Assembly (NCBI GenBank): GCA_030867875.1
Contig: JAOWCC010000903.1
Location: 1-64,000, forward strand
Reading direction: 5' to 3'
Length of the DNA stretch: 64,000 nucleotides
From: Actinernus sp. WN-2022
Taxonomy: Eukaryota; Cnidaria; Anthozoa; Actiniaria; Actinernidae
Positions 1-64,000 of this stretch are shown here, in pieces. The notes below the pieces were generated by a model. It was not told the origin of the DNA. It saw only the letters and a program-made list of their open reading frames with translations, and did not search any database. Each line of letters begins with the position of its first letter. Position 1 is the first letter of the stretch. The translations under genes and the position numbers were made by a program.

Positions 1-965
1 CCGTAGAGCCTCTAGGGTAATAAGAGACCGGGCCTTCGCTACGCGCTCGGTAAAGCTTTCCTCGGTGAAAGACCATAAACAGGAATGGTAACGTTCGAGT
101 TGTTGTCCCTGCTGGGTATACGTACACCCCTCGCAATGCCGGCCACGTTCTCGCATACATTCCCGGATGCACGTCATGACGTAAAGTGTTTTGTGCAAAG
201 CCCACCCGGCTTTTAGGGCGGGTAAATCCCGGTTGTCCGGCATGTCCCCCAAATCTAGGTCTTCTTGGTTCAATAACAATAGCTCGCGTGGGGCTGGTAG
301 CGAGCCTGAGGGGACCGGCTCGTTGTCGGGATGTCTATAGGGGGTGGGGACGGCGGAGGACCCTCGGCCATTGTACCAGTGGGGGGTCCGGATGACGTCT
401 CTGCCGGGTTCCACACATTCCCCGCCGGGGGCCCCGCCGGGGGCCCCGCCGGGGGACCCCTCGGGGGACACTGTAGACTCTCCACGGGGGGACCCGTAAG
501 AGGCGTAGCGGCGTTGGGATTGATCCAAGCGACGGGTGGTTTTTCTTGGGGGGCCTGTGACGTCCATGGCGACGCGTAGTACTGAGCTTTCTTAGGGGGT
601 GGGGGTCCAATAGGTTGTGCCGGAGGGCCGGCCCACATAAATCCCAGCGGAAACTCACACTTCGGGTTGGGCGACGGTGCCGTGCACGTGAAGAACACGC
701 GGTTCGGATTGTTCACACTTCGGCTCACCCCCACTTTCATCCACAAATTGTGGCCACACTTGGGAAATGTGTTGTACAATGTTCCGACCGGGATGGCCGC
801 TTTCACCAAAGGCAGGTCTTGCTCCGTAAAATAAAAGCTGCACGGCAGCACTGCGGGTTTCGACTTGTAATCCGCTGTTTGTCCACACTTGTAGACACAC
901 TCTGGCGTCCCCACTAATCCTTTGACGGCTTTGGCGTAACACCCACAAAAGCACGTAGGGAGCAT
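1..965 (-). CDS. Double GRF-type zinc-finger protein, copy a (3-prime end outside window)
   Basis: The start codon is at 965-963. Residues 5-48 (Cys 5, 7, 9, 23, 27, 42) and 68-111 (Cys 70, 94, 103, Trp 111, with an N-x-N-R-V-F-F-x-C core) each fit the GRF zinc-ribbon pattern, a family known for binding single-stranded DNA in TOP3A, NEIL3 and APE2. A Pro-rich linker with GPPA repeats follows. The GRF frame ends at 270 after 231 residues. A second frame, open from an ATG at 567 to the window edge, carries the conserved C-terminal domain. In unit e a single extra C joins the two. The junction is a C6 tract (complement of the G6 run near 547-552). Copy a keeps the GGG near position 30 that copies b and c lack. 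Function in the element is unknown; DNA binding is inferred from the fold pattern. Confidence 0.72.
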
Positions 966-1260
966 CGTTCACACTGAAATTTACAAAGGGGGTTCACTTT
1001 CTTATACGGCCCGGGGTCTTTTCCGGCCAGCCAATCCCCAGCCTGGGTTTGGTCTCCTTTCCAAAACCCCCCTCCGAACCTGGCGGGACCCCCCGAAACT
1101 TCCGACCAATCAGAAGCCTGGCTTTCGCCCCCAACTGAGTGACAGGTCTTTGACAGGACCGCGTGCGTAATGGCGTCGTTTTAGGCCACGCCCCCTGTCT
1201 CGGCCAATCAGGAGGCAGATGGTTGCCTCCAAGTGACCCCCCTTACTACTTACCAAACTT
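966..1260 (-). promoter_or_regulatory. Promoter of the GRF gene, copy a: three CCAAT boxes, GC box, TATA
   Basis: CCAAT motifs lie at 1031-1035, 1106-1110 and 1204-1208. A GC-box-like element (complement of CCACGCCCCC) is near 1183-1192. A TATA motif (GTATAA on the minus strand) is near 1002-1007, about 40 bases upstream of the ATG. A second TATATAA-like motif near 1288-1295, a splice-donor-like GGTAAGTAG at about 1254 and an AG acceptor at 974-975 would also allow a spliced upstream leader; that alternative is weak. The CCAAT plus TATA design recurs at the other two genes of the unit. Confidence 0.6.
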
Positions 1261-2310
1261 GAATAATTTTCCTGTATTTCTATTTCTTATATAACAGCAA
1301 AGTAACCTCTCAACGACGAAGCCTTGCCAGTATTTCAGTTGGGGAAAAGAGAAAGGTACACAATAAGGGAATCCGTGAAAATATTGATGCAGAGCAATCG
1401 GAGAAGAACGTGTACCAAGGCGCCTATGAAAGTAAGACATAATATGTCTTCCCTCATCGATGTAAGTTCGTACCAGAGTTGGGAAGACATCAAAAGTGAC
1501 ATGAATGGTGCCTATCCTCGTTGGTACATGGACTTTAGACATTGGTGAGAATACAAACGTGCAAATTCTGGACGAAAAAAGTGCCACTTCAACACAATAT
1601 TGAATTTCATATCAACATGAATTCCAGGATGAATAATTTTGTACTGTGTCGCCTCATTTTCTGTTTAACTGGACGAAATGGAAATTGAAGGAATTTTTTT
1701 GCCTGCATGTTTGTGTGATCGATGATGGCAGAAGGAAACACGTGCGCTTGAGAGGATTCGTTGAAAAGTTTGAATGGGGATTTGGAATTGACGGGGATTT
1801 TGGTGGTTGGTGACTTTAGTTATGGTTTTGTTAAGGCTTTGTTTGAATTTTATGATCGTGGTTTGTTTGTGGTTTGAACCAGCATAAGTTTATTGTAGAT
1901 TGTGTTTTGACTGGGGCAGCTGAACGTTTTTGTACGGTTGAGGTTTAGTTGGACATATATTCAGTTTTAAAGGTGGCAAATTTGCGGAGAAAGGTATTCA
2001 ACAAGCTGGAAAAAGGGGTGTGTTTTTGGTGACGTTGTTGGTAGTCCAGGTAATTATGTTGGGGAAACGTAGAATTGGTTTGTCAGGTAGTTTGTTGAAA
2101 GGGTTGGTTGATGGGAAGTAGAGTAATCAGCCATCAATGGGGTGTACAGGAGGAGGAATTATTTTACGCTGAAGGACTTCGCTCACTGGATTTCTGTTTT
2201 GTTTCAATAAAGGGGTAAGTACATATTATTTAAGATTTATTATTTCTGGGATTCGGGATGCTACGCTTACACCAAGGAGGAGAGCTAACGATATTAGTAT
2301 CATTAATAGT
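1261..2310. other. No gene recognised; probable 5-prime part of decayed transposon
   Basis: This is AT- and GT-rich sequence with only short chance frames on both strands, the longest a 113-codon minus-strand frame at 1246-1587. No domain is visible. An AATAAA followed by GGTAAG lies near 2208-2219. It sits between the GRF promoter and the transposon-like frames and is conserved in all five units. Confidence 0.4.
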
Positions 2311-3718
2311 ATGGATCCATTTTCCTGCAGTGTTCATGGTACAGGGGAAGGGAGTGGTAGCACTAGTAGTAGCACTAGTAGTAGCACTAGTAGTAGCACT
2401 AGTAGTAGCACCAGTAGTAGTAGTAGCAGTAGTTGTTCAAGGAGTGAGATAGAGAATTGTTAATATTCTGAGTGCTAGATATTAGGAGAGTTTGTCTCAG
2501 CCTTGTACGAGAGCAGAACAGAGAGATAGTGTGCTTGGGCGAGGAGCTGGAGAGGACGTACATGTATGGAGAGGTGAAAGTAGCTATGGAACAGTGTGGA
2601 AGTAAGGAAGCACTGGACAGAGAGATAGTTGAGCTAAAAACGAAGTATGAGAGTCAAAGTGCGAAGTCAGAGAAAGCTATGGAGAGACTTGGAAAACTGA
2701 GTGCTAGAGGAAGAAAGATATGAAAATAGATGAGTTGAAAAGAGAGCTGAAGAGTAAAGAGAGATGCAAGGGAAAGAGATGCAAAGGAAAGCCTGGAGTT
2801 GAGAAATGAGCAGATAGGAGTTAAAGAGAGAATGAATGAAGCACTGCAGAAAATGAAGAGAGCTAAGAGGGTTGTAAGTTATTATCGTGTGAAGCAGAGG
2901 AAGCAAGAAGAATGTAGTGGAAATGTCGCAGAGCTGAGGAGTCTTGTGAGTGAACTTGACCAAGATATGAGAGATCTGGAGAATAGAAATGTAGAGTTAG
3001 AAGATCGGGTGGGTGAGCTTATGTCTGAGAGGAGTGTATTTTTCAGGGTTGGAGGTATAGTAATGAAATCTGTTTGGTTTACATGGACTTGCGGACTTTA
3101 ACCCAGACCGATTACCTGGCCAAACATTTGCAAAGTACATGTTCATCGAAGCAAGAGCATTGGCTCAGATCCAGTTTCCCGAAGTCCTTTCTGACCAATT
3201 TTGAAATGCACCTTGCATTCAGATGGAACAAGTAAAGCAGGATTGCATTACGGAGGGTGAGGTTTTCACATTGGGTGTAAGGAGGGAAATGGGGGGGTGA
3301 AGGAAAGAAACGTGCCACAAAGAATCTGCTTGAACTTATATTTGCCGGTTAAGCGAATGTTAGTCCTTGGTGGTAAGTTTCATGTTGTGACTAATGCGTT
3401 GAAGAGAAAGATGTCAGTGTTGTAAATACTGTTGTGTCAGAGAGAGATTTCGGGTTTGTAGACGATGAGAGAGAAATGAGAGAGAAAGCGAGAGCAAGTA
3501 CTATTGTGATTGAGGGAAAGTTAATGTATCGTAAGAATGAAACAAGCAAGTGGCGAGATGAGTTGACAGAGGAGAAGGCAGAGGAGTATATGAGGAATGC
3601 AAGAAGAGCGAAGGAGAGGCAATTTGAACTGTACAGAGAAAGACGAGTTGTAATAAACAGTGGCAACTGTAAAACAGAGGAGGAGGAGGAGGAGTCACCT
3701 GAATCTCAAAATGTTTGA
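2311..3718 (+). pseudogene. Decayed transposon ORF, copy a (Ser-rich, coiled coil, acidic tail)
   Basis: Successive plus-strand fragments in different frames look like one eroded protein. They are a Ser/Thr-rich start at 2311 with a TSSS repeat (12-bp units), a Glu/Lys-rich coiled-coil part (2472-2723 and 2799-3060), a short stretch containing IEARALAQIQFPEVL (about 3140-3190), and a C-terminal piece (3434-3718) ending in a Glu run. Stops and shifts occur at about 2460, 2720-2800, 3100 and 3420. The arrangement recalls uncharacterised cnidarian transposase-like ORFs, but this is recollection and not a domain match. The same breaks occur in all units. Confidence 0.5.
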
Positions 3719-4719
3719 GATTTGGGGTTCAACGGTAGGTATGGCTACAAATGGTCACTTTGTTACACTGCGTGCAAGTTCCTTACAATAAGATAACAGG
3801 AATAAAATACAATTTTCGTTTTAATTTGTTGAGGCTTCCTTTAGTTGTGGTATATGATTTAAGAGCCAAAGTGAAAGTGTTAGTTGTGTAGCATTTTTTA
3901 AACAACCATTGAGCCACGTTGTAGAAGGAGCTGAATTTGAAAACACCTCTAAATGACACTTTTATATGGGAAGAAATTGAAAAACATTTTTAGGTAACAA
4001 TAAAATGGCAGATTTGGAAATAGGTAGAATTTCACGAATCTAAGAAAGTGTCGTTTTCGTGAATCTGCACAAAGGTAACATATAACGATGAATCAGTTAA
4101 AAATGTGATTTTTTCAGTGAGACAAATGAAACCTTGTTGCAAGAAGCCTTTAGGTTCGTATTGCGGCTTAAAGGTGACAGGGAAACAACGTTTTTTTTTT
4201 AAATATTGATTGACAATTGTTATTTTGGAAAAACCGGGAAATAGTTTGGAAGAGGTTATACTTTTTAAGTTAAAGACATTTCCTTGTAGTATGTAATGTT
4301 GAATACAAAGGCTATTGGTTTATTTCAAACCTTCTGCTTAATCACTAAACGGTCTCTTCCAATCGGAAATAAATTGTTGTGATCTTGATAGTGCCCCTGT
4401 TAGAAATTATGAAAGGACAACCTGACAGGAAAAGGAAAGATATATTAATATGAGAAAACAAATTAATAAACATCAGTCGACTTGATCCTGCACTGAGCGC
4501 TAGTACGTAGTAAAGAAATACTAGCAAATTAAGACTAGCAACCATTATAAAGCAATGGACACGGAGGAACTGAGATATTTCGAATTTCAGTGAGATATCA
4601 CCACAACGCAACTTTCCCCTGAATTGAGTCAGAGTTCTCAATCCAGCCAAGTGATCTTTTACTAAACTCATTCACATTTACTACTGTAACAATCATCGCT
4701 TCAACGTCAGGCATTACCA
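3719..4719. other. No gene recognised
   Basis: AT-rich sequence with an AATAAA near 3800 and scattered stops. A hydrophobic 108-codon minus-strand frame (4345-4671) is conserved in every unit, but only as much as the surrounding DNA, and has no recognisable motif. Confidence 0.4.
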
Positions 4720-5063
4720 ATGCTACTACGTCTTCCACTGCTCCAGAACATGGCCATCATCCAATTCAGTAAACGCCATATCAAACGAATCTTAATACTC
4801 TGCCAACGCAACCACACTATTCGGTGCCAATCATATGCAGTCCCAATGAGCTGTTCCCGTATACAAACCCATCGACCACTAATTCCGTTTACCAGTGTAC
4901 GAGCCTATCTTCCGTAGATACCAAATCGGTATACACATGGCCCATTTTACAATGTGATGATAATGAGCAGCTCTCGTTTTCCTTATGGCCCTTGTGTCCA
5001 ACAACCAAATCTGGCACCCAAACCACCACAAGAACCCACTCAGCGTCCATAATAAGGCGCAGC

Positions 5064-5095
<32 letters not shown>

Positions 5096-5465
5096 CCTAA
5101 AAGGTGCCAAACAACAACCAGAAAACACACCCTTAAGCACTATGGACCAACCTTCTGGAATTCCCTTGATAACACTATAACCCAAGCACAATCCTTAAAT
5201 ATTTTTCAAGCTAGACTCAAATCACATCTTTTCCAACTAAAACAATGAACCCTAATTATTGACTATTTGTTTGTTTGTTTCTGTTCATAATCTACGTTAT
5301 TTTGCTGTACCAATGTACTTCTACTCGCAGTGCTGATTTACCAATTATAAAATTTTGCCGCCCATGGGTGTCAGTGCCTGTACAAGCTCCTTGGAGTTTT
5401 TTTCACTGAACACCTTCCATATATATATACTTAAATTAAAGATAATATAACTTATTCCACTTAGA
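4720..5465 (+). mobile_element. 3-prime fragment of a non-LTR retrotransposon, copy a
   Basis: The frame ending at 5248 closes with a stretch of the form YGPTFWNSL, then about ten residues, then SLNIFQARLKSHLF. This matches the usual C-terminus of CR1/Jockey-type ORF2 proteins (a GP-x-x-WNSL core followed by a SL-x-x-FK-x-x-LK segment). It is followed by about 210 bp of AT-rich tail with TTTG repeats. No reverse transcriptase core is present, so this is a 5-prime-truncated insertion. It abuts the 3-prime end of the acidic-protein gene. Confidence 0.5.
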
Positions 5466-5482
5466 TCTACAAATCAATATAT

Positions 5483-5749
5483 TCAAAAGATACAAACAAA
5501 CAAGCAAATAATCAAATAATAATACGAGGGATAGTCTACCCCCGGGGGGAAATTCACATCCTCCAGGAAGGCGTACAAATCATCCTCGTTGTAGGGGTTT
5601 ATTTCTTCGTACGCGATATCGTCCTCTGGGTCTCCCACAGGGTCTCCCACAGGGTCTCCCCCCGGGGAGGGATGAGGCGGCGGGGCCTCTTCTTCGAGGG
5701 TAGTGATGACTGGGTTGCCTTCTTCATCTAGATAATTCCAAGAGTCCAT
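5483..5749 (-). CDS. Small acidic protein (88 aa), copy a; possible transactivator
   Basis: The start is set at the ATG 5749-5747, which begins MDSWNY. The upstream ATG at 5773 would lie between the TATA box and the likely start site, so it is disfavoured. The protein is rich in Asp, Glu and Pro and has a DPVG repeat coded by 12-bp units. Its segment DDLYAFLEDVNFPPGVDYP mixes acidic, aromatic and Pro residues as acidic activation domains do. The last ten or so residues are hydrophobic and are read from TTTG-repeat DNA at the edge of the LINE fragment, so the original C-terminus may have been altered. No enzyme motif is present. Identical in length in all five units. Confidence 0.6.
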   Translation of the reverse strand: MDSWNYLDEEGNPVITTLEEEAPPPHPSPGGDPVGDPVGDPEDDIAYEEINPYNEDDLYAFLEDVNFPPGVDYPSYYYLIICLFVCIF

Positions 5750-5850
5750 CGTGCTCACACTAACCCAAATCAAAATGCATCGCTTCCTTATATATTTTTT
5801 TCACTGTTCTCTGATTGGTGCCTTTTTCTCGGCCGATGATTGGTTCAGCT
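5750..5850 (-). promoter_or_regulatory. Promoter of acidic-protein gene, copy a
   Basis: On the minus strand two CCAAT boxes (complements of ATTGG at 5813-5817 and 5839-5843) precede a TATATAAGG element at about 5787-5795. The TATA lies about 40 bases before the ATG. The layout copies that of the other two promoters in the unit. Confidence 0.65.
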
Positions 5851-6104
5851 AGAAGGAGCACGGCTTGTAAGTGGTGGAATTCGATCCGCTTTTGGTTCGA
5901 CTTGAACACCTGGGGTCTAAGAATCCTCTGAAAAACCCCTCCCCCTACCCCTTGTTCTTTAAAATTATCTCGCCCCACTCCGGGGGGAACCCTTCTTCCT
6001 TCCTTCTTTAAGCCGTAATCATTTTGCATTTTCTAAACATCTTTTCTGAGCTCCTAAATCCTAAAACCTAAATCCCCTCAACAAACGCGCCCAGCTAGGG
6101 TAAC

Positions 6105-6240
6105 AAAAACTAGTCCAACCGGTTTATCCCAGTTTAGGAGCCTCTCGTGAATGAGATTTTGTGAGGCAAAGACGCACGGCTCCTGATTGGTGGAAAACTA
6201 GTCTAACCGGTTTATCCCAGTTTAGATTCTCGTGAATGAA
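6105..6240. promoter_or_regulatory. Duplicated AACCGGTT block in control region, copy a
   Basis: A block containing ACTAGTC(C/T)AACCGGTTTATC is present twice, about 88 bases apart (near 6108 and 6197), each followed by TCTCGTGAATGA. AACCGGTT is the palindromic core recognised by Grainyhead/CP2 factors in animals. An inverted CCAAT (CTGATTGG) lies between the copies. The block lies between the divergently transcribed acidic and RING genes, so it could act as a shared enhancer. An AATAAA near 6303 has no obvious gene to serve. Confidence 0.5.
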
Positions 6241-6484
6241 AGTGGCGTGATGTAAAGGCGCGCGCTCCGCGATTCCTGATTCAGCGTGTACGAGGTTTTG
6301 GCAATAAAGGAACCCTTTCCCGGGTCGCCGAAGACGAAAAAAATAGTGGAAAAATTAGAAACCCTGGAGGGCTAATTCCAGCAAAAATTTTTTAGACCAT
6401 TTCAGGACTGTTTTGGGGGTGAATTTTGAGAGTCAAAAACCCAAAATCCACTGAAAACGAATTCGAACCCATTTCGGATCGAAT

Positions 6485-6600
6485 GACCCCGCCAATCACA
6501 GCGCTCGCTCCGCTTAGCGAACCAATCGTAGGCCGAGCTTAATGCACCAATCACAGCCCAGCCTTTTGCCGCATAAATACTAGCCCCAAAACTAACTTCG
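6485..6600 (+). promoter_or_regulatory. Promoter of the spliced RING gene, copy a
   Basis: Three CCAAT boxes (about 6492, 6522 and 6548) precede a CATAAATA TATA element at 6572. Transcription should start near 6600. Exon 1 then runs to the GT donor at 6627. The minus-strand shadow frame here is not coding. Confidence 0.7.
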
Positions 6601-7020
6601 GCACAGTTCAACCAGCCACTCAACCGGTAAGTTTACACAAAATTTTCTCTTGGAATTCAACCTGAGGCCTTACTAATCTTTTCTTTTTTGGTTTTTACTT
6701 GACTAATCTTTTCTTCTTTGGTTTTTCCCTTTTTATTTCACCAGTCAAACAACAAACAGCAACAAGACAACAACAACAGGTGAGTTTTACACAAAAGTCT
6801 CTCTGGAAATTCAACCTGAGGCTTTACTAATCTTTTCTTCTTTGGTTTTTCCTTTTTATTTCTACAGACAAAACAACAACAACGCTATGGCTGTCCAAAG
6901 GCCCATTCGAGAGATGGAGGTACTATCCTGCGACTTTCTTTTTGCCTTGGAATACCCCTGCTAATTTTTCTTTTGTTTTTCTAGAATATCCGAGGCGTAC
7001 CCACACTCAACCTGGCTCAA
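6601..7020 (+). CDS. Common leader exons of the RING gene, copy a (start codon at 6887)
   Basis: Exon 1 ends at 6626 (CG|GTAAGT). Exon 2 is 6745-6779, bounded by CACCAG and GTGAGT. Exon 3 is 6868-6919 and holds the first ATG at 6887 after a CAA-rich leader. Exon 4 is 6985-7020, between TTTTTCTAG and GTAAGT. Exon 3 contributes 11 codons and exon 4 contributes 12; both end in phase 0. Introns 1 and 2 are paralogous, each with ACCTGAGG, TTACTAATCTTTTC and GGTTTTT in the same order; TTACTAAT resembles a branch point. The 23-residue leader has no known domain. Copy a reads Gln at residue 4 where copies b-e read Arg. Confidence 0.65.
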
Positions 7021-7148
7021 GTAAGTTGTTGTTGATGTTCTCCCACCTCCCTAAAACAGTGTTAACGTTCGGTCACTGCTTCAGAGAGCCGTTCATTTTA
7101 TTGGCAAACATTTCCCCATTGAGTAAAAGTTTTGATTAATTTTTATAG

Positions 7149-7211
7149 GCTTTTCTCGAGGTCCCCACCGGGGGGATCTCCGCTCTTGTCAGAGCGCCTC
7201 TAGCGAACTAA
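7149..7211 (+). CDS. Alternative 3-prime exon 5a, copy a: 20 codons with strong RNA fold
   Basis: An acceptor (TTTTTATAG at 7140-7148) opens a phase-0 frame of 20 codons ending in TAA at 7209. The same bases form a three-way junction. The outer stem is 7155-7161 with 7197-7203 (one mismatch), hairpin one is 7162-7166 with 7172-7176, and hairpin two is 7181-7186 with 7191-7196. It may be a short terminal exon or mainly a structured RNA element. No donor is visible downstream, so it is not a clear internal exon. Confidence 0.4.
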   Translation, partial: AFLEVPTGGISALVRAPLAN

Positions 7212-7277
7212 ATTCTCTAAAACATTATTCGTTTTTTAAAAAATAAAATATTTTTTTAATTTTTCTTTTCCGAACAG

Positions 7278-7769
7278 ACTTTTGGACCTGTGGCTATTGA
7301 TCTCACAGACACTCATTTCATTCATCATGCGCTCTGCTTAAGACAGTTTGGACTCCCAATGGAAATCATCGCGCGGATTGGGGCCTACGTCTGCGGTCAA
7401 CAGAGGGCCGACAAGAGGAAAATCAAACATACCAAATTATTTTTCCCAACTCTTTTATTAATTACATGTCTGGATACTTGGGAATTTGAATCAGTCTACT
7501 GTTGGGACGCTAGTTTCCAGGAACTCCCACATAACAAACGCTTTTGGGGAATGGACCCTGTCCAAGCCGCTATGTTTATCGAACCGTTGACAGAATTTAC
7601 ATTCCGTTGGTGCCGGCGGTGCCATTCCAATACAACCGTATGCCAACGCCATTGTAACGTCGGGATTATTTATAGGCGCTGCCCCCACCACCCCGTTTAT
7701 TCTCAAGTGGATCACGAGGGGTGGGGCAGATTTCCGTGGCGTAAGCTTTTCTTCCACATCGAGTGTTAA
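7278..7769 (+). CDS. Alternative exon 5b, copy a: F-box-like N-part with Cys/His-rich C-part
   Basis: The acceptor TTCCGAACAG ends at 7277 and the frame continues in phase 0 for 163 residues. An early LPMEIIARIGAYV helix resembles the LP-x-E-I-x-x-I core of F-box motifs; this likeness is weak. The last third is rich in paired Cys and His (WCRRCH, VCQRHC, RCPHH), suggesting zinc binding. There is no ATG of its own near the start, which supports splicing from the common leader to give about 186 residues. A GTAAGC at 7741 could act as an internal donor, but it is in phase 1 and would put the next exon out of frame. Confidence 0.6.
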   Translation, partial: TFGPVAIDLTDTHFIHHALCLRQFGLPMEIIARIGAYVCGQQRADKRKIKHTKLFFPTLLLITCLDTWEFESVYCWDASFQELPHNKRFWGMDPVQAAMFIEPLTEFTFRWCRRCHSNTTVCQRHCNVGIIYRRCPHHPVYSQVDHEGWGRFPWRKLFFHIEC

Positions 7770-7790
7770 ATTCCTATATTTTTTTTCTAG

Positions 7791-8072
7791 TGTGTGAACT
7801 GTGGCCATCAGCCAGAACAACAACAACAGTTACCGCCTATGCCTTGTTGTGGCGAAACAATATGTCCCTCATGCTTTGTGGGGTTGTTGAAACCGGACCT
7901 GAGGAAAGACGGACACCCTGAATGTTTTTATTGTGCGACAAGAATGAGACATCCCTTCTATGTCCGGGCGGGGTCCATTATAATTTTTCGTCATGGCATC
8001 ACATTTGGGTGCGTAACTTTACCCTTAACAGAACGCTTTAGTCGACGTTATGATCTTGTTTTCCCTCGATAA
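7791..8072 (+). CDS. Alternative exon 5c, copy a: RING-type zinc finger 1
   Basis: The acceptor TTTTTTTCTAG ends at 7790 and the first codon is the first Cys ligand. Cysteines at exon residues 1, 4, 19, 20, 25, 28, 45 and 48 give C-x2-C-x14-CC-x4-C-x2-C-x16-C-x2-C, a RING variant with the LPxPCCxxTxCxxC core. RING domains usually act as E3 ubiquitin ligases by binding E2 enzymes. A conserved C-terminal part (HPFYVRAGS, then FRHG and LVF) is shared with exon 5d. The exon lacks an ATG before the ring, so the common leader must supply the start; the product would be 116 residues. Confidence 0.72.
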   Translation, partial: CVNCGHQPEQQQQLPPMPCCGETICPSCFVGLLKPDLRKDGHPECFYCATRMRHPFYVRAGSIIIFRHGITFGCVTLPLTERFSRRYDLVFPR

Positions 8073-8163
8073 AGGAAAAGTTTACGCCATTGAAATTTTC
8101 CTGTTTCCTGAAGTTCCTCCCGTGGCATAAATTAGACCTAAATTTTTATTTTTTATTTTTTAG

Positions 8164-8433
8164 TGTTCTAAATGTAGCACAGAACAAGAGGACATTTTAC
8201 CGCCTCTACCCTGTTGCAGGAGAACTGTGTGTGCCGCCTGCTTAATCTTCAGAATCTCTACATTTCTTAACAGAAACGAAGTCCCCCGGTGTTATTTTTG
8301 CCAGTCAAAATTCTACCACTTATTTTATATAAAAGCGGGAAGCCTAATTGTATTCCACCATGGAACCGTTTTTGGTATCGTTGTTTTGCCAATCGATCGT
8401 GAATACCAGCAGCATTATGGATTAGTTTTTTAA
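8164..8433 (+). CDS. Alternative exon 5d, copy a: RING-type zinc finger 2
   Basis: The acceptor TTTATTTTTTAG ends at 8163. The 89-codon frame again starts on a Cys ligand (residues 1, 4, 17, 18, 23, 26, 43, 46). It aligns with exon 5c along its whole length, differing mainly between the first and second Cys pairs, so the two arose by tandem exon duplication. Spliced to the leader in phase 0 it gives a 112-residue protein. The stop is TAA at 8431; in units c and d this stop is changed to AAA. Confidence 0.72.
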   Translation, partial: CSKCSTEQEDILPPLPCCRRTVCAACLIFRISTFLNRNEVPRCYFCQSKFYHLFYIKAGSLIVFHHGTVFGIVVLPIDREYQQHYGLVF

Positions 8434-8487
8434 AAAATTATGCCACGGGAAGTTCTTCTATTTTTTTCTAAATTTTTTAAAAACTTA

Positions 8488-8692
8488 TTAGGGCCATTAG
8501 CCTACTTTCAAAATTACATCAATACTAGGGCGATTAGCCCCCTTTTTCTATTACATAAATATTAGGGCGATTAGCCCCCATTTTCAAAAATTTCATCACT
8601 ACTAGGGCGATTAGCCCCCATTTTCAAAAAATTCATCACTACTAGGGCGATTAGCCTACTTTTTCATAAATACTAGGACGATTAGTCCACTT
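8488..8692. repeat. Six spaced short hairpins (GGGC-GATTA-GCCC family), copy a
   Basis: Six units spaced about 35-50 bases apart contain an inverted repeat around a five-base loop, usually GATTA. Three read GGGC/GCCC. The first and fifth read GGGC/GCCT (G-U wobble, or TAGG/CCTA in another register). The sixth reads GGAC/GTCC, a compensatory change. The pattern suggests a bound or folded element such as an iteron-like origin, a boundary, or an RNA 3-prime element. It lies just after exon 5d. Confidence 0.7.
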
Positions 8693-8951
8693 TTCTACAC
8701 GGATATTTTCTATCTCTCGAATGGGCCCCACGGGATGGCCTGTAAATAGTTTTTTTTTTTTATATTTCTATAATTTTATAATTTGGTTGAAAGGATACCT
8801 TACATTATAATTATTATATTTTCAATACTTGTATTAATTAATTAATTTTGGTGCGCCTGAAATGGGGCACCGCAACCCTGTATTTTATTTTTTAATTAAC
8901 GAAAACAAAGTTGTTTTTACTCAAACAAAAAGTCTCTTTTATTGTCTCCAA
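8693..8951. terminator. AT-rich convergent intergenic region with hairpin and minus-strand poly(A) signal
   Basis: T-rich and TTAATTAATTAATTAA-type sequence is followed by a hairpin at 8850-8871 (GGTGCGCC with GGGGCACC, one mismatch, six-base loop). An AATAAA on the minus strand at 8938-8943 lies about ten bases past the GRF gene stop. No canonical plus-strand AATAAA is seen for the RING gene, so its 3-prime end is unclear. Confidence 0.5.
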
Positions 8952-10194
8952 TTACATAGTGGTTGAATCACATAAAGCCACAAGGGTTAACACTCCAATT
9001 TCCACATAGTCCTGGGGATTGTCTTCGTAAATTAAAGCCTGGCCTAACGCATGCCAAATTCGATTCTTGTACGTAATGGTAGGGTCTTCGATTTCTTCAA
9101 AATAATACCGTTTGTAGACCTCGTAAATCTCGGCCTCCCTTAGTTTTTGCAACTGTTCAAACACGGTATACGTAAGGGGAGCAATAATCCCCGAGAGGTG
9201 CAAACTCTGCAAAGCCCGGTAGCCCGTAGCCCGTAGAGCCTCTAGGGTAATAAGAGACCGGCCTTCGCTACGCGCTCGGTAAAGCTTTCCTCGGTGAAAG
9301 ACCATAAACAGGAATGGTAACGTTCGAGTTGTTGTCCCTGCTGGGTATACGTACACCCCTCGCAATGCCGGCCACGTTCTCGCATACATTCCCGGATGCA
9401 CGTCATGACGTAAAGTGTTTTGTGCAAAGCCCACCCGGCTTTTAGGGCGGGTAAATCCCGGTTGTCCGGCATGTCCCCCAAATCTAGGTCTTCTTGGTTC
9501 AATAACAATAGCTCGCGTGGGGCTGGTAGCGAGCCTGAGGGGACCGGCTCGTTGTCGGGATGTCTATAGGGGGTGGGGACGGCGGAGGACCCTCGGCCAT
9601 TGTACCAGTGGGGGGTCCGGATGACGTCTCTGCCGGGTTCCACACATTCCCCGCCGGGGGCCCCGCCGGGGGCCCCGCCGGGGGACCCCTCGGGGGACAC
9701 TGTAGACTCTCCACGGGGGGACCCGTAAGAGGCGTAGCGGCGTTGGGATTGATCCAAGCGACGGGTGGTTTTTCTTGGGGGGCCTGTGACGTCCATGGCG
9801 ACGCGTAGTACTGAGCTTTCTTAGGGGGTGGGGGTCCAATAGGTTGTGCCGGAGGGCCGGCCCACATAAATCCCAGCGGAAACTCACACTTCGGGTTGGG
9901 CGACGGTGCCGTGCACGTGAAGAACACGCGGTTCGGATTGTTCACACTTCGGCTCACCCCCACTTTCATCCACAAATTGTGGCCACACTTGGGAAATGTG
10001 TTGTACAATGTTCCGACCGGGATGGCCGCTTTCACCAAAGGCAGGTCTTGCTCCGTAAAATAAAAGCTGCACGGCAGCACTGCGGGTTTAGACTTGTAAT
10101 CCGCTGTTTGTCCACACTTGTAGACACACTCTGGCGTCCCCACTAATCCTTTGACGGCTTTGGCGTAACACCCACAAAAGCACGTAGGGAGCAT
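8952..10194 (-). CDS. Double GRF zinc-finger gene, copy b (two one-base frame differences)
   Basis: The GRF frame runs 10194 to 9499 (231 aa). The C-terminal domain lies in another frame from an ATG at 9796, which ends early at 9242 because the tract near 9261 reads CCGGCC where a, d and e read CCGGGCC. The rest of the domain then reads on to the stop at 8952. Relative to unit e this copy lacks one C at the C6/C7 tract and one G at the GG/GGG tract. Three GPPA repeats. Either a broken gene, two overlapping frames, or assembly error at homopolymers. Confidence 0.65.
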
Positions 10195-10489
10195 CGTTCA
10201 CACTGAAATTTACAAAGGGGGTTCACTTTCTTATACGGCCCGGGGTCTTTTCCGGCCAGCCAATCCCCAGCCTGGGTTTGGTCTCCTTTCCAAAACCCCC
10301 CTCCGAACCTGGCGGGACCCCCCGAAACTTCCGACCAATCAGAAGCCTGGCTTTCGCCCCCAACTGAGTGACAGGTCTTTGACAGGACCGCGTGCGTAAT
10401 GGCGTCGTTTTAGGCCACGCCCCCTGTCTCGGCCAATCAGGAGGCAGATGGTTGCCTCCAAGTGACCCCCCTTACTACTTACCAAACTT
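10195..10489 (-). promoter_or_regulatory. GRF gene promoter, copy b
   Basis: CCAAT motifs near 10260, 10335 and 10433, and the TATA near 10231-10236, match unit a base for base. Confidence 0.58.
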
Positions 10490-11539
10490 GAATAATTTTC
10501 CTGTATTTCTATTTCTTATATAACAGCAAAGTAACCTCTCAACGACGAAGCCTTGCCAGTATTTCAGTTGGGGAAAAGAGAAAGGTACACAATAAGGGAA
10601 TCCGTGAAAATATTGATGCAGAGCAATCGGAGAAGAACGTGTACCAAGGCGCCTATGAAAGTAAGACATAATATGTCTTCCCTCATCGATGTAAGTTCGT
10701 ACCAGAGTTGGGAAGACATCAAAAGTGACATGAATGGTGCCTATCCTCGTTGGTACATGGACTTTAGACATTGGTGAGAATACAAACGTGCAAATTCTGG
10801 ACGAAAAAAGTGCCACTTCAACACAATATTGAATTTCATATCAACATGAATTCCAGGATGAATAATTTTGTACTGTGTCGCCTCATTTTCTGTTTAACTG
10901 GACGAAATGGAAATTGAAGGAATTTTTTTGCCTGCATGTTTGTGTGATCGATGATGGCAGAAGGAAACACGTGCGCTTGAGAGGATTCGTTGAAAAGTTT
11001 GAATGGGGATTTGGAATTGACGGGGATTTTGGTGGTTGGTGACTTTAGTTATGGTTTTGTTAAGGCTTTGTTTGAATTTTATGATCGTGGTTTGTTTGTG
11101 GTTTGAACCAGCATAAGTTTATTGTAGATTGTGTTTTGACTGGGGCAGCTGAACGTTTTTGTACGGTTGAGGTTTAGTTGGACATATATTCAGTTTTAAA
11201 GGTGGCAAATTTGCGGAGAAAGGTATTCAACAAGCTGGAAAAAGGGGTGTGTTTTTGGTGACGTTGTTGGTAGTCCAGGTAATTATGTTGGGGAAACGTA
11301 GAATTGGTTTGTCAGGTAGTTTGTTGAAAGGGTTGGTTGATGGGAAGTAGAGTAATCAGCCATCAATGGGGTGTACAGGAGGAGGAATTATTTTACGCTG
11401 AAGGACTTCGCTCACTGGATTTCTGTTTTGTTTCAATAAAGGGGTAAGTACATATTATTTAAGATTTATTATTTCTGGGATTCGGGATGCTACGCTTACA
11501 CCAAGGAGGAGAGCTAACGATATTAGTATCATTAATAGT

Positions 11540-12947
11540 ATGGATCCATTTTCCTGCAGTGTTCATGGTACAGGGGAAGGGAGTGGTAGCACTAGTAGTA
11601 GCACTAGTAGTAGCACTAGTAGTAGCACTAGTAGTAGCACCAGTAGTAGTAGTAGCAGTAGTTGTTCAAGGAGTGAGATAGAGAATTGTTAATATTCTGA
11701 GTGCTAGATATTAGGAGAGTTTGTCTCAGCCTTGTACGAGAGCAGAACAGAGAGATAGTGTGCTTGGGCGAGGAGCTGGAGAGGACGTACATGTATGGAG
11801 AGGTGAAAGTAGCTATGGAACAGTGTGGAAGTAAGGAAGCACTGGACAGAGAGATAGTTGAGCTAAAAACGAAGTATGAGAGTCAAAGTGCGAAGTCAGA
11901 GAAAGCTATGGAGAGACTTGGAAAACTGAGTGCTAGAGGAAGAAAGATATGAAAATAGATGAGTTGAAAAGAGAGCTGAAGAGTAAAGAGAGATGCAAGG
12001 GAAAGAGATGCAAAGGAAAGCCTGGAGTTGAGAAATGAGCAGATAGGAGTTAAAGAGAGAATGAATGAAGCACTGCAGAAAATGAAGAGAGCTAAGAGGG
12101 TTGTAAGTTATTATCGTGTGAAGCAGAGGAAGCAAGAAGAATGTAGTGGAAATGTCGCAGAGCTGAGGAGTCTTGTGAGTGAACTTGACCAAGATATGAG
12201 AGATCTGGAGAATAGAAATGTAGAGTTAGAAGATCGGGTGGGTGAGCTTATGTCTGAGAGGAGTGTATTTTTCAGGGTTGGAGGTATAGTAATGAAATCT
12301 GTTTGGTTTACATGGACTTGCGGACTTTAACCCAGACCGATTACCTGGCCAAACATTTGCAAAGTACATGTTCATCGAAGCAAGAGCATTGGCTCAGATC
12401 CAGTTTCCCGAAGTCCTTTCTGACCAATTTTGAAATGCACCTTGCATTCAGATGGAACAAGTAAAGCAGGATTGCATTACGGAGGGTGAGGTTTTCACAT
12501 TGGGTGTAAGGAGGGAAATGGGGGGGTGAAGGAAAGAAACGTGCCACAAAGAATCTGCTTGAACTTATATTTGCCGGTTAAGCGAATGTTAGTCCTTGGT
12601 GGTAAGTTTCATGTTGTGACTAATGCGTTGAAGAGAAAGATGTCAGTGTTGTAAATACTGTTGTGTCAGAGAGAGATTTCGGGTTTGTAGACGATGAGAG
12701 AGAAATGAGAGAGAAAGCGAGAGCAAGTACTATTGTGATTGAGGGAAAGTTAATGTATCGTAAGAATGAAACAAGCAAGTGGCGAGATGAGTTGACAGAG
12801 GAGAAGGCAGAGGAGTATATGAGGAATGCAAGAAGAGCGAAGGAGAGGCAATTTGAACTGTACAGAGAAAGACGAGTTGTAATAAACAGTGGCAACTGTA
12901 AAACAGAGGAGGAGGAGGAGGAGTCACCTGAATCTCAAAATGTTTGA
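11540..12947 (+). pseudogene. Decayed transposon ORF, copy b
   Basis: Same fragments and the same stops as in unit a, with four TAGTAGCACTAG-type units in the Ser-rich start. Confidence 0.48.
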
Positions 12948-13948
12948 GATTTGGGGTTCAACGGTAGGTATGGCTACAAATGGTCACTTTGTTACACTGC
13001 GTGCAAGTTCCTTACAATAAGATAACAGGAATAAAATACAATTTTCGTTTTAATTTGTTGAGGCTTCCTTTAGTTGTGGTATATGATTTAAGAGCCAAAG
13101 TGAAAGTGTTAGTTGTGTAGCATTTTTTAAACAACCATTGAGCCACGTTGTAGAAGGAGCTGAATTTGAAAACACCTCTAAATGACACTTTTATATGGGA
13201 AGAAATTGAAAAACATTTTTAGGTAACAATAAAATGGCAGATTTGGAAATAGGTAGAATTTCACGAATCTAAGAAAGTGTCGTTTTCGTGAATCTGCACA
13301 AAGGTAACATATAACGATGAATCAGTTAAAAATGTGATTTTTTCAGTGAGACAAATGAAACCTTGTTGCAAGAAGCCTTTAGGTTCGTATTGCGGCTTAA
13401 AGGTGACAGGGAAACAACGTTTTTTTTTTAAATATTGATTGACAATTGTTATTTTGGAAAAACCGGGAAATAGTTTGGAAGAGGTTATACTTTTTAAGTT
13501 AAAGACATTTCCTTGTAGTATGTAATGTTGAATACAAAGGCTATTGGTTTATTTCAAACCTTCTGCTTAATCACTAAACGGTCTCTTCCAATCGGAAATA
13601 AATTGTTGTGATCTTGATAGTGCCCCTGTTAGAAATTATGAAAGGACAACCTGACAGGAAAAGGAAAGATATATTAATATGAGAAAACAAATTAATAAAC
13701 ATCAGTCGACTTGATCCTGCACTGAGCGCTAGTACGTAGTAAAGAAATACTAGCAAATTAAGACTAGCAACCATTATAAAGCAATGGACACGGAGGAACT
13801 GAGATATTTCGAATTTCAGTGAGATATCACCACAACGCAACTTTCCCCTGAATTGAGTCAGAGTTCTCAATCCAGCCAAGTGATCTTTTACTAAACTCAT
13901 TCACATTTACTACTGTAACAATCATCGCTTCAACGTCAGGCATTACCA

Positions 13949-14292
13949 ATGCTACTACGTCTTCCACTGCTCCAGAACATGGCCATCATCCAATTCAGTA
14001 AACGCCATATCAAACGAATCTTAATACTCTGCCAACGCAACCACACTATTCGGTGCCAATCATATGCAGTCCCAATGAGCTGTTCCCGTATACAAACCCA
14101 TCGACCACTAATTCCGTTTACCAGTGTACGAGCCTATCTTCCGTAGATACCAAATCGGTATACACATGGCCCATTTTACAATGTGATGATAATGAGCAGC
14201 TCTCGTTTTCCTTATGGCCCTTGTGTCCAACAACCAAATCTGGCACCCAAACCACCACAAGAACCCACTCAGCGTCCATAATAAGGCGCAGC

Positions 14293-14324
<32 letters not shown>

Positions 14325-14694
14325 CCTAAAAGGTGCCAAACAACAACCAGAAAACACACCCTTAAGCACTATGGACCAACCTTCTGGAATTCCCTTGATA
14401 ACACTATAACCCAAGCACAATCCTTAAATATTTTTCAAGCTAGACTCAAATCACATCTTTTCCAACTAAAACAATGAACCCTAATTATTGACTATTTGTT
14501 TGTTTGTTTCTGTTCATAATCTACGTTATTTTGCTGTACCAATGTACTTCTACTCGCAGTGCTGATTTACCAATTATAAAATTTTGCCGCCCATGGGTGT
14601 CAGTGCCTGTACAAGCTCCTTGGAGTTTTTTTCACTGAACACCTTCCATATATATATACTTAAATTAAAGATAATATAACTTATTCCACTTAGA
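13949..14694 (+). mobile_element. LINE 3-prime fragment, copy b
   Basis: Matches the unit a fragment; the C-terminal ORF2-like frame ends at 14477. Confidence 0.48.
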
Positions 14695-14711
14695 TCTACA
14701 AATCAATATAT

Positions 14712-14978
14712 TCAAAAGATACAAACAAACAAGCAAATAATCAAATAATAATACGAGGGATAGTCTACCCCCGGGGGGAAATTCACATCCTCCAGGAAGG
14801 CGTACAAATCATCCTCGTTGTAGGGGTTTATTTCTTCGTACGCGATATCGTCCTCTGGGTCTCCCACAGGGTCTCCCACAGGGTCTCCCCCCGGGGAGGG
14901 ATGAGGCGGCGGGGCCTCTTCTTCGAGGGTAGTGATGACTGGGTTGCCTTCTTCATCTAGATAATTCCAAGAGTCCAT
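14712..14978 (-). CDS. Small acidic protein, copy b
   Basis: Intact 88-residue frame, identical to copy a, with the same MDSWNY start chosen from the TATA position. Confidence 0.6.
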   Translation of the reverse strand: MDSWNYLDEEGNPVITTLEEEAPPPHPSPGGDPVGDPVGDPEDDIAYEEINPYNEDDLYAFLEDVNFPPGVDYPSYYYLIICLFVCIF

Positions 14979-15840
14979 CGTGCTCACACTAACCCAAATC
15001 AAAATGCATCGCTTCCTTATATATTTTTTTCACTGTTCTCTGATTGGTGCCTTTTTCTCGGCCGATGATTGGTTCAGCTAGAAGGAGCACGGCTTGTAAG
15101 TGGTGGAATTCGATCCGCTTTTGGTTCGACTTGAACACCTGGGGTCTAAGAATCCTCTGAAAAACCCCTCCCCCTACCCCTTGTTCTTTAAAATTATCTC
15201 GCCCCACTCCGGGGGGAACCCTTCTTCCTTCCTTCTTTAAGCCGTAATCATTTTGCATTTTCTAAACATCTTTTCTGAGCTCCTAAATCCTAAAACCTAA
15301 ATCCCCTCAACAAACGCGCCCAGCTAGGGTAACAAAAACTAGTCCAACCGGTTTATCCCAGTTTAGGAGCCTCTCGTGAATGAGATTTTGTGAGGCAAAG
15401 ACGCACGGCTCCTGATTGGTGGAAAACTAGTCTAACCGGTTTATCCCAGTTTAGATTCTCGTGAATGAAAGTGGCGTGATGTAAAGGCGCGCGCTCCGCG
15501 ATTCCTGATTCAGCGTGTACGAGGTTTTGGCAATAAAGGAACCCTTTCCCGGGTCGCCGAAGACGAAAAAAATAGTGGAAAAATTAGAAACCCTGGAGGG
15601 CTAATTCCAGCAAAAAAATTTTAGACCATTTCAGGACTGTTTTGGGGGTGAATTTTGAGAGTCCAAAACCCAAAATCCACTGAAAACGAATTCGAACCCA
15701 TTTCGGATCGAATGACCCCGCCAATCACAGCGCTCGCTCCGCTTAGCGAACCAATCGTAGGCCGAGCTTAATGCACCAATCACAGCCCAGCCTTTTGCCG
15801 CATAAATACTAGCCCCAAAACTAACTTCGGCACAGTTCAA
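14979..15840. promoter_or_regulatory. Divergent control region between acidic and RING genes, copy b
   Basis: Holds the acidic-gene TATA (about 15016-15024) with its CCAAT pair, the duplicated AACCGGTT block (15334-15469), and the RING promoter (CCAAT cluster 15720-15780, TATA at 15801). An A-run near 15613 differs in length from other units. Confidence 0.6.
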
Positions 15841-16115
15841 CCAGCCACTCAACCGGTAAGTTTACACAAAATTTTCTCTTGGAATTCAACCTGAGGCCTT
15901 ACTAATCTTTTCTTTTTTGGTTTTTACTTGACTAATCTTTTCTTCTTTGGTTTTTCCCTTTTTATTTCACCAGTCAAACAACAAACAGCAACAAGACAAC
16001 AACAACAGGTGAGTTTTACACAAAAGTCTCTCTGGAAATTCAACCTGAGGCTTTACTAATCTTTTCTTCTTTGGTTTTTCCTTTTTATTTCTACAGACAA
16101 AACAACAACAACGCT

Positions 16116-16249
16116 ATGGCTGTCCGAAGGCCCATTCGAGAGATGGAGGTACTATCCTGCGACTTTCTTTTTGCCTTGGAATACCCCTGCTAATTTTTCT
16201 TTTGTTTTTCTAGAATATCCGAGGCGTACCCACACTCAACCTGGCTCAA
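16116..16249 (+). CDS. Common leader coding exons of RING gene, copy b
   Basis: ATG at 16116 in exon 3, intron with TTTTTCTAG acceptor, exon 4 at 16214-16249 ending in a GTAAGT donor. Residue 4 is Arg here. Confidence 0.62.
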
Positions 16250-16377
16250 GTAAGTTGTTGTTGATGTTCTCCCACCTCCCTAAAACAGTGTTAACGTTCG
16301 GTCACTGCTTCAGAGAGCCGTTCATTTTATTGGCAAACATTTCCCCATTGAGTAAAAGTTTTGATTAATTTTTATAG

Positions 16378-16440
16378 GCTTTTCTCGAGGTCCCCACCGG
16401 GGGGATCTCCGCTCTTGTCAGAGCGCCTCTAGCGAACTAA
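16378..16440 (+). CDS. Alternative exon 5a with three-way-junction fold, copy b
   Basis: Unchanged from unit a, including all paired bases. Confidence 0.38.
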   Translation, partial: AFLEVPTGGISALVRAPLAN

Positions 16441-16506
16441 ATTCTCTAAAACATTATTCGTTTTTTAAAAAATAATTTTTTTTTTTAATTTTTCTTTTCC
16501 GAACAG

Positions 16507-16998
16507 ACTTTTGGACCTGTGGCTATTGATCTCACAGACACTCATTTCATTCATCATGCGCTCTGCTTAAGACAGTTTGGACTCCCAATGGAAATCATCG
16601 CGCGGATTGGGGCCTACGTCTGCGGTCAACAGAGGGCCGACAAGAGGAAAATCAAACATACCAAATTATTTTTCCCAACTCTTTTATTAATTACATGTCT
16701 GGATACTTGGGAATTTGAATCAGTCTACTGTTGGGACGCTAGTTTCCAGGAACTCCCACATAACAAACGCTTTTGGGGAATGGACCCTGTCCAAGCCGCT
16801 ATCTTTATCGAACCGTTGACAGAATTTACATTCCGTTGGTGCCGGCGGTGCCATTCCAATACAACCGTATGCCAACGCCATTGTAACGTCGGGATTATTT
16901 ATAGGCGCTGCCCCCACCACCCCGTTTATTCTCAAGTGGATCACGAGGGGTGGGGCAGATTTCCGTGGCGTAAGCTTTTCTTCCACATCGAGTGTTAA
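16507..16998 (+). CDS. Alternative exon 5b (F-box-like, Cys/His-rich), copy b
   Basis: Open for the full 163 codons. One substitution, Met to Ile in the AAMFIEP segment, sets it apart from the other copies. Confidence 0.58.
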   Translation, partial: TFGPVAIDLTDTHFIHHALCLRQFGLPMEIIARIGAYVCGQQRADKRKIKHTKLFFPTLLLITCLDTWEFESVYCWDASFQELPHNKRFWGMDPVQAAIFIEPLTEFTFRWCRRCHSNTTVCQRHCNVGIIYRRCPHHPVYSQVDHEGWGRFPWRKLFFHIEC

Positions 16999-17019
16999 AT
17001 TCCTATATTTTTTTTCTAG

Positions 17020-17301
17020 TGTGTGAACTGTGGCCATCAGCCAGAACAACAACAACAGTTACCGCCTATGCCTTGTTGTGGCGAAACAATATGTCCCTCA
17101 TGCTTTGTGGGGTTGTTGAAACCGGACCTGAGGAAAGACGGACACCCTGAATGTTTTTATTGTGCGACAAGAATGAGACATCCCTTCTATGTCCGGGCGG
17201 GGTCCATTATAATTTTTCGTCATGGCATCACATTTGGGTGCGTAACTTTACCCTTAACAGAACGCTTTAGTCGACGTTATGATCTTGTTTTCCCTCGATA
17301 A
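17020..17301 (+). CDS. Alternative exon 5c, RING finger 1, copy b
   Basis: Intact; all eight Cys ligands are kept and the acceptor is unchanged. Confidence 0.7.
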   Translation, partial: CVNCGHQPEQQQQLPPMPCCGETICPSCFVGLLKPDLRKDGHPECFYCATRMRHPFYVRAGSIIIFRHGITFGCVTLPLTERFSRRYDLVFPR

Positions 17302-17392
17302 AGGAAAAGTTTACGCCATTGAAATTTTCCTGTTTCCTGAAGTTCCTCCCGTGGCATAAATTAGACCTAAATTTTTATTTTTTATTTTTTAG

Positions 17393-17662
17393 TGTTCTAA
17401 ATGTAGCACAGAACAAGAGGACATTTTACCGCCTCTACCCTGTTGCAGGAGAACTGTGTGTGCCGCCTGCTTAATCTTCAGAATCTCTACATTTCTTAAC
17501 AGAAACGAAGTCCCCCGGTGTTATTTTTGCCAGTCAAAATTCTACCACTTATTTTATATAAAAGCGGGAAGCCTAATTGTATTCCACCATGGAACCGTTT
17601 TTGGTATCGTTGTTTTGCCAATCGATCGTGAATACCAGCAGCATTATGGATTAGTTTTTTAA
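17393..17662 (+). CDS. Alternative exon 5d, RING finger 2, copy b
   Basis: Intact, ending in TAA as in unit a. Confidence 0.7.
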   Translation, partial: CSKCSTEQEDILPPLPCCRRTVCAACLIFRISTFLNRNEVPRCYFCQSKFYHLFYIKAGSLIVFHHGTVFGIVVLPIDREYQQHYGLVF

Positions 17663-17716
17663 AAAATTATGCCACGGGAAGTTCTTCTATTTTTTTCTAA
17701 ATTTTTTAAAAACTTA

Positions 17717-17921
17717 TTAGGGCCATTAGCCTACTTTCAAAATTACATCAATACTAGGGCGATTAGCCCCCTTTTTCTATTACATAAATATTAGGGCGAT
17801 TAGCCCCCATTTTCAAAAATTTCATCACTACTAGGGCGATTAGCCCCCATTTTCAAAAAATTCATCACTACTAGGGCGATTAGCCTACTTTTTCATAAAT
17901 ACTAGGACGATTAGTCCACTT
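17717..17921. repeat. Six-hairpin cluster, copy b
   Basis: All six inverted repeats and the GGAC/GTCC variant are conserved. Confidence 0.68.
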
Positions 17922-18180
17922 TTCTACACGGATATTTTCTATCTCTCGAATGGGCCCCACGGGATGGCCTGTAAATAGTTTTTTTTTTTTATATTTCTAT
18001 AATTTTATAATTTGGTTGAAAGGATACCTTACATTATAATTATTATATTTTCAATACTTGTATTAATTAATTAATTTTGGTGCGCCTGAAATGGGGCACC
18101 GCAACCCTGTATTTTATTTTTTAATTAACGAAAACAAAGTTGTTTTTACTCAAACAAAAAGTCTCTTTTATTGTCTCCAA

Positions 18181-19435
18181 TTACATAGTGGTTGAATCAC
18201 ATAAAGCCACAAGGGTTAACACTCCAATTTCCACATAGTCCTGGGGATTGTCTTCGTAAATTAAAGCCTGGCCTAACGCATGCCAAATTCGATTCTTGTA
18301 CGTAATGGTAGGGTCTTCGATTTCTTCAAAATAATACCGTTTGTAGACCTCGTAAATCTCGGCCTCCCTTAGTTTTTGCAACTGTTCAAACACGGTATAC
18401 GTAAGGGGAGCAATAATCCCCGAGAGGTGCAAACTCTGCAAAGCCCGGTAGCCCGTAGCCCGTAGAGCCTCTAGGGTAATAAGAGACCGGCCTTCGCTAC
18501 GCGCTCGGTAAAGCTTTCCTCGGTGAAAGACCATAAACAGGAATGGTAACGTTCGAGTTGTTGTCCCTGCTGGGTATACGTACACCCCTCGCAATGCCGG
18601 CCACGTTCTCGCATACATTCCCGGATGCACGTCATGACGTAAAGTGTTTTGTGCAAAGCCCACCCGGCTTTTAGGGCGGGTAAATCCCGGTTGTCCGGCA
18701 TGTCCCCCAAATCTAGGTCTTCTTGGTTCAATAACAATAGCTCGCGTGGGGCTGGTAGCGAGCCTGAGGGGACCGGCTCGTTGTCGGGATGTCTATAGGG
18801 GGTGGGGACGGCGGAGGACCCTCGGCCATTGTACCAGTGGGGGGTCCGGATGACGTCTCTGCCGGGTTCCACACATTCCCCGCCGGGGGCCCCGCCGGGG
18901 GCCCCGCCGGGGGCCCCGCCGGGGGACCCCTCGGGGGACACTGTAGACTCTCCACGGGGGGACCCGTAAGAGGCGTAGCGGCGTTGGGATTGATCCAAGC
19001 GACGGGTGGTTTTTCTTGGGGGGCCTGTGACGTCCATGGCGACGCGTAGTACTGAGCTTTCTTAGGGGGTGGGGGTCCAATAGGTTGTGCCGGAGGGCCG
19101 GCCCACATAAATCCCAGCGGAAACTCACACTTCGGGTTGGGCGACGGTGCCGTGCACGTGAAGAACACGCGGTTCGGATTGTTCACACTTCGGCTCACCC
19201 CCACTTTCATCCACAAATTGTGGCCACACTTGGGAAATGTGTTGTACAATGTTCCGACCGGGATGGCCGCTTTCACCAAAGGCAGGTCTTGCTCCGTAAA
19301 ATAAAAGCTGCACGGCAGCACTGCGGGTTTAGACTTGTAATCCGCTGTTTGTCCACACTTGTAGACACACTCTGGCGTCCCCACTAATCCTTTGACGGCT
19401 TTGGCGTAACACCCACAAAAGCACGTAGGGAGCAT
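18181..19435 (-). CDS. Double GRF zinc-finger gene, copy c (two one-base frame differences)
   Basis: Shares the short GG tract with copy b (near 18490) and the C6 tract with a, b and d. Four GPPA repeats, one more than in a and b, giving a 235-residue GRF frame (19435 to 18728). The overlapping C-terminal frame starts at 19037. Confidence 0.65.
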
Positions 19436-19730
19436 CGTTCACACTGAAATTTACAAAGGGGTTCACTTTCTTATACGGCCCGGGGTCTTTTCCGGCCAGC
19501 CAATCCCCAGCCTGGGTTTGGTCTCCTTTCCAAAACCCCCCCTCCGAACCTGGCGGGACCCCCCGAAACTTCCGACCAATCAGAAGCCTGGCTTTCGCCC
19601 CCAACTGAGTGACAGGTCTTTGACAGGACCGCGTGCGTAATGGCGTCGTTTTAGGCCACGCCCCCTGTCTCGGCCAATCAGGAGGCAGATGGTTGCCTCC
19701 AAGTGACCCCCCTTACTACTTACCAAACTT
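19436..19730 (-). promoter_or_regulatory. GRF gene promoter, copy c
   Basis: As in unit a, but one G shorter in the 5-prime untranslated part near 19459 and one C longer near 19540. Confidence 0.57.
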
Positions 19731-20780
19731 GAATAATTTTCCTGTATTTCTATTTCTTATATAACAGCAAAGTAACCTCTCAACGACGAAGCCTTGCCAG
19801 TATTTCAGTTGGGGAAAAGAGAAAGGTACACAATAAGGGAATCCGTGAAAATATTGATGCAGAGCAATCGGAGAAGAACGTGTACCAAGGCGCCTATGAA
19901 AGTAAGACATAATATGTCTTCCCTCATCGATGTAAGTTCGTACCAGAGTTGGGAAGACATCAAAAGTGACATGAATGGTGCCTATCCTCGTTGGTACATG
20001 GACTTTAGACATTGGTGAGAATACAAACGTGCAAATTCTGGACGAAAAAAGTGCCACTTCAACACAATATTGAATTTCATATCAACATGAATTCCAGGAT
20101 GAATAATTTTGTACTGTGTCGCCTCATTTTCTGTTTAACTGGACGAAATGGAAATTGAAGGAATTTTTTTGCCTGCATGTTTGTGTGATCGATGATGGCA
20201 GAAGGAAACACGTGCGCTTGAGAGGATTCGTTGAAAAGTTTGAATGGGGATTTGGAATTGACGGGGATTTTGGTGGTTGGTGACTTTAGTTATGGTTTTG
20301 TTAAGGCTTTGTTTGAATTTTATGATCGTGGTTTGTTTGTGGTTTGAACCAGCATAAGTTTATTGTAGATTGTGTTTTGACTGGGGCAGCTGAACGTTTT
20401 TGTACGGTTGAGGTTTAGTTGGACATATATTCAGTTTTAAAGGTGGCAAATTTGCGGAGAAAGGTATTCAACAAGCTGGAAAAAGGGGTGTGTTTTTGGT
20501 GACGTTGTTGGTAGTCCAGGTAATTATGTTGGGGAAACGTAGAATTGGTTTGTCAGGTAGTTTGTTGAAAGGGTTGGTTGATGGGAAGTAGAGTAATCAG
20601 CCATCAATGGGGTGTACAGGAGGAGGAATTATTTTACGCTGAAGGACTTCGCTCACTGGATTTCTGTTTTGTTTCAATAAAGGGGTAAGTACATATTATT
20701 TAAGATTTATTATTTCTGGGATTCGGGATGCTACGCTTACACCAAGGAGGAGAGCTAACGATATTAGTATCATTAATAGT

Positions 20781-22188
20781 ATGGATCCATTTTCCTGCAG
20801 TGTTCATGGTACAGGGGAAGGGAGTGGTAGCACTAGTAGTAGCACTAGTAGTAGCACTAGTAGTAGCACTAGTAGTAGCACCAGTAGTAGTAGTAGCAGT
20901 AGTTGTTCAAGGAGTGAGATAGAGAATTGTTAATATTCTGAGTGCTAGATATTAGGAGAGTTTGTCTCAGCCTTGTACGAGAGCAGAACAGAGAGATAGT
21001 GTGCTTGGGCGAGGAGCTGGAGAGGACGTACATGTATGGAGAGGTGAAAGTAGCTATGGAACAGTGTGGAAGTAAGGAAGCACTGGACAGAGAGATAGTT
21101 GAGCTAAAAACGAAGTATGAGAGTCAAAGTGCGAAGTCAGAGAAAGCTATGGAGAGACTTGGAAAACTGAGTGCTAGAGGAAGAAAGATATGAAAATAGA
21201 TGAGTTGAAAAGAGAGCTGAAGAGTAAAGAGAGATGCAAGGGAAAGAGATGCAAAGGAAAGCCTGGAGTTGAGAAATGAGCAGATAGGAGTTAAAGAGAG
21301 AATGAATGAAGCACTGCAGAAAATGAAGAGAGCTAAGAGGGTTGTAAGTTATTATCGTGTGAAGCAGAGGAAGCAAGAAGAATGTAGTGGAAATGTCGCA
21401 GAGCTGAGGAGTCTTGTGAGTGAACTTGACCAAGATATGAGAGATCTGGAGAATAGAAATGTAGAGTTAGAAGATCGGGTGGGTGAGCTTATGTCTGAGA
21501 GGAGTGTATTTTTCAGGGTTGGAGGTATAGTAATGAAATCTGTTTGGTTTACATGGACTTGCGGACTTTAACCCAGACCGATTACCTGGCCAAACATTTG
21601 CAAAGTACATGTTCATCGAAGCAAGAGCATTGGCTCAGATCCAGTTTCCCGAAGTCCTTTCTGACCAATTTTGAAATGCACCTTGCATTCAGATGGAACA
21701 AGTAAAGCAGGATTGCATTACGGAGGGTGAGGTTTTCACATTGGGTGTAAGGAGGGAAATGGGGGGGTGAAGGAAAGAAACGTGCCACAAAGAATCTGCT
21801 TGAACTTATATTTGCCGGTTAAGCGAATGTTAGTCCTTGGTGGTAAGTTTCATGTTGTGACTAATGCGTTGAAGAGAAAGATGTCAGTGTTGTAAATACT
21901 GTTGTGTCAGAGAGAGATTTCGGGTTTGTAGACGATGAGAGAGAAATGAGAGAGAAAGCGAGAGCAAGTACTATTGTGATTGAGGGAAAGTTAATGTATC
22001 GTAAGAATGAAACAAGCAAGTGGCGAGATGAGTTGACAGAGGAGAAGGCAGAGGAGTATATGAGGAATGCAAGAAGAGCGAAGGAGAGGCAATTTGAACT
22101 GTACAGAGAAAGACGAGTTGTAATAAACAGTGGCAACTGTAAAACAGAGGAGGAGGAGGAGGAGTCACCTGAATCTCAAAATGTTTGA
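20781..22188 (+). pseudogene. Decayed transposon ORF, copy c
   Basis: Same breaks as in units a and b; four Ser-repeat units. Confidence 0.48.
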
Positions 22189-23189
22189 GATTTGGGGTTC
22201 AACGGTAGGTATGGCTACAAATGGTCACTTTGTTACACTGCGTGCAAGTTCCTTACAATAAGATAACAGGAATAAAATACAATTTTCGTTTTAATTTGTT
22301 GAGGCTTCCTTTAGTTGTGGTATATGATTTAAGAGCCAAAGTGAAAGTGTTAGTTGTGTAGCATTTTTTAAACAACCATTGAGCCACGTTGTAGAAGGAG
22401 CTGAATTTGAAAACACCTCTAAATGACACTTTTATATGGGAAGAAATTGAAAAACATTTTTAGGTAACAATAAAATGGCAGATTTGGAAATAGGTAGAAT
22501 TTCACGAATCTAAGAAAGTGTCGTTTTCGTGAATCTGCACAAAGGTAACATATAACGATGAATCAGTTAAAAATGTGATTTTTTCAGTGAGACAAATGAA
22601 ACCTTGTTGCAAGAAGCCTTTAGGTTCGTATTGCGGCTTAAAGGTGACAGGGAAACAACGTTTTTTTTTTAAATATTGATTGACAATTGTTATTTTGGAA
22701 AAACCGGGAAATAGTTTGGAAGAGGTTATACTTTTTAAGTTAAAGACATTTCCTTGTAGTATGTAATGTTGAATACAAAGGCTATTGGTTTATTTCAAAC
22801 CTTCTGCTTAATCACTAAACGGTCTCTTCCAATCGGAAATAAATTGTTGTGATCTTGATAGTGCCCCTGTTAGAAATTATGAAAGGACAACCTGACAGGA
22901 AAAGGAAAGATATATTAATATGAGAAAACAAATTAATAAACATCAGTCGACTTGATCCTGCACTGAGCGCTAGTACGTAGTAAAGAAATACTAGCAAATT
23001 AAGACTAGCAACCATTATAAAGCAATGGACACGGAGGAACTGAGATATTTCGAATTTCAGTGAGATATCACCACAACGCAACTTTCCCCTGAATTGAGTC
23101 AGAGTTCTCAATCCAGCCAAGTGATCTTTTACTAAACTCATTCACATTTACTACTGTAACAATCATCGCTTCAACGTCAGGCATTACCA

Positions 23190-23533
23190 ATGCTACTACG
23201 TCTTCCACTGCTCCAGAACATGGCCATCATCCAATTCAGTAAACGCCATATCAAACGAATCTTAATACTCTGCCAACGCAACCACACTATTCGGTGCCAA
23301 TCATATGCAGTCCCAATGAGCTGTTCCCGTATACAAACCCATCGACCACTAATTCCGTTTACCAGTGTACGAGCCTATCTTCCGTAGATACCAAATCGGT
23401 ATACACATGGCCCATTTTACAATGTGATGATAATGAGCAGCTCTCGTTTTCCTTATGGCCCTTGTGTCCAACAACCAAATCTGGCACCCAAACCACCACA
23501 AGAACCCACTCAGCGTCCATAATAAGGCGCAGC

Positions 23534-23565
<32 letters not shown>

Positions 23566-23935
23566 CCTAAAAGGTGCCAAACAACAACCAGAAAACACAC
23601 CCTTAAGCACTATGGACCAACCTTCTGGAATTCCCTTGATAACACTATAACCCAAGCACAATCCTTAAATATTTTTCAAGCTAGACTCAAATCACATCTT
23701 TTCCAACTAAAACAATGAACCCTAATTATTGACTATTTGTTTGTTTGTTTCTGTTCATAATCTACGTTATTTTGCTGTACCAATGTACTTCTACTCGCAG
23801 TGCTGATTTACCAATTATAAAATTTTGCCGCCCATGGGTGTCAGTGCCTGTACAAGCTCCTTGGAGTTTTTTTCACTGAACACCTTCCATATATATATAC
23901 TTAAATTAAAGATAATATAACTTATTCCACTTAGA
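23190..23935 (+). mobile_element. LINE 3-prime fragment, copy c
   Basis: Matches units a and b; the frame ends at 23718. Confidence 0.48.
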
Positions 23936-23952
23936 TCTACAAATCAATATAT

Positions 23953-24219
23953 TCAAAAGATACAAACAAACAAGCAAATAATCAAATAATAATACGAGGG
24001 ATAGTCTACCCCCGGGGGGAAATTCACATCCTCCAGGAAGGCGTACAAATCATCCTCGTTGTAGGGGTTTATTTCTTCGTACGCGATATCGTCCTCTGGG
24101 TCTCCCACAGGGTCTCCCACAGGGTCTCCCCCCGGGGAGGGATGAGGCGGCGGGGCCTCTTCTTCGAGGGTAGTGATGACTGGGTTGCCTTCTTCATCTA
24201 GATAATTCCAAGAGTCCAT
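23953..24219 (-). CDS. Small acidic protein, copy c
   Basis: Intact 88-residue frame with unchanged DPVG repeat. Confidence 0.6.
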   Translation of the reverse strand: MDSWNYLDEEGNPVITTLEEEAPPPHPSPGGDPVGDPVGDPEDDIAYEEINPYNEDDLYAFLEDVNFPPGVDYPSYYYLIICLFVCIF

Positions 24220-25080
24220 CGTGCTCACACTAACCCAAATCAAAATGCATCGCTTCCTTATATATTTTTTTCACTGTTCTCTGATTGGTGCCTTTTTCTC
24301 GGCCGATGATTGGTTCAGCTAGAAGGAGCACGGCTTGTAAGTGGTGGAATTCGATCCGCTTTTGGTTCGACTTGAACACCTGGGGTCTAAGAATCCTCTG
24401 AAAAACCCCTCCCCCTACCCCTTGTTCTTTAAAATTATCTCGCCCCACTCCGGGGGGAACCCTTCTTCCTTCCTTCTTTAAGCCGTAATCATTTTGCATT
24501 TTCTAAACATCTTTTCTGAGCTCCTAAATCCTAAAACCTAAATCCCCTCAACAAACGCGCCCAGCTAGGGTAACAAAAACTAGTCCAACCGGTTTATCCC
24601 AGTTTAGGAGCCTCTCGTGAATGAGATTTTGTGAGGCAAAGACGCACGGCTCCTGATTGGTGGAAAACTAGTCTAACCGGTTTATCCCAGTTTAGATTCT
24701 CGTGAATGAAAGTGGCGTGATGTAAAGGCGCGCGCTCCGCGATTCCTGATTCAGCGTGTACGAGGTTTTGGCAATAAAGGAACCCTTTCCCGGGTCGCCG
24801 AAGACGAAAAAAATAGTGGAAAAATTAGAAACCCTGGAGGGCTAATTCCAGCAAAAATTTTAGACCATTTCAGGACTGTTTTGGGGGTGAATTTTGAGAG
24901 TCAAAAACCCAAAATCCACTGAAAACGAATTCGAACCCATTTCGGATCGAATGACCCCGCCAATCACAGCGCTCGCTCCGCTTAGCGAACCAATCGTAGG
25001 CCGAGCTTAATGCACCAATCACAGCCCAGCCTTTTGCCGCATAAATACTAGCCCCAAAACTAACTTCGGCACAGTTCAAC
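24220..25080. promoter_or_regulatory. Divergent control region, copy c
   Basis: Acidic-gene TATA near 24257-24265, AACCGGTT duplication at 24575-24710, RING TATA at 25040. Confidence 0.6.
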
Positions 25081-25354
25081 CAGCCACTCAACCGGTAAGT
25101 TTACACAAAATTTTCTCTTGGAATTCAACCTGAGGCCTTACTAATCTTTTCTTTTTTGGTTTTTACTTGACTAATCTTTTCTTCTTTGGTTTTTCCCTTT
25201 TTATTTCACCAGTCAAACAACAAACAGCAACAAGACAACAACAACAGGTGAGTTTTACACAAAAGTCTCTCTGGAAATTCAACCTGAGGCTTTACTAATC
25301 TTTTCTTCTTTGGTTTTTCCTTTTTATTTCTACAGACAAAACAACAACAACGCT

Positions 25355-25488
25355 ATGGCTGTCCGAAGGCCCATTCGAGAGATGGAGGTACTATCCTGCG
25401 ACTTTCTTTTTGCCTTGGAATACCCCTGCTAATTTTTCTTTTGTTTTTCTAGAATATCCGAGGCGTACCCACACTCAACCTGGCTCAA
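25355..25488 (+). CDS. Common leader coding exons of RING gene, copy c
   Basis: ATG at 25355; exon 4 at 25453-25488; donor and acceptor conserved. Confidence 0.62.
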
Positions 25489-25616
25489 GTAAGTTGTTGT
25501 TGATGTTCTCCCACCTCCCTAAAACAGTGTTAACGTTCGGTCACTGCTTCAGAGAGCCGTTCATTTTATTGGCAAACATTTCCCCATTGAGTAAAAGTTT
25601 TGATTAATTTTTATAG

Positions 25617-25679
25617 GCTTTTCTCGAGGTCCCCACCGGGGGGATCTCCGCTCTTGTCAGAGCGCCTCTAGCGAACTAA
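25617..25679 (+). CDS. Alternative exon 5a with three-way-junction fold, copy c
   Basis: All stems conserved. Confidence 0.38.
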   Translation, partial: AFLEVPTGGISALVRAPLAN

Positions 25680-25745
25680 ATTCTCTAAAACATTATTCGT
25701 TTTTTAAAAAATAAAATATTTTTTTAATTTTTCTTTTCCGAACAG

Positions 25746-26237
25746 ACTTTTGGACCTGTGGCTATTGATCTCACAGACACTCATTTCATTCATCATGCGC
25801 TCTGCTTAAGACAGTTTGGACTCCCAATGGAAATCATCGCGCGGATTGGGGCCTACGTCTGCGGTCAACAGAGGGCCGACAAGAGGAAAATCAAACATAC
25901 CAAATTATTTTTCCCAACTCTTTTATTAATTACATGTCTGGATACTTGGGAATTTGAATCAGTCTACTGTTGGGACGCTAGTTTCCAGGAACTCCCACAT
26001 AACAAACGCTTTTGGGGAATGGACCCTGTCCAAGCCGCTATGTTTATCGAACCGTTGACAGAATTTACATTCCGTTGGTGCCGGCGGTGCCATTCCAATA
26101 CAACCGTATGCCAACGCCATTGTAACGTCGGGATTATTTATAGGCGCTGCCCCCACCACCCCGTTTATTCTCAAGTGGATCACGAGGGGTGGGGCAGATT
26201 TCCGTGGCGTAAGCTTTTCTTCCACATCGAGTGTTAA
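25746..26237 (+). CDS. Alternative exon 5b, copy c
   Basis: Intact and identical in protein to copy a. Confidence 0.6.
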   Translation, partial: TFGPVAIDLTDTHFIHHALCLRQFGLPMEIIARIGAYVCGQQRADKRKIKHTKLFFPTLLLITCLDTWEFESVYCWDASFQELPHNKRFWGMDPVQAAMFIEPLTEFTFRWCRRCHSNTTVCQRHCNVGIIYRRCPHHPVYSQVDHEGWGRFPWRKLFFHIEC

Positions 26238-26258
26238 ATTCCGATTTTTTTTTTCTAG

Positions 26259-26540
26259 TGTGTGAACTGTGGCCATCAGCCAGAACAACAACAACAGTTA
26301 CCGCCTATGCCTTGTTGTGGCGAAACAATATGTCCCTCATGCTTTGTGGGGTTGTTGAAACCGGACCTGAGGAAAGACGGACACCCTGAATGTTTTTATT
26401 GTGCGACAAGAATGAGACATCCCTTCTATGTCCGGGCGGGGTCCATTATAATTTTTCGTCATGGCATCACATTTGGGTGCGTAACTTTACCCTTAACAGA
26501 ACGCTTTAGTCGACGTTATGATCTTGTTTTCCCTCGATAA
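26259..26540 (+). CDS. Alternative exon 5c, RING finger 1, copy c
   Basis: Intact. The polypyrimidine tract upstream differs slightly (CCGATTTTTTTTTCTAG) but keeps the AG. Confidence 0.7.
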   Translation, partial: CVNCGHQPEQQQQLPPMPCCGETICPSCFVGLLKPDLRKDGHPECFYCATRMRHPFYVRAGSIIIFRHGITFGCVTLPLTERFSRRYDLVFPR

Positions 26541-26631
26541 AGGAAAAGTTTACGCCATTGAAATTTTCCTGTTTCCTGAAGTTCCTCCCGTGGCATAAAT
26601 TAGACCTAAATTTTTATTTTTTATTTTTTAG

Positions 26632-27033
26632 TGTTCTAAATGTAGCACAGAACAAGAGGACATTTTACCGCCTCTACCCTGTTGCAGGAGAACTGTGTGT
26701 GCCGCCTGCTTAATCTTCAGAATCTCTACATTTCTTAACAGAAACGAAGTCCCCCGGTGTTATTTTTGCCAGTCAAAATTCTACCACTTATTTTATATAA
26801 AAGCGGGAAGCCTAATTGTATTCCACCATGGAACCGTTTTTGGTATCGTTGTTTTGCCAATCGATCGTGAATACCAGCAGCATTATGGATTAGTTTTTAA
26901 AAAAATTATGCCACGGGAAGTTCTTCTATTTTTTTCTAAATTTTTTAAAAACTTATTAGGGCCATTAGCCTACTTTCAAAATTACATCAATACTAGGGCG
27001 ATTAGCCCCCTTTTTCTATTACATAAATATTAG
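26632..27033 (+). CDS. Alternative exon 5d, RING finger 2, copy c, extended by stop loss
   Basis: The usual TAA is AAA, so the frame runs 44 residues further to 27033, reading into the first hairpins of the repeat cluster. Copy d has the same change, pointing to a shared mutation. The extra tail shows no motif. Confidence 0.66.
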   Translation, partial: CSKCSTEQEDILPPLPCCRRTVCAACLIFRISTFLNRNEVPRCYFCQSKFYHLFYIKAGSLIVFHHGTVFGIVVLPIDREYQQHYGLVFKKIMPREVLLFFSKFFKNLLGPLAYFQNYINTRAISPLFLLHKY

Positions 27034-27160
27034 GGCGATTAGCCCCCATTTTCAAAAATTTCATCACTACTAGGGCGATTAGCCCCCATTTTCAAAAAAT
27101 TCATCACTACTAGGGCGATTAGCCTACTTTTTCATAAATACTAGGACGATTAGTCCACTT
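26956..27160. repeat. Six-hairpin cluster, copy c
   Basis: Conserved; the first two units are overlapped by the extended exon 5d frame. Confidence 0.68.
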
Positions 27161-27418
27161 TTCTACACGGATATTTTCTATCTCTCGAATGGGCCCCACG
27201 GGATGGCCTGTAAATAGTTTTTTTTTTTATATTTCTATAATTTTATAATTTGGTTGAAAGGATACCTTACATTATAATTATTATATTTTCAATACTTGTA
27301 TTAATTAATTAATTTTGGTGCGCCTGAAATGGGGCACCGCAACCCTGTATTTTATTTTTTAATTAACGAAAACAAAGTTGTTTTTACTCAAACAAAAAGT
27401 CTCTTTTATTGTCTCCAA

Positions 27419-28650
27419 TTACATAGTGGTTGAATCACATAAAGCCACAAGGGTTAACACTCCAATTTCCACATAGTCCTGGGGATTGTCTTCGTAAATT
27501 AAAGCCTGGCCTAACGCATGCCAAATTCGATTCTTGTACGTAATGGTAGGGTCTTCGATTTCTTCAAAATAATACCGTTTGTAGACCTCGTAAATCTCGG
27601 CCTCCCTTAGTTTTTGCAACTGTTCAAACACGGTATACGTAAGGGGAGCAATAATCCCCGAGAGGTGCAAACTCTGCAAAGCCCGGTAGCCCGTAGCCCG
27701 TAGAGCCTCTAGGGTAATAAGAGACCGGGCCTTCGCTACGCGCTCGGTAAAGCTTTCCTCGGTGAAAGACCATAAACAGGAATGGTAACGTTCGAGTTGT
27801 TGTCCCTGCTGGGTATACGTACACCCCTCGCAATGCCGGCCACGTTCTCGCATACATTCCCGGATGCACGTCATGACGTAAAGTGTTTTGTGCAAAGCCC
27901 ACCCGGCTTTTAGGGCGGGTAAATCCCGGTTGTCCGGCATGTCCCCCAAATCTAGGTCTTCTTGGTTCAATAACAATAGCTCGCGTGGGGCTGGTAGCGA
28001 GCCTGAGGGGACCGGCTCGTTGTCGGGATGTCTATAGGGGGTGGGGACGGCGGAGGACCCTCGGCCATTGTACCAGTGGGGGGTCCGGATGACCTCTCTG
28101 CCGGGTTCCACACATTCCCCGCCGGGGGCCCCGCCGGGGGACCCCTCGGGGGACACTGTAGACTCTCCACGGGGGGACCCGTAAGAGGCGTAGCGGCGTT
28201 GGGATTGATCCAAGCGACAGGTGGTTTTTCTTGGGGGGCCTGTGACGTCCATGGCGACGCGTAGTACTGAGCTTTCTTAGGGGGTGGGGGTCCAATAGGT
28301 TGTGCCGGAGGGCCGGCCCACATAAATCCCAGCGGAAACTCACACTTCGGGTTGGGCGACGGTGCCGTGCACGTGAAGAACACGCGGTTCGGATTGTTCA
28401 CACTTCGGCTCACCCCCACTTTCATCCACAAATTGTGGCCACACTTGGGAAATGTGTTGTACAATGTTCCGACCGGGATGGCCGCTTTCACCAAAGGCAG
28501 GTCTTGCTCCGTAAAATAAAAGCTGCACGGCAGCACTGCGGGTTTCGACTTGTAATCCGCTGTTTGTCCACACTTGTAGACACACTCTGGCGTCCCCACT
28601 AATCCTTTGACGGCTTTGGCGTAACACCCACAAAAGCACGTAGGGAGCAT
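27419..28650 (-). CDS. Double GRF zinc-finger gene, copy d (one frame difference)
   Basis: With GGG restored near 27727, the C-terminal frame is one continuous 277-codon ORF from an ATG at 28252 to 27419. The GRF frame (28650 to 27967, 227 aa) is still separated by the C6 tract. Only two GPPA repeats. This copy best illustrates the two-overlapping-ORF reading. Confidence 0.68.
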
Positions 28651-28945
28651 CGTTCACACTGAAATTTACAAAGGGGGTTCACTTTCTTATACGGCCCGGG
28701 GTCTTTTCCGGCCAGCCAATCCCCAGCCTGGGTTTGGTCTCCTTTCCAAAACCCCCCTCCGAACCTGGCGGGACCCCCCGAAACTTCCGACCAATCAGAA
28801 GCCTGGCTTTCGCCCCCAACTGAGTGACAGGTCTTTGACAGGACCGCGTGCGTAATGGCGTCGTTTTAGGCCACGCCCCCTGTCTCGGCCAATCAGGAGG
28901 CAGATGGTTGCCTCCAAGTGACCCCCCTTACTACTTACCAAACTT
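28651..28945 (-). promoter_or_regulatory. GRF gene promoter, copy d
   Basis: Same three CCAAT boxes and TATA as in unit a. Confidence 0.57.
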
Positions 28946-29995
28946 GAATAATTTTCCTGTATTTCTATTTCTTATATAACAGCAAAGTAACCTCTCAACG
29001 ACGAAGCCTTGCCAGTATTTCAGTTGGGGAAAAGAGAAAGGTACACAATAAGGGAATCCGTGAAAATATTGATGCAGAGCAATCGGAGAAGAACGTGTAC
29101 CAAGGCGCCTATGAAAGTAAGACATAATATGTCTTCCTTCATCGATGTAAGTTCGTACCAGAGTTGGGAAGACATCAAAAGTGACATGAATGGTGCCTAT
29201 CCTCGTTGGTACATGGACTTTAGACATTGGTGAGAATACAAACGTGCAAATTCTGGACGAAAAAAGTGCCACTTCAACACAATATTGAATTTCATATCAA
29301 CATGAATTCCAGGATGAATAATTTTGTACTGTGTCGCCTCATTTTCTGTTTAACTGGACGAAATGGAAATTGAAGGAATTTTTTTGCCTGCATGTTTGTG
29401 TGATCGATGATGGCAGAAGGAAACACGTGCGCTTGAGAGGATTCGTTGAAAAGTTTGAATGGGGATTTGGAATTGACGGGGATTTTGGTGGTTGGTGACT
29501 TTAGTTATGGTTTTGTTAAGGCTTTGTTTGAATTTTATGATCGTGGTTTGTTTGTGGTTTGAACCAGCATAAGTTTATTGTAGATTGTGTTTTGACTGGG
29601 GCAGCTGAACGTTTTTGTACGGTTGAGGTTTAGTTGGACATATATTCAGTTTTAAAGGTGGCAAATTTGCGGAGAAAGGTATTCAACAAGCTGGAAAAAG
29701 GGGTGTGTTTTTGGTGACGTTGTTGGTAGTCCAGGTAATTATGTTGGGGAAACGTAGAATTGGTTTGTCAGGTAGTTTGTTGAAAGGGTTGGTTGATGGG
29801 AAGTAGAGTAATCAGCCATCAATGGGGTGTACAGGAGGAGGAATTATTTTACGCTGAAGGACTTCGCTCACTGGATTTCTGTTTTGTTTCAATAAAGGGG
29901 TAAGTACATATTATTTAAGATTTATTATTTCTGGGATTCGGGATGCTACGCTTACACCAAGGAGGAGAGCTAACGATATTAGTATCATTAATAGT

Positions 29996-31379
29996 ATGGA
30001 TCCATTTTCCTGCAGTGTTCATGGTACAGGGGAAGGGAGTGGTAGCACTAGTAGTAGCACTAGTAGTAGCACCAGTAGTAGTAGTAGCAGTAGTTGTTCA
30101 AGGAGTGAGATAGAGAATTGTTAATATTCTGAGTGCTAGATATTAGGAGAGTTTGTCTCAGCCTTGTACGAGAGCAGAACAGAGAGATAGTGTGCTTGGG
30201 CGAGGAGCTGGAGAGGACGTACATGTATGGAGAGGTGAAAGTAGCTATGGAACAGTGTGGAAGTAAGGAAGCACTGGACAGAGAGATAGTTGAGCTAAAA
30301 ACGAAGTATGAGAGTCAAAGTGCGAAGTCAGAGAAAGCTATGGAGAGACTTGGAAAACTGAGTGCTAGAGGAAGAAAGATATGAAAATAGATGAGTTGAA
30401 AAGAGAGCTGAAGAGTAAAGAGAGATGCAAGGGAAAGAGATGCAAAGGAAAGCCTGGAGTTGAGAAATGAGCAGATAGGAGTTAAAGAGAGAATGAATGA
30501 AGCACTGCAGAAAATGAAGAGAGCTAAGAGGGTTGTAAGTTATTATCGTGTGAAGCAGAGGAAGCAAGAAGAATGTAGTGGAAATGTCGCAGAGCTGAGG
30601 AGTCTTGTGAGTGAACTTGACCAAGATATGAGAGATCTGGAGAATAGAAATGTAGAGTTAGAAGATCGGGTGGGTGAGCTTATGTCTGAGAGGAGTGTAT
30701 TTTTCAGGGTTGGAGGTATAGTAATGAAATCTGTTTGGTTTACATGGACTTGCGGACTTTAACCCAGACCGATTACCTGGCCAAACATTTGCAAAGTACA
30801 TGTTCATCGAAGCAAGAGCATTGGCTCAGATCCAGTTTCCCGAAGTCCTTTCTGACCAATTTTGAAATGCACCTTGCATTCAGATGGAACAAGTAAAGCA
30901 GGATTGCATTACGGAGGGTGAGGTTTTCACATTGGGTGTAAGGAGGGAAATGGGGGGGTGAAGGAAAGAAACGTGCCACAAAGAATCTGCTTGAACTTAT
31001 ATTTGCCGGTTAAGCGAATGTTAGTCCTTGGTGGTAAGTTTCATGTTGTGACTAATGCGTTGAAGAGAAAGATGTCAGTGTTGTAAATACTGTTGTGTCA
31101 GAGAGAGATTTCGGGTTTGTAGACGATGAGAGAGAAATGAGAGAGAAAGCGAGAGCAAGTACTATTGTGATTGAGGGAAAGTTAATGTATCGTAAGAATG
31201 AAACAAGCAAGTGGCGAGATGAGTTGACAGAGGAGAAGGCAGAGGAGTATATGAGGAATGCAAGAAGAGCGAAGGAGAGGCAATTTGAACTGTACAGAGA
31301 AAGACGAGTTGTAATAAACAGTGGCAACTGTAAAACAGAGGAGGAGGAGGAGGAGTCACCTGAATCTCAAAATGTTTGA
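29996..31379 (+). pseudogene. Decayed transposon ORF, copy d
   Basis: Two Ser-repeat units fewer than a-c (24 bp shorter); the other breaks are the same. Confidence 0.48.
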
Positions 31380-32380
31380 GATTTGGGGTTCAACGGTAGG
31401 TATGGCTACAAATGGTCACTTTGTTACACTGCGTGCAAGTTCCTTACAATAAGGTAACAGGAATAAAATACAATTTTCGTTTTAATTTGTTGAGGCTTCC
31501 TTTAGTTGTGGTATATGATTTAAGAGCCAAAGTGAAAGTGTTAGTTGTGTAGCATTTTTTAAACAACCATTGAGCCACGTTGTAGAAGGAGCTGAATTTG
31601 AAAACACCTCTAAATGGCACTTTTATATGGGAAGAAATTGAAAAACATTTTTAGGTAACAATAAAATGGCAGATTTGGAAATAGGTAGAATTTCACGAAT
31701 CTAAGAAAGTGTCGTTTTCGTGAATCTGCACAAAGGTAACATATAACGATGAATCAGTTAAAAATGTGATTTTTTCAGTGAGACAAATGAAACCTTGTTG
31801 CAAGAAGCCTTTAGGTTCGTATTGCGGCTTAAAGGTGACAGGGAAACAACGTGTTTTTTTGAAATATTGATTGACAATTGTTATTTTGGAAAAACCGGGA
31901 AATAGTTTGGAAGAGGTTATACTTTTTAAGTTAAAGACATTTCCTTGTAGTATGTAATGTTGAATACAAAGGCTATTGGTTTATTTCAAACCTTCTGCTT
32001 AATCACTAAACGGTCTCTTCCAATCGGAAATAAATTGTTGTGATCTTGATAGTGCCCCTGTTAGAAATTATGAAAGGACAACCTGACAGGAAAAGGAAAG
32101 ATATATTAATATGAGAAAACAAATTAATAAACATCAGTCGACTTGATCCTGCACTGAGCGCTAGTACGTAGTAAAGAAATACTAGCAAATTAAGACTAGC
32201 AACCATTATAAAGCAATGGACACGGAGGAACTGAGATATTTCGAATTTCAGTGAGATATCACCACAACGCAACTTTCCCCTGAATTGAGTCAGAGTTCTC
32301 AATCCAGCCAAGTGATCTTTTACTAAACTCATTCACATTTACTACTGTAACAATCATCGCTTCAACGTCAGGCATTACCA

Positions 32381-32724
32381 ATGCTACTACGTCTTCCACT
32401 GCTCCAGAACATGGCCATCATCCAATTCAGTAAACGCCATATCAAACGAATCTTAATACTCTGCCAACGCAACCACACTATTCGGTGCCAATCATATGCA
32501 GTCCCAATGAGCTGTTCCCGTATACAAACCCATCGACCACTAATTCCGTTTACCAGTGTACGAGCCTATCTTCCGTAGATACCAAATCGGTATACACATG
32601 GCCCATTTTACAATGTGATGATAATGAGAAGCTCTCGTTTTCCTTATGGCCCTTGTGTCCAACAACCAAATCTGGCACCCAAACCACCACAAGAACCCAC
32701 TCAGCGTCCATAATAAGGCGCAGC

Positions 32725-32756
<32 letters not shown>

Positions 32757-33126
32757 CCTAAAAGGTGCCAAACAACAACCAGAAAACACACCCTTAAGCA
32801 CTATGGACCAACCTTCTGGAATTCCCTTGATAACACTATAACCCAAGCACAATCCTTAAATATTTTTCAAGCTAGACTCAAATCACATCTTTTCCAACTA
32901 AAACAATGAACCCTAATTATTGACTATTTGTTTGTTTGTTTCTGTTCATAATCTATGTTATTTTGCTGTACCAATGTACTTCTACTCGCAGTGCTGATTT
33001 ACCAATTATAAAATTTTGCCGCCCATGGGTGTCAGTGCCTGTACAAGCTCCTTGGAGTTTTTTTCACTGAACACCTTCCATATATATATACTTAAATTAA
33101 AGATAATATAACTTATTCCACTTAGA
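32381..33126 (+). mobile_element. LINE 3-prime fragment, copy d
   Basis: Carries the d/e-specific GAGAAGCTC in place of GAGCAGCTC near 32627; the frame ends at 32909. Confidence 0.48.
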
Positions 33127-33143
33127 TCTACAAATCAATATAT

Positions 33144-33410
33144 TCAAAAGATACAAACAAACAAGCAAATAATCAAATAATAATACGAGGGATAGTCTAC
33201 CCCCGGGGGGAAATTCACATCCTCCAGGAAGGCGTACAAATCATCCTCGTTGTAGGGGTTTATTTCTTCGTACGCGATATCGTCCTCTGGGTCTCCCACA
33301 GGGTCTCCCACAGGGTCTCCCCCCGGGGAGGGATGAGGCGGCGGGGCCTCTTCTTCGAGGGTAGTGATGACTGGGTTGCCTTCTTCATCTAGATAATTCC
33401 AAGAGTCCAT
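33144..33410 (-). CDS. Small acidic protein, copy d
   Basis: Intact and unchanged, even though flanking DNA has d/e-specific substitutions. Confidence 0.6.
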   Translation of the reverse strand: MDSWNYLDEEGNPVITTLEEEAPPPHPSPGGDPVGDPVGDPEDDIAYEEINPYNEDDLYAFLEDVNFPPGVDYPSYYYLIICLFVCIF

Positions 33411-34270
33411 CGTGCTCACACTAACCCAAATCAAAATGCATCGCTTCCTTATATATTTTTTTCACTGTTCTCTGATTGGTGCCTTTTTCTCGGCCGATGA
33501 TTGGTTCCGCTAGAAGGAGCACGGCTTGTAAGTGGTGGAATTTGATCCGCTTTTGGTTCGACTTGAACACCTGGGGTCTAAGAATCCTCTGAAAAACCCC
33601 TCCCCCTACCCCTTGTTCTTTAAAATTATCTCGCCCCACTCCGGGGGGAACCCTTCTTCCTTCCTTCTTTAAGCCGTAATCATTTTGCATTTTCTAAACA
33701 TCTTTTCTGAGCTCCTAAATCCTAAAACCTAAATCCCCTCAACAAACGCGCCCAGCTAGGGTAACAAAAACTAGTCCAACCGGTTTATCCCAGTTTAGGA
33801 GCCTCTCGTGAATGAGATTTTGTGAGGCAAAGACGCACGGCTCCTGATTGGTGGAAAACTAGTCTAACCGGTTTATCCCAGTTTAGATTCTCGTGAATGA
33901 AAGTGGCGTGATGTAAAGGCGCGCGCTCCGCGATTCCTGATTCAGCGTGTACGAGGTTTTGGCAATAAAGGAACCCTTTCCCGGGTCGCCGAAGACGAAA
34001 AAAATAGTGGAAAAATTAGAAACCCTGGAGGGCTAATTCCAGCAAAAATTTTAGACCATTTCAGGACTGTTTTGGGGGTGAATTTTGAGAGTCAAAAACC
34101 CAAAATCCACTGAAAACGAATTCGAACCCATTTCGGATCGAATGACCCCGCCAATCACAGCGCTCGCTCCGCTTAGCGAACCAATCGTAGGCCGAGCTTA
34201 ATGCACCAATCACAGCCCAGCCTTTTGCCGCATAAATACTAGCCCCAAAACTAACTTCGGCACAGTTCAA
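33411..34270. promoter_or_regulatory. Divergent control region, copy d
   Basis: AACCGGTT duplication at 33766-33901 and RING TATA at 34231. The distal acidic-gene CCAAT reads GATTGGTTCCGC, a d/e-specific variant just beside the box. Confidence 0.6.
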
Positions 34271-34545
34271 CCAGCCACTCAACCGGTAAGTTTACACAAA
34301 ATTTTCTCTTGGAATTCAACCTGAGGCCTTACTAATCTTTTCTTTTTTGGTTTTTACTTGACTAATCTTTTCTTCTTTGGTTTTTCCCTTTTTATTTCAC
34401 CAGTCAAACAACAAACAGCAACAAGACAACAACAACAGGTGAGTTTTACACAAAAGTCTCTCTGGAAATTCAACCTGAGGCTTTACTAATCTTTTCTTCT
34501 TTGGTTTTTCCTTTTTATTTCTACAGACAAAACAACAACAACGCT

Positions 34546-34679
34546 ATGGCTGTCCGAAGGCCCATTCGAGAGATGGAGGTACTATCCTGCGACTTTCTTT
34601 TTGCCTTGGAATACCCCTGCTAATTTTTCTTTTGTTTTTCTAGAATATCCGAGGCGTACCCACACTCAACCTGGCTCAA
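34546..34679 (+). CDS. Common leader coding exons of RING gene, copy d
   Basis: ATG at 34546; exon 4 at 34644-34679. Confidence 0.62.
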
Positions 34680-34807
34680 GTAAGTTGTTGTTGATGTTCT
34701 CCCACCTCCCTAAAACAGTGTTAACGTTCGGTCACTGCTTCAGAGAGCCGTTCATTTTATTGGCAAACATTTCCCCATTGAGTAAAAGTTTTGATTAATT
34801 TTTATAG

Positions 34808-34870
34808 GCTTTTCTCGAGGTCCCCACCGGGGGGATCTCCGCTCTTGTCAGAGCGCCTCTAGCGAACTAA
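34808..34870 (+). CDS. Alternative exon 5a with three-way-junction fold, copy d
   Basis: All stems conserved. Confidence 0.38.
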   Translation, partial: AFLEVPTGGISALVRAPLAN

Positions 34871-34936
34871 ATTCTCTAAAACATTATTCGTTTTTTAAAA
34901 AATAAAATATTTTTTTAATTTTTCTTTTCCGAACAG

Positions 34937-35428
34937 ACTTTTGGACCTGTGGCTATTGATCTCACAGACACTCATTTCATTCATCATGCGCTCTGCTTAA
35001 GACAGTTTGGACTCCCAATGGAAATCATCGCGCGGATTGGGGCCTACGTCTGCGGTCAACAGAGGGCCGACAAGAGGAAAATCAAACATACCAAATTATT
35101 TTTCCCAACTCTTTTATTAATTACATGTCTGGATACTTGGGAATTTGAATCAGTCTACTGTTGGGACGCTAGTTTCCAGGAACTCCCACATAACAAACGC
35201 TTTTGGGGAATGGACCCTGTCCAAGCCGCTATGTTTATCGAACCGTTGACAGAATTTACATTCCGTTGGTGCCGGCGGTGCCATTCCAATACAACCGTAT
35301 GCCAACGCCATTGTAACGTCGGGATTATTTATAGGCGCTGCCCCCACCACCCCGTTTATTCTCAAGTGGATCACGAGGGGTGGGGCAGATTTCCGTGGCG
35401 TAAGCTTTTCTTCCACATCGAGTGTTAA
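34937..35428 (+). CDS. Alternative exon 5b, copy d
   Basis: Intact, same protein as copies a and c. Confidence 0.6.
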   Translation, partial: TFGPVAIDLTDTHFIHHALCLRQFGLPMEIIARIGAYVCGQQRADKRKIKHTKLFFPTLLLITCLDTWEFESVYCWDASFQELPHNKRFWGMDPVQAAMFIEPLTEFTFRWCRRCHSNTTVCQRHCNVGIIYRRCPHHPVYSQVDHEGWGRFPWRKLFFHIEC

Positions 35429-35449
35429 ATTCCTATATTTTTTTTCTAG

Positions 35450-35731
35450 TGTGTGAACTGTGGCCATCAGCCAGAACAACAACAACAGTTACCGCCTATG
35501 CCTTGTTGTGGCGAAACAATATGTCCCTCATGCTTTGTGGGGTTGTTGAAACCGGACCTGAGGAAAGACGGACACCCTGAATGTTTTTATTGTGCGACAA
35601 GAATGAGACATCCCTTCTATGTCCGGGCGGGGTCCATTATAATTTTTCGTCATGGCATCACATTTGGGTGCGTAACTTTACCCTTAACAGAACGCTTTAG
35701 TCGACGTTATGATCTTGTTTTCCCTCGATAA
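35450..35731 (+). CDS. Alternative exon 5c, RING finger 1, copy d
   Basis: Intact, same protein as copies a-c. Confidence 0.7.
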   Translation, partial: CVNCGHQPEQQQQLPPMPCCGETICPSCFVGLLKPDLRKDGHPECFYCATRMRHPFYVRAGSIIIFRHGITFGCVTLPLTERFSRRYDLVFPR

Positions 35732-35822
35732 AGGAAAAGTTTACGCCATTGAAATTTTCCTGTTTCCTGAAGTTCCTCCCGTGGCATAAATTAGACCTAA
35801 ATTTTTATTTTTTATTTTTTAG

Positions 35823-36224
35823 TGTTCTAAATGTAGCACAGAACAAGAGGACATTTTACCGCCTCTACCCTGTTGCAGGAGAACTGTGTGTGCCGCCTGC
35901 TTAATCTTCAGAATCTCTACATTTCTTAACAGAAACGAAGTCCCCCGGTGTTATTTTTGCCAGTCAAAATTCTACCACTTATTTTATATAAAAGCGGGAA
36001 GCCTAATTGTATTCCACCATGGAACCGTTTTTGGTATCGTTGTTTTGCCAATCGATCGTGAATACCAGCAGCATTATGGATTAGTTTTTAAAAAAATTAT
36101 GCCACGGGAAGTTCTTCTATTTTTTTCTAAATTTTTTAAAAACTTATTAGGGCCATTAGCCTACTTTCAAAATTACATCAATACTAGGGCGATTAGCCCC
36201 CTTTTTCTATTACATAAATATTAG
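35823..36224 (+). CDS. Alternative exon 5d, RING finger 2, copy d, extended by stop loss
   Basis: Same TAA-to-AAA change and 44-residue tail as copy c. Confidence 0.66.
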   Translation, partial: CSKCSTEQEDILPPLPCCRRTVCAACLIFRISTFLNRNEVPRCYFCQSKFYHLFYIKAGSLIVFHHGTVFGIVVLPIDREYQQHYGLVFKKIMPREVLLFFSKFFKNLLGPLAYFQNYINTRAISPLFLLHKY

Positions 36225-36351
36225 GGCGATTAGCCCCCATTTTCAAAAATTTCATCACTACTAGGGCGATTAGCCCCCATTTTCAAAAAATTCATCACTA
36301 CTAGGGCGATTAGCCTACTTTTTCATAAATACTAGGACGATTAGTCCACTT
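36147..36351. repeat. Six-hairpin cluster, copy d
   Basis: Conserved. This is the last copy in the array, since unit e is cut before it. Confidence 0.68.
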
Positions 36352-36610
36352 TTCTACACGGATATTTTCTATCTCTCGAATGGGCCCCACGGGATGGCCT
36401 GTAAATAGTTTTTTTTTTTTATATTTCTATAATTTTATAATTTGGTTGAAAGGATACCTTACATTATAATTATTATATTTTCAATACTTGTATTAATTAA
36501 TTAATTTTGGTGCGCCTGAAATGGGGCACCGCAACCCTGTATTTTATTTTTTAATTAACGAAAACAAAGTTGTTTTTACTCAAACAAAAAGTCTCTTTTA
36601 TTGTCTCCAA

Positions 36611-37867
36611 TTACATAGTGGTTGAATCACATAAAGCCACAAGGGTTAACACTCCAATTTCCACATAGTCCTGGGGATTGTCTTCGTAAATTAAAGCCTG
36701 GCCTAACGCATGCCAAATTCGATTCTTGTACGTAATGGTAGGGTCTTCGATTTCTTCAAAATAATACCGTTTGTAGACCTCGTAAATCTCGGCCTCCCTT
36801 AGTTTTTGCAACTGTTCAAACACGGTATACGTAAGGGGAGCAATAATCCCCGAGAGGTGCAAACTCTGCAAAGCCCGGTAGCCCGTAGCCCGTAGAGCCT
36901 CTAGGGTAATAAGAGACCGGGCCTTCGCTACGCGCTCGGTAAAGCTTTCCTCGGTGAAAGACCATAAACAGGAATGGTAACGTTCGAGTTGTTGTCCCTG
37001 CTGGGTATACGTACACCCCTCGCAATGCCGGCCACGTTCTCGCATACATTCCCGGATGCACGTCATGACGTAAAGTGTTTTGTGCAAAGCCCACCCGGCT
37101 TTTAGGGCGGGTAAATCCCGGTTGTCCGGCATGTCCCCCAAATCTAGGTCTTCTTGGTTCAATAACAATAGCTCGCGTGGGGCTGGTAGCGAGCCTGAGG
37201 GGACCGGCTCGTTGTCGGGATGTCTATAGGGGGTGGGGACGGCGAGGGACCCTCGGCCATTGTACCAGTGGGGGGTCCGGATGACGTCTCTGCCGGGTTC
37301 CACACATTCCCCGCCGGGGGCCCCGCCGGGGGCCCTGCCGAGGGCCCCGCCGGGGAACCCCTCGGTGGACACTGTAGACTCTCCACGGGGGGACCCGTAA
37401 GAGGCGTAGCGGCGTTGGGATTGATCCAAGCGACGGGTGGTTTTTCTTGGGGGGGCCTGTGACGTCCATGGCGACGCGTAGTACTGAGCTTTCTTAGGGG
37501 GTGGGGGTCCAATAGGTTGTGCCGAAGGGCCGGCCCACATAAATCCCAGCGGAAACTCACACTTCGGGTTGGGCGACGGTGCCGTGCACGTGAAGAACAC
37601 GCGGTTCGGATTGTTCACACTTCGGCTCACCCCCACTTTCATCCACAAATTGTGGCCACACTTGGGAAATGTGTTGTACAATGTTCCGACCGGGATGGCC
37701 GCTTTCACCAAAGGCAGGTCTTGCTCCGTAAAATAAAAGCTGCACGGCAGCACTGCGGGTTTCGACTTGTAATCCGCTGTTTGTCCACACTTGTAGACAC
37801 ACTCTGGCGTCCCCACTAATCCTTTGACGGCTTTGGCGTAACACCCACAAAAGCACGTAGGGAGCAT
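36611..37867 (-). CDS. Double GRF zinc-finger protein, copy e: the only uninterrupted 418-aa frame
   Basis: This frame joins the GRF pair (residues 5-48 and 68-111), a Pro/Gly/Arg-rich linker (about 112-230) and the C-terminal domain. The latter has Cys 282, Cys 285, His 298 and Cys 300 in a C-x2-C-x12-H-x-C zinc motif, followed by helical sequence to residue 418. Continuity comes from a seven-base C tract (G7 near 37450-37456) where other units have six, plus the GGG near 36920. The linker carries several changes not seen elsewhere (Pro to Ser or Leu, Gly to Arg), so this region evolves loosely. The poly(A) signal lies just past the stop. No enzymatic motif is seen; nucleic-acid binding is the likeliest role. 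Confidence 0.75.
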   Translation of the reverse strand: MLPTCFCGCYAKAVKGLVGTPECVYKCGQTADYKSKPAVLPCSFYFTEQDLPLVKAAIPVGTLYNTFPKCGHNLWMKVGVSRSVNNPNRVFFTCTAPSPNPKCEFPLGFMWAGPSAQPIGPPPPKKAQYYASPWTSQAPPRKTTRRLDQSQRRYASYGSPRGESTVSTEGFPGGALGRAPGGAPGGECVEPGRDVIRTPHWYNGRGSLAVPTPYRHPDNEPVPSGSLPAPRELLLLNQEDLDLGDMPDNRDLPALKAGWALHKTLYVMTCIRECMRERGRHCEGCTYTQQGQQLERYHSCLWSFTEESFTERVAKARSLITLEALRATGYRALQSLHLSGIIAPLTYTVFEQLQKLREAEIYEVYKRYYFEEIEDPTITYKNRIWHALGQALIYEDNPQDYVEIGVLTLVALCDSTTM

Positions 37868-38162
37868 CGTTCACACTGAAATTTACAAAGGGGGTTCACT
37901 TTCTTATACGGCCCGGGGTCTTTTCCGGCCAGCCAATCCCCAGCCTGGGTTTGGTCTCCTTTCCAAAACCCCCCTCCGAACCTGGCGGGACCCCCCGAAA
38001 CTTCCGACCAATCAGAAGCCTGGCTTTCGCCCCCAACTGAGTGACAGGTCTTTGACAGGACCGCGTGCGTAATGGCGTCGTTTTAGGCCACGCCCCCTGT
38101 CTCGGCCAATCAGGAGGCAGATGGTTGCCTCCAAGTGACCCCCCTTACTACTTACCAAACTT
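37868..38162 (-). promoter_or_regulatory. GRF gene promoter, copy e
   Basis: Three CCAAT boxes, GC box and TATA unchanged. Confidence 0.57.
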
Positions 38163-39230
38163 GAATAATTTTCCTGTATTTCTATTTCTTATATAACAGC
38201 AAAGTAACCTCTCAACGACGAAGCCTTGCCAGTATTTCAGTTGGGGAAAAGAGAAAGGTACACAATAAGGGAATCCGTGAAAATATTGATGCAGAGCAAT
38301 CGGAGAAGAACGTGTACCAAGGCGCCTATGAAAGTAAGACATAATATGTCTTCCCTCATCGATGTAAGTTCGTACCAGAGTTGGGAAGACATCAAAAGTG
38401 ACATGAATGGTGCCTATCCTCGTTGGTACATGGACTTTAGACATTGGTGAGAATACAAACGTGCAAATTCTGGACGAAAAAAGTGCCACTTCAACACAAT
38501 ATTGAATTTCATATCAACATGAATTCCAGGATGAATAATTTTGTACTGTGTCGCCTCATTTTCTGTTTAACTGGACGAAATGGAAATTGAAGGATTTTTT
38601 TTGCCTGCATGTTTGTGTGATCGATGATGGCAGAAGGAAACACGTGCGCTTGAGAGGATTCGTTGAAAAGTTTGAATGGGGATTTGGAATTGACGGGGAT
38701 TTTGGTGGTTGGTGACTTTAGTTATGGTTTTGTTAAGGCTTTGTTTGAATTTTATGATCGTGGTTTGTTTGTGGTTTGAACCAGCATAAGTTTATTGTAG
38801 ATTGTGTTTTGACTGGGGCAGCTGAACGTTTTTGTACGGTTGAGGTTTAGTTGGACATATATTCAGTTTTAAAGGTGGCAAATTTGCGGAGAAAGGTATT
38901 CAACAAGCTGGAAAAAGGGGTGTGTTTTTGGTGATGTTGTTGGTAGTCCAGGTAATTATGTTGGGGAAACGTAGAATTGGTTTGTCAGGTAGTTTGTTGA
39001 AAGGGTTGGTTGATGGGAAGTAGAGTAATCAGCCATCAATGGGGGGTTTCCAAAGGAGGGGGTGTACAGGAGGAGGAATTATTTTACGCTGAAGGACTTC
39101 GCTCACTGGATTTCTGTTTTGTTTCAATAAAGGGGTAAGTACATATTATTTAAGATTTATTATTTCTGGGATTCGGGATGCTACGCTTACACCAAGGAGG
39201 ATAGCTAACGATATTAGTATCATTAATAGT

Positions 39231-40681
39231 ATGGATCCATTTTCCTGCAGTGTTCATGGTACAGGGGAAGGGAGTGGTAGCACTAGTAGTAGCACTAGTA
39301 GTAGCACTAGTAGTAGCACTAGTAGTAGCACTAGTAGTAGCACCAGTAGTAGTAGTAGCAGTAGTTGTTCAAGGAGTGAGATAGAGAATTGTTAATATTC
39401 TGAGTGCTAGATATTAGGAGAGTTTGTCTCAGCCTTGTACGAGAGCAGAACAGAGAGATAGTGTGCTTGGGCGAGGAGCTGGAGAGGACGTACATGTATG
39501 GAGAGGTGAAAGTAGCTATGGAACAGTGTGGAAGTAAGGAAGTACTGGACAGAGAGATAGTTGAGCTAAAAACGAAGTATGAGAGTCAAAGTGCGAAGTC
39601 AGAGAAAGCTATGGAGAGACTTGGAAAACTGAGTGCTAGAGGAAGAAAGATATGAAAATAGATGAGTTGAAAAGAGAGCTGAAGAGTAAAGAGAGATGCA
39701 AGGGAAAGAGATGCAAAGGAAAGCCTGGAGTTGAGAAATGAGCAGATAGGAGTTAAAGAGAGAATGAATGAAGCACTGCAGAAAATGAAGAGAGCTAAGA
39801 GGGTTGTAAGTTATTATCGTGTGAAGCAGAGGAAGCAAGAAGAATGTAGTGGAAATGTCGCAGAGCTGAGGAGTCTTGTGAGTGAACTTGACCAAGATAT
39901 GAGAGATCTGGAGAATAGAAATGTAGAGTTAGAAGATCGGGTGGGTGAGCTTATGTCTGAGAGTGTATTTTTCAGGGTTGGAGGTATAGTAATGAAATCT
40001 GTTTGGTTTACATGGACTTGCGGACTTTAACCCAGACCGATTACCTGGCCAAACATTTGCAAAGTACATGTTCATCGAAGCAAGAGCATTGGCTCAGATC
40101 CAGTTTCCCGAAGTCCTTTCTGACCAATTTTGAAATGCACCTTGCATTCAGATGGAACAAGTAAAGCAGGATTGCATTACGGAGGGTGAGGTTTTCACAT
40201 TGGGTGTAAGGAGGGAAATGGGGGGGGGGTGTTTCAGTGTTTGGTAATTCCACGTGCTGTAGAAGGAAAGAACCGTGCCACAAAGAATCTGCTTGAACTT
40301 ATATTTGCCGGTTAAGCGAATGTTAGTCCTTGGTGGTAAGTTTCATGTTGTGACTAATGCGTTGAAGAGAAAGATGTCAGTGTTGTAAATACTGTTGTGT
40401 CAGAGAGAGATTTCGGGTTTGTAGACGATGAGAGAGAAATGAGAGAGAAAGCGAGAGCAAGTACTATTGTGATTGAGGGAAAGTTAATGTATCGTAAGAA
40501 TGAAACAAGCAAGTGGCGAGATGAGTTGACAGAGGAGAAGGCAGAGGAGTATATGAGGAATGCAAGAAGAGCGAAGGAGAGGCAATTTGAACTGTACAGA
40601 GAAAGACGAGTTGTAATAAACAGTGGCAACTGTAAAACAGAGGAGGAGGAGGAGGAGTCACCTGAATCTCAAAATGTTTGA
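39231..40681 (+). pseudogene. Decayed transposon ORF, copy e
   Basis: Five Ser-repeat units, a codon missing near 39962 and about 35 extra bases near 40220-40262 beside a G9 run. The extra DNA may be ancestral sequence lost from a-d. Confidence 0.48.
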
Positions 40682-41682
40682 GATTTGGGGTTCAACGGTA
40701 GGTATGGCTACAAATGGTCACTTTGTTACACTGCGTGCAAGTTCCTTACAATAAGGTAACAGGAATAAAATACAATTTTCGTTTTAATTTGTTGAGGCTT
40801 CCTTTAGTTGTGGTATATGATTTAAGAGCCAAAGTGAAAGTGTTAGTTGTGTAGCATTTTTTAAACAACCATTGAGCCACGTTGTAGAAGGAGCTGAATT
40901 TGAAAACACCTCTAAATGGCACTTTTATATGGGAAGAAATTGAAAAACATTTTTAGGTAACAATAAAATGGCAGATTTGGAAATAGGTAGAATTTCACGA
41001 ATCTAAGAAAGTGTCGTTTTCGTGAATCTGCACAAAGGTAACATATAACGATGAATCAGTTAAAAATGTGATTTTTTCAGTGAGACAAATGAAACCTTGT
41101 TGCAAGAAGCCTTTAGGTTCGTATTGCGGCTTAAAGGTGACAGGGAAACAACGTGTTTTTTTGAAATATTGATTGACAATTGTTATTTTGGAAAAACCGG
41201 GAAATAGTTTGGAAGAGGTTATACTTTTTAAGTTAAAGACATTTCCTTGTAGTATGTAATGTTGAATACAAAGGCTATTGGTTTATTTCAAACCTTCTGC
41301 TTAATCACTAAACGGTCTCTTCCAATCGGAAATAAATTGTTGTGATCTTGATAGTGCCCCTGTTAGAAATTATGAAAGGACAACCTGACAGGAAAAGGAA
41401 AGATATATTAATATGAGAAAACAAATTAATAAACATCAGTCGACTTGATCCTGCACTGAGCGCTAGTACGTAGTAAAGAAATACTAGCAAATTAAGACTA
41501 GCAACCATTATAAAGCAATGGACACGGAGGAACTGAGATATTTCGAATTTCAGTGAGATATCACCACAACGCAACTTTCCCCTGAATTGAGTCAGAGTTC
41601 TCAATCCAGCCAAGTGATCTTTTACTAAACTCATTCACATTTACTACTGTAACAATCATCGCTTCAACGTCAGGCATTACCA

Positions 41683-42026
41683 ATGCTACTACGTCTTCCA
41701 CTGCTCCAGAACATGGCCATCATCCAATTCAGTAAACGCCATATCAAACGAATCTTAATACTCTGCCAACGCAACCACACTATTCGGTGCCAATCATATG
41801 CAGTCCCAATGAGCTGTTCCCGTATACAAACCCATCGACCACTAATTCCGTTTACCAGTGTACGAGCCTATCTTCCGTAGATACCAAATCGGTATACACA
41901 TGGCCCATTTTACAATGTGATGATAATGAGAAGCTCTCGTTTTCCTTATGGCCCTTGTGTCCAACAACCAAATCTGGCACCCAAACCACCACAAGAACCC
42001 ACTCAGCGTCCATAATAAGGCGCAGC

Positions 42027-42058
<32 letters not shown>

Positions 42059-42428
42059 CCTAAAAGGTGCCAAACAACAACCAGAAAACACACCCTTAAG
42101 CACTATGGACCAACCTTCTGGAATTCCCTTGATAACACTATAACCCAAGCACAATCCTTAAATATTTTTCAAGCTAGACTCAAATCACATCTTTTCCAAC
42201 TAAAACAATGAACCCTAATTATTGACTATTTGTTTGTTTGTTTCTGTTCATAATCTATGTTATTTTGCTGTACCAATGTACTTCTACTCGCAGTGCTGAT
42301 TTACCAATTATAAAATTTTGCCGCCCATGGGTGTCAGTGCCTGTACAAGCTCCTTGGAGTTTTTTTCACTGAACACCTTCCATATATATATACTTAAATT
42401 AAAGATAATATAACTTATTCCACTTAGA
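41683..42428 (+). mobile_element. LINE 3-prime fragment, copy e
   Basis: Same as copy d; the frame ends at 42211. Confidence 0.48.
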
Positions 42429-42445
42429 TCTACAAATCAATATAT

Positions 42446-42712
42446 TCAAAAGATACAAACAAACAAGCAAATAATCAAATAATAATACGAGGGATAGTCT
42501 ACCCCCGGGGGGAAATTCACATCCTCCAGGAAGGCGTACAAATCATCCTCGTTGTAGGGGTTTATTTCTTCGTACGCGATATCGTCCTCTGGGTCTCCCA
42601 CAGGGTCTCCCACAGGGTCTCCCCCCGGGGAGGGATGAGGCGGCGGGGCCTCTTCTTCGAGGGTAGTGATGACTGGGTTGCCTTCTTCATCTAGATAATT
42701 CCAAGAGTCCAT
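42446..42712 (-). CDS. Small acidic protein, copy e
   Basis: Intact 88-residue frame. Confidence 0.6.
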   Translation of the reverse strand: MDSWNYLDEEGNPVITTLEEEAPPPHPSPGGDPVGDPVGDPEDDIAYEEINPYNEDDLYAFLEDVNFPPGVDYPSYYYLIICLFVCIF

Positions 42713-43572
42713 CGTGCTCACACTAACCCAAATCAAAATGCATCGCTTCCTTATATATTTTTTTCACTGTTCTCTGATTGGTGCCTTTTTCTCGGCCGAT
42801 GATTGGTTCCGCTAGAAGGAGCACGGCTTGTAAGTGGTGGAATTTGATCCGCTTTTGGTTCGACTTGAACACCTGGGGTCTAAGAATCCTCTGAAAAACC
42901 CCTCCCCCTACCCCTTGTTCTTTAAAATTATCTCGCCCCACTCCGGGGGGAACCCTTCTTCCTTCCTTCTTTAAGCCGTAATCATTTTGCATTTTCTAAA
43001 CATCTTTTCTGAGCTCCTAAATCCTAAAACCTAAATCCCCTCAACAAACGCGCCCAGCTAGGGTAACAAAAACTAGTCCAACCGGTTTATCCCAGTTTAG
43101 GAGCCTCTCGTGAATGAGATTTTGTGAGGCAAAGACGCACGGCTCCTGATTGGTGGAAAACTAGTCTAACCGGTTTATCCCAGTTTAGATTCTCGTGAAT
43201 GAAAGTGGCGTGATGTAAAGGCGCGCGCTCCGCGATTCCTGATTCAGCGTGTACGAGGTTTTGGCAATAAAGGAACCCTTTCCCGGGTCGCCGAAGACGA
43301 AAAAAATAGTGGAAAAATTAGAAACCCTGGAGGGCTAATTCCAGCAAAAAATTTAGACCATTTCAGGACTGTTTTGGGGGTGAATTTTGAGAGTCAAAAA
43401 CCCAAAATCCACTGAAAACGAATTCGAACCCATTTCGGATCGAATGACCCCGCCAATCACAGCGCTCGCTCCGCTTAGCGAACCAATCGTAGGCCGAGCT
43501 TAATGCACCAATCACAGCCCAGCCTTTTGCCGCATAAATACTAGCCCCAAAACTAACTTCGGCACAGTTCAA
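42713..43572. promoter_or_regulatory. Divergent control region, copy e
   Basis: AACCGGTT duplication at 43068-43203 and RING TATA at 43533. The exon 1 donor reads CCGGAAAGTT instead of CCGGTAAGTT (near 43588), which destroys the GT and should impair intron 1 splicing in this copy. Confidence 0.58.
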
Positions 43573-43847
43573 CCAGCCACTCAACCGGAAAGTTTACACA
43601 AAATTTTCTCTTGGAATTCAACCTGAGGCCTTACTAATCTTTTCTTTTTTGGTTTTTACTTGACTAATCTTTTCTTCTTTGGTTTTTCCCTTTTTATTTC
43701 ACCAGTCAAACAACAAACAGCAACAAGACAACAACAACAGGTGAGTTTTACACAAAAGTCTCTCTGGAAATTCAACCTGAGGCTTTACTAATCTTTTCTT
43801 CTTTGGTTTTTCCTTTTTATTTCTACAGACAAAACAACAACAACGCT

Positions 43848-43981
43848 ATGGCTGTCCGAAGGCCCATTCGAGAGATGGAGGTACTATCCTGCGACTTTCT
43901 TTTTGCCTTGGAATACCCCTGCTAATTTTTCTTTTGTTTTTCTAGAATATCCGAGGCGTACCCACACTCAACCTGGCTCAA
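43848..43981 (+). CDS. Common leader coding exons of RING gene, copy e
   Basis: ATG at 43848 and exon 4 at 43946-43981 are intact, although the untranslated exon 1 donor upstream is mutated. Confidence 0.58.
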
Positions 43982-44108
43982 GTAAGTTGTTGTTGATGTT
44001 CTCCCACCTCCCTAAAACAGTGTTAACGTTCGGTCACTGCTTCAGAGAGCCGTTCATTTTATTGGCAAACATTTCCCCATTGAGTAAAAGTTTGATTAAT
44101 TTTTATAG

Positions 44109-44171
44109 GCTTTTCTCGAGGTCCCCACCGGGGGGATCTCCGCTCTTGTCAGAGCGCCTCTAGCGAACTAA
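44109..44171 (+). CDS. Alternative exon 5a with three-way-junction fold, copy e
   Basis: Stems conserved; one base is missing upstream in the intron (near 44090). Confidence 0.38.
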   Translation, partial: AFLEVPTGGISALVRAPLAN

Positions 44172-44237
44172 ATTCTCTAAAACATTATTCGTTTTTTTTA
44201 AAAAAAATTATTTTTTTAATTTTTCTTTTCCGAACAG

Positions 44238-44729
44238 ACTTTTGGACCTGTGGCTATTGATCTCACAGACACTCATTTCATTCATCATGCGCTCTGCTTA
44301 AGACAGTTTGGACTCCCAATGGAAATCATCGCGCGGATTGGGGCCTACGTCTGCGGTCAACAGAGGGCCGACAAGAGGAAAATCAAACATACCAAATTAT
44401 TTTCCCCAACTCTTTTATTAATTACATGTCTGGATACTTGGGAATTTGAATCAGTCTACTGTTGGGACGCTAGTTTCCAGGAACTCCCACATAACAAACG
44501 CTTTTGGGGAATGGACCCTGTCCAAGCCGCTATGTTTATCGAACCGTTGACAGAATTTACATTCCGTTGGTGCCGGCGGTGCCATTCCAATACAACCGTA
44601 TGCCAACGCCATTGTAACGTCGGGATTATTTATAGGCGCTGCCCCCACCACCCCGTTTATTCTCAAGTGGATCACGAGGGGTGGGGCAGATTTCCGTGGC
44701 GTAAGCTTTTCTTCCACATCGAGTGTTAA
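44238..44729 (+). CDS. Alternative exon 5b, copy e
   Basis: Intact with one Phe-to-Ser change (TKLFSPT). The intron T-run before the acceptor is rearranged. Confidence 0.58.
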   Translation, partial: TFGPVAIDLTDTHFIHHALCLRQFGLPMEIIARIGAYVCGQQRADKRKIKHTKLFSPTLLLITCLDTWEFESVYCWDASFQELPHNKRFWGMDPVQAAMFIEPLTEFTFRWCRRCHSNTTVCQRHCNVGIIYRRCPHHPVYSQVDHEGWGRFPWRKLFFHIEC

Positions 44730-44750
44730 ATTCCTATTTTTTTTTTCTAG

Positions 44751-45032
44751 TGTGTGAACTGTGGCCATCAGCCAGAACAACAACAACAGTTACCGCCTAT
44801 GCCTTGTTGTGGCGAAACAATATGTCCCTCATGCTTTGTGGGGTTGTTGAAACCGGACCTGAGGAAAGACGGACACCCTGAATGTTTTTATTGTGCGACA
44901 AGAATGAGACATCCCTTCTATGTCCGGGCGGGGTCCATTATAATTTTTCGTCATGGCATCACATTTGGGTGCGTAACTTTACCCTTAACAGAACACTTTA
45001 GTCGACGTTATGATCTTGTTTTCCCTCGATAA
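44751..45032 (+). CDS. Alternative exon 5c, RING finger 1, copy e (last exon before the array edge)
   Basis: Intact apart from an Arg-to-His change near the C-terminus. Array homology ends five bases after its stop, so this unit has no exon 5d, no hairpin cluster and no convergent GRF gene. Confidence 0.68.
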   Translation, partial: CVNCGHQPEQQQQLPPMPCCGETICPSCFVGLLKPDLRKDGHPECFYCATRMRHPFYVRAGSIIIFRHGITFGCVTLPLTEHFSRRYDLVFPR

Positions 45033-45037
45033 AGGAA

Positions 45038-46870
45038 CACATCTCTCCTAGCTGTGATTTAAGACTTTCCAAAGGACAGTCTCTTATGCAACCACAACAA
45101 TAAACACTTGACAGCCAAAGCTGAACCGTTACGCAACTCATTAAATTCCTTTCAACGTTCTTACAGTGAAAATCACTTTTCTTTTGCAATGTAACTTTAA
45201 TGTTGCTATCGCCACGTTTCACCGCTCATGTTCTTTACACTCACACTCCCACGATTAGAGGCGATAAAAATAACCCAAATGATTATTATTTTACCTTGTC
45301 AAAAATCGAAAGGTAACCTCAACCATGTACATTTCATAAATATCAATCTCTTCTAACGATTTCACTGAAATTGGTAGAGATTATGAAGGAGACAATCGGT
45401 TACATTTATTAACTGCTATTTGCCCATTAAAAATTGTGCAACGGAGATACCACGGTTACAAGACATGACAGACCCCCTAAACTAGAACCTAACACCTAAT
45501 AGCAACCCTTACGGTATTCTAGAAGATGTTATTACTAAAAATATGTTACAATCATTGGTTTGCCATTCACACATTATGCCGGAGATGATAGGCCAATTTA
45601 TTTTTATTATGACATTTAAAAAAAATTGGCTTCCTAACCCTAGGATTAGGGTTAAGTGGTTAGGTTACGGTTTCTGCTTATGGAATTTAACTATTCTTTA
45701 GAAAATACCCTATTTTTCTTCCTTCGTTGAATAGCTTGAAAATTTCCAAGAATCAAGATGGAGGCCACTGAAAGCGCGGTAAAACATACACTGTACGTAA
45801 GATTGTCATGTTTTGAAACGTAGCATTTTTTTAACAGCCATTTTCTATTATTATTCTTAGGGTAATTTAGGAAATCATTGTTCTAATTTCTAAGCTATAA
45901 ATCAATATAAATCCAGTTCCCGATTTGACTAAAAAAATTAGGTAGAATTCTCTGTGTGTATCTATGTGTGTCTTTTATTTCTCCGACCTAGTAATTTAAT
46001 TCAGCCATGTAAACTGGCTCCCTGGCATTTTTAGCTTTCTAGTTATTTCAGGGTGCCAGTATCCTTTAAATATTCCAATTTCTTTTTTCTCTGTCAATAC
46101 TATATGTAAGTAATAGGGTAAATAAAGTTGTTGTTGACACAAACACACGAGTGTCGTGAAGAAAACTAAATTTCAGTTCTTGAAGGAATTAATTCTTCAT
46201 TGACTTACCACTGAATGACGATCGAAATCTCCCAGTAACGTGTATTATGTTGTAGGACTGATAAAGAGAAAAAAGTCAACCAAGGAAATTTTGAAAAATT
46301 AACTGAACCTGCGAATTTAAGTGATAAAAGTTCTTAATTCAGTGAACTTTGACTCTATTTATACTTATAATTAAACACTTTTCAAAGGCTTATAATTTAG
46401 TCAGTCAAGTATCTGTCAAGAAATCATGACTGGTGATCTCTTAAAAAGCATCTAACAGATTAATACAAGCAATCAAGAAAAGTGTAGTTGTTTAATAGTG
46501 GTGTACCTGAGTTATACATTCATCATCTTTATTAATTATTAGATTAAAGATGTACTCCATGTAGTATTCTCTATTTATGGTGTAGTATTACTGAAAGTAA
46601 GAGGCGGTTAGGGAATATTAAAAACCATAACCTTTTTCCTTTTGCAAACGGAAATCCTTACTCTGTCAGGTTCATATTACAGATCTTGCAAGCTTATTTA
46701 AAGCCATTTACCCTCACGTCTACAATGTCACTTTTTGAAATTATTTGAGAAGTGTTTTCCCCTTTTTATTTTCCTTGCTTTTAAGATATTATTTTACTTT
46801 ATTTTACTTATCTTTTGAGCTTGTGGACTTGGTTTTCCTGTTTTTGACCTCCTTGTAGTTCCATAGTATC
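45038..46870. other. Host flank of the array, no gene recognised
   Basis: AT-rich unique-looking DNA with no credible long frame. It contains a perfect 8-bp telomere-like palindrome (TAACCCTA/TAGGGTTA at 45635-45654). A segment at about 45985-46135 ends in GGTAAATAAAGTTGTTGTTG, which looks like a LINE 3-prime tail. Confidence 0.5.
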
Positions 46871-46929
46871 ATGTGCTGCTGTTGCCATGGCTATGGCAAT
46901 CTCCATGGCCTGTGCGAAACACAGGCCTC

Positions 46930-48900
46930 CAAACTTGAAACATTTCTGACCAAATTATATTCTCTCTTTGAACAAATTCATGTGGAGAACAAATGCTGCA
47001 CTATATTAGGTGATTTTAATATTAATTTATTAAATTATGAAAATCATACTCTAACAGAGGACTTTATAAACACTTTCAATTCACATTTCTTTGAATCCCA
47101 TATACTCAAGCCTACTAGGATTACTAATTATTCCTCAACTCTAATTGATAATATATTTTTTAATTCAATGGATTATCAAACTATTAGTGGTAATTTATTA
47201 TCTGACTTATCAGACCATTTACCCATTTTTAAAATTATTAATCAGTTAATTGCATGCCCACCAAAAGAAAGAACATACAAAAGAGATTATTCTAAACTTG
47301 ATAAAGAATCTCTTTTGAATGAATTTAGGTCTGTTGATTGGCTCAATGTATTATATGGTTCACAAAATGTTAATGAGATATTCAATTTATTTTTCACCAA
47401 AACCTCAGATATTATTGATCGTCACATCCCATTAAGACAGCTATCTAGAAAGGAAGTTAGTTTTCACTTAAAACCCTGGATAGCTCGAGGCCTAAGATTT
47501 TCAATCAATACAAAGAACAAGCTATATATACATTATATTAAAACAAGAAGTATTATTAGTCACTGTAAATATAAACTGTATAGGAATATGCTGAATCACT
47601 TGCTGAAGCTTAGCAAAAAAAACTATTCTATAGAATATTTCTCAAAAAACCAGTCTAATGCAAAGAGAATATGGAAAGGGATAAGAGAATTGGTGAATAC
47701 CAAATCCAAAGCCTCCCTTTCCCCTACTAGGATAGGTAATCAGGTAATTAATAATGTTAAGGAAATTGCCAATGAGTTCAATAACTTTTTGGCTAATATT
47801 GGGTTGAACCTAGCTGCATCTATCCCACTTACTAATTCATCTTTTAGAGATTACTTAGATCAGCCACAACTTTCTAGTTTCTTCCTCTCTCCTACTACAG
47901 CATTGGAGATTGAAGATGTCATTAATACTTTTATTTCAGGTAAAGCAGCTGGGCCTTATAGTATTCCTGTATCAATCTTGAAGATTATATCCACATTTAT
48001 ATCCTACCCCTTAGAAATCCTCTTTAATTACTCTTTCAAATCTGGTATTGTCCCAGATCAATTTAAAGTTGCAAAAGTTATTCCAGTCTATAAAGAAAAT
48101 TATGTGCTTTCTGTTTCTAATTATCGTCCCATCTCTATATTCTGTGCTTTCTGTTTCTAATTATCGTCCCATCTCTTTACTTTCAATATTCAACAAGATT
48201 CTTGAAAGACTAATGTATAATATACTTATAAGTTATTTTAACAATTTATCTGTTATTTATGATCAGCAATTTGGATTTAGATCCAATCATTCAACATTTG
48301 ATGCACTCATTCTGTTAATTGACAAGATTAAACAATATATTGATAAAGGCACTTATTCCTGTGGCATCTTCATAGACCTGTGTAAGGCTTTTGATACAGT
48401 TGACCATAACATATTATTGACTAAACTAGAATATTATGGAATCAGAGGTATTGCATTAGACTGGTTTGCCTCCTACCTGGATAATAGGAAACAATTCGTA
48501 TCAATATCAAATACTAACTCTGACTGTCTTCCAGTTTTATGTTTCTTATTTATATTAACGATATTTACAAATGTTCTGTTTTACTTGAATTTCATCTATT
48601 TGCTGATGATACAAACCTATTTCTTAGTGATCCCAATATCCTTAGCTTAGAATCTAAATTGAATAATGAACTAGAGAAAGTTAACGAGTGGCTCTGTTCA
48701 AACAAATTATCTCTAAATGTTGATAAAACAAGCTTTGTTTTATTCCATCCACCCCAGAAAAGAATTACTCATCAAATGAAACTACAAATCTGTAGTAAGC
48801 CGCTTAAAGAGGATTTGTGTGTTAAGTATTTAGGATTAATGATAGACTCCCACCTAAGTTGGAAAAAACACATAGATTTCTAAGAATAAAATATATTCCT
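46930..48900 (+). pseudogene. 5-prime-truncated, broken non-LTR retrotransposon ORF2 (CR1/Jockey-like)
   Basis: The C-terminal part of an apurinic endonuclease domain is present (LGDFNINLL, later DLSDHLPIF), then a linker with SGKAAGP, then reverse transcriptase motifs: SNYRPIS, the FGFRSNHST box, IDLCKAFDTVDH and LFADDTNLF. A 40-bp tandem duplication at 48103-48182 shifts the frame. A small deletion near 48535 removes the usual VPQGSILGP box and shifts it again. The first 20 or so codons of the open frame (from 46871) look unrelated, so the insertion starts near 46930. Homology fades after 48883 and no 3-prime tail is clear. Inactive. Confidence 0.9.
48103..48182 (+). repeat. 40-bp tandem duplication inside the reverse transcriptase frame
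   Basis: Two adjacent 40-base copies begin TGTGCTTTCTGTTTC. Because 40 is not a multiple of three, the duplication changes frame within the YRPIS motif, which is therefore coded twice. Confidence 0.9.
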
Positions 48901-49610
48901 ATAGTTGAATTATCAGCTTTTATTGAAGCTCCTAGAATTCAAATACATAGTTTCACAACAAATTACTACTTACAACAACATATCTTACATATTTTTGTCA
49001 AGGTATTTCTTCCACGATGTGGAAGGTTACGATTTTTTTCTTCCGATGAAACCCTCCAGTCCTTCTTCCCCATGGCTTTATCAGGGCATGCAATTTAGAA
49101 ATCCAGGGATCGCCTTGAGTATGAAAAACAACAACAAAGACATGACTCATTATACTTCTTTCTCGCAACGTGCATTTTAGCCCGGCAGATCCGTGCAAAA
49201 TCTAGGGCTAAAAGTACTATAAACACCACCAAAATGACTCGATGATCAAGATAAATCGATAAACCGATACTTCTAATTTCTATTCATGTTAAAATATGTG
49301 ACGAAACGTAGAAGAAAAACTAATGACCAGCGTTTGACTTACCGCCAAAATGACACTTTCACAGTTGATTCGCCGCCATCTTGAAAACTTGTCTTTTTGA
49401 AAAAAAAATTATGCTTTGCGGTCGTAGCGCCCACACCACCTGATCTCATATATAATAACTTTTCCAACACAATTTGAAATGAATAATTTTTACACCAAGT
49501 GGTAGGCATTGTCGAGTCAGGATATGTGCTAGAATATTGGACTTGGGAAATAGGCAGATTTCGAGATATCGACGTTTGAAAATCAAGAAATTCCAGTCCA
49601 ACACTGTATT
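48901..49610. other. No intact gene; LINE remnant and tail-repeat sequence
   Basis: Short frames only. The last bases (49594-49610) contain CAGTCCAACACTGTATTT, one mismatch from a motif that recurs in the tails of the SET-bearing blocks downstream. Confidence 0.4.
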
Positions 49611-49690
49611 TGTTTGTTCTTAGCCTTAACGCGCTGCTTGTTTTCGCCGGATTTTGTCATGTTCATACCAGATACTGTCTAGACAATAAC

Positions 49691-50602
49691 ATGCTGTCTC
49701 TTCAGCGCTTGGCAAAACAAAACAAGAGAGGCTGTTTGTGGTCCATTGGATCAAAGGATATTCTACTGGGTAAGCAGGTTGTGTGCGAAGGTGACGAGCG
49801 AGTAAAGGCGTACCGCGAAATAAGTCTACACACGCTAACAGCAACGGGCTTTCCTACAAAATATTGTCAGTCCGACTTCTCAATCACTTATCTTCAGCCA
49901 TGGAATGAACGCCAAACTCTTGAGAGATTCAAAGTAGCATCGAAGAAAGAGTATGAAAGCCATGTTGATTCGAAGTACACTGGAGCACCTTATGGATTTA
50001 CAGTTTCCATGGTCAAGGGATCGCAACCGAGAAGCTATGACAAGTTGGCTACAGGCGAAAGTTACCTTGTGGTTGCACCAAGTCGTGTGGTAGGGATTGG
50101 AGGTTCTTCTACTGGAAAAGGACTGTTCACCATGCGAGATATTAAGCCTGGAACGTGGATTTGTGCTTATGCTCCCTTGGCCCAGGTTGTGCCAGCACGT
50201 GAAGAAAGCGACGGAGATTATGTTTTCACCTTCAAATTCAACAAAGTTCTTGTAGATGTGGATGGTTCTAACTGTCCTATTGGTCTGCGTCTATACGCGA
50301 ATGATGGTACGTTTCCATACTGCCAAAGGGCTACAAAGTTTACCAATATAATCCGTCAAAGAATAAATGCTAAATACGAAGTTCGTGACGGGATAGAACT
50401 GTGGCTTAAAAGTACTAAATTAATCGAGGCAAGACAAGAGGTTTTAGCACAGTATTCCTACGACAATTCGTACTGGAAAAACCCGTTTTCTACTGAAGAT
50501 ATTCAAGTCATCAGGGAAGCCTTAGATAGTGCCCGAAACACGGATGATCTCAACGAAACAGTTACTAACATTGTGCTCCCCTCAAAACTGTCCGCCAATT
50601 AA
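49691..50602 (+). CDS. SET-domain protein carried by a mobile element
   Basis: An open frame runs from 49610 with no ATG until 49691 (MLSLQR). In the second block an ATG sits one codon position earlier, but here that edge was lost. The C-terminal half has the SET signature: a GKGLF turn followed by MRDIKPGTWICAY, a LYANDG segment where SET proteins have RxxNH, and then ELWL, KLIEARQEVLAQYSYDNSYW. The last part fits the usual GEEL-x-x-Y-x-x-YW core. Most SET proteins are lysine methyltransferases; the canonical NHxxxPN is not obvious, so activity is uncertain. Intact here, broken in the second block. Confidence 0.65.
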   Translation: MLSLQRLAKQNKRGCLWSIGSKDILLGKQVVCEGDERVKAYREISLHTLTATGFPTKYCQSDFSITYLQPWNERQTLERFKVASKKEYESHVDSKYTGAPYGFTVSMVKGSQPRSYDKLATGESYLVVAPSRVVGIGGSSTGKGLFTMRDIKPGTWICAYAPLAQVVPAREESDGDYVFTFKFNKVLVDVDGSNCPIGLRLYANDGTFPYCQRATKFTNIIRQRINAKYEVRDGIELWLKSTKLIEARQEVLAQYSYDNSYWKNPFSTEDIQVIREALDSARNTDDLNETVTNIVLPSKLSAN

Positions 50603-51280
50603 ATTCAAAATGTCTAGCTGCTAACCCTTATCAAAGCTACTATAGTTCAAAAGAGGTCAAACCAAGTATAATGGCATGCAGCAGAGCAGCGGAAGGGAGA
50701 ACAAAGACAAGTCCAAATGACAGATACAGCATCCTCCTTCTAAGCCGCACAACACATCTCTGAAATATGTAAGTACAAAAAACATAATTAGAAAATAACA
50801 TTTAATGGAAAGTACGTTTTAATGAGGGGGCTGGAGCTTATTATTATTTTCAATCATGGGGAGAATCGTGGCCCTCCTCGTTGCATTTTGAAGGTAAACA
50901 ATGGTCCCTCACTTGAAGTCGCGGTAAAAAGGATTACCATCCCCAGTAGATTATTACTCTGTGGCAACAATGTGGACACATGATATATACGGCTTCATGA
51001 CTCCTGTACCTTCATTTCCACAAGGAGATGACGAGCAACAAGCAAAGCCGTGACAAGCTGGTGCATGCAGTTACCCATGTATATATTAAATTATCTATCT
51101 ATCGATTGCCGTGACAGCTGGCTTCAGCTAGAGGACACCCTACGTCAGCAAGCCTGCAGCAGTTGTATTGAAATTGACAGTGCTGTGAAAAAGTTAAAGA
51201 AACGTAAAGTAAAAGTCATTGTGAAACGTGAAGATATCGACTTGCATCGAGATTGATGTAAAATGTGAAATAGGTGTGGA

Positions 51281-51282
51281 AC

Positions 51283-51314
<32 letters not shown>
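51281..51314. repeat. ATA/AAT microsatellite
   Basis: About eleven trinucleotide units; the second block (57918-57937) has about six. Confidence 0.9.
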
Positions 51315-51315
<1 letters not shown>

Positions 51316-51316
<1 letters not shown>

Positions 51317-51606
51317 GTATTAGGAGCATCATACATAAGTCTCGATGCTCTTACAATAGTAGAATAACTATTTCTACAAAAGACAATTAATATAATTACA
51401 ATATATATAAAAACTAACTACTACTGAAAATAAAGGTCTTAAGTAATAATTTAAAACGTATTAGGAGCATATATACAAGTCTCGATGCCCTTACAATAGT
51501 AAAATAACTATTTCTACAAAAGACTAATTAATCTAATTAAATATATATATAAACTATAAAAAACTAACTACTACTGAAAATAAAGGTCTTAAGTGATGAT
51601 TTAAAA
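51316..51606. repeat. Tandem pair of about 147 bp in block I tail
   Basis: Each copy starts CGTATTAGGAGCAT and ends CTTAAGT followed by ATTTAAAA. The first holds a GAGCATC/GATGCTC stem with a 13-base loop. Block II has the same pair at about 57940-58217. Confidence 0.75.
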
Positions 51607-53140
51607 TGGCTTAAAGAGTCTGTGCATCTAGATGTACTGGCAGCAAATCCCATAATCTTGCCGCTGCAACTGAAAACGATCTGTCACCCTGATAATAAAT
51701 TAAGTGTAGAGGACCTAAGAGAACATGAAAGGATATCAATGAAAAGAAAGACTTTGAATCGAAGCAATGCCAGGGTTAGGTTAGAAAAGAAAACATCATG
51801 AATTGATAACAAGACGATGTCTTCACGTTAAGATAATAACGTGTAACTGCTATACGGAATCTAGAAAAGAACAAATGTAAATAACAAGCAATATTTGTAA
51901 AATAAATCTATAGATGTTTAACAAATACAACTTTCAATACACTTGTAACAACTTTTTTTAAAGCTATACGTTATACACCATGTTATCTACAGTTTTTACT
52001 TTAAAAAAAAAGTTATACACCAATACAGGGAGACTTAAAAATTTCGAAATAAACTGCACATACTCCACACGTTATTATGACTTAGTCGTTTCTCAGTTAT
52101 ACAAGTTATATCTAAGTTATATACGTTTTTACTTGTTTTTCGAAAAAAGGTTATACACCAATACAGCGAGACTTATGAAATTCTAAATAAAGTGTACATG
52201 GGATACCCCACATGTTATTATGACTGAGTCGTTACTAATTTATACGCCTATCTCTACAGTAATATATTTTAAAATGCACTATTTCAGGGAAACCTGTAAA
52301 GAAATGACATCGTGCATCGTCTTTCAGCTCTACCGATTTAGGGTGGGACGGGTGGGTTGTTTGCGTGTCGACTAAGTCATGGTTATTGACCATACACGTT
52401 GAAGTGAATGCAATCCTAAAGATAGGCTTAAAACTTTATACAAAATGTAAGATTGTACATTTTACATTATTTTACTAGTATACTATGTATAGTATATATT
52501 AACTTTTCCAAAACCGATTCTCGATTTCGTTTAAATTTGTGCATAGTACTAGGTGAGGTACGTAATGCTGTGCAAGGAAAGAGCATTTAAAAGATTTGTG
52601 TTCGAGTTACAGGGTTTTAAAGTTACTATATTTCAGTCAAACACTGTAAATAAAATGGTGTTTTTTGTAAGTGATTTTCAATATGCCGTAAGTTTTTTGC
52701 ATTAGGTCGTATCAAAAATCTAAACCGGATAGAACGGCCTTACATTTAAAGTTACTTGGGGGGGGGGGGGGGGGACGTGGGATTAGCTAATTTCGAAGCT
52801 AAAATCCTTGTTGTTACGCTAGTTTGGTAAAAGTACTTATTTAGAATAAATGATAGATATCCCGAACATTTCAGGTCATTGTGTCCTTTCAGTAAATAGT
52901 TATGACAAATGGCGTTTCATGAAAATCGCACAATTCCAGTCAAACACTGTATTTCTAAAAACGGGAAAATCTCAAATGCTTTGAAATGTCGAAATGACGG
53001 TCAGTGTCTGTAAAGAACCAAGATATAGAGATATGCGGAAAATTTCAGGTTATTTCCTCGTTTCAGTATGTAGTTATTACGAATCGCATTTTACGACAAT
53101 TAGTAAATGTCAGTCAAACACTGTATTTCAAAATTTCATA

Positions 53141-53700
53141 AAATTCAAGTTTCTTGAAATGTCGATATTGCTGTTAGTGTGTGTACACCTTCCTACAATA
53201 TATCTTCAGTGCGTATTACAGATGATTCTGTGCATTTTTCACGAAGTTAAAACGATTCCCGTGAAATGAGCGGGAAAATCACTATTTTGGAAATTTAATT
53301 AAGAGCAATGTCCATATGCAAATTTTGCGCAATAACACGAACTGTAACATGTGTGAATTATAGACGATTCGTTGGTAAGACGGTCTATTAAATGTCCTTT
53401 CAATGTAAATAGTACTGACAGCGTTTCAATAGAAGGCATAATATTAATAGTTCAGGTAATTTTTATCGCCTCCATATGTGGGAGGTGATAATCAGAAGGA
53501 AAGAGAAGCTGACACAAAGTGAAGGAAAGCGAAAGAGAAGCGAAAAAGAATTCCAGCTTTGGACAGCCGACCGGTTAACAGGCTGTTACACATATAACAG
53601 CCAAGAGAGTGAGACAGTAACAAATTCATCAGGTTAGTAGACTGATGCGATGTTCGGAGGAACATGAATACTCTTTGAGGAAGAGCTTAGTTTGCTAGTT
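53141..53700. other. No gene recognised
   Basis: A hairpin near 53467-53492 (ATCGCCTCC with GGAGGTGAT) could mark a small element end. A purine-rich stretch follows at 53500-53550. Confidence 0.35.
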
Positions 53701-53704
53701 TTAT

Positions 53705-54220
53705 CCTGTTGGAGGTTTATTGCCACGGATTGAGACTGCTTACTTGTGGCCATTTCTCTAAGACAGATTTCCTAAGAGAATTGAGACTTGCGAGGTCACT
53801 TGTTCAAGTTGAAGCAACATGTGCACTTTTGCTCGTAACTTCTTAAGGGTAATTGACTAATGTCAGGTCGGATGGATTTCTGCCACCATAATCAATCATA
53901 GACGGTGCAACCTGTGATGGTTCAATGTTCGAAAGAATATTGTTAGTCTTTGACAAAAAGCTACTGCGGCTGATTCGACTCTGTTGGAGGTTTATCGCCA
54001 CGAATCGTAACTAGTCACGAGAAAGCATTTGTCCCAGACGAATTTACGTAAAGAATTGCTTGTACGATATCGTACTGGGGGTGTGAAAGCATTAACAAGT
54101 ATGACGTAGAAACGATGAACGAAATCAGGTAATGTCAGGTCGGATTTATTTCTGCCACCGTAACCAACCACAGACGGTGCAACCTGCGCTGGTTTAATGC
54201 CGAAATTAGGGCGGCAGTTA
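53705..54220. repeat. Degenerate tandem pair of about 273 bp
   Basis: TGTTGGAGGTTTAT(T/C)GCCACG occurs near 53708 and 53981. AATGTCAGGTCGGAT with GACGGTGCAACCTG occurs near 53860 and 54133. The pair precedes the Helitron-like ORF and may be its upstream region. Confidence 0.65.
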
Positions 54221-54473
54221 ATTAACCCTTTCAACACGGAGTTCGTGTAGGGAAGTGGGTCCCTTGATAGAGGAAATGCTATCGAAAAGCATTAGTGTAA
54301 CTAATGCTATCCACAATTGGGCTGTACTTGTTCGTTTTCGAAGTTATTGAATGCTACTGTGATAAATTGCAGAACAAAATTTGAACACTGTTTGCTAGGA
54401 TGCTAAGTAGTTCAGTGTGTACTGCTTGTCATATCATAAGATCTTCAAACGATGTAAATTGTATTTCAGAAAG

Positions 54474-56215
54474 ATGCCGTGGACAGAACAGGACGCGGAA
54501 TTGTTTTGGTCCAGCAGAGATATAAATTTTCTAACGAAAAAAGAGGAATTGGCAGTAGAAGTGCGTCAGTCTGTGGCAGCGAATGCAGCACGTATGAGAA
54601 AACAGAATGACCGAAAAAGAGAGTTTATGGCTAGCAACACCTTTGAGCAACGAGCAACAGATGTTACTGGTCGTGACACTATTCAAAATACTATTGCAGA
54701 TCTGTTGTTTTGGATTACCAACTCGTCGTGGTCGTTTTGTAACGACTGCAATATCGTGGCTAGACAAAACATTACACCGTCTTTTGCCAAAAGACCAATT
54801 ACTAAGTGTGTAAAGAGATGCATTTGCACAGCGAACAGGTATCCTGTTCCCCAGTTCCAAGCAATTACTATTGAATTGCAAAATTTGACGAAACGAGATA
54901 TTTACGTGTTGCGTCCATTCGACGTACACTGTGGAGAATACCAATGCATGCCTAACGGTGTGAAAAATACGATTTTGAGAATAAGTATCAGTGAAAATAC
55001 CGTAGAAGAAAAGATCCGAGCCTTGTCTGATGAACAAACGAAACAAAGGTGTATGACTGCCTATTTGTACTTGATGCAATCGAAAGATTCCTGTTACAAA
55101 AGGTATGTCATGACACGCGAGAACCTGTTACAAAACGGTAAACAGTTCAATACCTATCAACTAAGTAGCAGCAAAGGAATAGAGTGTGCACTTTGGCCCC
55201 ACCTCTATCCGTACGAGGACTGGTGTGATTCGAATTTGGATGGGCAGAACTCCAGACTAAGCTCAAAGGTAAGCTTCATTACGAAGATTTGTTCTGGAAT
55301 CGTAGATTACCAAATGGATTTCGAACTATTGAAGTTCGAATACGATAGGTGGCTTTTCAAGACGGTAAACGGTGCTATTGCAATGGGAAGGAAAATGAAG
55401 TGCTCGCCTGCTAAAGCGCTGGACGCCAAGTTGTTCAGTCCCGAATTTTGGCGATGGAAGCATCGAACGTTGTTGGAAGCATCGAATGTTGCAGCAGTTT
55501 GGATTCCCTTCCGTCTTCGTGACCATCAGTCCCTACGAATGGTCTTTTCCTTGGCCTAAGTGGCTTGAAGATGTGAGACAACAAAGTGGCAAAGCACCTA
55601 CTAAACTGCCAGCATCTGAGACGTTGCATATCGCTAACGTGTTAACTCAGATGGTAAGAGGGTCCCTATGTGGCTCTAATGATAAGAGGTGGAAGTCTTA
55701 TTTATTTCACAACACGAAACAGAACATCTCCAACGTGCAAACGTACTTCTATCGGTCTCCATCGGTCTCCAAACATCTAGATATTTCAGTTTTAACTCGA
55801 TGTTCGACTCATGTCTCGATCGCGTTTCTGCATTTTGTTTTCGAACAACATTTTGTATTAAAGTGTTACCGATTTCTCTTGAACAACTGGCCTTTGAAGA
55901 CTCAAATGTCATATTGTTTGTGATATTTTCCGATATTTACATGTGCTGAAAAGGCACTGGAGTATTTGAAAAGGTTTTGGAACGCTAAAAGCAGCTAAAA
56001 TTGGTCTCTTAGAACATCTAGATATTTCAGTGTACAGCAACACTTTCCGTAGAACAACCAAAACAACAATCAGACGGTATTCCAGTTCACAAATATGACC
56101 GGCAAATCGTCGAACTGTGGTTTCAATGGGAAGACACAGCCGCGATGTCAGAGGAAGAACGTGAAATACTTCTTAGAATTATCCCTGCTATCCATCCCAC
56201 CTGATTTTCCTTGTA
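54474..56215 (+). pseudogene. Helitron-like replicase, N-terminal fragment, frame-shifted and internally deleted
   Basis: Starting near the MPWTEQ methionine at 54474, the frame contains segments I recognise from Helitron-like proteins. These are SWSFCNDCN, a CICTANRYPVP stretch, DIYVLRPFDVHCG, IECALWPHLYP, a LLKFEYDRWLFKTV segment, and after a shift QFGFPSVFVTISPYEW with FPWPKWLE. Cys pairs early on suggest a zinc-binding N-terminus. The shift near 55465 coincides with a duplicated GGAAGCATCGAA. After about 55760 the sequence breaks up; a last coding piece (about 56050-56200) ends in TGA just before the SET ORF. The rolling-circle HUH motif and the helicase are not present. Confidence 0.7.
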
Positions 56216-56251
56216 AAGGAAGGTTGTTATCTTGCTTGCACCAAAGATGTT

Positions 56252-57236
56252 TGTTCTCAGCCTTAACGCGCTGCTTGTTTTCGCCGGATTTTGTTATGTT
56301 CATACCAGATACTGTCTAGGCAATAACATGCTGTCTCTTCAGCGCTTGGCAAAACAAAACAAGAGGCTGTTTGTGGTCCATTGGATCAAAGGATATTCTA
56401 CTGGGTAAGCAGGTTGTGTGCGAAGGTGACGAGCGAGTAAAGGCGTACCGCGAAATAAGTCTACACACGCTAACAGCAACGGGATTTCCTAAAAAAATTG
56501 TCAGTCCGACTTCTCAATCACTTATCTTCAGGCATGGAATGAACGCCAAACTCTCGAGAGATTCAAAGTAGCATCGAAGAAAGAGTATGAAAGCCATGTT
56601 GATTCGAAGTACACTGGAGCGCCTTATGGATTTACAGTTTCCATGGTCAAGGGATCGCAACCGAGAAGCTATGACAAGTTGGCTACAGGCGAAAGTTACC
56701 TTGTGGTTGCACCAAGTCGTGTGGTAGGGATTGGAGGTTCTTCTACTGGAAAAGGACTGTTCACCATGCGAGATATTAAGCCTGGAACGTGGATTTGTGC
56801 TTATGCTCCCTTCGCCCAGGTTGTGCCATCACGTGAAGAAAGCGACGGAGATTATGTTTTCACCTTCAAATTCAACAAAGTTCTTGTAGATGTGGATGGT
56901 TCTAACTGTCCTATTGGTCTGGGCCTATACGCGAATGATGTTACGTTTCTATACTGCCAAAGGGCTACAAAGTTTAACAAGATAATCCGTCAAAGAATAA
57001 ATGCTAAATACGAAGTTCGTGACGGGATAGAACTGTGGCTTAAAAGTACTAAATTAATCGAGGCAAGACAAGAGGTTTTAGCACAGTATTCCTACGACAA
57101 TTCGTACTGGAAAAACCTGTTTTCTACTGAAGATATTCAAGTCATCAGGGAAGCCTTAGATAGTGCCCGAAACACGGATGATCTCAACGAAACAGTTACT
57201 AACATTGTACTCCCCTCAAAACTATCCGCCAATTAA
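56252..57236 (+). pseudogene. SET-domain ORF, second copy, frame-shifted
   Basis: An ATG (56252) is present, but a 2-base deletion near 56362 and a 1-base loss near 56490 break the N-terminal half. The SET half is open from 56643 to 57236 with a few substitutions (for example Arg to Gly and Gly to Val around LYANDV). It lies about 40 bases after the end of the Helitron-like fragment in the same orientation, suggesting one two-ORF element. Confidence 0.7.
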
Positions 57237-59203
57237 ATTCAAAATGTCTAGCTGCTAACCCTTATCAAAGCTACTATAGTTCAAAAGAGGTCAAACCAAG
57301 TATAATGGCATGCAGCAGAGCAGCGGAAGGGAGAACAAAGACAAGTCCAAATGACAGATACAGCATCCTCCTTCTAAGCCGCATAACACATCTCTGAAAT
57401 ATGTAAGTACAAAAAACATAATTTAGAAAATTACATTTAATGGAAAGTACGTTTTAATGAGGGGGCTGGAGCTTATTATTCTTTTCAATCATGGGGAGAA
57501 TCGTGGCCCTCCTCGTTGCATTTTAAAGGTAAACAATAGTCCCTCACTTGAAGTCGCGGTAAAAAGGATTACCATCCCCAGTAGATTATTACTCTGTGGC
57601 AACAATGTGGACACATGATATATACGGCTTCATGACTCCTGTACCTCCATTTCCACAGAGAGATGACGAGCAACAAGCAAAGCCGTGACAAGCTGGTGCA
57701 TGCAGTTACCCACGTATATATTAAATTATCTATCTATCGATTGCCGTGACAGCTGGCCTCAGCTAGAGGACACCCTACGTCAGCAAGCCTGCAGCAGTTG
57801 CATTGAAATTGACAGTGCTGTGAAAAAGTTAAAGAAACGTAAAGTAAAAGTCATTGTGAAACGTGAAGATATCGACTTGCATCGAGATTGATGTAAAATG
57901 TGAAATAGGTGTGGAACATAATAATAATAATAATAATACGTATTAGGAGCATCATACATAAGTCTCGATGCTCTTACAATAATAGAATAACTATTTCTAC
58001 AAAAGACTAATTAATATAATTACAATATATATAAAAACTAACTACTACTGAAAATAAAGGTCTTAAGTAATAATTTAAAACGTATTAGGAGCATATATAC
58101 AAGTCTCGATGCCCTTACAATAGTAAAATAAAGACTAATTAATCTAATTAAATATATATATAAACTATAAAAAAACTAACTACTACTGAAAATAAAGGTC
58201 TTAAGTGATGATTTAAAATGGCTTAAAGAGTCTGTGCATCTAGATGTACTGGCACCAAATTCCATAATCTTGCCGGTGCAACTGAAAACGATCTGTCACC
58301 GTATGGCTTAGTGTTCGATCTAGGGACTGATAATAAATTAAGTGTAGAGGACCTAAGAGAACATGAAAGCATATCAATGAAAAGAAAGACTTTGAATCGA
58401 AGCAATGCCAGGGTTAGGTTAGAAAAGAAAACATCATGAATTGATAACAAGACGATGTCTTCACGTTAAGATAATAACGTGTAACTGCTATACGGAATCT
58501 AGAAAAGAACAAATGTAAATAACAAGCAATATTTGTAAAATAAATCTATAGATGTTTAACAAATACAACTTTCAATACACTAGTAACAACTTTTTTTAAA
58601 GCTATACGTTATACACCATGTTATCTACAGTTTTTACTTTAAAAAAAAAGTTATACACCAATACAGGGAGACTTAAACATTTCGAAATAAACTGCACATA
58701 CTCCACACGTTATTATGACTGAGTCATTTCTCAGTTATACAAGTTATATCTAAGTTATATACGTTTTTACTTGTTTTTCGAAAAAAGGTTATACACCAAT
58801 ACAGCGAGACTTATGAAATTCTAAATAAAGTGTACATGGGATACCCCACATGTTATTATGACTGAGTCGTTACTAATTTATACGCCTATCTCTACAGTAA
58901 TATATTTTAAAATGCACTATTTCAGGGAAACCTGTAAAGAAATGACATTGTGCATCGTCTTTCAGCTCTACCGATTTAGGGTGGGACGGGTGGGTTGTTT
59001 GCGTGTCGACTAAGTCATGGTTATTGACCATACACGTTGAAGTGAATGCAATCCTAAAGATAGGCTTAAAACTTTATACAAAATGTAAGATTGTACATTT
59101 TACATTATTTTACTAGTATACTATGTATAGTATATATTAACTTTTCCAAAACCGATTCTCGATTTCGTTTAAATTTGTGCATAGTACTAGGTGAGGTACG
59201 TAA

Positions 59204-59560
59204 TGCTGTGCAAGGAAAGAGCATTTAAAAGATTTGTGTTCGAGTTACAGGGTTTTAAAGTTACTATATTTCAGTCAAACACTGTAAATAAAATGGCGTT
59301 TTTTGTAAGTGATTTTCAATATGCCGTAAGTTTTTTGCATTAGGTCGTATCAAAAATCTAAACCGCATAGAACGGCCTTACTGCTGTGCAAGGAAAGAGC
59401 ATTTAAAAGATTTGTGTTCGAGTTACAGGGATTTAAAGTTACTATATTTCAGTCAAACACTGTAAATAAAATGGCGTTTTTTTGTAAGTGATTTTCAATA
59501 TGCCGTAAGTTTTTTGCATTAGGTCGTATCAAAAATCTAAACCGCATAGAACGGCCTTAA
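59204..59560. repeat. Tandem duplication of about 178 bp unique to block II
   Basis: TGCTGTGCAAGGAAAGAGCA starts at 59204 and again at 59382, with nearly identical sequence after each. Block I has a single copy. Confidence 0.85.
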
Positions 59561-59890
59561 ATTTAAAGTTACTTTGGGGGGGGGGGGACGGGGGATTAGC
59601 TAATTTCGAAGCTAAAATCCTTGTTGTTACGCTAGTTTGGTAAAAGTACTTATTTAGAATAAATGATAGATATCCCGAACATTTCAGGTCATTTCGTCGT
59701 TTCAGTACATAGTTATGACAAATGGCGTTTCATGAAAATCGCACAATTCCAGTCAAACACTGTATTTCGAGAAATCGTAAAATCTCAAATGCTTTGAAAT
59801 GTCCAAAATACGGTTAGTGTCTGTAGAGCACCAACAGATATAGATATCCCGAACATGTCAGATCATTGTGTCCTTTCAGTAAATAGTTAT

Positions 59891-60644
59891 GACAAATTAG
59901 TCAGGGAGCATATGTCATGAAATAAAGTCCCGTGGGAATTTCGTGAAAAAAGCAAGCCACCTATCTAGATGTGTTAAGGGGACCCCAAGGAACATGGAAA
60001 ATGTTGTCGGCAATTTTGCGTCACGCACTGACGGTTGCGAGGCAAAGTTGGAAATATGGCGTATTTAACCCAACATGGAAACGAGGCTGGACCAAAAAAT
60101 ACTGTATAAACTTCCCAAATTGCAATAACATGCTACCAAAACCAAATGTTTCTTTAAATATGAGTATATTTAAAACAGACCGACATGTAAGGGTTCTTTT
60201 AAAGACCGTCACGTGACTAATCAAGCATGGAAACGAGGCTTAATCAGAAAATTCTCGTTAAAATGTTCTCTAAACATCACAAATTGCAAATATTATTACG
60301 AAATTGTTTATTTTAGCGTTTTATTTAAGAATGTCTAGCACATATACAGAACTGAGGGTGTTTTAGCTGGCCAGGTCACCTGACTATGTCAGCATGGAAG
60401 CGAGGCTGAATCAGAAAATTCTCGTAAATGTCCTCTAAACATAAAAAATAACAAAAAAATGACATTTTTGTTTTTTACGATCATTTACATATATTTCTTG
60501 ATTTCCCTTTAAGTAATGTTTCCTTTTGAAATTATTAATGGTTAAAAGGAAAATGTACAAGCCTGTGTAACCACTGGTCAGCGGTTTTTATCATCATTCT
60601 AGTGGTCCGCCATCTTGGATTGGCAGATTTTCTAGCAACGTTTT
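59891..60644. other. No gene; three degenerate repeats
   Basis: CATGGAA(A/G)CGAGGCT occurs near 60075, 60226 and 60393, the last two preceded by GTCAC-x-TGACTA-like sequence and followed by AATCAGAAAATTCTCGT. Spacing is about 151-167 bases. Confidence 0.55.
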
Positions 60645-61049
60645 TTGTGTTCTCTTCGACATCATGGAATGAATTCGACTTTAAGTTTTGATCATTGTTT
60701 AATCTGTCAAAAAGAAAAGGATGAAGATTTAGTTGAAAATCTAATTGCACACGAAAAAGTTTTGAGCTCGATCGAAGAATGGTCAAGATACGGTAATTTC
60801 AGTTATGTAGAAGCATGGGGAAAGCTACAGCCTTTTTCAGCCGAGGAGCTGCAAGCAAAGCAAGCATCTTGGCATCGTTCATGTTATAAGGATGCTGCCC
60901 ATACAGGTCCAAATGAGTCAAGGCGTAAATCGCGAGAGGTGGCCGTGGAAAGTTCCCAGCTGACACGCTCAAAAACCACCCCATTCAACAAAGAGGTTTG
61001 CTTTTTTGTGATGGCCAAGCAAGCCAACGGCGACCTTTGCATAATGTAA
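60645..61049 (+). CDS. Transposon-like multi-copy ORF, segment 1: N-terminal zinc motifs
   Basis: A C-x2-C (CLICQ) is followed some 60 residues later by WHRSCY, a C-x2-C...H-x3-C pair. A second pair begins at EVCFF but is cut by a frame change at a T6 run near 61006. The paired C-x2-C / H-x3-C layout is typical of a large uncharacterised ORF family I associate with cnidarian genomes. The start at an in-frame ATG (60645 or the one at 60663) is uncertain. Confidence 0.6.
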   Translation: MCSLRHHGMNSTLSFDHCLICQKEKDEDLVENLIAHEKVLSSIEEWSRYGNFSYVEAWGKLQPFSAEELQAKQASWHRSCYKDAAHTGPNESRRKSREVAVESSQLTRSKTTPFNKEVCFFVMAKQANGDLCIM

Positions 61050-62066
61050 AAAAACTTTTCTGCTGGTGAATCGCTGCGTTCTGCAGCGGGTTTGGCAGGT
61101 AACGAAAAGCTTTCTGTCAAGCTTAACACTGCTATTGCAGCTAACGATGCGCATGCAATTGAAATAAAATATCACCTTAGCTGTTGGTTGAGCAATGTAA
61201 CAAATGCTTTACGAAAGCCGGAGTCCAACGAACAAGCTCGTTCTAAATTAGCTAGCGAGATCGCAGCAAAAATAGAATTTCTGACGACAACAGAGCTTGC
61301 TTTGCGTGAAGGAAAGATTGCAACCATGGCTGATCTACAAGAAGCGTACGAAAAGATCCTAGAAGCAAACAATGTTGCTGATCCAACATGCTCGCGAAAG
61401 GCCCTGAAGCAGCTCCTACAGGCAGATATATCTGGCATCGAATTCCATAAGGCCAAGCGTGTCAATGAATCCGAGAGAGTTAGTATCAAGACAACAAGAG
61501 ATGAAGCAATCCAGCTAGCCGAAGATGAAAATAGTGATAGAGATGATAAAATGCAAACATTGTTTGATGCAGCTGCCTTATTAAGAAGATCCATCAAGAA
61601 CTCTCAGAAGTGGGAATTTACTGGGTCTCTAGAAAGCATTTCAAATGAAAACGTACCCATGGAGCTGTTTAGTTTTTTCAGGTGGGTAATACAAGGCCCA
61701 AACGATATATTTTCTTGTGAGAAGAAATCCATGAAAATTCAAAAGCGTTCAATGAGCCTTGCACAAAGTACTGTTTCAATGTGTTTAACAGAGCGCCAGT
61801 TGAAGAACAAGAAATCAGAGACTGTTCGATCCTCGTCTGAAATGCCTCAACAGTTGGCTGTCGGACTGGCTGTCCACCAGGCTGTACGGAGCAAGGAGCT
61901 GATCAACATGCTACATGGCTTTGGGATGTCGGTGGATTACAATAGAGTCCTTAGAGTGGAGGCGCAAATCAAATCAAGTGTTATTAAATGCATGGATGAG
62001 AATGACGGCATGTATCTACCCAGTATCTACATAGTCATGGGAAGGCATGTCTTTTTTTGCCGTTGA
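61050..62066 (+). CDS. Transposon-like ORF, segment 2: helical region
   Basis: Continues after a second shift at the A7 run near 61047. YHLSCW supplies the H-x3-C of the second zinc pair. The rest is helical and charged with no recognised domain. It ends near 62058, where a T7 run shifts the frame to the next segment. Confidence 0.58.
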   Translation, partial: KNFSAGESLRSAAGLAGNEKLSVKLNTAIAANDAHAIEIKYHLSCWLSNVTNALRKPESNEQARSKLASEIAAKIEFLTTTELALREGKIATMADLQEAYEKILEANNVADPTCSRKALKQLLQADISGIEFHKAKRVNESERVSIKTTRDEAIQLAEDENSDRDDKMQTLFDAAALLRRSIKNSQKWEFTGSLESISNENVPMELFSFFRWVIQGPNDIFSCEKKSMKIQKRSMSLAQSTVSMCLTERQLKNKKSETVRSSSEMPQQLAVGLAVHQAVRSKELINMLHGFGMSVDYNRVLRVEAQIKSSVIKCMDENDGMYLPSIYIVMGRHVFFCR

Positions 62067-63225
62067 TAATGTTGACTTTGGCGAAGACACCACGGATGGG
62101 AAACGCACATTTCATGGCACTGCAATGGCCATATATCAAAGGACTGATCCTAATGACAAGACGCCAGAGTTGAAGGTTGAACCCGTCACTGACCAGAGTC
62201 GCTCAATAACGGATCTTCCCGAGTCCATTGCCTGCCTATTAGAATGTGCTGAGCCCACTAAGAAGCCTATTGGTCCTGTTTACCCACAGTTTGGTCTCTT
62301 CGCAGAGGATGAGATTCCGATAACAGTCCGGAAGCAAGATTTTGCATGGCTTCTTTCGCGTGCTTTAACCCGACCATCAACGCCGAGCACCGGCAACACG
62401 AGTACCGAGGAGCCGCCTGAAAATCAGTCTGCAAAGATCACTGATATACCAGTATGGTCTGCATACAACTCGCTGACTAACGATACACTGGCTGGGACGC
62501 GTGTTGGAACACCGCCTCTGATTGCTGCTCCAGCGCACGAATGGCAAACCCTCCTCACTGTTCTGATGCAGGCCCAAGACATCAAGACCAAGGTTATAGG
62601 CCTGGAAAGGAAGACGGTGATTTCTCTTGATTTGGGGCTCTATCAGCCAGCCAAGAAGCTGCAATGTACTCGGCAGGATCTACAACACTTGATACTACGT
62701 CCAGGTGAACTTCATATAGTAATGGCCCAGCTCCGAGCAATTGGTGCGTTTATCGAAAACAGCGGGCTAGATATGTGTTGGATCGAATCCGACCTGTATG
62801 GTCCTGCAACTGTCAAGCAAATCCTTGAGGGCAAGCACGTCAAGAGAGGGGAGACAGCACACATAATTACGCTACAGGCCTTATTTATGTTGTACAAGGA
62901 AGCAGTGTTTAAAGAAGATCCGACACATTGTCAAAGTCTGGAGCAGTTAGCGAAGCAGCTTGGTGATGCCTGCGCTGACGGTACAAAAGAACGGGTAAAG
63001 GAGGTACACGACAAGCTGGTGCAAGCGATTGATTCAAATGGCACTGTACAGAAGATGGAGGCCTTTGATGCCAAGCAGAACAAGATCCCGCTGTTCAAGT
63101 TTGTGCGTCAATATATGAGAATGGTCATGGAGTTTATGGCATTCATCCGAGCAGTTAGAACAGGAGACTGGACACTTCATTTAGAAGCGCTGGAACTTTT
63201 TACGAAATACTTTTTTTTCTCATGA
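62047..63225 (+). CDS. Transposon-like ORF, segment 3: core domain
   Basis: Opens with VDNVDFGEDTTDGKRTFHG, a block conserved in the family that may supply the first acidic residue of a DDE/RNase H-like core (inference). Later come GELHIVMAQLRAIGAFIE and YGPATVKQILEGKHVKRG, also typical of the family. It ends at a T8 run (about 63207-63214), where the frame changes. Confidence 0.6.
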   Translation: MSFFAVDNVDFGEDTTDGKRTFHGTAMAIYQRTDPNDKTPELKVEPVTDQSRSITDLPESIACLLECAEPTKKPIGPVYPQFGLFAEDEIPITVRKQDFAWLLSRALTRPSTPSTGNTSTEEPPENQSAKITDIPVWSAYNSLTNDTLAGTRVGTPPLIAAPAHEWQTLLTVLMQAQDIKTKVIGLERKTVISLDLGLYQPAKKLQCTRQDLQHLILRPGELHIVMAQLRAIGAFIENSGLDMCWIESDLYGPATVKQILEGKHVKRGETAHIITLQALFMLYKEAVFKEDPTHCQSLEQLAKQLGDACADGTKERVKEVHDKLVQAIDSNGTVQKMEAFDAKQNKIPLFKFVRQYMRMVMEFMAFIRAVRTGDWTLHLEALELFTKYFFFS

Positions 63226-63226
63226 C

Positions 63227-63937
63227 ATGCTTAACTATGCCCGTATGATACCAGTCTATTTAGCAGAGATGAAGATACTGAAGAAGTCCGAGCCAGAGAT
63301 ATATGAAGAGTTCCAGCAAGGAAACTGGGTGGTAAACAAGAATCTGCGCGTGCCATTCTGTGCCATAGGAGCAGACAACGCCCTGGAACACGTCAACCGC
63401 TCGATGAAAGTATCCGGGGGACTCGTTGGCATTACACTTAACCCTAATGCCCTGGCTAAGTACTTCCTGATCGCCCCAAAACTTGCGCGACTGGCGGATC
63501 AAGCAAAACAGATGACAGGTGCATCCTGTACCTCTACAATGCGTCACCACAACTTCACCACGGCAGTGCGTTCGCGTCAGGAGAAGAACATTGAGCAGTT
63601 AGCCAGCTGCATCATGCGTTTCACAAATCCTTTCTTAGAAGAAAGTAACGATCTCTTCAACTTGGTGACGAAAGTAGTACTGCCTGAGAATGTGAAGGAA
63701 TATCTGAGCAAGCAAAGTTCAATCGGGAGTGAGCTTTTTCATAAGTTTGTCAAAGACCGGATCCAGACCAACAAGTTCAGCATCTGGTCACCACTCAAAA
63801 AGCGCAAGCTCCTCACATGGAAGAGTACAGGGAAAACCGTGCGTGTCAAGGCCGACAACAAAGTAATCAAACTCAAAGAAGATCGCTCTCTCTTCGCTCG
63901 AATGACGATGGTCTGTAAAATCCCGTCCAGAGATTAA
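63227..63937 (+). CDS. Transposon-like ORF, segment 4 (continues past window edge)
   Basis: Contains GADNALEHVNRSMKVSGG and FTNPFLEESNDLFNLVTKVV, which follow the core domain in the family. DNALEH could hold the last catalytic acid of a DDE-type enzyme, not proven. An A4 run near 63917 shifts the frame; reading on in the next frame gives a VVPRSMF segment up to 64000. Confidence 0.6.
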   Translation: MLNYARMIPVYLAEMKILKKSEPEIYEEFQQGNWVVNKNLRVPFCAIGADNALEHVNRSMKVSGGLVGITLNPNALAKYFLIAPKLARLADQAKQMTGASCTSTMRHHNFTTAVRSRQEKNIEQLASCIMRFTNPFLEESNDLFNLVTKVVLPENVKEYLSKQSSIGSELFHKFVKDRIQTNKFSIWSPLKKRKLLTWKSTGKTVRVKADNKVIKLKEDRSLFARMTMVCKIPSRD

Positions 63938-64000
63938 CATCAAGGAAGCCATCGGCGAATATGAGTTTGCTGTTGTCCCAAGGTCTATGTTTGCAGCAGA

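Follow-up and report, generated by a model that had tools for sequence, protein, structure and literature searches.

Adenovirus early regions, located near the genome ends, combine compact divergent promoters and alternative splicing with acidic and ubiquitin-directed proteins. The systems most closely resembling the locus analyzed here are Mavericks/Polintons, for which sections of PMC8097293 report AGTAGT/ACTACT ends in vertebrates, accessory regions that flank the core, and conserved ORFs called intronless, and for which these sections and parts of PMC4028283 give terminal repeats of 46–1,447 bp. As a word start, "ring" does not occur in either paper. Adintoviruses, as described in parts of PMC11071296, resemble the elements reported below in the C-terminal chromodomain of the integrase, an adenovirus-like polymerase, and variable accessory genes; "ubiquitin", "F-box", and "GRF" are absent from the main text of that paper. 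Among the papers listed by our literature search, none dealt with tandem or satellite Polinton derivatives, or with ubiquitin-ligase or F-box genes in Polintons.

We analyzed a stretch of 64,000 nucleotides from Actinernus sp. WN-2022 (contig JAOWCC010000903.1, positions 1 to 64,000), referred to as the window. Positions 1–45037 are occupied by 4.9 head-to-tail units of about 9.2 kb each (offsets of 9230, 9229, 9238, and 9192), which are 98.6–99.3% identical in pairwise comparison within the window and differ at 48 places, confirming the tandem array proposed in an earlier note made from the sequence alone. The window start falls inside the array, and its full length may exceed what the window holds. 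Each unit consists of 4,966 bp from the right end of a Maverick/Polinton and about 4.3 kb of unrelated repeat; the previous estimate of a module of about 5 kb, minus debris, was therefore accurate. The parts of the array are as follows, with the copy at 33187..38152 serving as reference:

1..1250, plus strand: Maverick right-end fragment of unit 1, cut by the window start and ending at the element terminus at 1250
5526..10479, plus strand: Maverick right-end fragment, units 1/2, between junctions
14755..19720, plus strand: Maverick right-end fragment, units 2/3, between junctions
23996..28935, plus strand: Maverick right-end fragment, units 3/4, between junctions
33187..38152, plus strand: Maverick right-end fragment, units 4/5, reference copy, common to dispersed copies
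38153..42488, no strand: non-Maverick part, a repeat-family segment with coiled-coil-like frames plus LINE-like 3' debris
42489..45037, plus strand: Maverick fragment of the last unit, broken off directly past the RING1 stop codon

Several genome matches to the unit end at window position 1250. The non-Maverick part had been described as transposon debris; most of it is a clustered repeat family, and the LINE-like label of its 3' part was judged by eye.

Nineteen dispersed places related to the module were found in the genome, and ten copies were fetched. The core (33186–38152) is present, whole or in large part, in all ten; L015 was left out of the core alignment because insertions interrupt its core. 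Beyond the left edge of the array, all ten copies run on, each collinear with one or more of the others, and the relatives carry genes for a family-B DNA polymerase, an rve integrase with a chromodomain, an ATPase-like protein, and a protease-like protein to the left of the module. In profile searches, the polymerase frame matched DNA_pol_B_2 (PF03175, E 3.5e-34) and a PHROG DNA polymerase (E 3.3e-36), and would belong to the protein-primed type B class, priming itself being predicted. Matches to rve (PF00665; E 5.8e-14 and 1.9e-13 in L021 and L022) were above the cut-off, and the integrase frames end in a C-terminal chromodomain (Chromo, E 3.3e-9 and 9.8e-10). The ATPase-like frame matched Pox_A32 below the cut-off (E 4.9e-4; 20.1 bits vs. 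22.8). For the protease-like frame, all four PDB matches at E ≤ 1 were proteases, including the adenoviral proteinase and S273R (best E 0.035). Candidate capsid frames of 446, 425, and 447 aa lie in likely places, and neither hexon nor penton was recognized; none of the three has a Pfam match, and the 446-aa frame has no PDB capsid match.

Two elements could be read at both ends. Both have inverted repeats of 261–263 bp (99.2–99.6% identical) and 6-bp target duplications, i.e., GCTGTA (L021/L009) and CCCGTA (L026/L005). The terminus TTACTACT was found in eight of nine right ends compared, L019 being diverged. The dispersed parent is a Maverick/Polinton, which it resembles in its AGTAGT/ACTACT ends, 6-bp duplications, rve integrase, family-B polymerase, and ATPase-like gene, and its repeats fall within the 46–1,447 bp range given in the cited parts of the literature. 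The array unit, in contrast, keeps the right 4,966 bp only, i.e., one accessory end without both terminal repeats and the core genes, and is a fragment of a Maverick/Polinton, not an element. We are therefore highly confident that the module represents the accessory region at the right end of a Maverick/Polinton, which bears out the "endogenised virus" among the origins previously left open. That neither capsid nor replicase is visible holds for the unit, from which replicase and virion-type genes are cut off, the module being the right end only; the dispersed parent has the family-B polymerase. Two further candidates were rejected: an array of rDNA or another known structured RNA, as an Rfam scan of the array gave nothing at gathering score, and a papilloma- or polyomavirus-like element, for which a replicative helicase would be expected, as no helicase family was matched in the module frames scanned.

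The module comprises genes on both strands, given here for the reference copy:

33187..33410, minus strand: acidic protein gene, 5' part, 75 codons
34151..34245, plus strand: promoter-like stretch of the predicted spliced unit, three CCAAT boxes
34546..34578, plus strand: predicted leader exon with ATG, 33 nt, MAVRRPIREME, GT directly after
34644..34679, plus strand: predicted leader exon, 36 nt, NIRGVPTLNLAQ, between AG and GT
34937..35425, plus strand: predicted alternative 3' exon 1, 163-aa Cys/His-rich protein (formerly the "F-box-like" frame)
35450..35728, plus strand: predicted alternative 3' exon 2, RING1-like 93-aa stretch
35823..36092, plus strand: predicted alternative 3' exon 3, RING2-like domain, RING1 paralogue
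36150..36347, no strand: six short hairpins of the GGGCGATTAGCCC type, between the convergent 3' ends
36614..37469, minus strand: frame b, conserved ATG at 37469, about 282 aa in most dispersed copies, start uncertain
37184..37867, minus strand: GRF-like frame, ATG at 37867, about 230 aa in most copies, low end approximate
37890..38152, minus strand: right terminal inverted repeat, 261–263 bp in full elements

The CCAAT boxes and the convergent 3' ends meeting at a hairpin cluster, both noted before, are present. Three CCAAT boxes precede the plus-strand gene, two precede the acidic gene, and three, together with a TATA-like site, lie in the right terminal inverted repeat, upstream of where the GRF frame starts. 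The three boxes at 34151..34245 are kept in all ten aligned copies, and ATAAATA in eight of them (ATAAATG in L013 and L017).

Across dispersed copies, the module genes show dN/dS values of 0.13–0.34 and are under purifying selection. This applies to the acidic gene (0.34); its array copy is truncated and, counted from the ATG, encodes 88 aa, part of which is read through into foreign DNA, vs. 284 aa stop to stop in the longer frame of L009. For the 163-aa exon, dN/dS was 0.13, compared to 1.56 and 1.94 in shifted frames, and for the RING1-like and RING2-like exons 0.27 and 0.23. The GRF frame reached 0.14 over about the first 119 codons and 0.41 in its overlap with frame b. For frame b, the value of 0.27 holds in the C-terminal 200 codons (36614–37213) only; over the 70 codons that it shares with the GRF frame, the value was 1.06, i.e., without constraint. 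The 418-aa double-GRF protein described earlier did not hold up, as an extra G in a 7-G run fuses these two frames in one unit only (36611–37870) and is absent from the other four units and from nine of nine dispersed copies, which keep the frames apart. We therefore regard it as an accident and reject it as a real gene. The GRF label itself is plausible from the sequence, with the GRF profile (PF06839) reaching E 0.049 on the second motif, below threshold (14.2 bits vs. 25.9); it did not detect the first motif and gave no match at E ≤ 1 for the 227-aa protein or the fused frame.

On the plus strand, three alternative 3' exons could share two coding mini-exons, the first of which contains an ATG, every exon being predicted; the intronless conserved ORFs of Mavericks in the cited sections of PMC8097293 differ in this respect. 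The 36-nt leader exon with its AG/GT flanks was found in 12 of 13 sequences. One RING1 acceptor (L001) lacks the AG, and L013 lacks RING2. The RING1-like and RING2-like sequences are 40% identical, and the former has eight invariant Cys in 12 sequences, with a C-x0-C-x4-C spacing that is not canonical for RING domains. Among the 12 RING members, zf-C3HC4_3 was matched by three (best E 0.26), behind Baculo_IE-1 (five, E 0.024) and DUF1936 (five, E 0.029), and a RING-type match to TRIM32 was weak (E 0.26). From the RING set previously described, two RING-like exons remain; the profile matches are weak or sub-threshold, and we consider the label plausible. The F-box label, in turn, had to be dropped: no F-box family was matched at E ≤ 5 by any of ten members of the 163-aa protein, two unrelated DUFs matching one member each, and none appeared in the PDB search. 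Structure models of two window proteins were too poor to search (pLDDT 35.1 for the 163-aa protein and 45.5 for another). Protein searches with the fused 418-aa frame, the 163-aa frame, and the RING alignment gave no match. A viral contig collection scanned with the module proteins contained no relative; this collection says little about animal Mavericks, because the ATPase, hexon-like, and polymerase frames of the parent were also unmatched.

In copy pairs with L007, L013, or L017, divergence of the three exons reaches 14–47%, compared to about 1–16% in the coding and intron flanks, yet their proteins show strong conservation (dN/dS 0.13–0.27). We tentatively suggest, at somewhat less than even confidence, a spliced early unit in which a short ATG leader joins any of three 3' exons for host-ubiquitin-directed proteins, swapped between lineages as a cassette. 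The exon block was tandemly amplified at least twice in the genome, the second time in 28 copies on C888. This amplification could point to selection for copy number; gene-dosage selection was not adopted as its explanation, because promoter and leader are missing at the left edge on C888, where the 163-aa exon directly follows sequence that in other copies is part of the polymerase frame.

In a full element, the module would form the accessory region at the right end, which is probably an early region. The promoter of the GRF-like gene would lie in the terminal repeat. From a pair of divergent promoters in the center, the acidic protein would be expressed on one strand and the spliced transcript on the other, with the two mini-exons (23 codons, ATG start) joining in phase to one of the exons for the 163-aa Cys/His, RING1-like, or RING2-like product. 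During replication, these accessory proteins most likely affect host ubiquitination as well as DNA or transcription control. The module as predicted shares compact divergent promoters, alternative splicing, and acidic and ubiquitin-directed proteins with adenovirus early regions; however, no sequence relation of the module proteins was found, and the analogy may serve as a fair lead.

Regarding the array, 21 unit matches were identified across four contigs of the 1.39-Gb genome. The 4.3-kb part is clustered on C813, C981, C922, C1594, and C758, and 40 of 708 candidates for the repeat at 38400–41400 were scored, on seven contigs. On C1594, the repeat family forms a 7.83-kb tandem array, apparently without the Maverick module, with no RING1 seen among 150 of 1,249 candidates scored. 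The array is probably a passenger amplification: a truncated Maverick copy would have inserted into a cluster of repeats with an expansion of its own, and this expansion, probably by unequal crossing-over, would have amplified the module as a passenger and not for its function.

Alternatively, the host could keep many accessory-gene copies as a domesticated array, the products or small RNAs of which restrain Mavericks or other viruses. This would fit the near identity of the 21 matches, the RING1 frame being open in all 20 array copies scored, the promoter and leader kept in the window units, and the second amplification on C888. However, the identity of the window units marks them as too young for selection to be visible, units 2 and 3 have each lost one base, which disrupts frame b, the GRF frame is altered in unit 5, the acidic gene is truncated, C888 lacks promoter and leader, and the expansion of the partner repeat on C1594 apparently does not involve the module. 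We consider domestication improbable. A host gene array, left open in the earlier note, does not apply to the module; the remaining 4.3 kb of each unit consist mostly of a repeat family. It is still less probable that the assembler multiplied one or two real units. Contigs do start or end within the array, with C981 (238,674 bp) ending at most 2.3 kb beyond its last unit match and C922 and C1604 starting at most 2.7 kb before their first RING1 match; however, units differ in small indels and in period, which is 11.69 kb on C981 instead of about 9.2 kb. These indels and the spread over four contigs make a simple assembly duplicate, the artefact named in the earlier note as a possible refutation, unlikely. 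A free or recently free 9.2-kb episome or circular virus, integrated head to tail, would explain the order and near identity of the units, but is hardly credible and not needed, as the unit has an internal linear-element terminus (38152), on which we rejected the circular virus, and a truncated left edge (33187), no replicase was found in it, nearly half of it is repeat DNA mostly also found elsewhere in the genome, and the genome contains full linear elements that have terminal repeats and are flanked by target duplications.

A puzzling array without a recognizable replicase is thus shown to be the severed end of a known viral element, whose fuller relatives have small genes in an unusual combination, with a possible role in manipulating the host cell. 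This Maverick family has many near-identical copies of a RING-like exon in one genome, together with accessory genes that were unmatched in protein searches, are predicted to be alternatively spliced, and are apparently exchanged together as one block. Should this be true, the manipulation of hosts by Mavericks would become testable gene by gene.

Self-comparison of the window revealed one tandem array at positions 1–45037, with unit offsets of 9230, 9229, 9238, and 9192 bp, identities of 98.6–99.3%, and 48 variant places in an alignment of its five units. In a search of the 1.39-Gb assembly (1,772 contigs), 40 of 1,332 candidates were scored, revealing 21 array units, i.e., five on the contig of the window (C1671), six on C1604 (one partial), seven on C922, and three on C981. 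The tandem array of ~9.2-kb units described in the earlier note is thereby borne out; it is real, though contigs start or end inside it. Besides these units, 19 dispersed places were found, at which the match was limited to approximately the first 1,100–1,250 bases of the query. The dispersed copies reveal the composition of the array.

Sequence on both sides was retrieved for 10 of these 19 places, and four of the copies were followed farther to the left. The stretch common to array and dispersed copies corresponds to window positions 33186–38152; it is incomplete in copies L013 and L003 and interrupted in L015, and the right ends of L017 and L019 have diverged. The right terminus, TTACTACT, is identical in eight of nine ends compared (L019 differs; L017 was outside the nine) and is followed by locus-specific DNA. 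Leftward, all ten copies extend past the array edge, each colinear with at least one other copy. Their left parts contain an integrase with a chromodomain and an open polymerase frame of >1,200 aa (DNA_pol_B_2, E 3.5e-34). In copy L009 (1–3684, minus strand), this frame also matches PHROGs endonuclease families (residues 752–816, E 2.9e-7; residues 738–811, E 0.0059). An ATPase-like frame matches Pox_A32 below the family cut-off (E 4.9e-4), and all four PDB matches of a 181-aa frame at E ≤ 1 are proteases, including the adenoviral proteinase (best E 0.035). Capsid-sized frames gave no match in the searches run on them. Terminal repeats were compared in both elements read at two ends: they comprise 263 bases with 99.2% identity in L021/L009, an element of ~18.4 kb, and 261 bases with 99.6% identity in L026/L005. 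These two elements are flanked on either side by the hexamers GCTGTA and CCCGTA, respectively. The published description of vertebrate Mavericks gives 6-bp duplications and (AGT)2//(ACT)2 ends, with accessory regions flanking the core in most elements (PMC8097293); the terminal repeats and flanking hexamers found here are such Maverick marks. By its sequence features, the parent of the array fragment is a Maverick.

To describe constraint on the module genes, dN/dS was pooled over pairwise comparisons of the array copy and nine dispersed copies, as simple counts with no tree, skipping gapped and stop codons. Values were 0.13 for the 163-aa exon (shifted frames 1.56 and 1.94), 0.27 for RING1 (1.24 and 1.58), 0.23 for RING2 (one shifted frame, 1.15), 0.14 for the GRF-like N-terminus (1.58 and 1.60), 0.27 for the C-terminal 200 codons of frame b (0.97 and 0.87), and 0.34 for the acidic gene (1.55 and 1.11). 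Upstream of the plus-strand gene, all three CCAAT boxes occur in each of the ten aligned copies, and ATAAATA in eight of them (ATAAATG in L013 and L017). Two predicted leader exons (33 and 36 nt) bordered by GT and AG occur, together with the 163-aa exon acceptor, in 12 of the 13 sequences examined (L015 fails). The acceptor AG of RING1 is found in nine of ten copies (absent from L001), and that of RING2 in all nine copies having the exon. Every one of these junctions has phase 0, in agreement with a predicted model of one common leader spliced to alternative 3' exons. Two 19-nt arms, in the leader exon (34559–34577) and the 3' intergenic region (36368–36386), are 95% complementary, a possible antisense or small-RNA target.

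The protein names of the earlier note fared unequally. RING1 and RING2 are paralogues (40% identical) with eight cysteines invariant in 12 sequences; however, cysteine spacing is non-canonical, the best solved-structure match is TRIM32 at E 0.26, and Pfam places a baculovirus immediate-early family and DUF1936 slightly above any RING family, all weakly. A GRF match appeared in Pfam solely when the first 119 residues were scanned, and it fell below the cut-off (E 0.049). No F-box match was found in Pfam or PDB, and predicted structure models were too poor to use. On these matches, we therefore retain the labels "RING-like" and "GRF-like" but abandon "F-box".

The proposed 418-aa double-GRF protein did not hold either. 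The extra G of a seven-G run fuses the GRF-like frame with frame b in unit 5 only; it is missing in units 1–4 and all nine dispersed copies, where the two frames are separate. The GRF-like frame measures 227–231 aa in six of seven dispersed copies and 209 aa in L009, a count that excludes L013 and L017, in which the start-codon pattern had no match. Frame b begins after a stop and has a conserved internal ATG; it is shortened in L003 and has lost one base in units 2 and 3. Over the 70-codon overlap, with frames assigned by us, dN/dS was 0.41 for the GRF frame and 1.06 for frame b, so that constraint on frame b is seen only downstream of the overlap and its true start is uncertain.

For some pairs of copies, divergence rises across the three 3' exons and the hairpin region. 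Between array and L017, the 163-aa exon (34%), RING1 (33%), RING2 (40%), and the hairpin region (27%) stand out against 3–5% for the acidic-gene, frame b, and GRF sequences and 12–15% for introns 2 and 3. Divergence between array and L005 is even (0–7%), apart from the 36-nt leader exon. Exchange of this variable block between lineages is the simplest reading. Small leader exons are also variable, on few bases: the 36-nt exon (34644–34679) differs by 25% from that of L005, although intron 2 and the 163-aa exon of the same pair each differ by 1.6%.

RING1 was also searched against the genome; 150 of 1,249 candidates were scored, so that all counts are lower bounds, and none of the 150 places had an internal stop. 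At least ~80 fall into one subfamily, whose frame has 94 residues, and the scores of many of these are identical; two members, L028 and L029, share 99.5% identity across 3.9 kb. Recent activity is likely. One locus forms a second amplification:

C888:40183700–40225309 (L027, L033, L034), 28 tandem copies of the block made up of the 163-aa, RING1, and RING2 exons, within a Maverick carrying a deletion

Its unit, approximately window 34660–36204, recurs at a spacing of ~1.53 kb; 27 RING1 copies are identical to the query and one is 98% identical. To its left lies sequence that in other copies is part of the polymerase frame and that here abuts the 163-aa exon directly. As promoter and leader are missing, and L027 has a frameshift in one of its two complete 163-aa exons, we do not regard the locus as a functional gene expansion.

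The window has further features. Thirty bases at 42028–42057, which recur at the corresponding position of four other units and lie beside LINE-like debris, resemble the antisense strand of a segment of 28S rRNA that is universally conserved; Rfam reported nothing for them. A 3.1-kb repeat occurs as two direct copies (49611–52743 and 56248–59381; 96.9%), both containing ~140-bp tandem repeats, the first also a SET-domain frame (E 3.1e-6). The right flank (46859–48650 and 54411–63937) holds LINE-like reverse-transcriptase frames, recognized by eye, and other transposon-like frames, with a weak DUF6589 match (E 0.043).

Most of the remainder of each array unit is a partner repeat. Its query (38400–41400; 40 of 708 candidates scored) matched the 21 array units (one partial) and diverged copies on C813 (2.29–2.43 Mb), C981, C922, C1594, and C758. 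Six pairs of C981 and C813 matches have equal or nearly equal scores, as alternative haplotypes would. Five consecutive matches form an array of their own:

C1594:161195–193435 (L032), partner repeat in tandem at a period of 7.83 kb, next to a 370-aa frame and a frame resembling PIF1 helicase

No RING1 place among the 150 scored was on C1594. The frame adjoining L032 matches PIF1 helicase weakly (E 3.3e-4); mobility of the partner repeat is hence possible, and the C1594 array may represent another mobile element. The partner repeat expands on its own, and the truncated Maverick end would most simply be a passenger. Passenger amplification of a Maverick end is the most likely origin of the array; what is new is the accessory region of the parent family.
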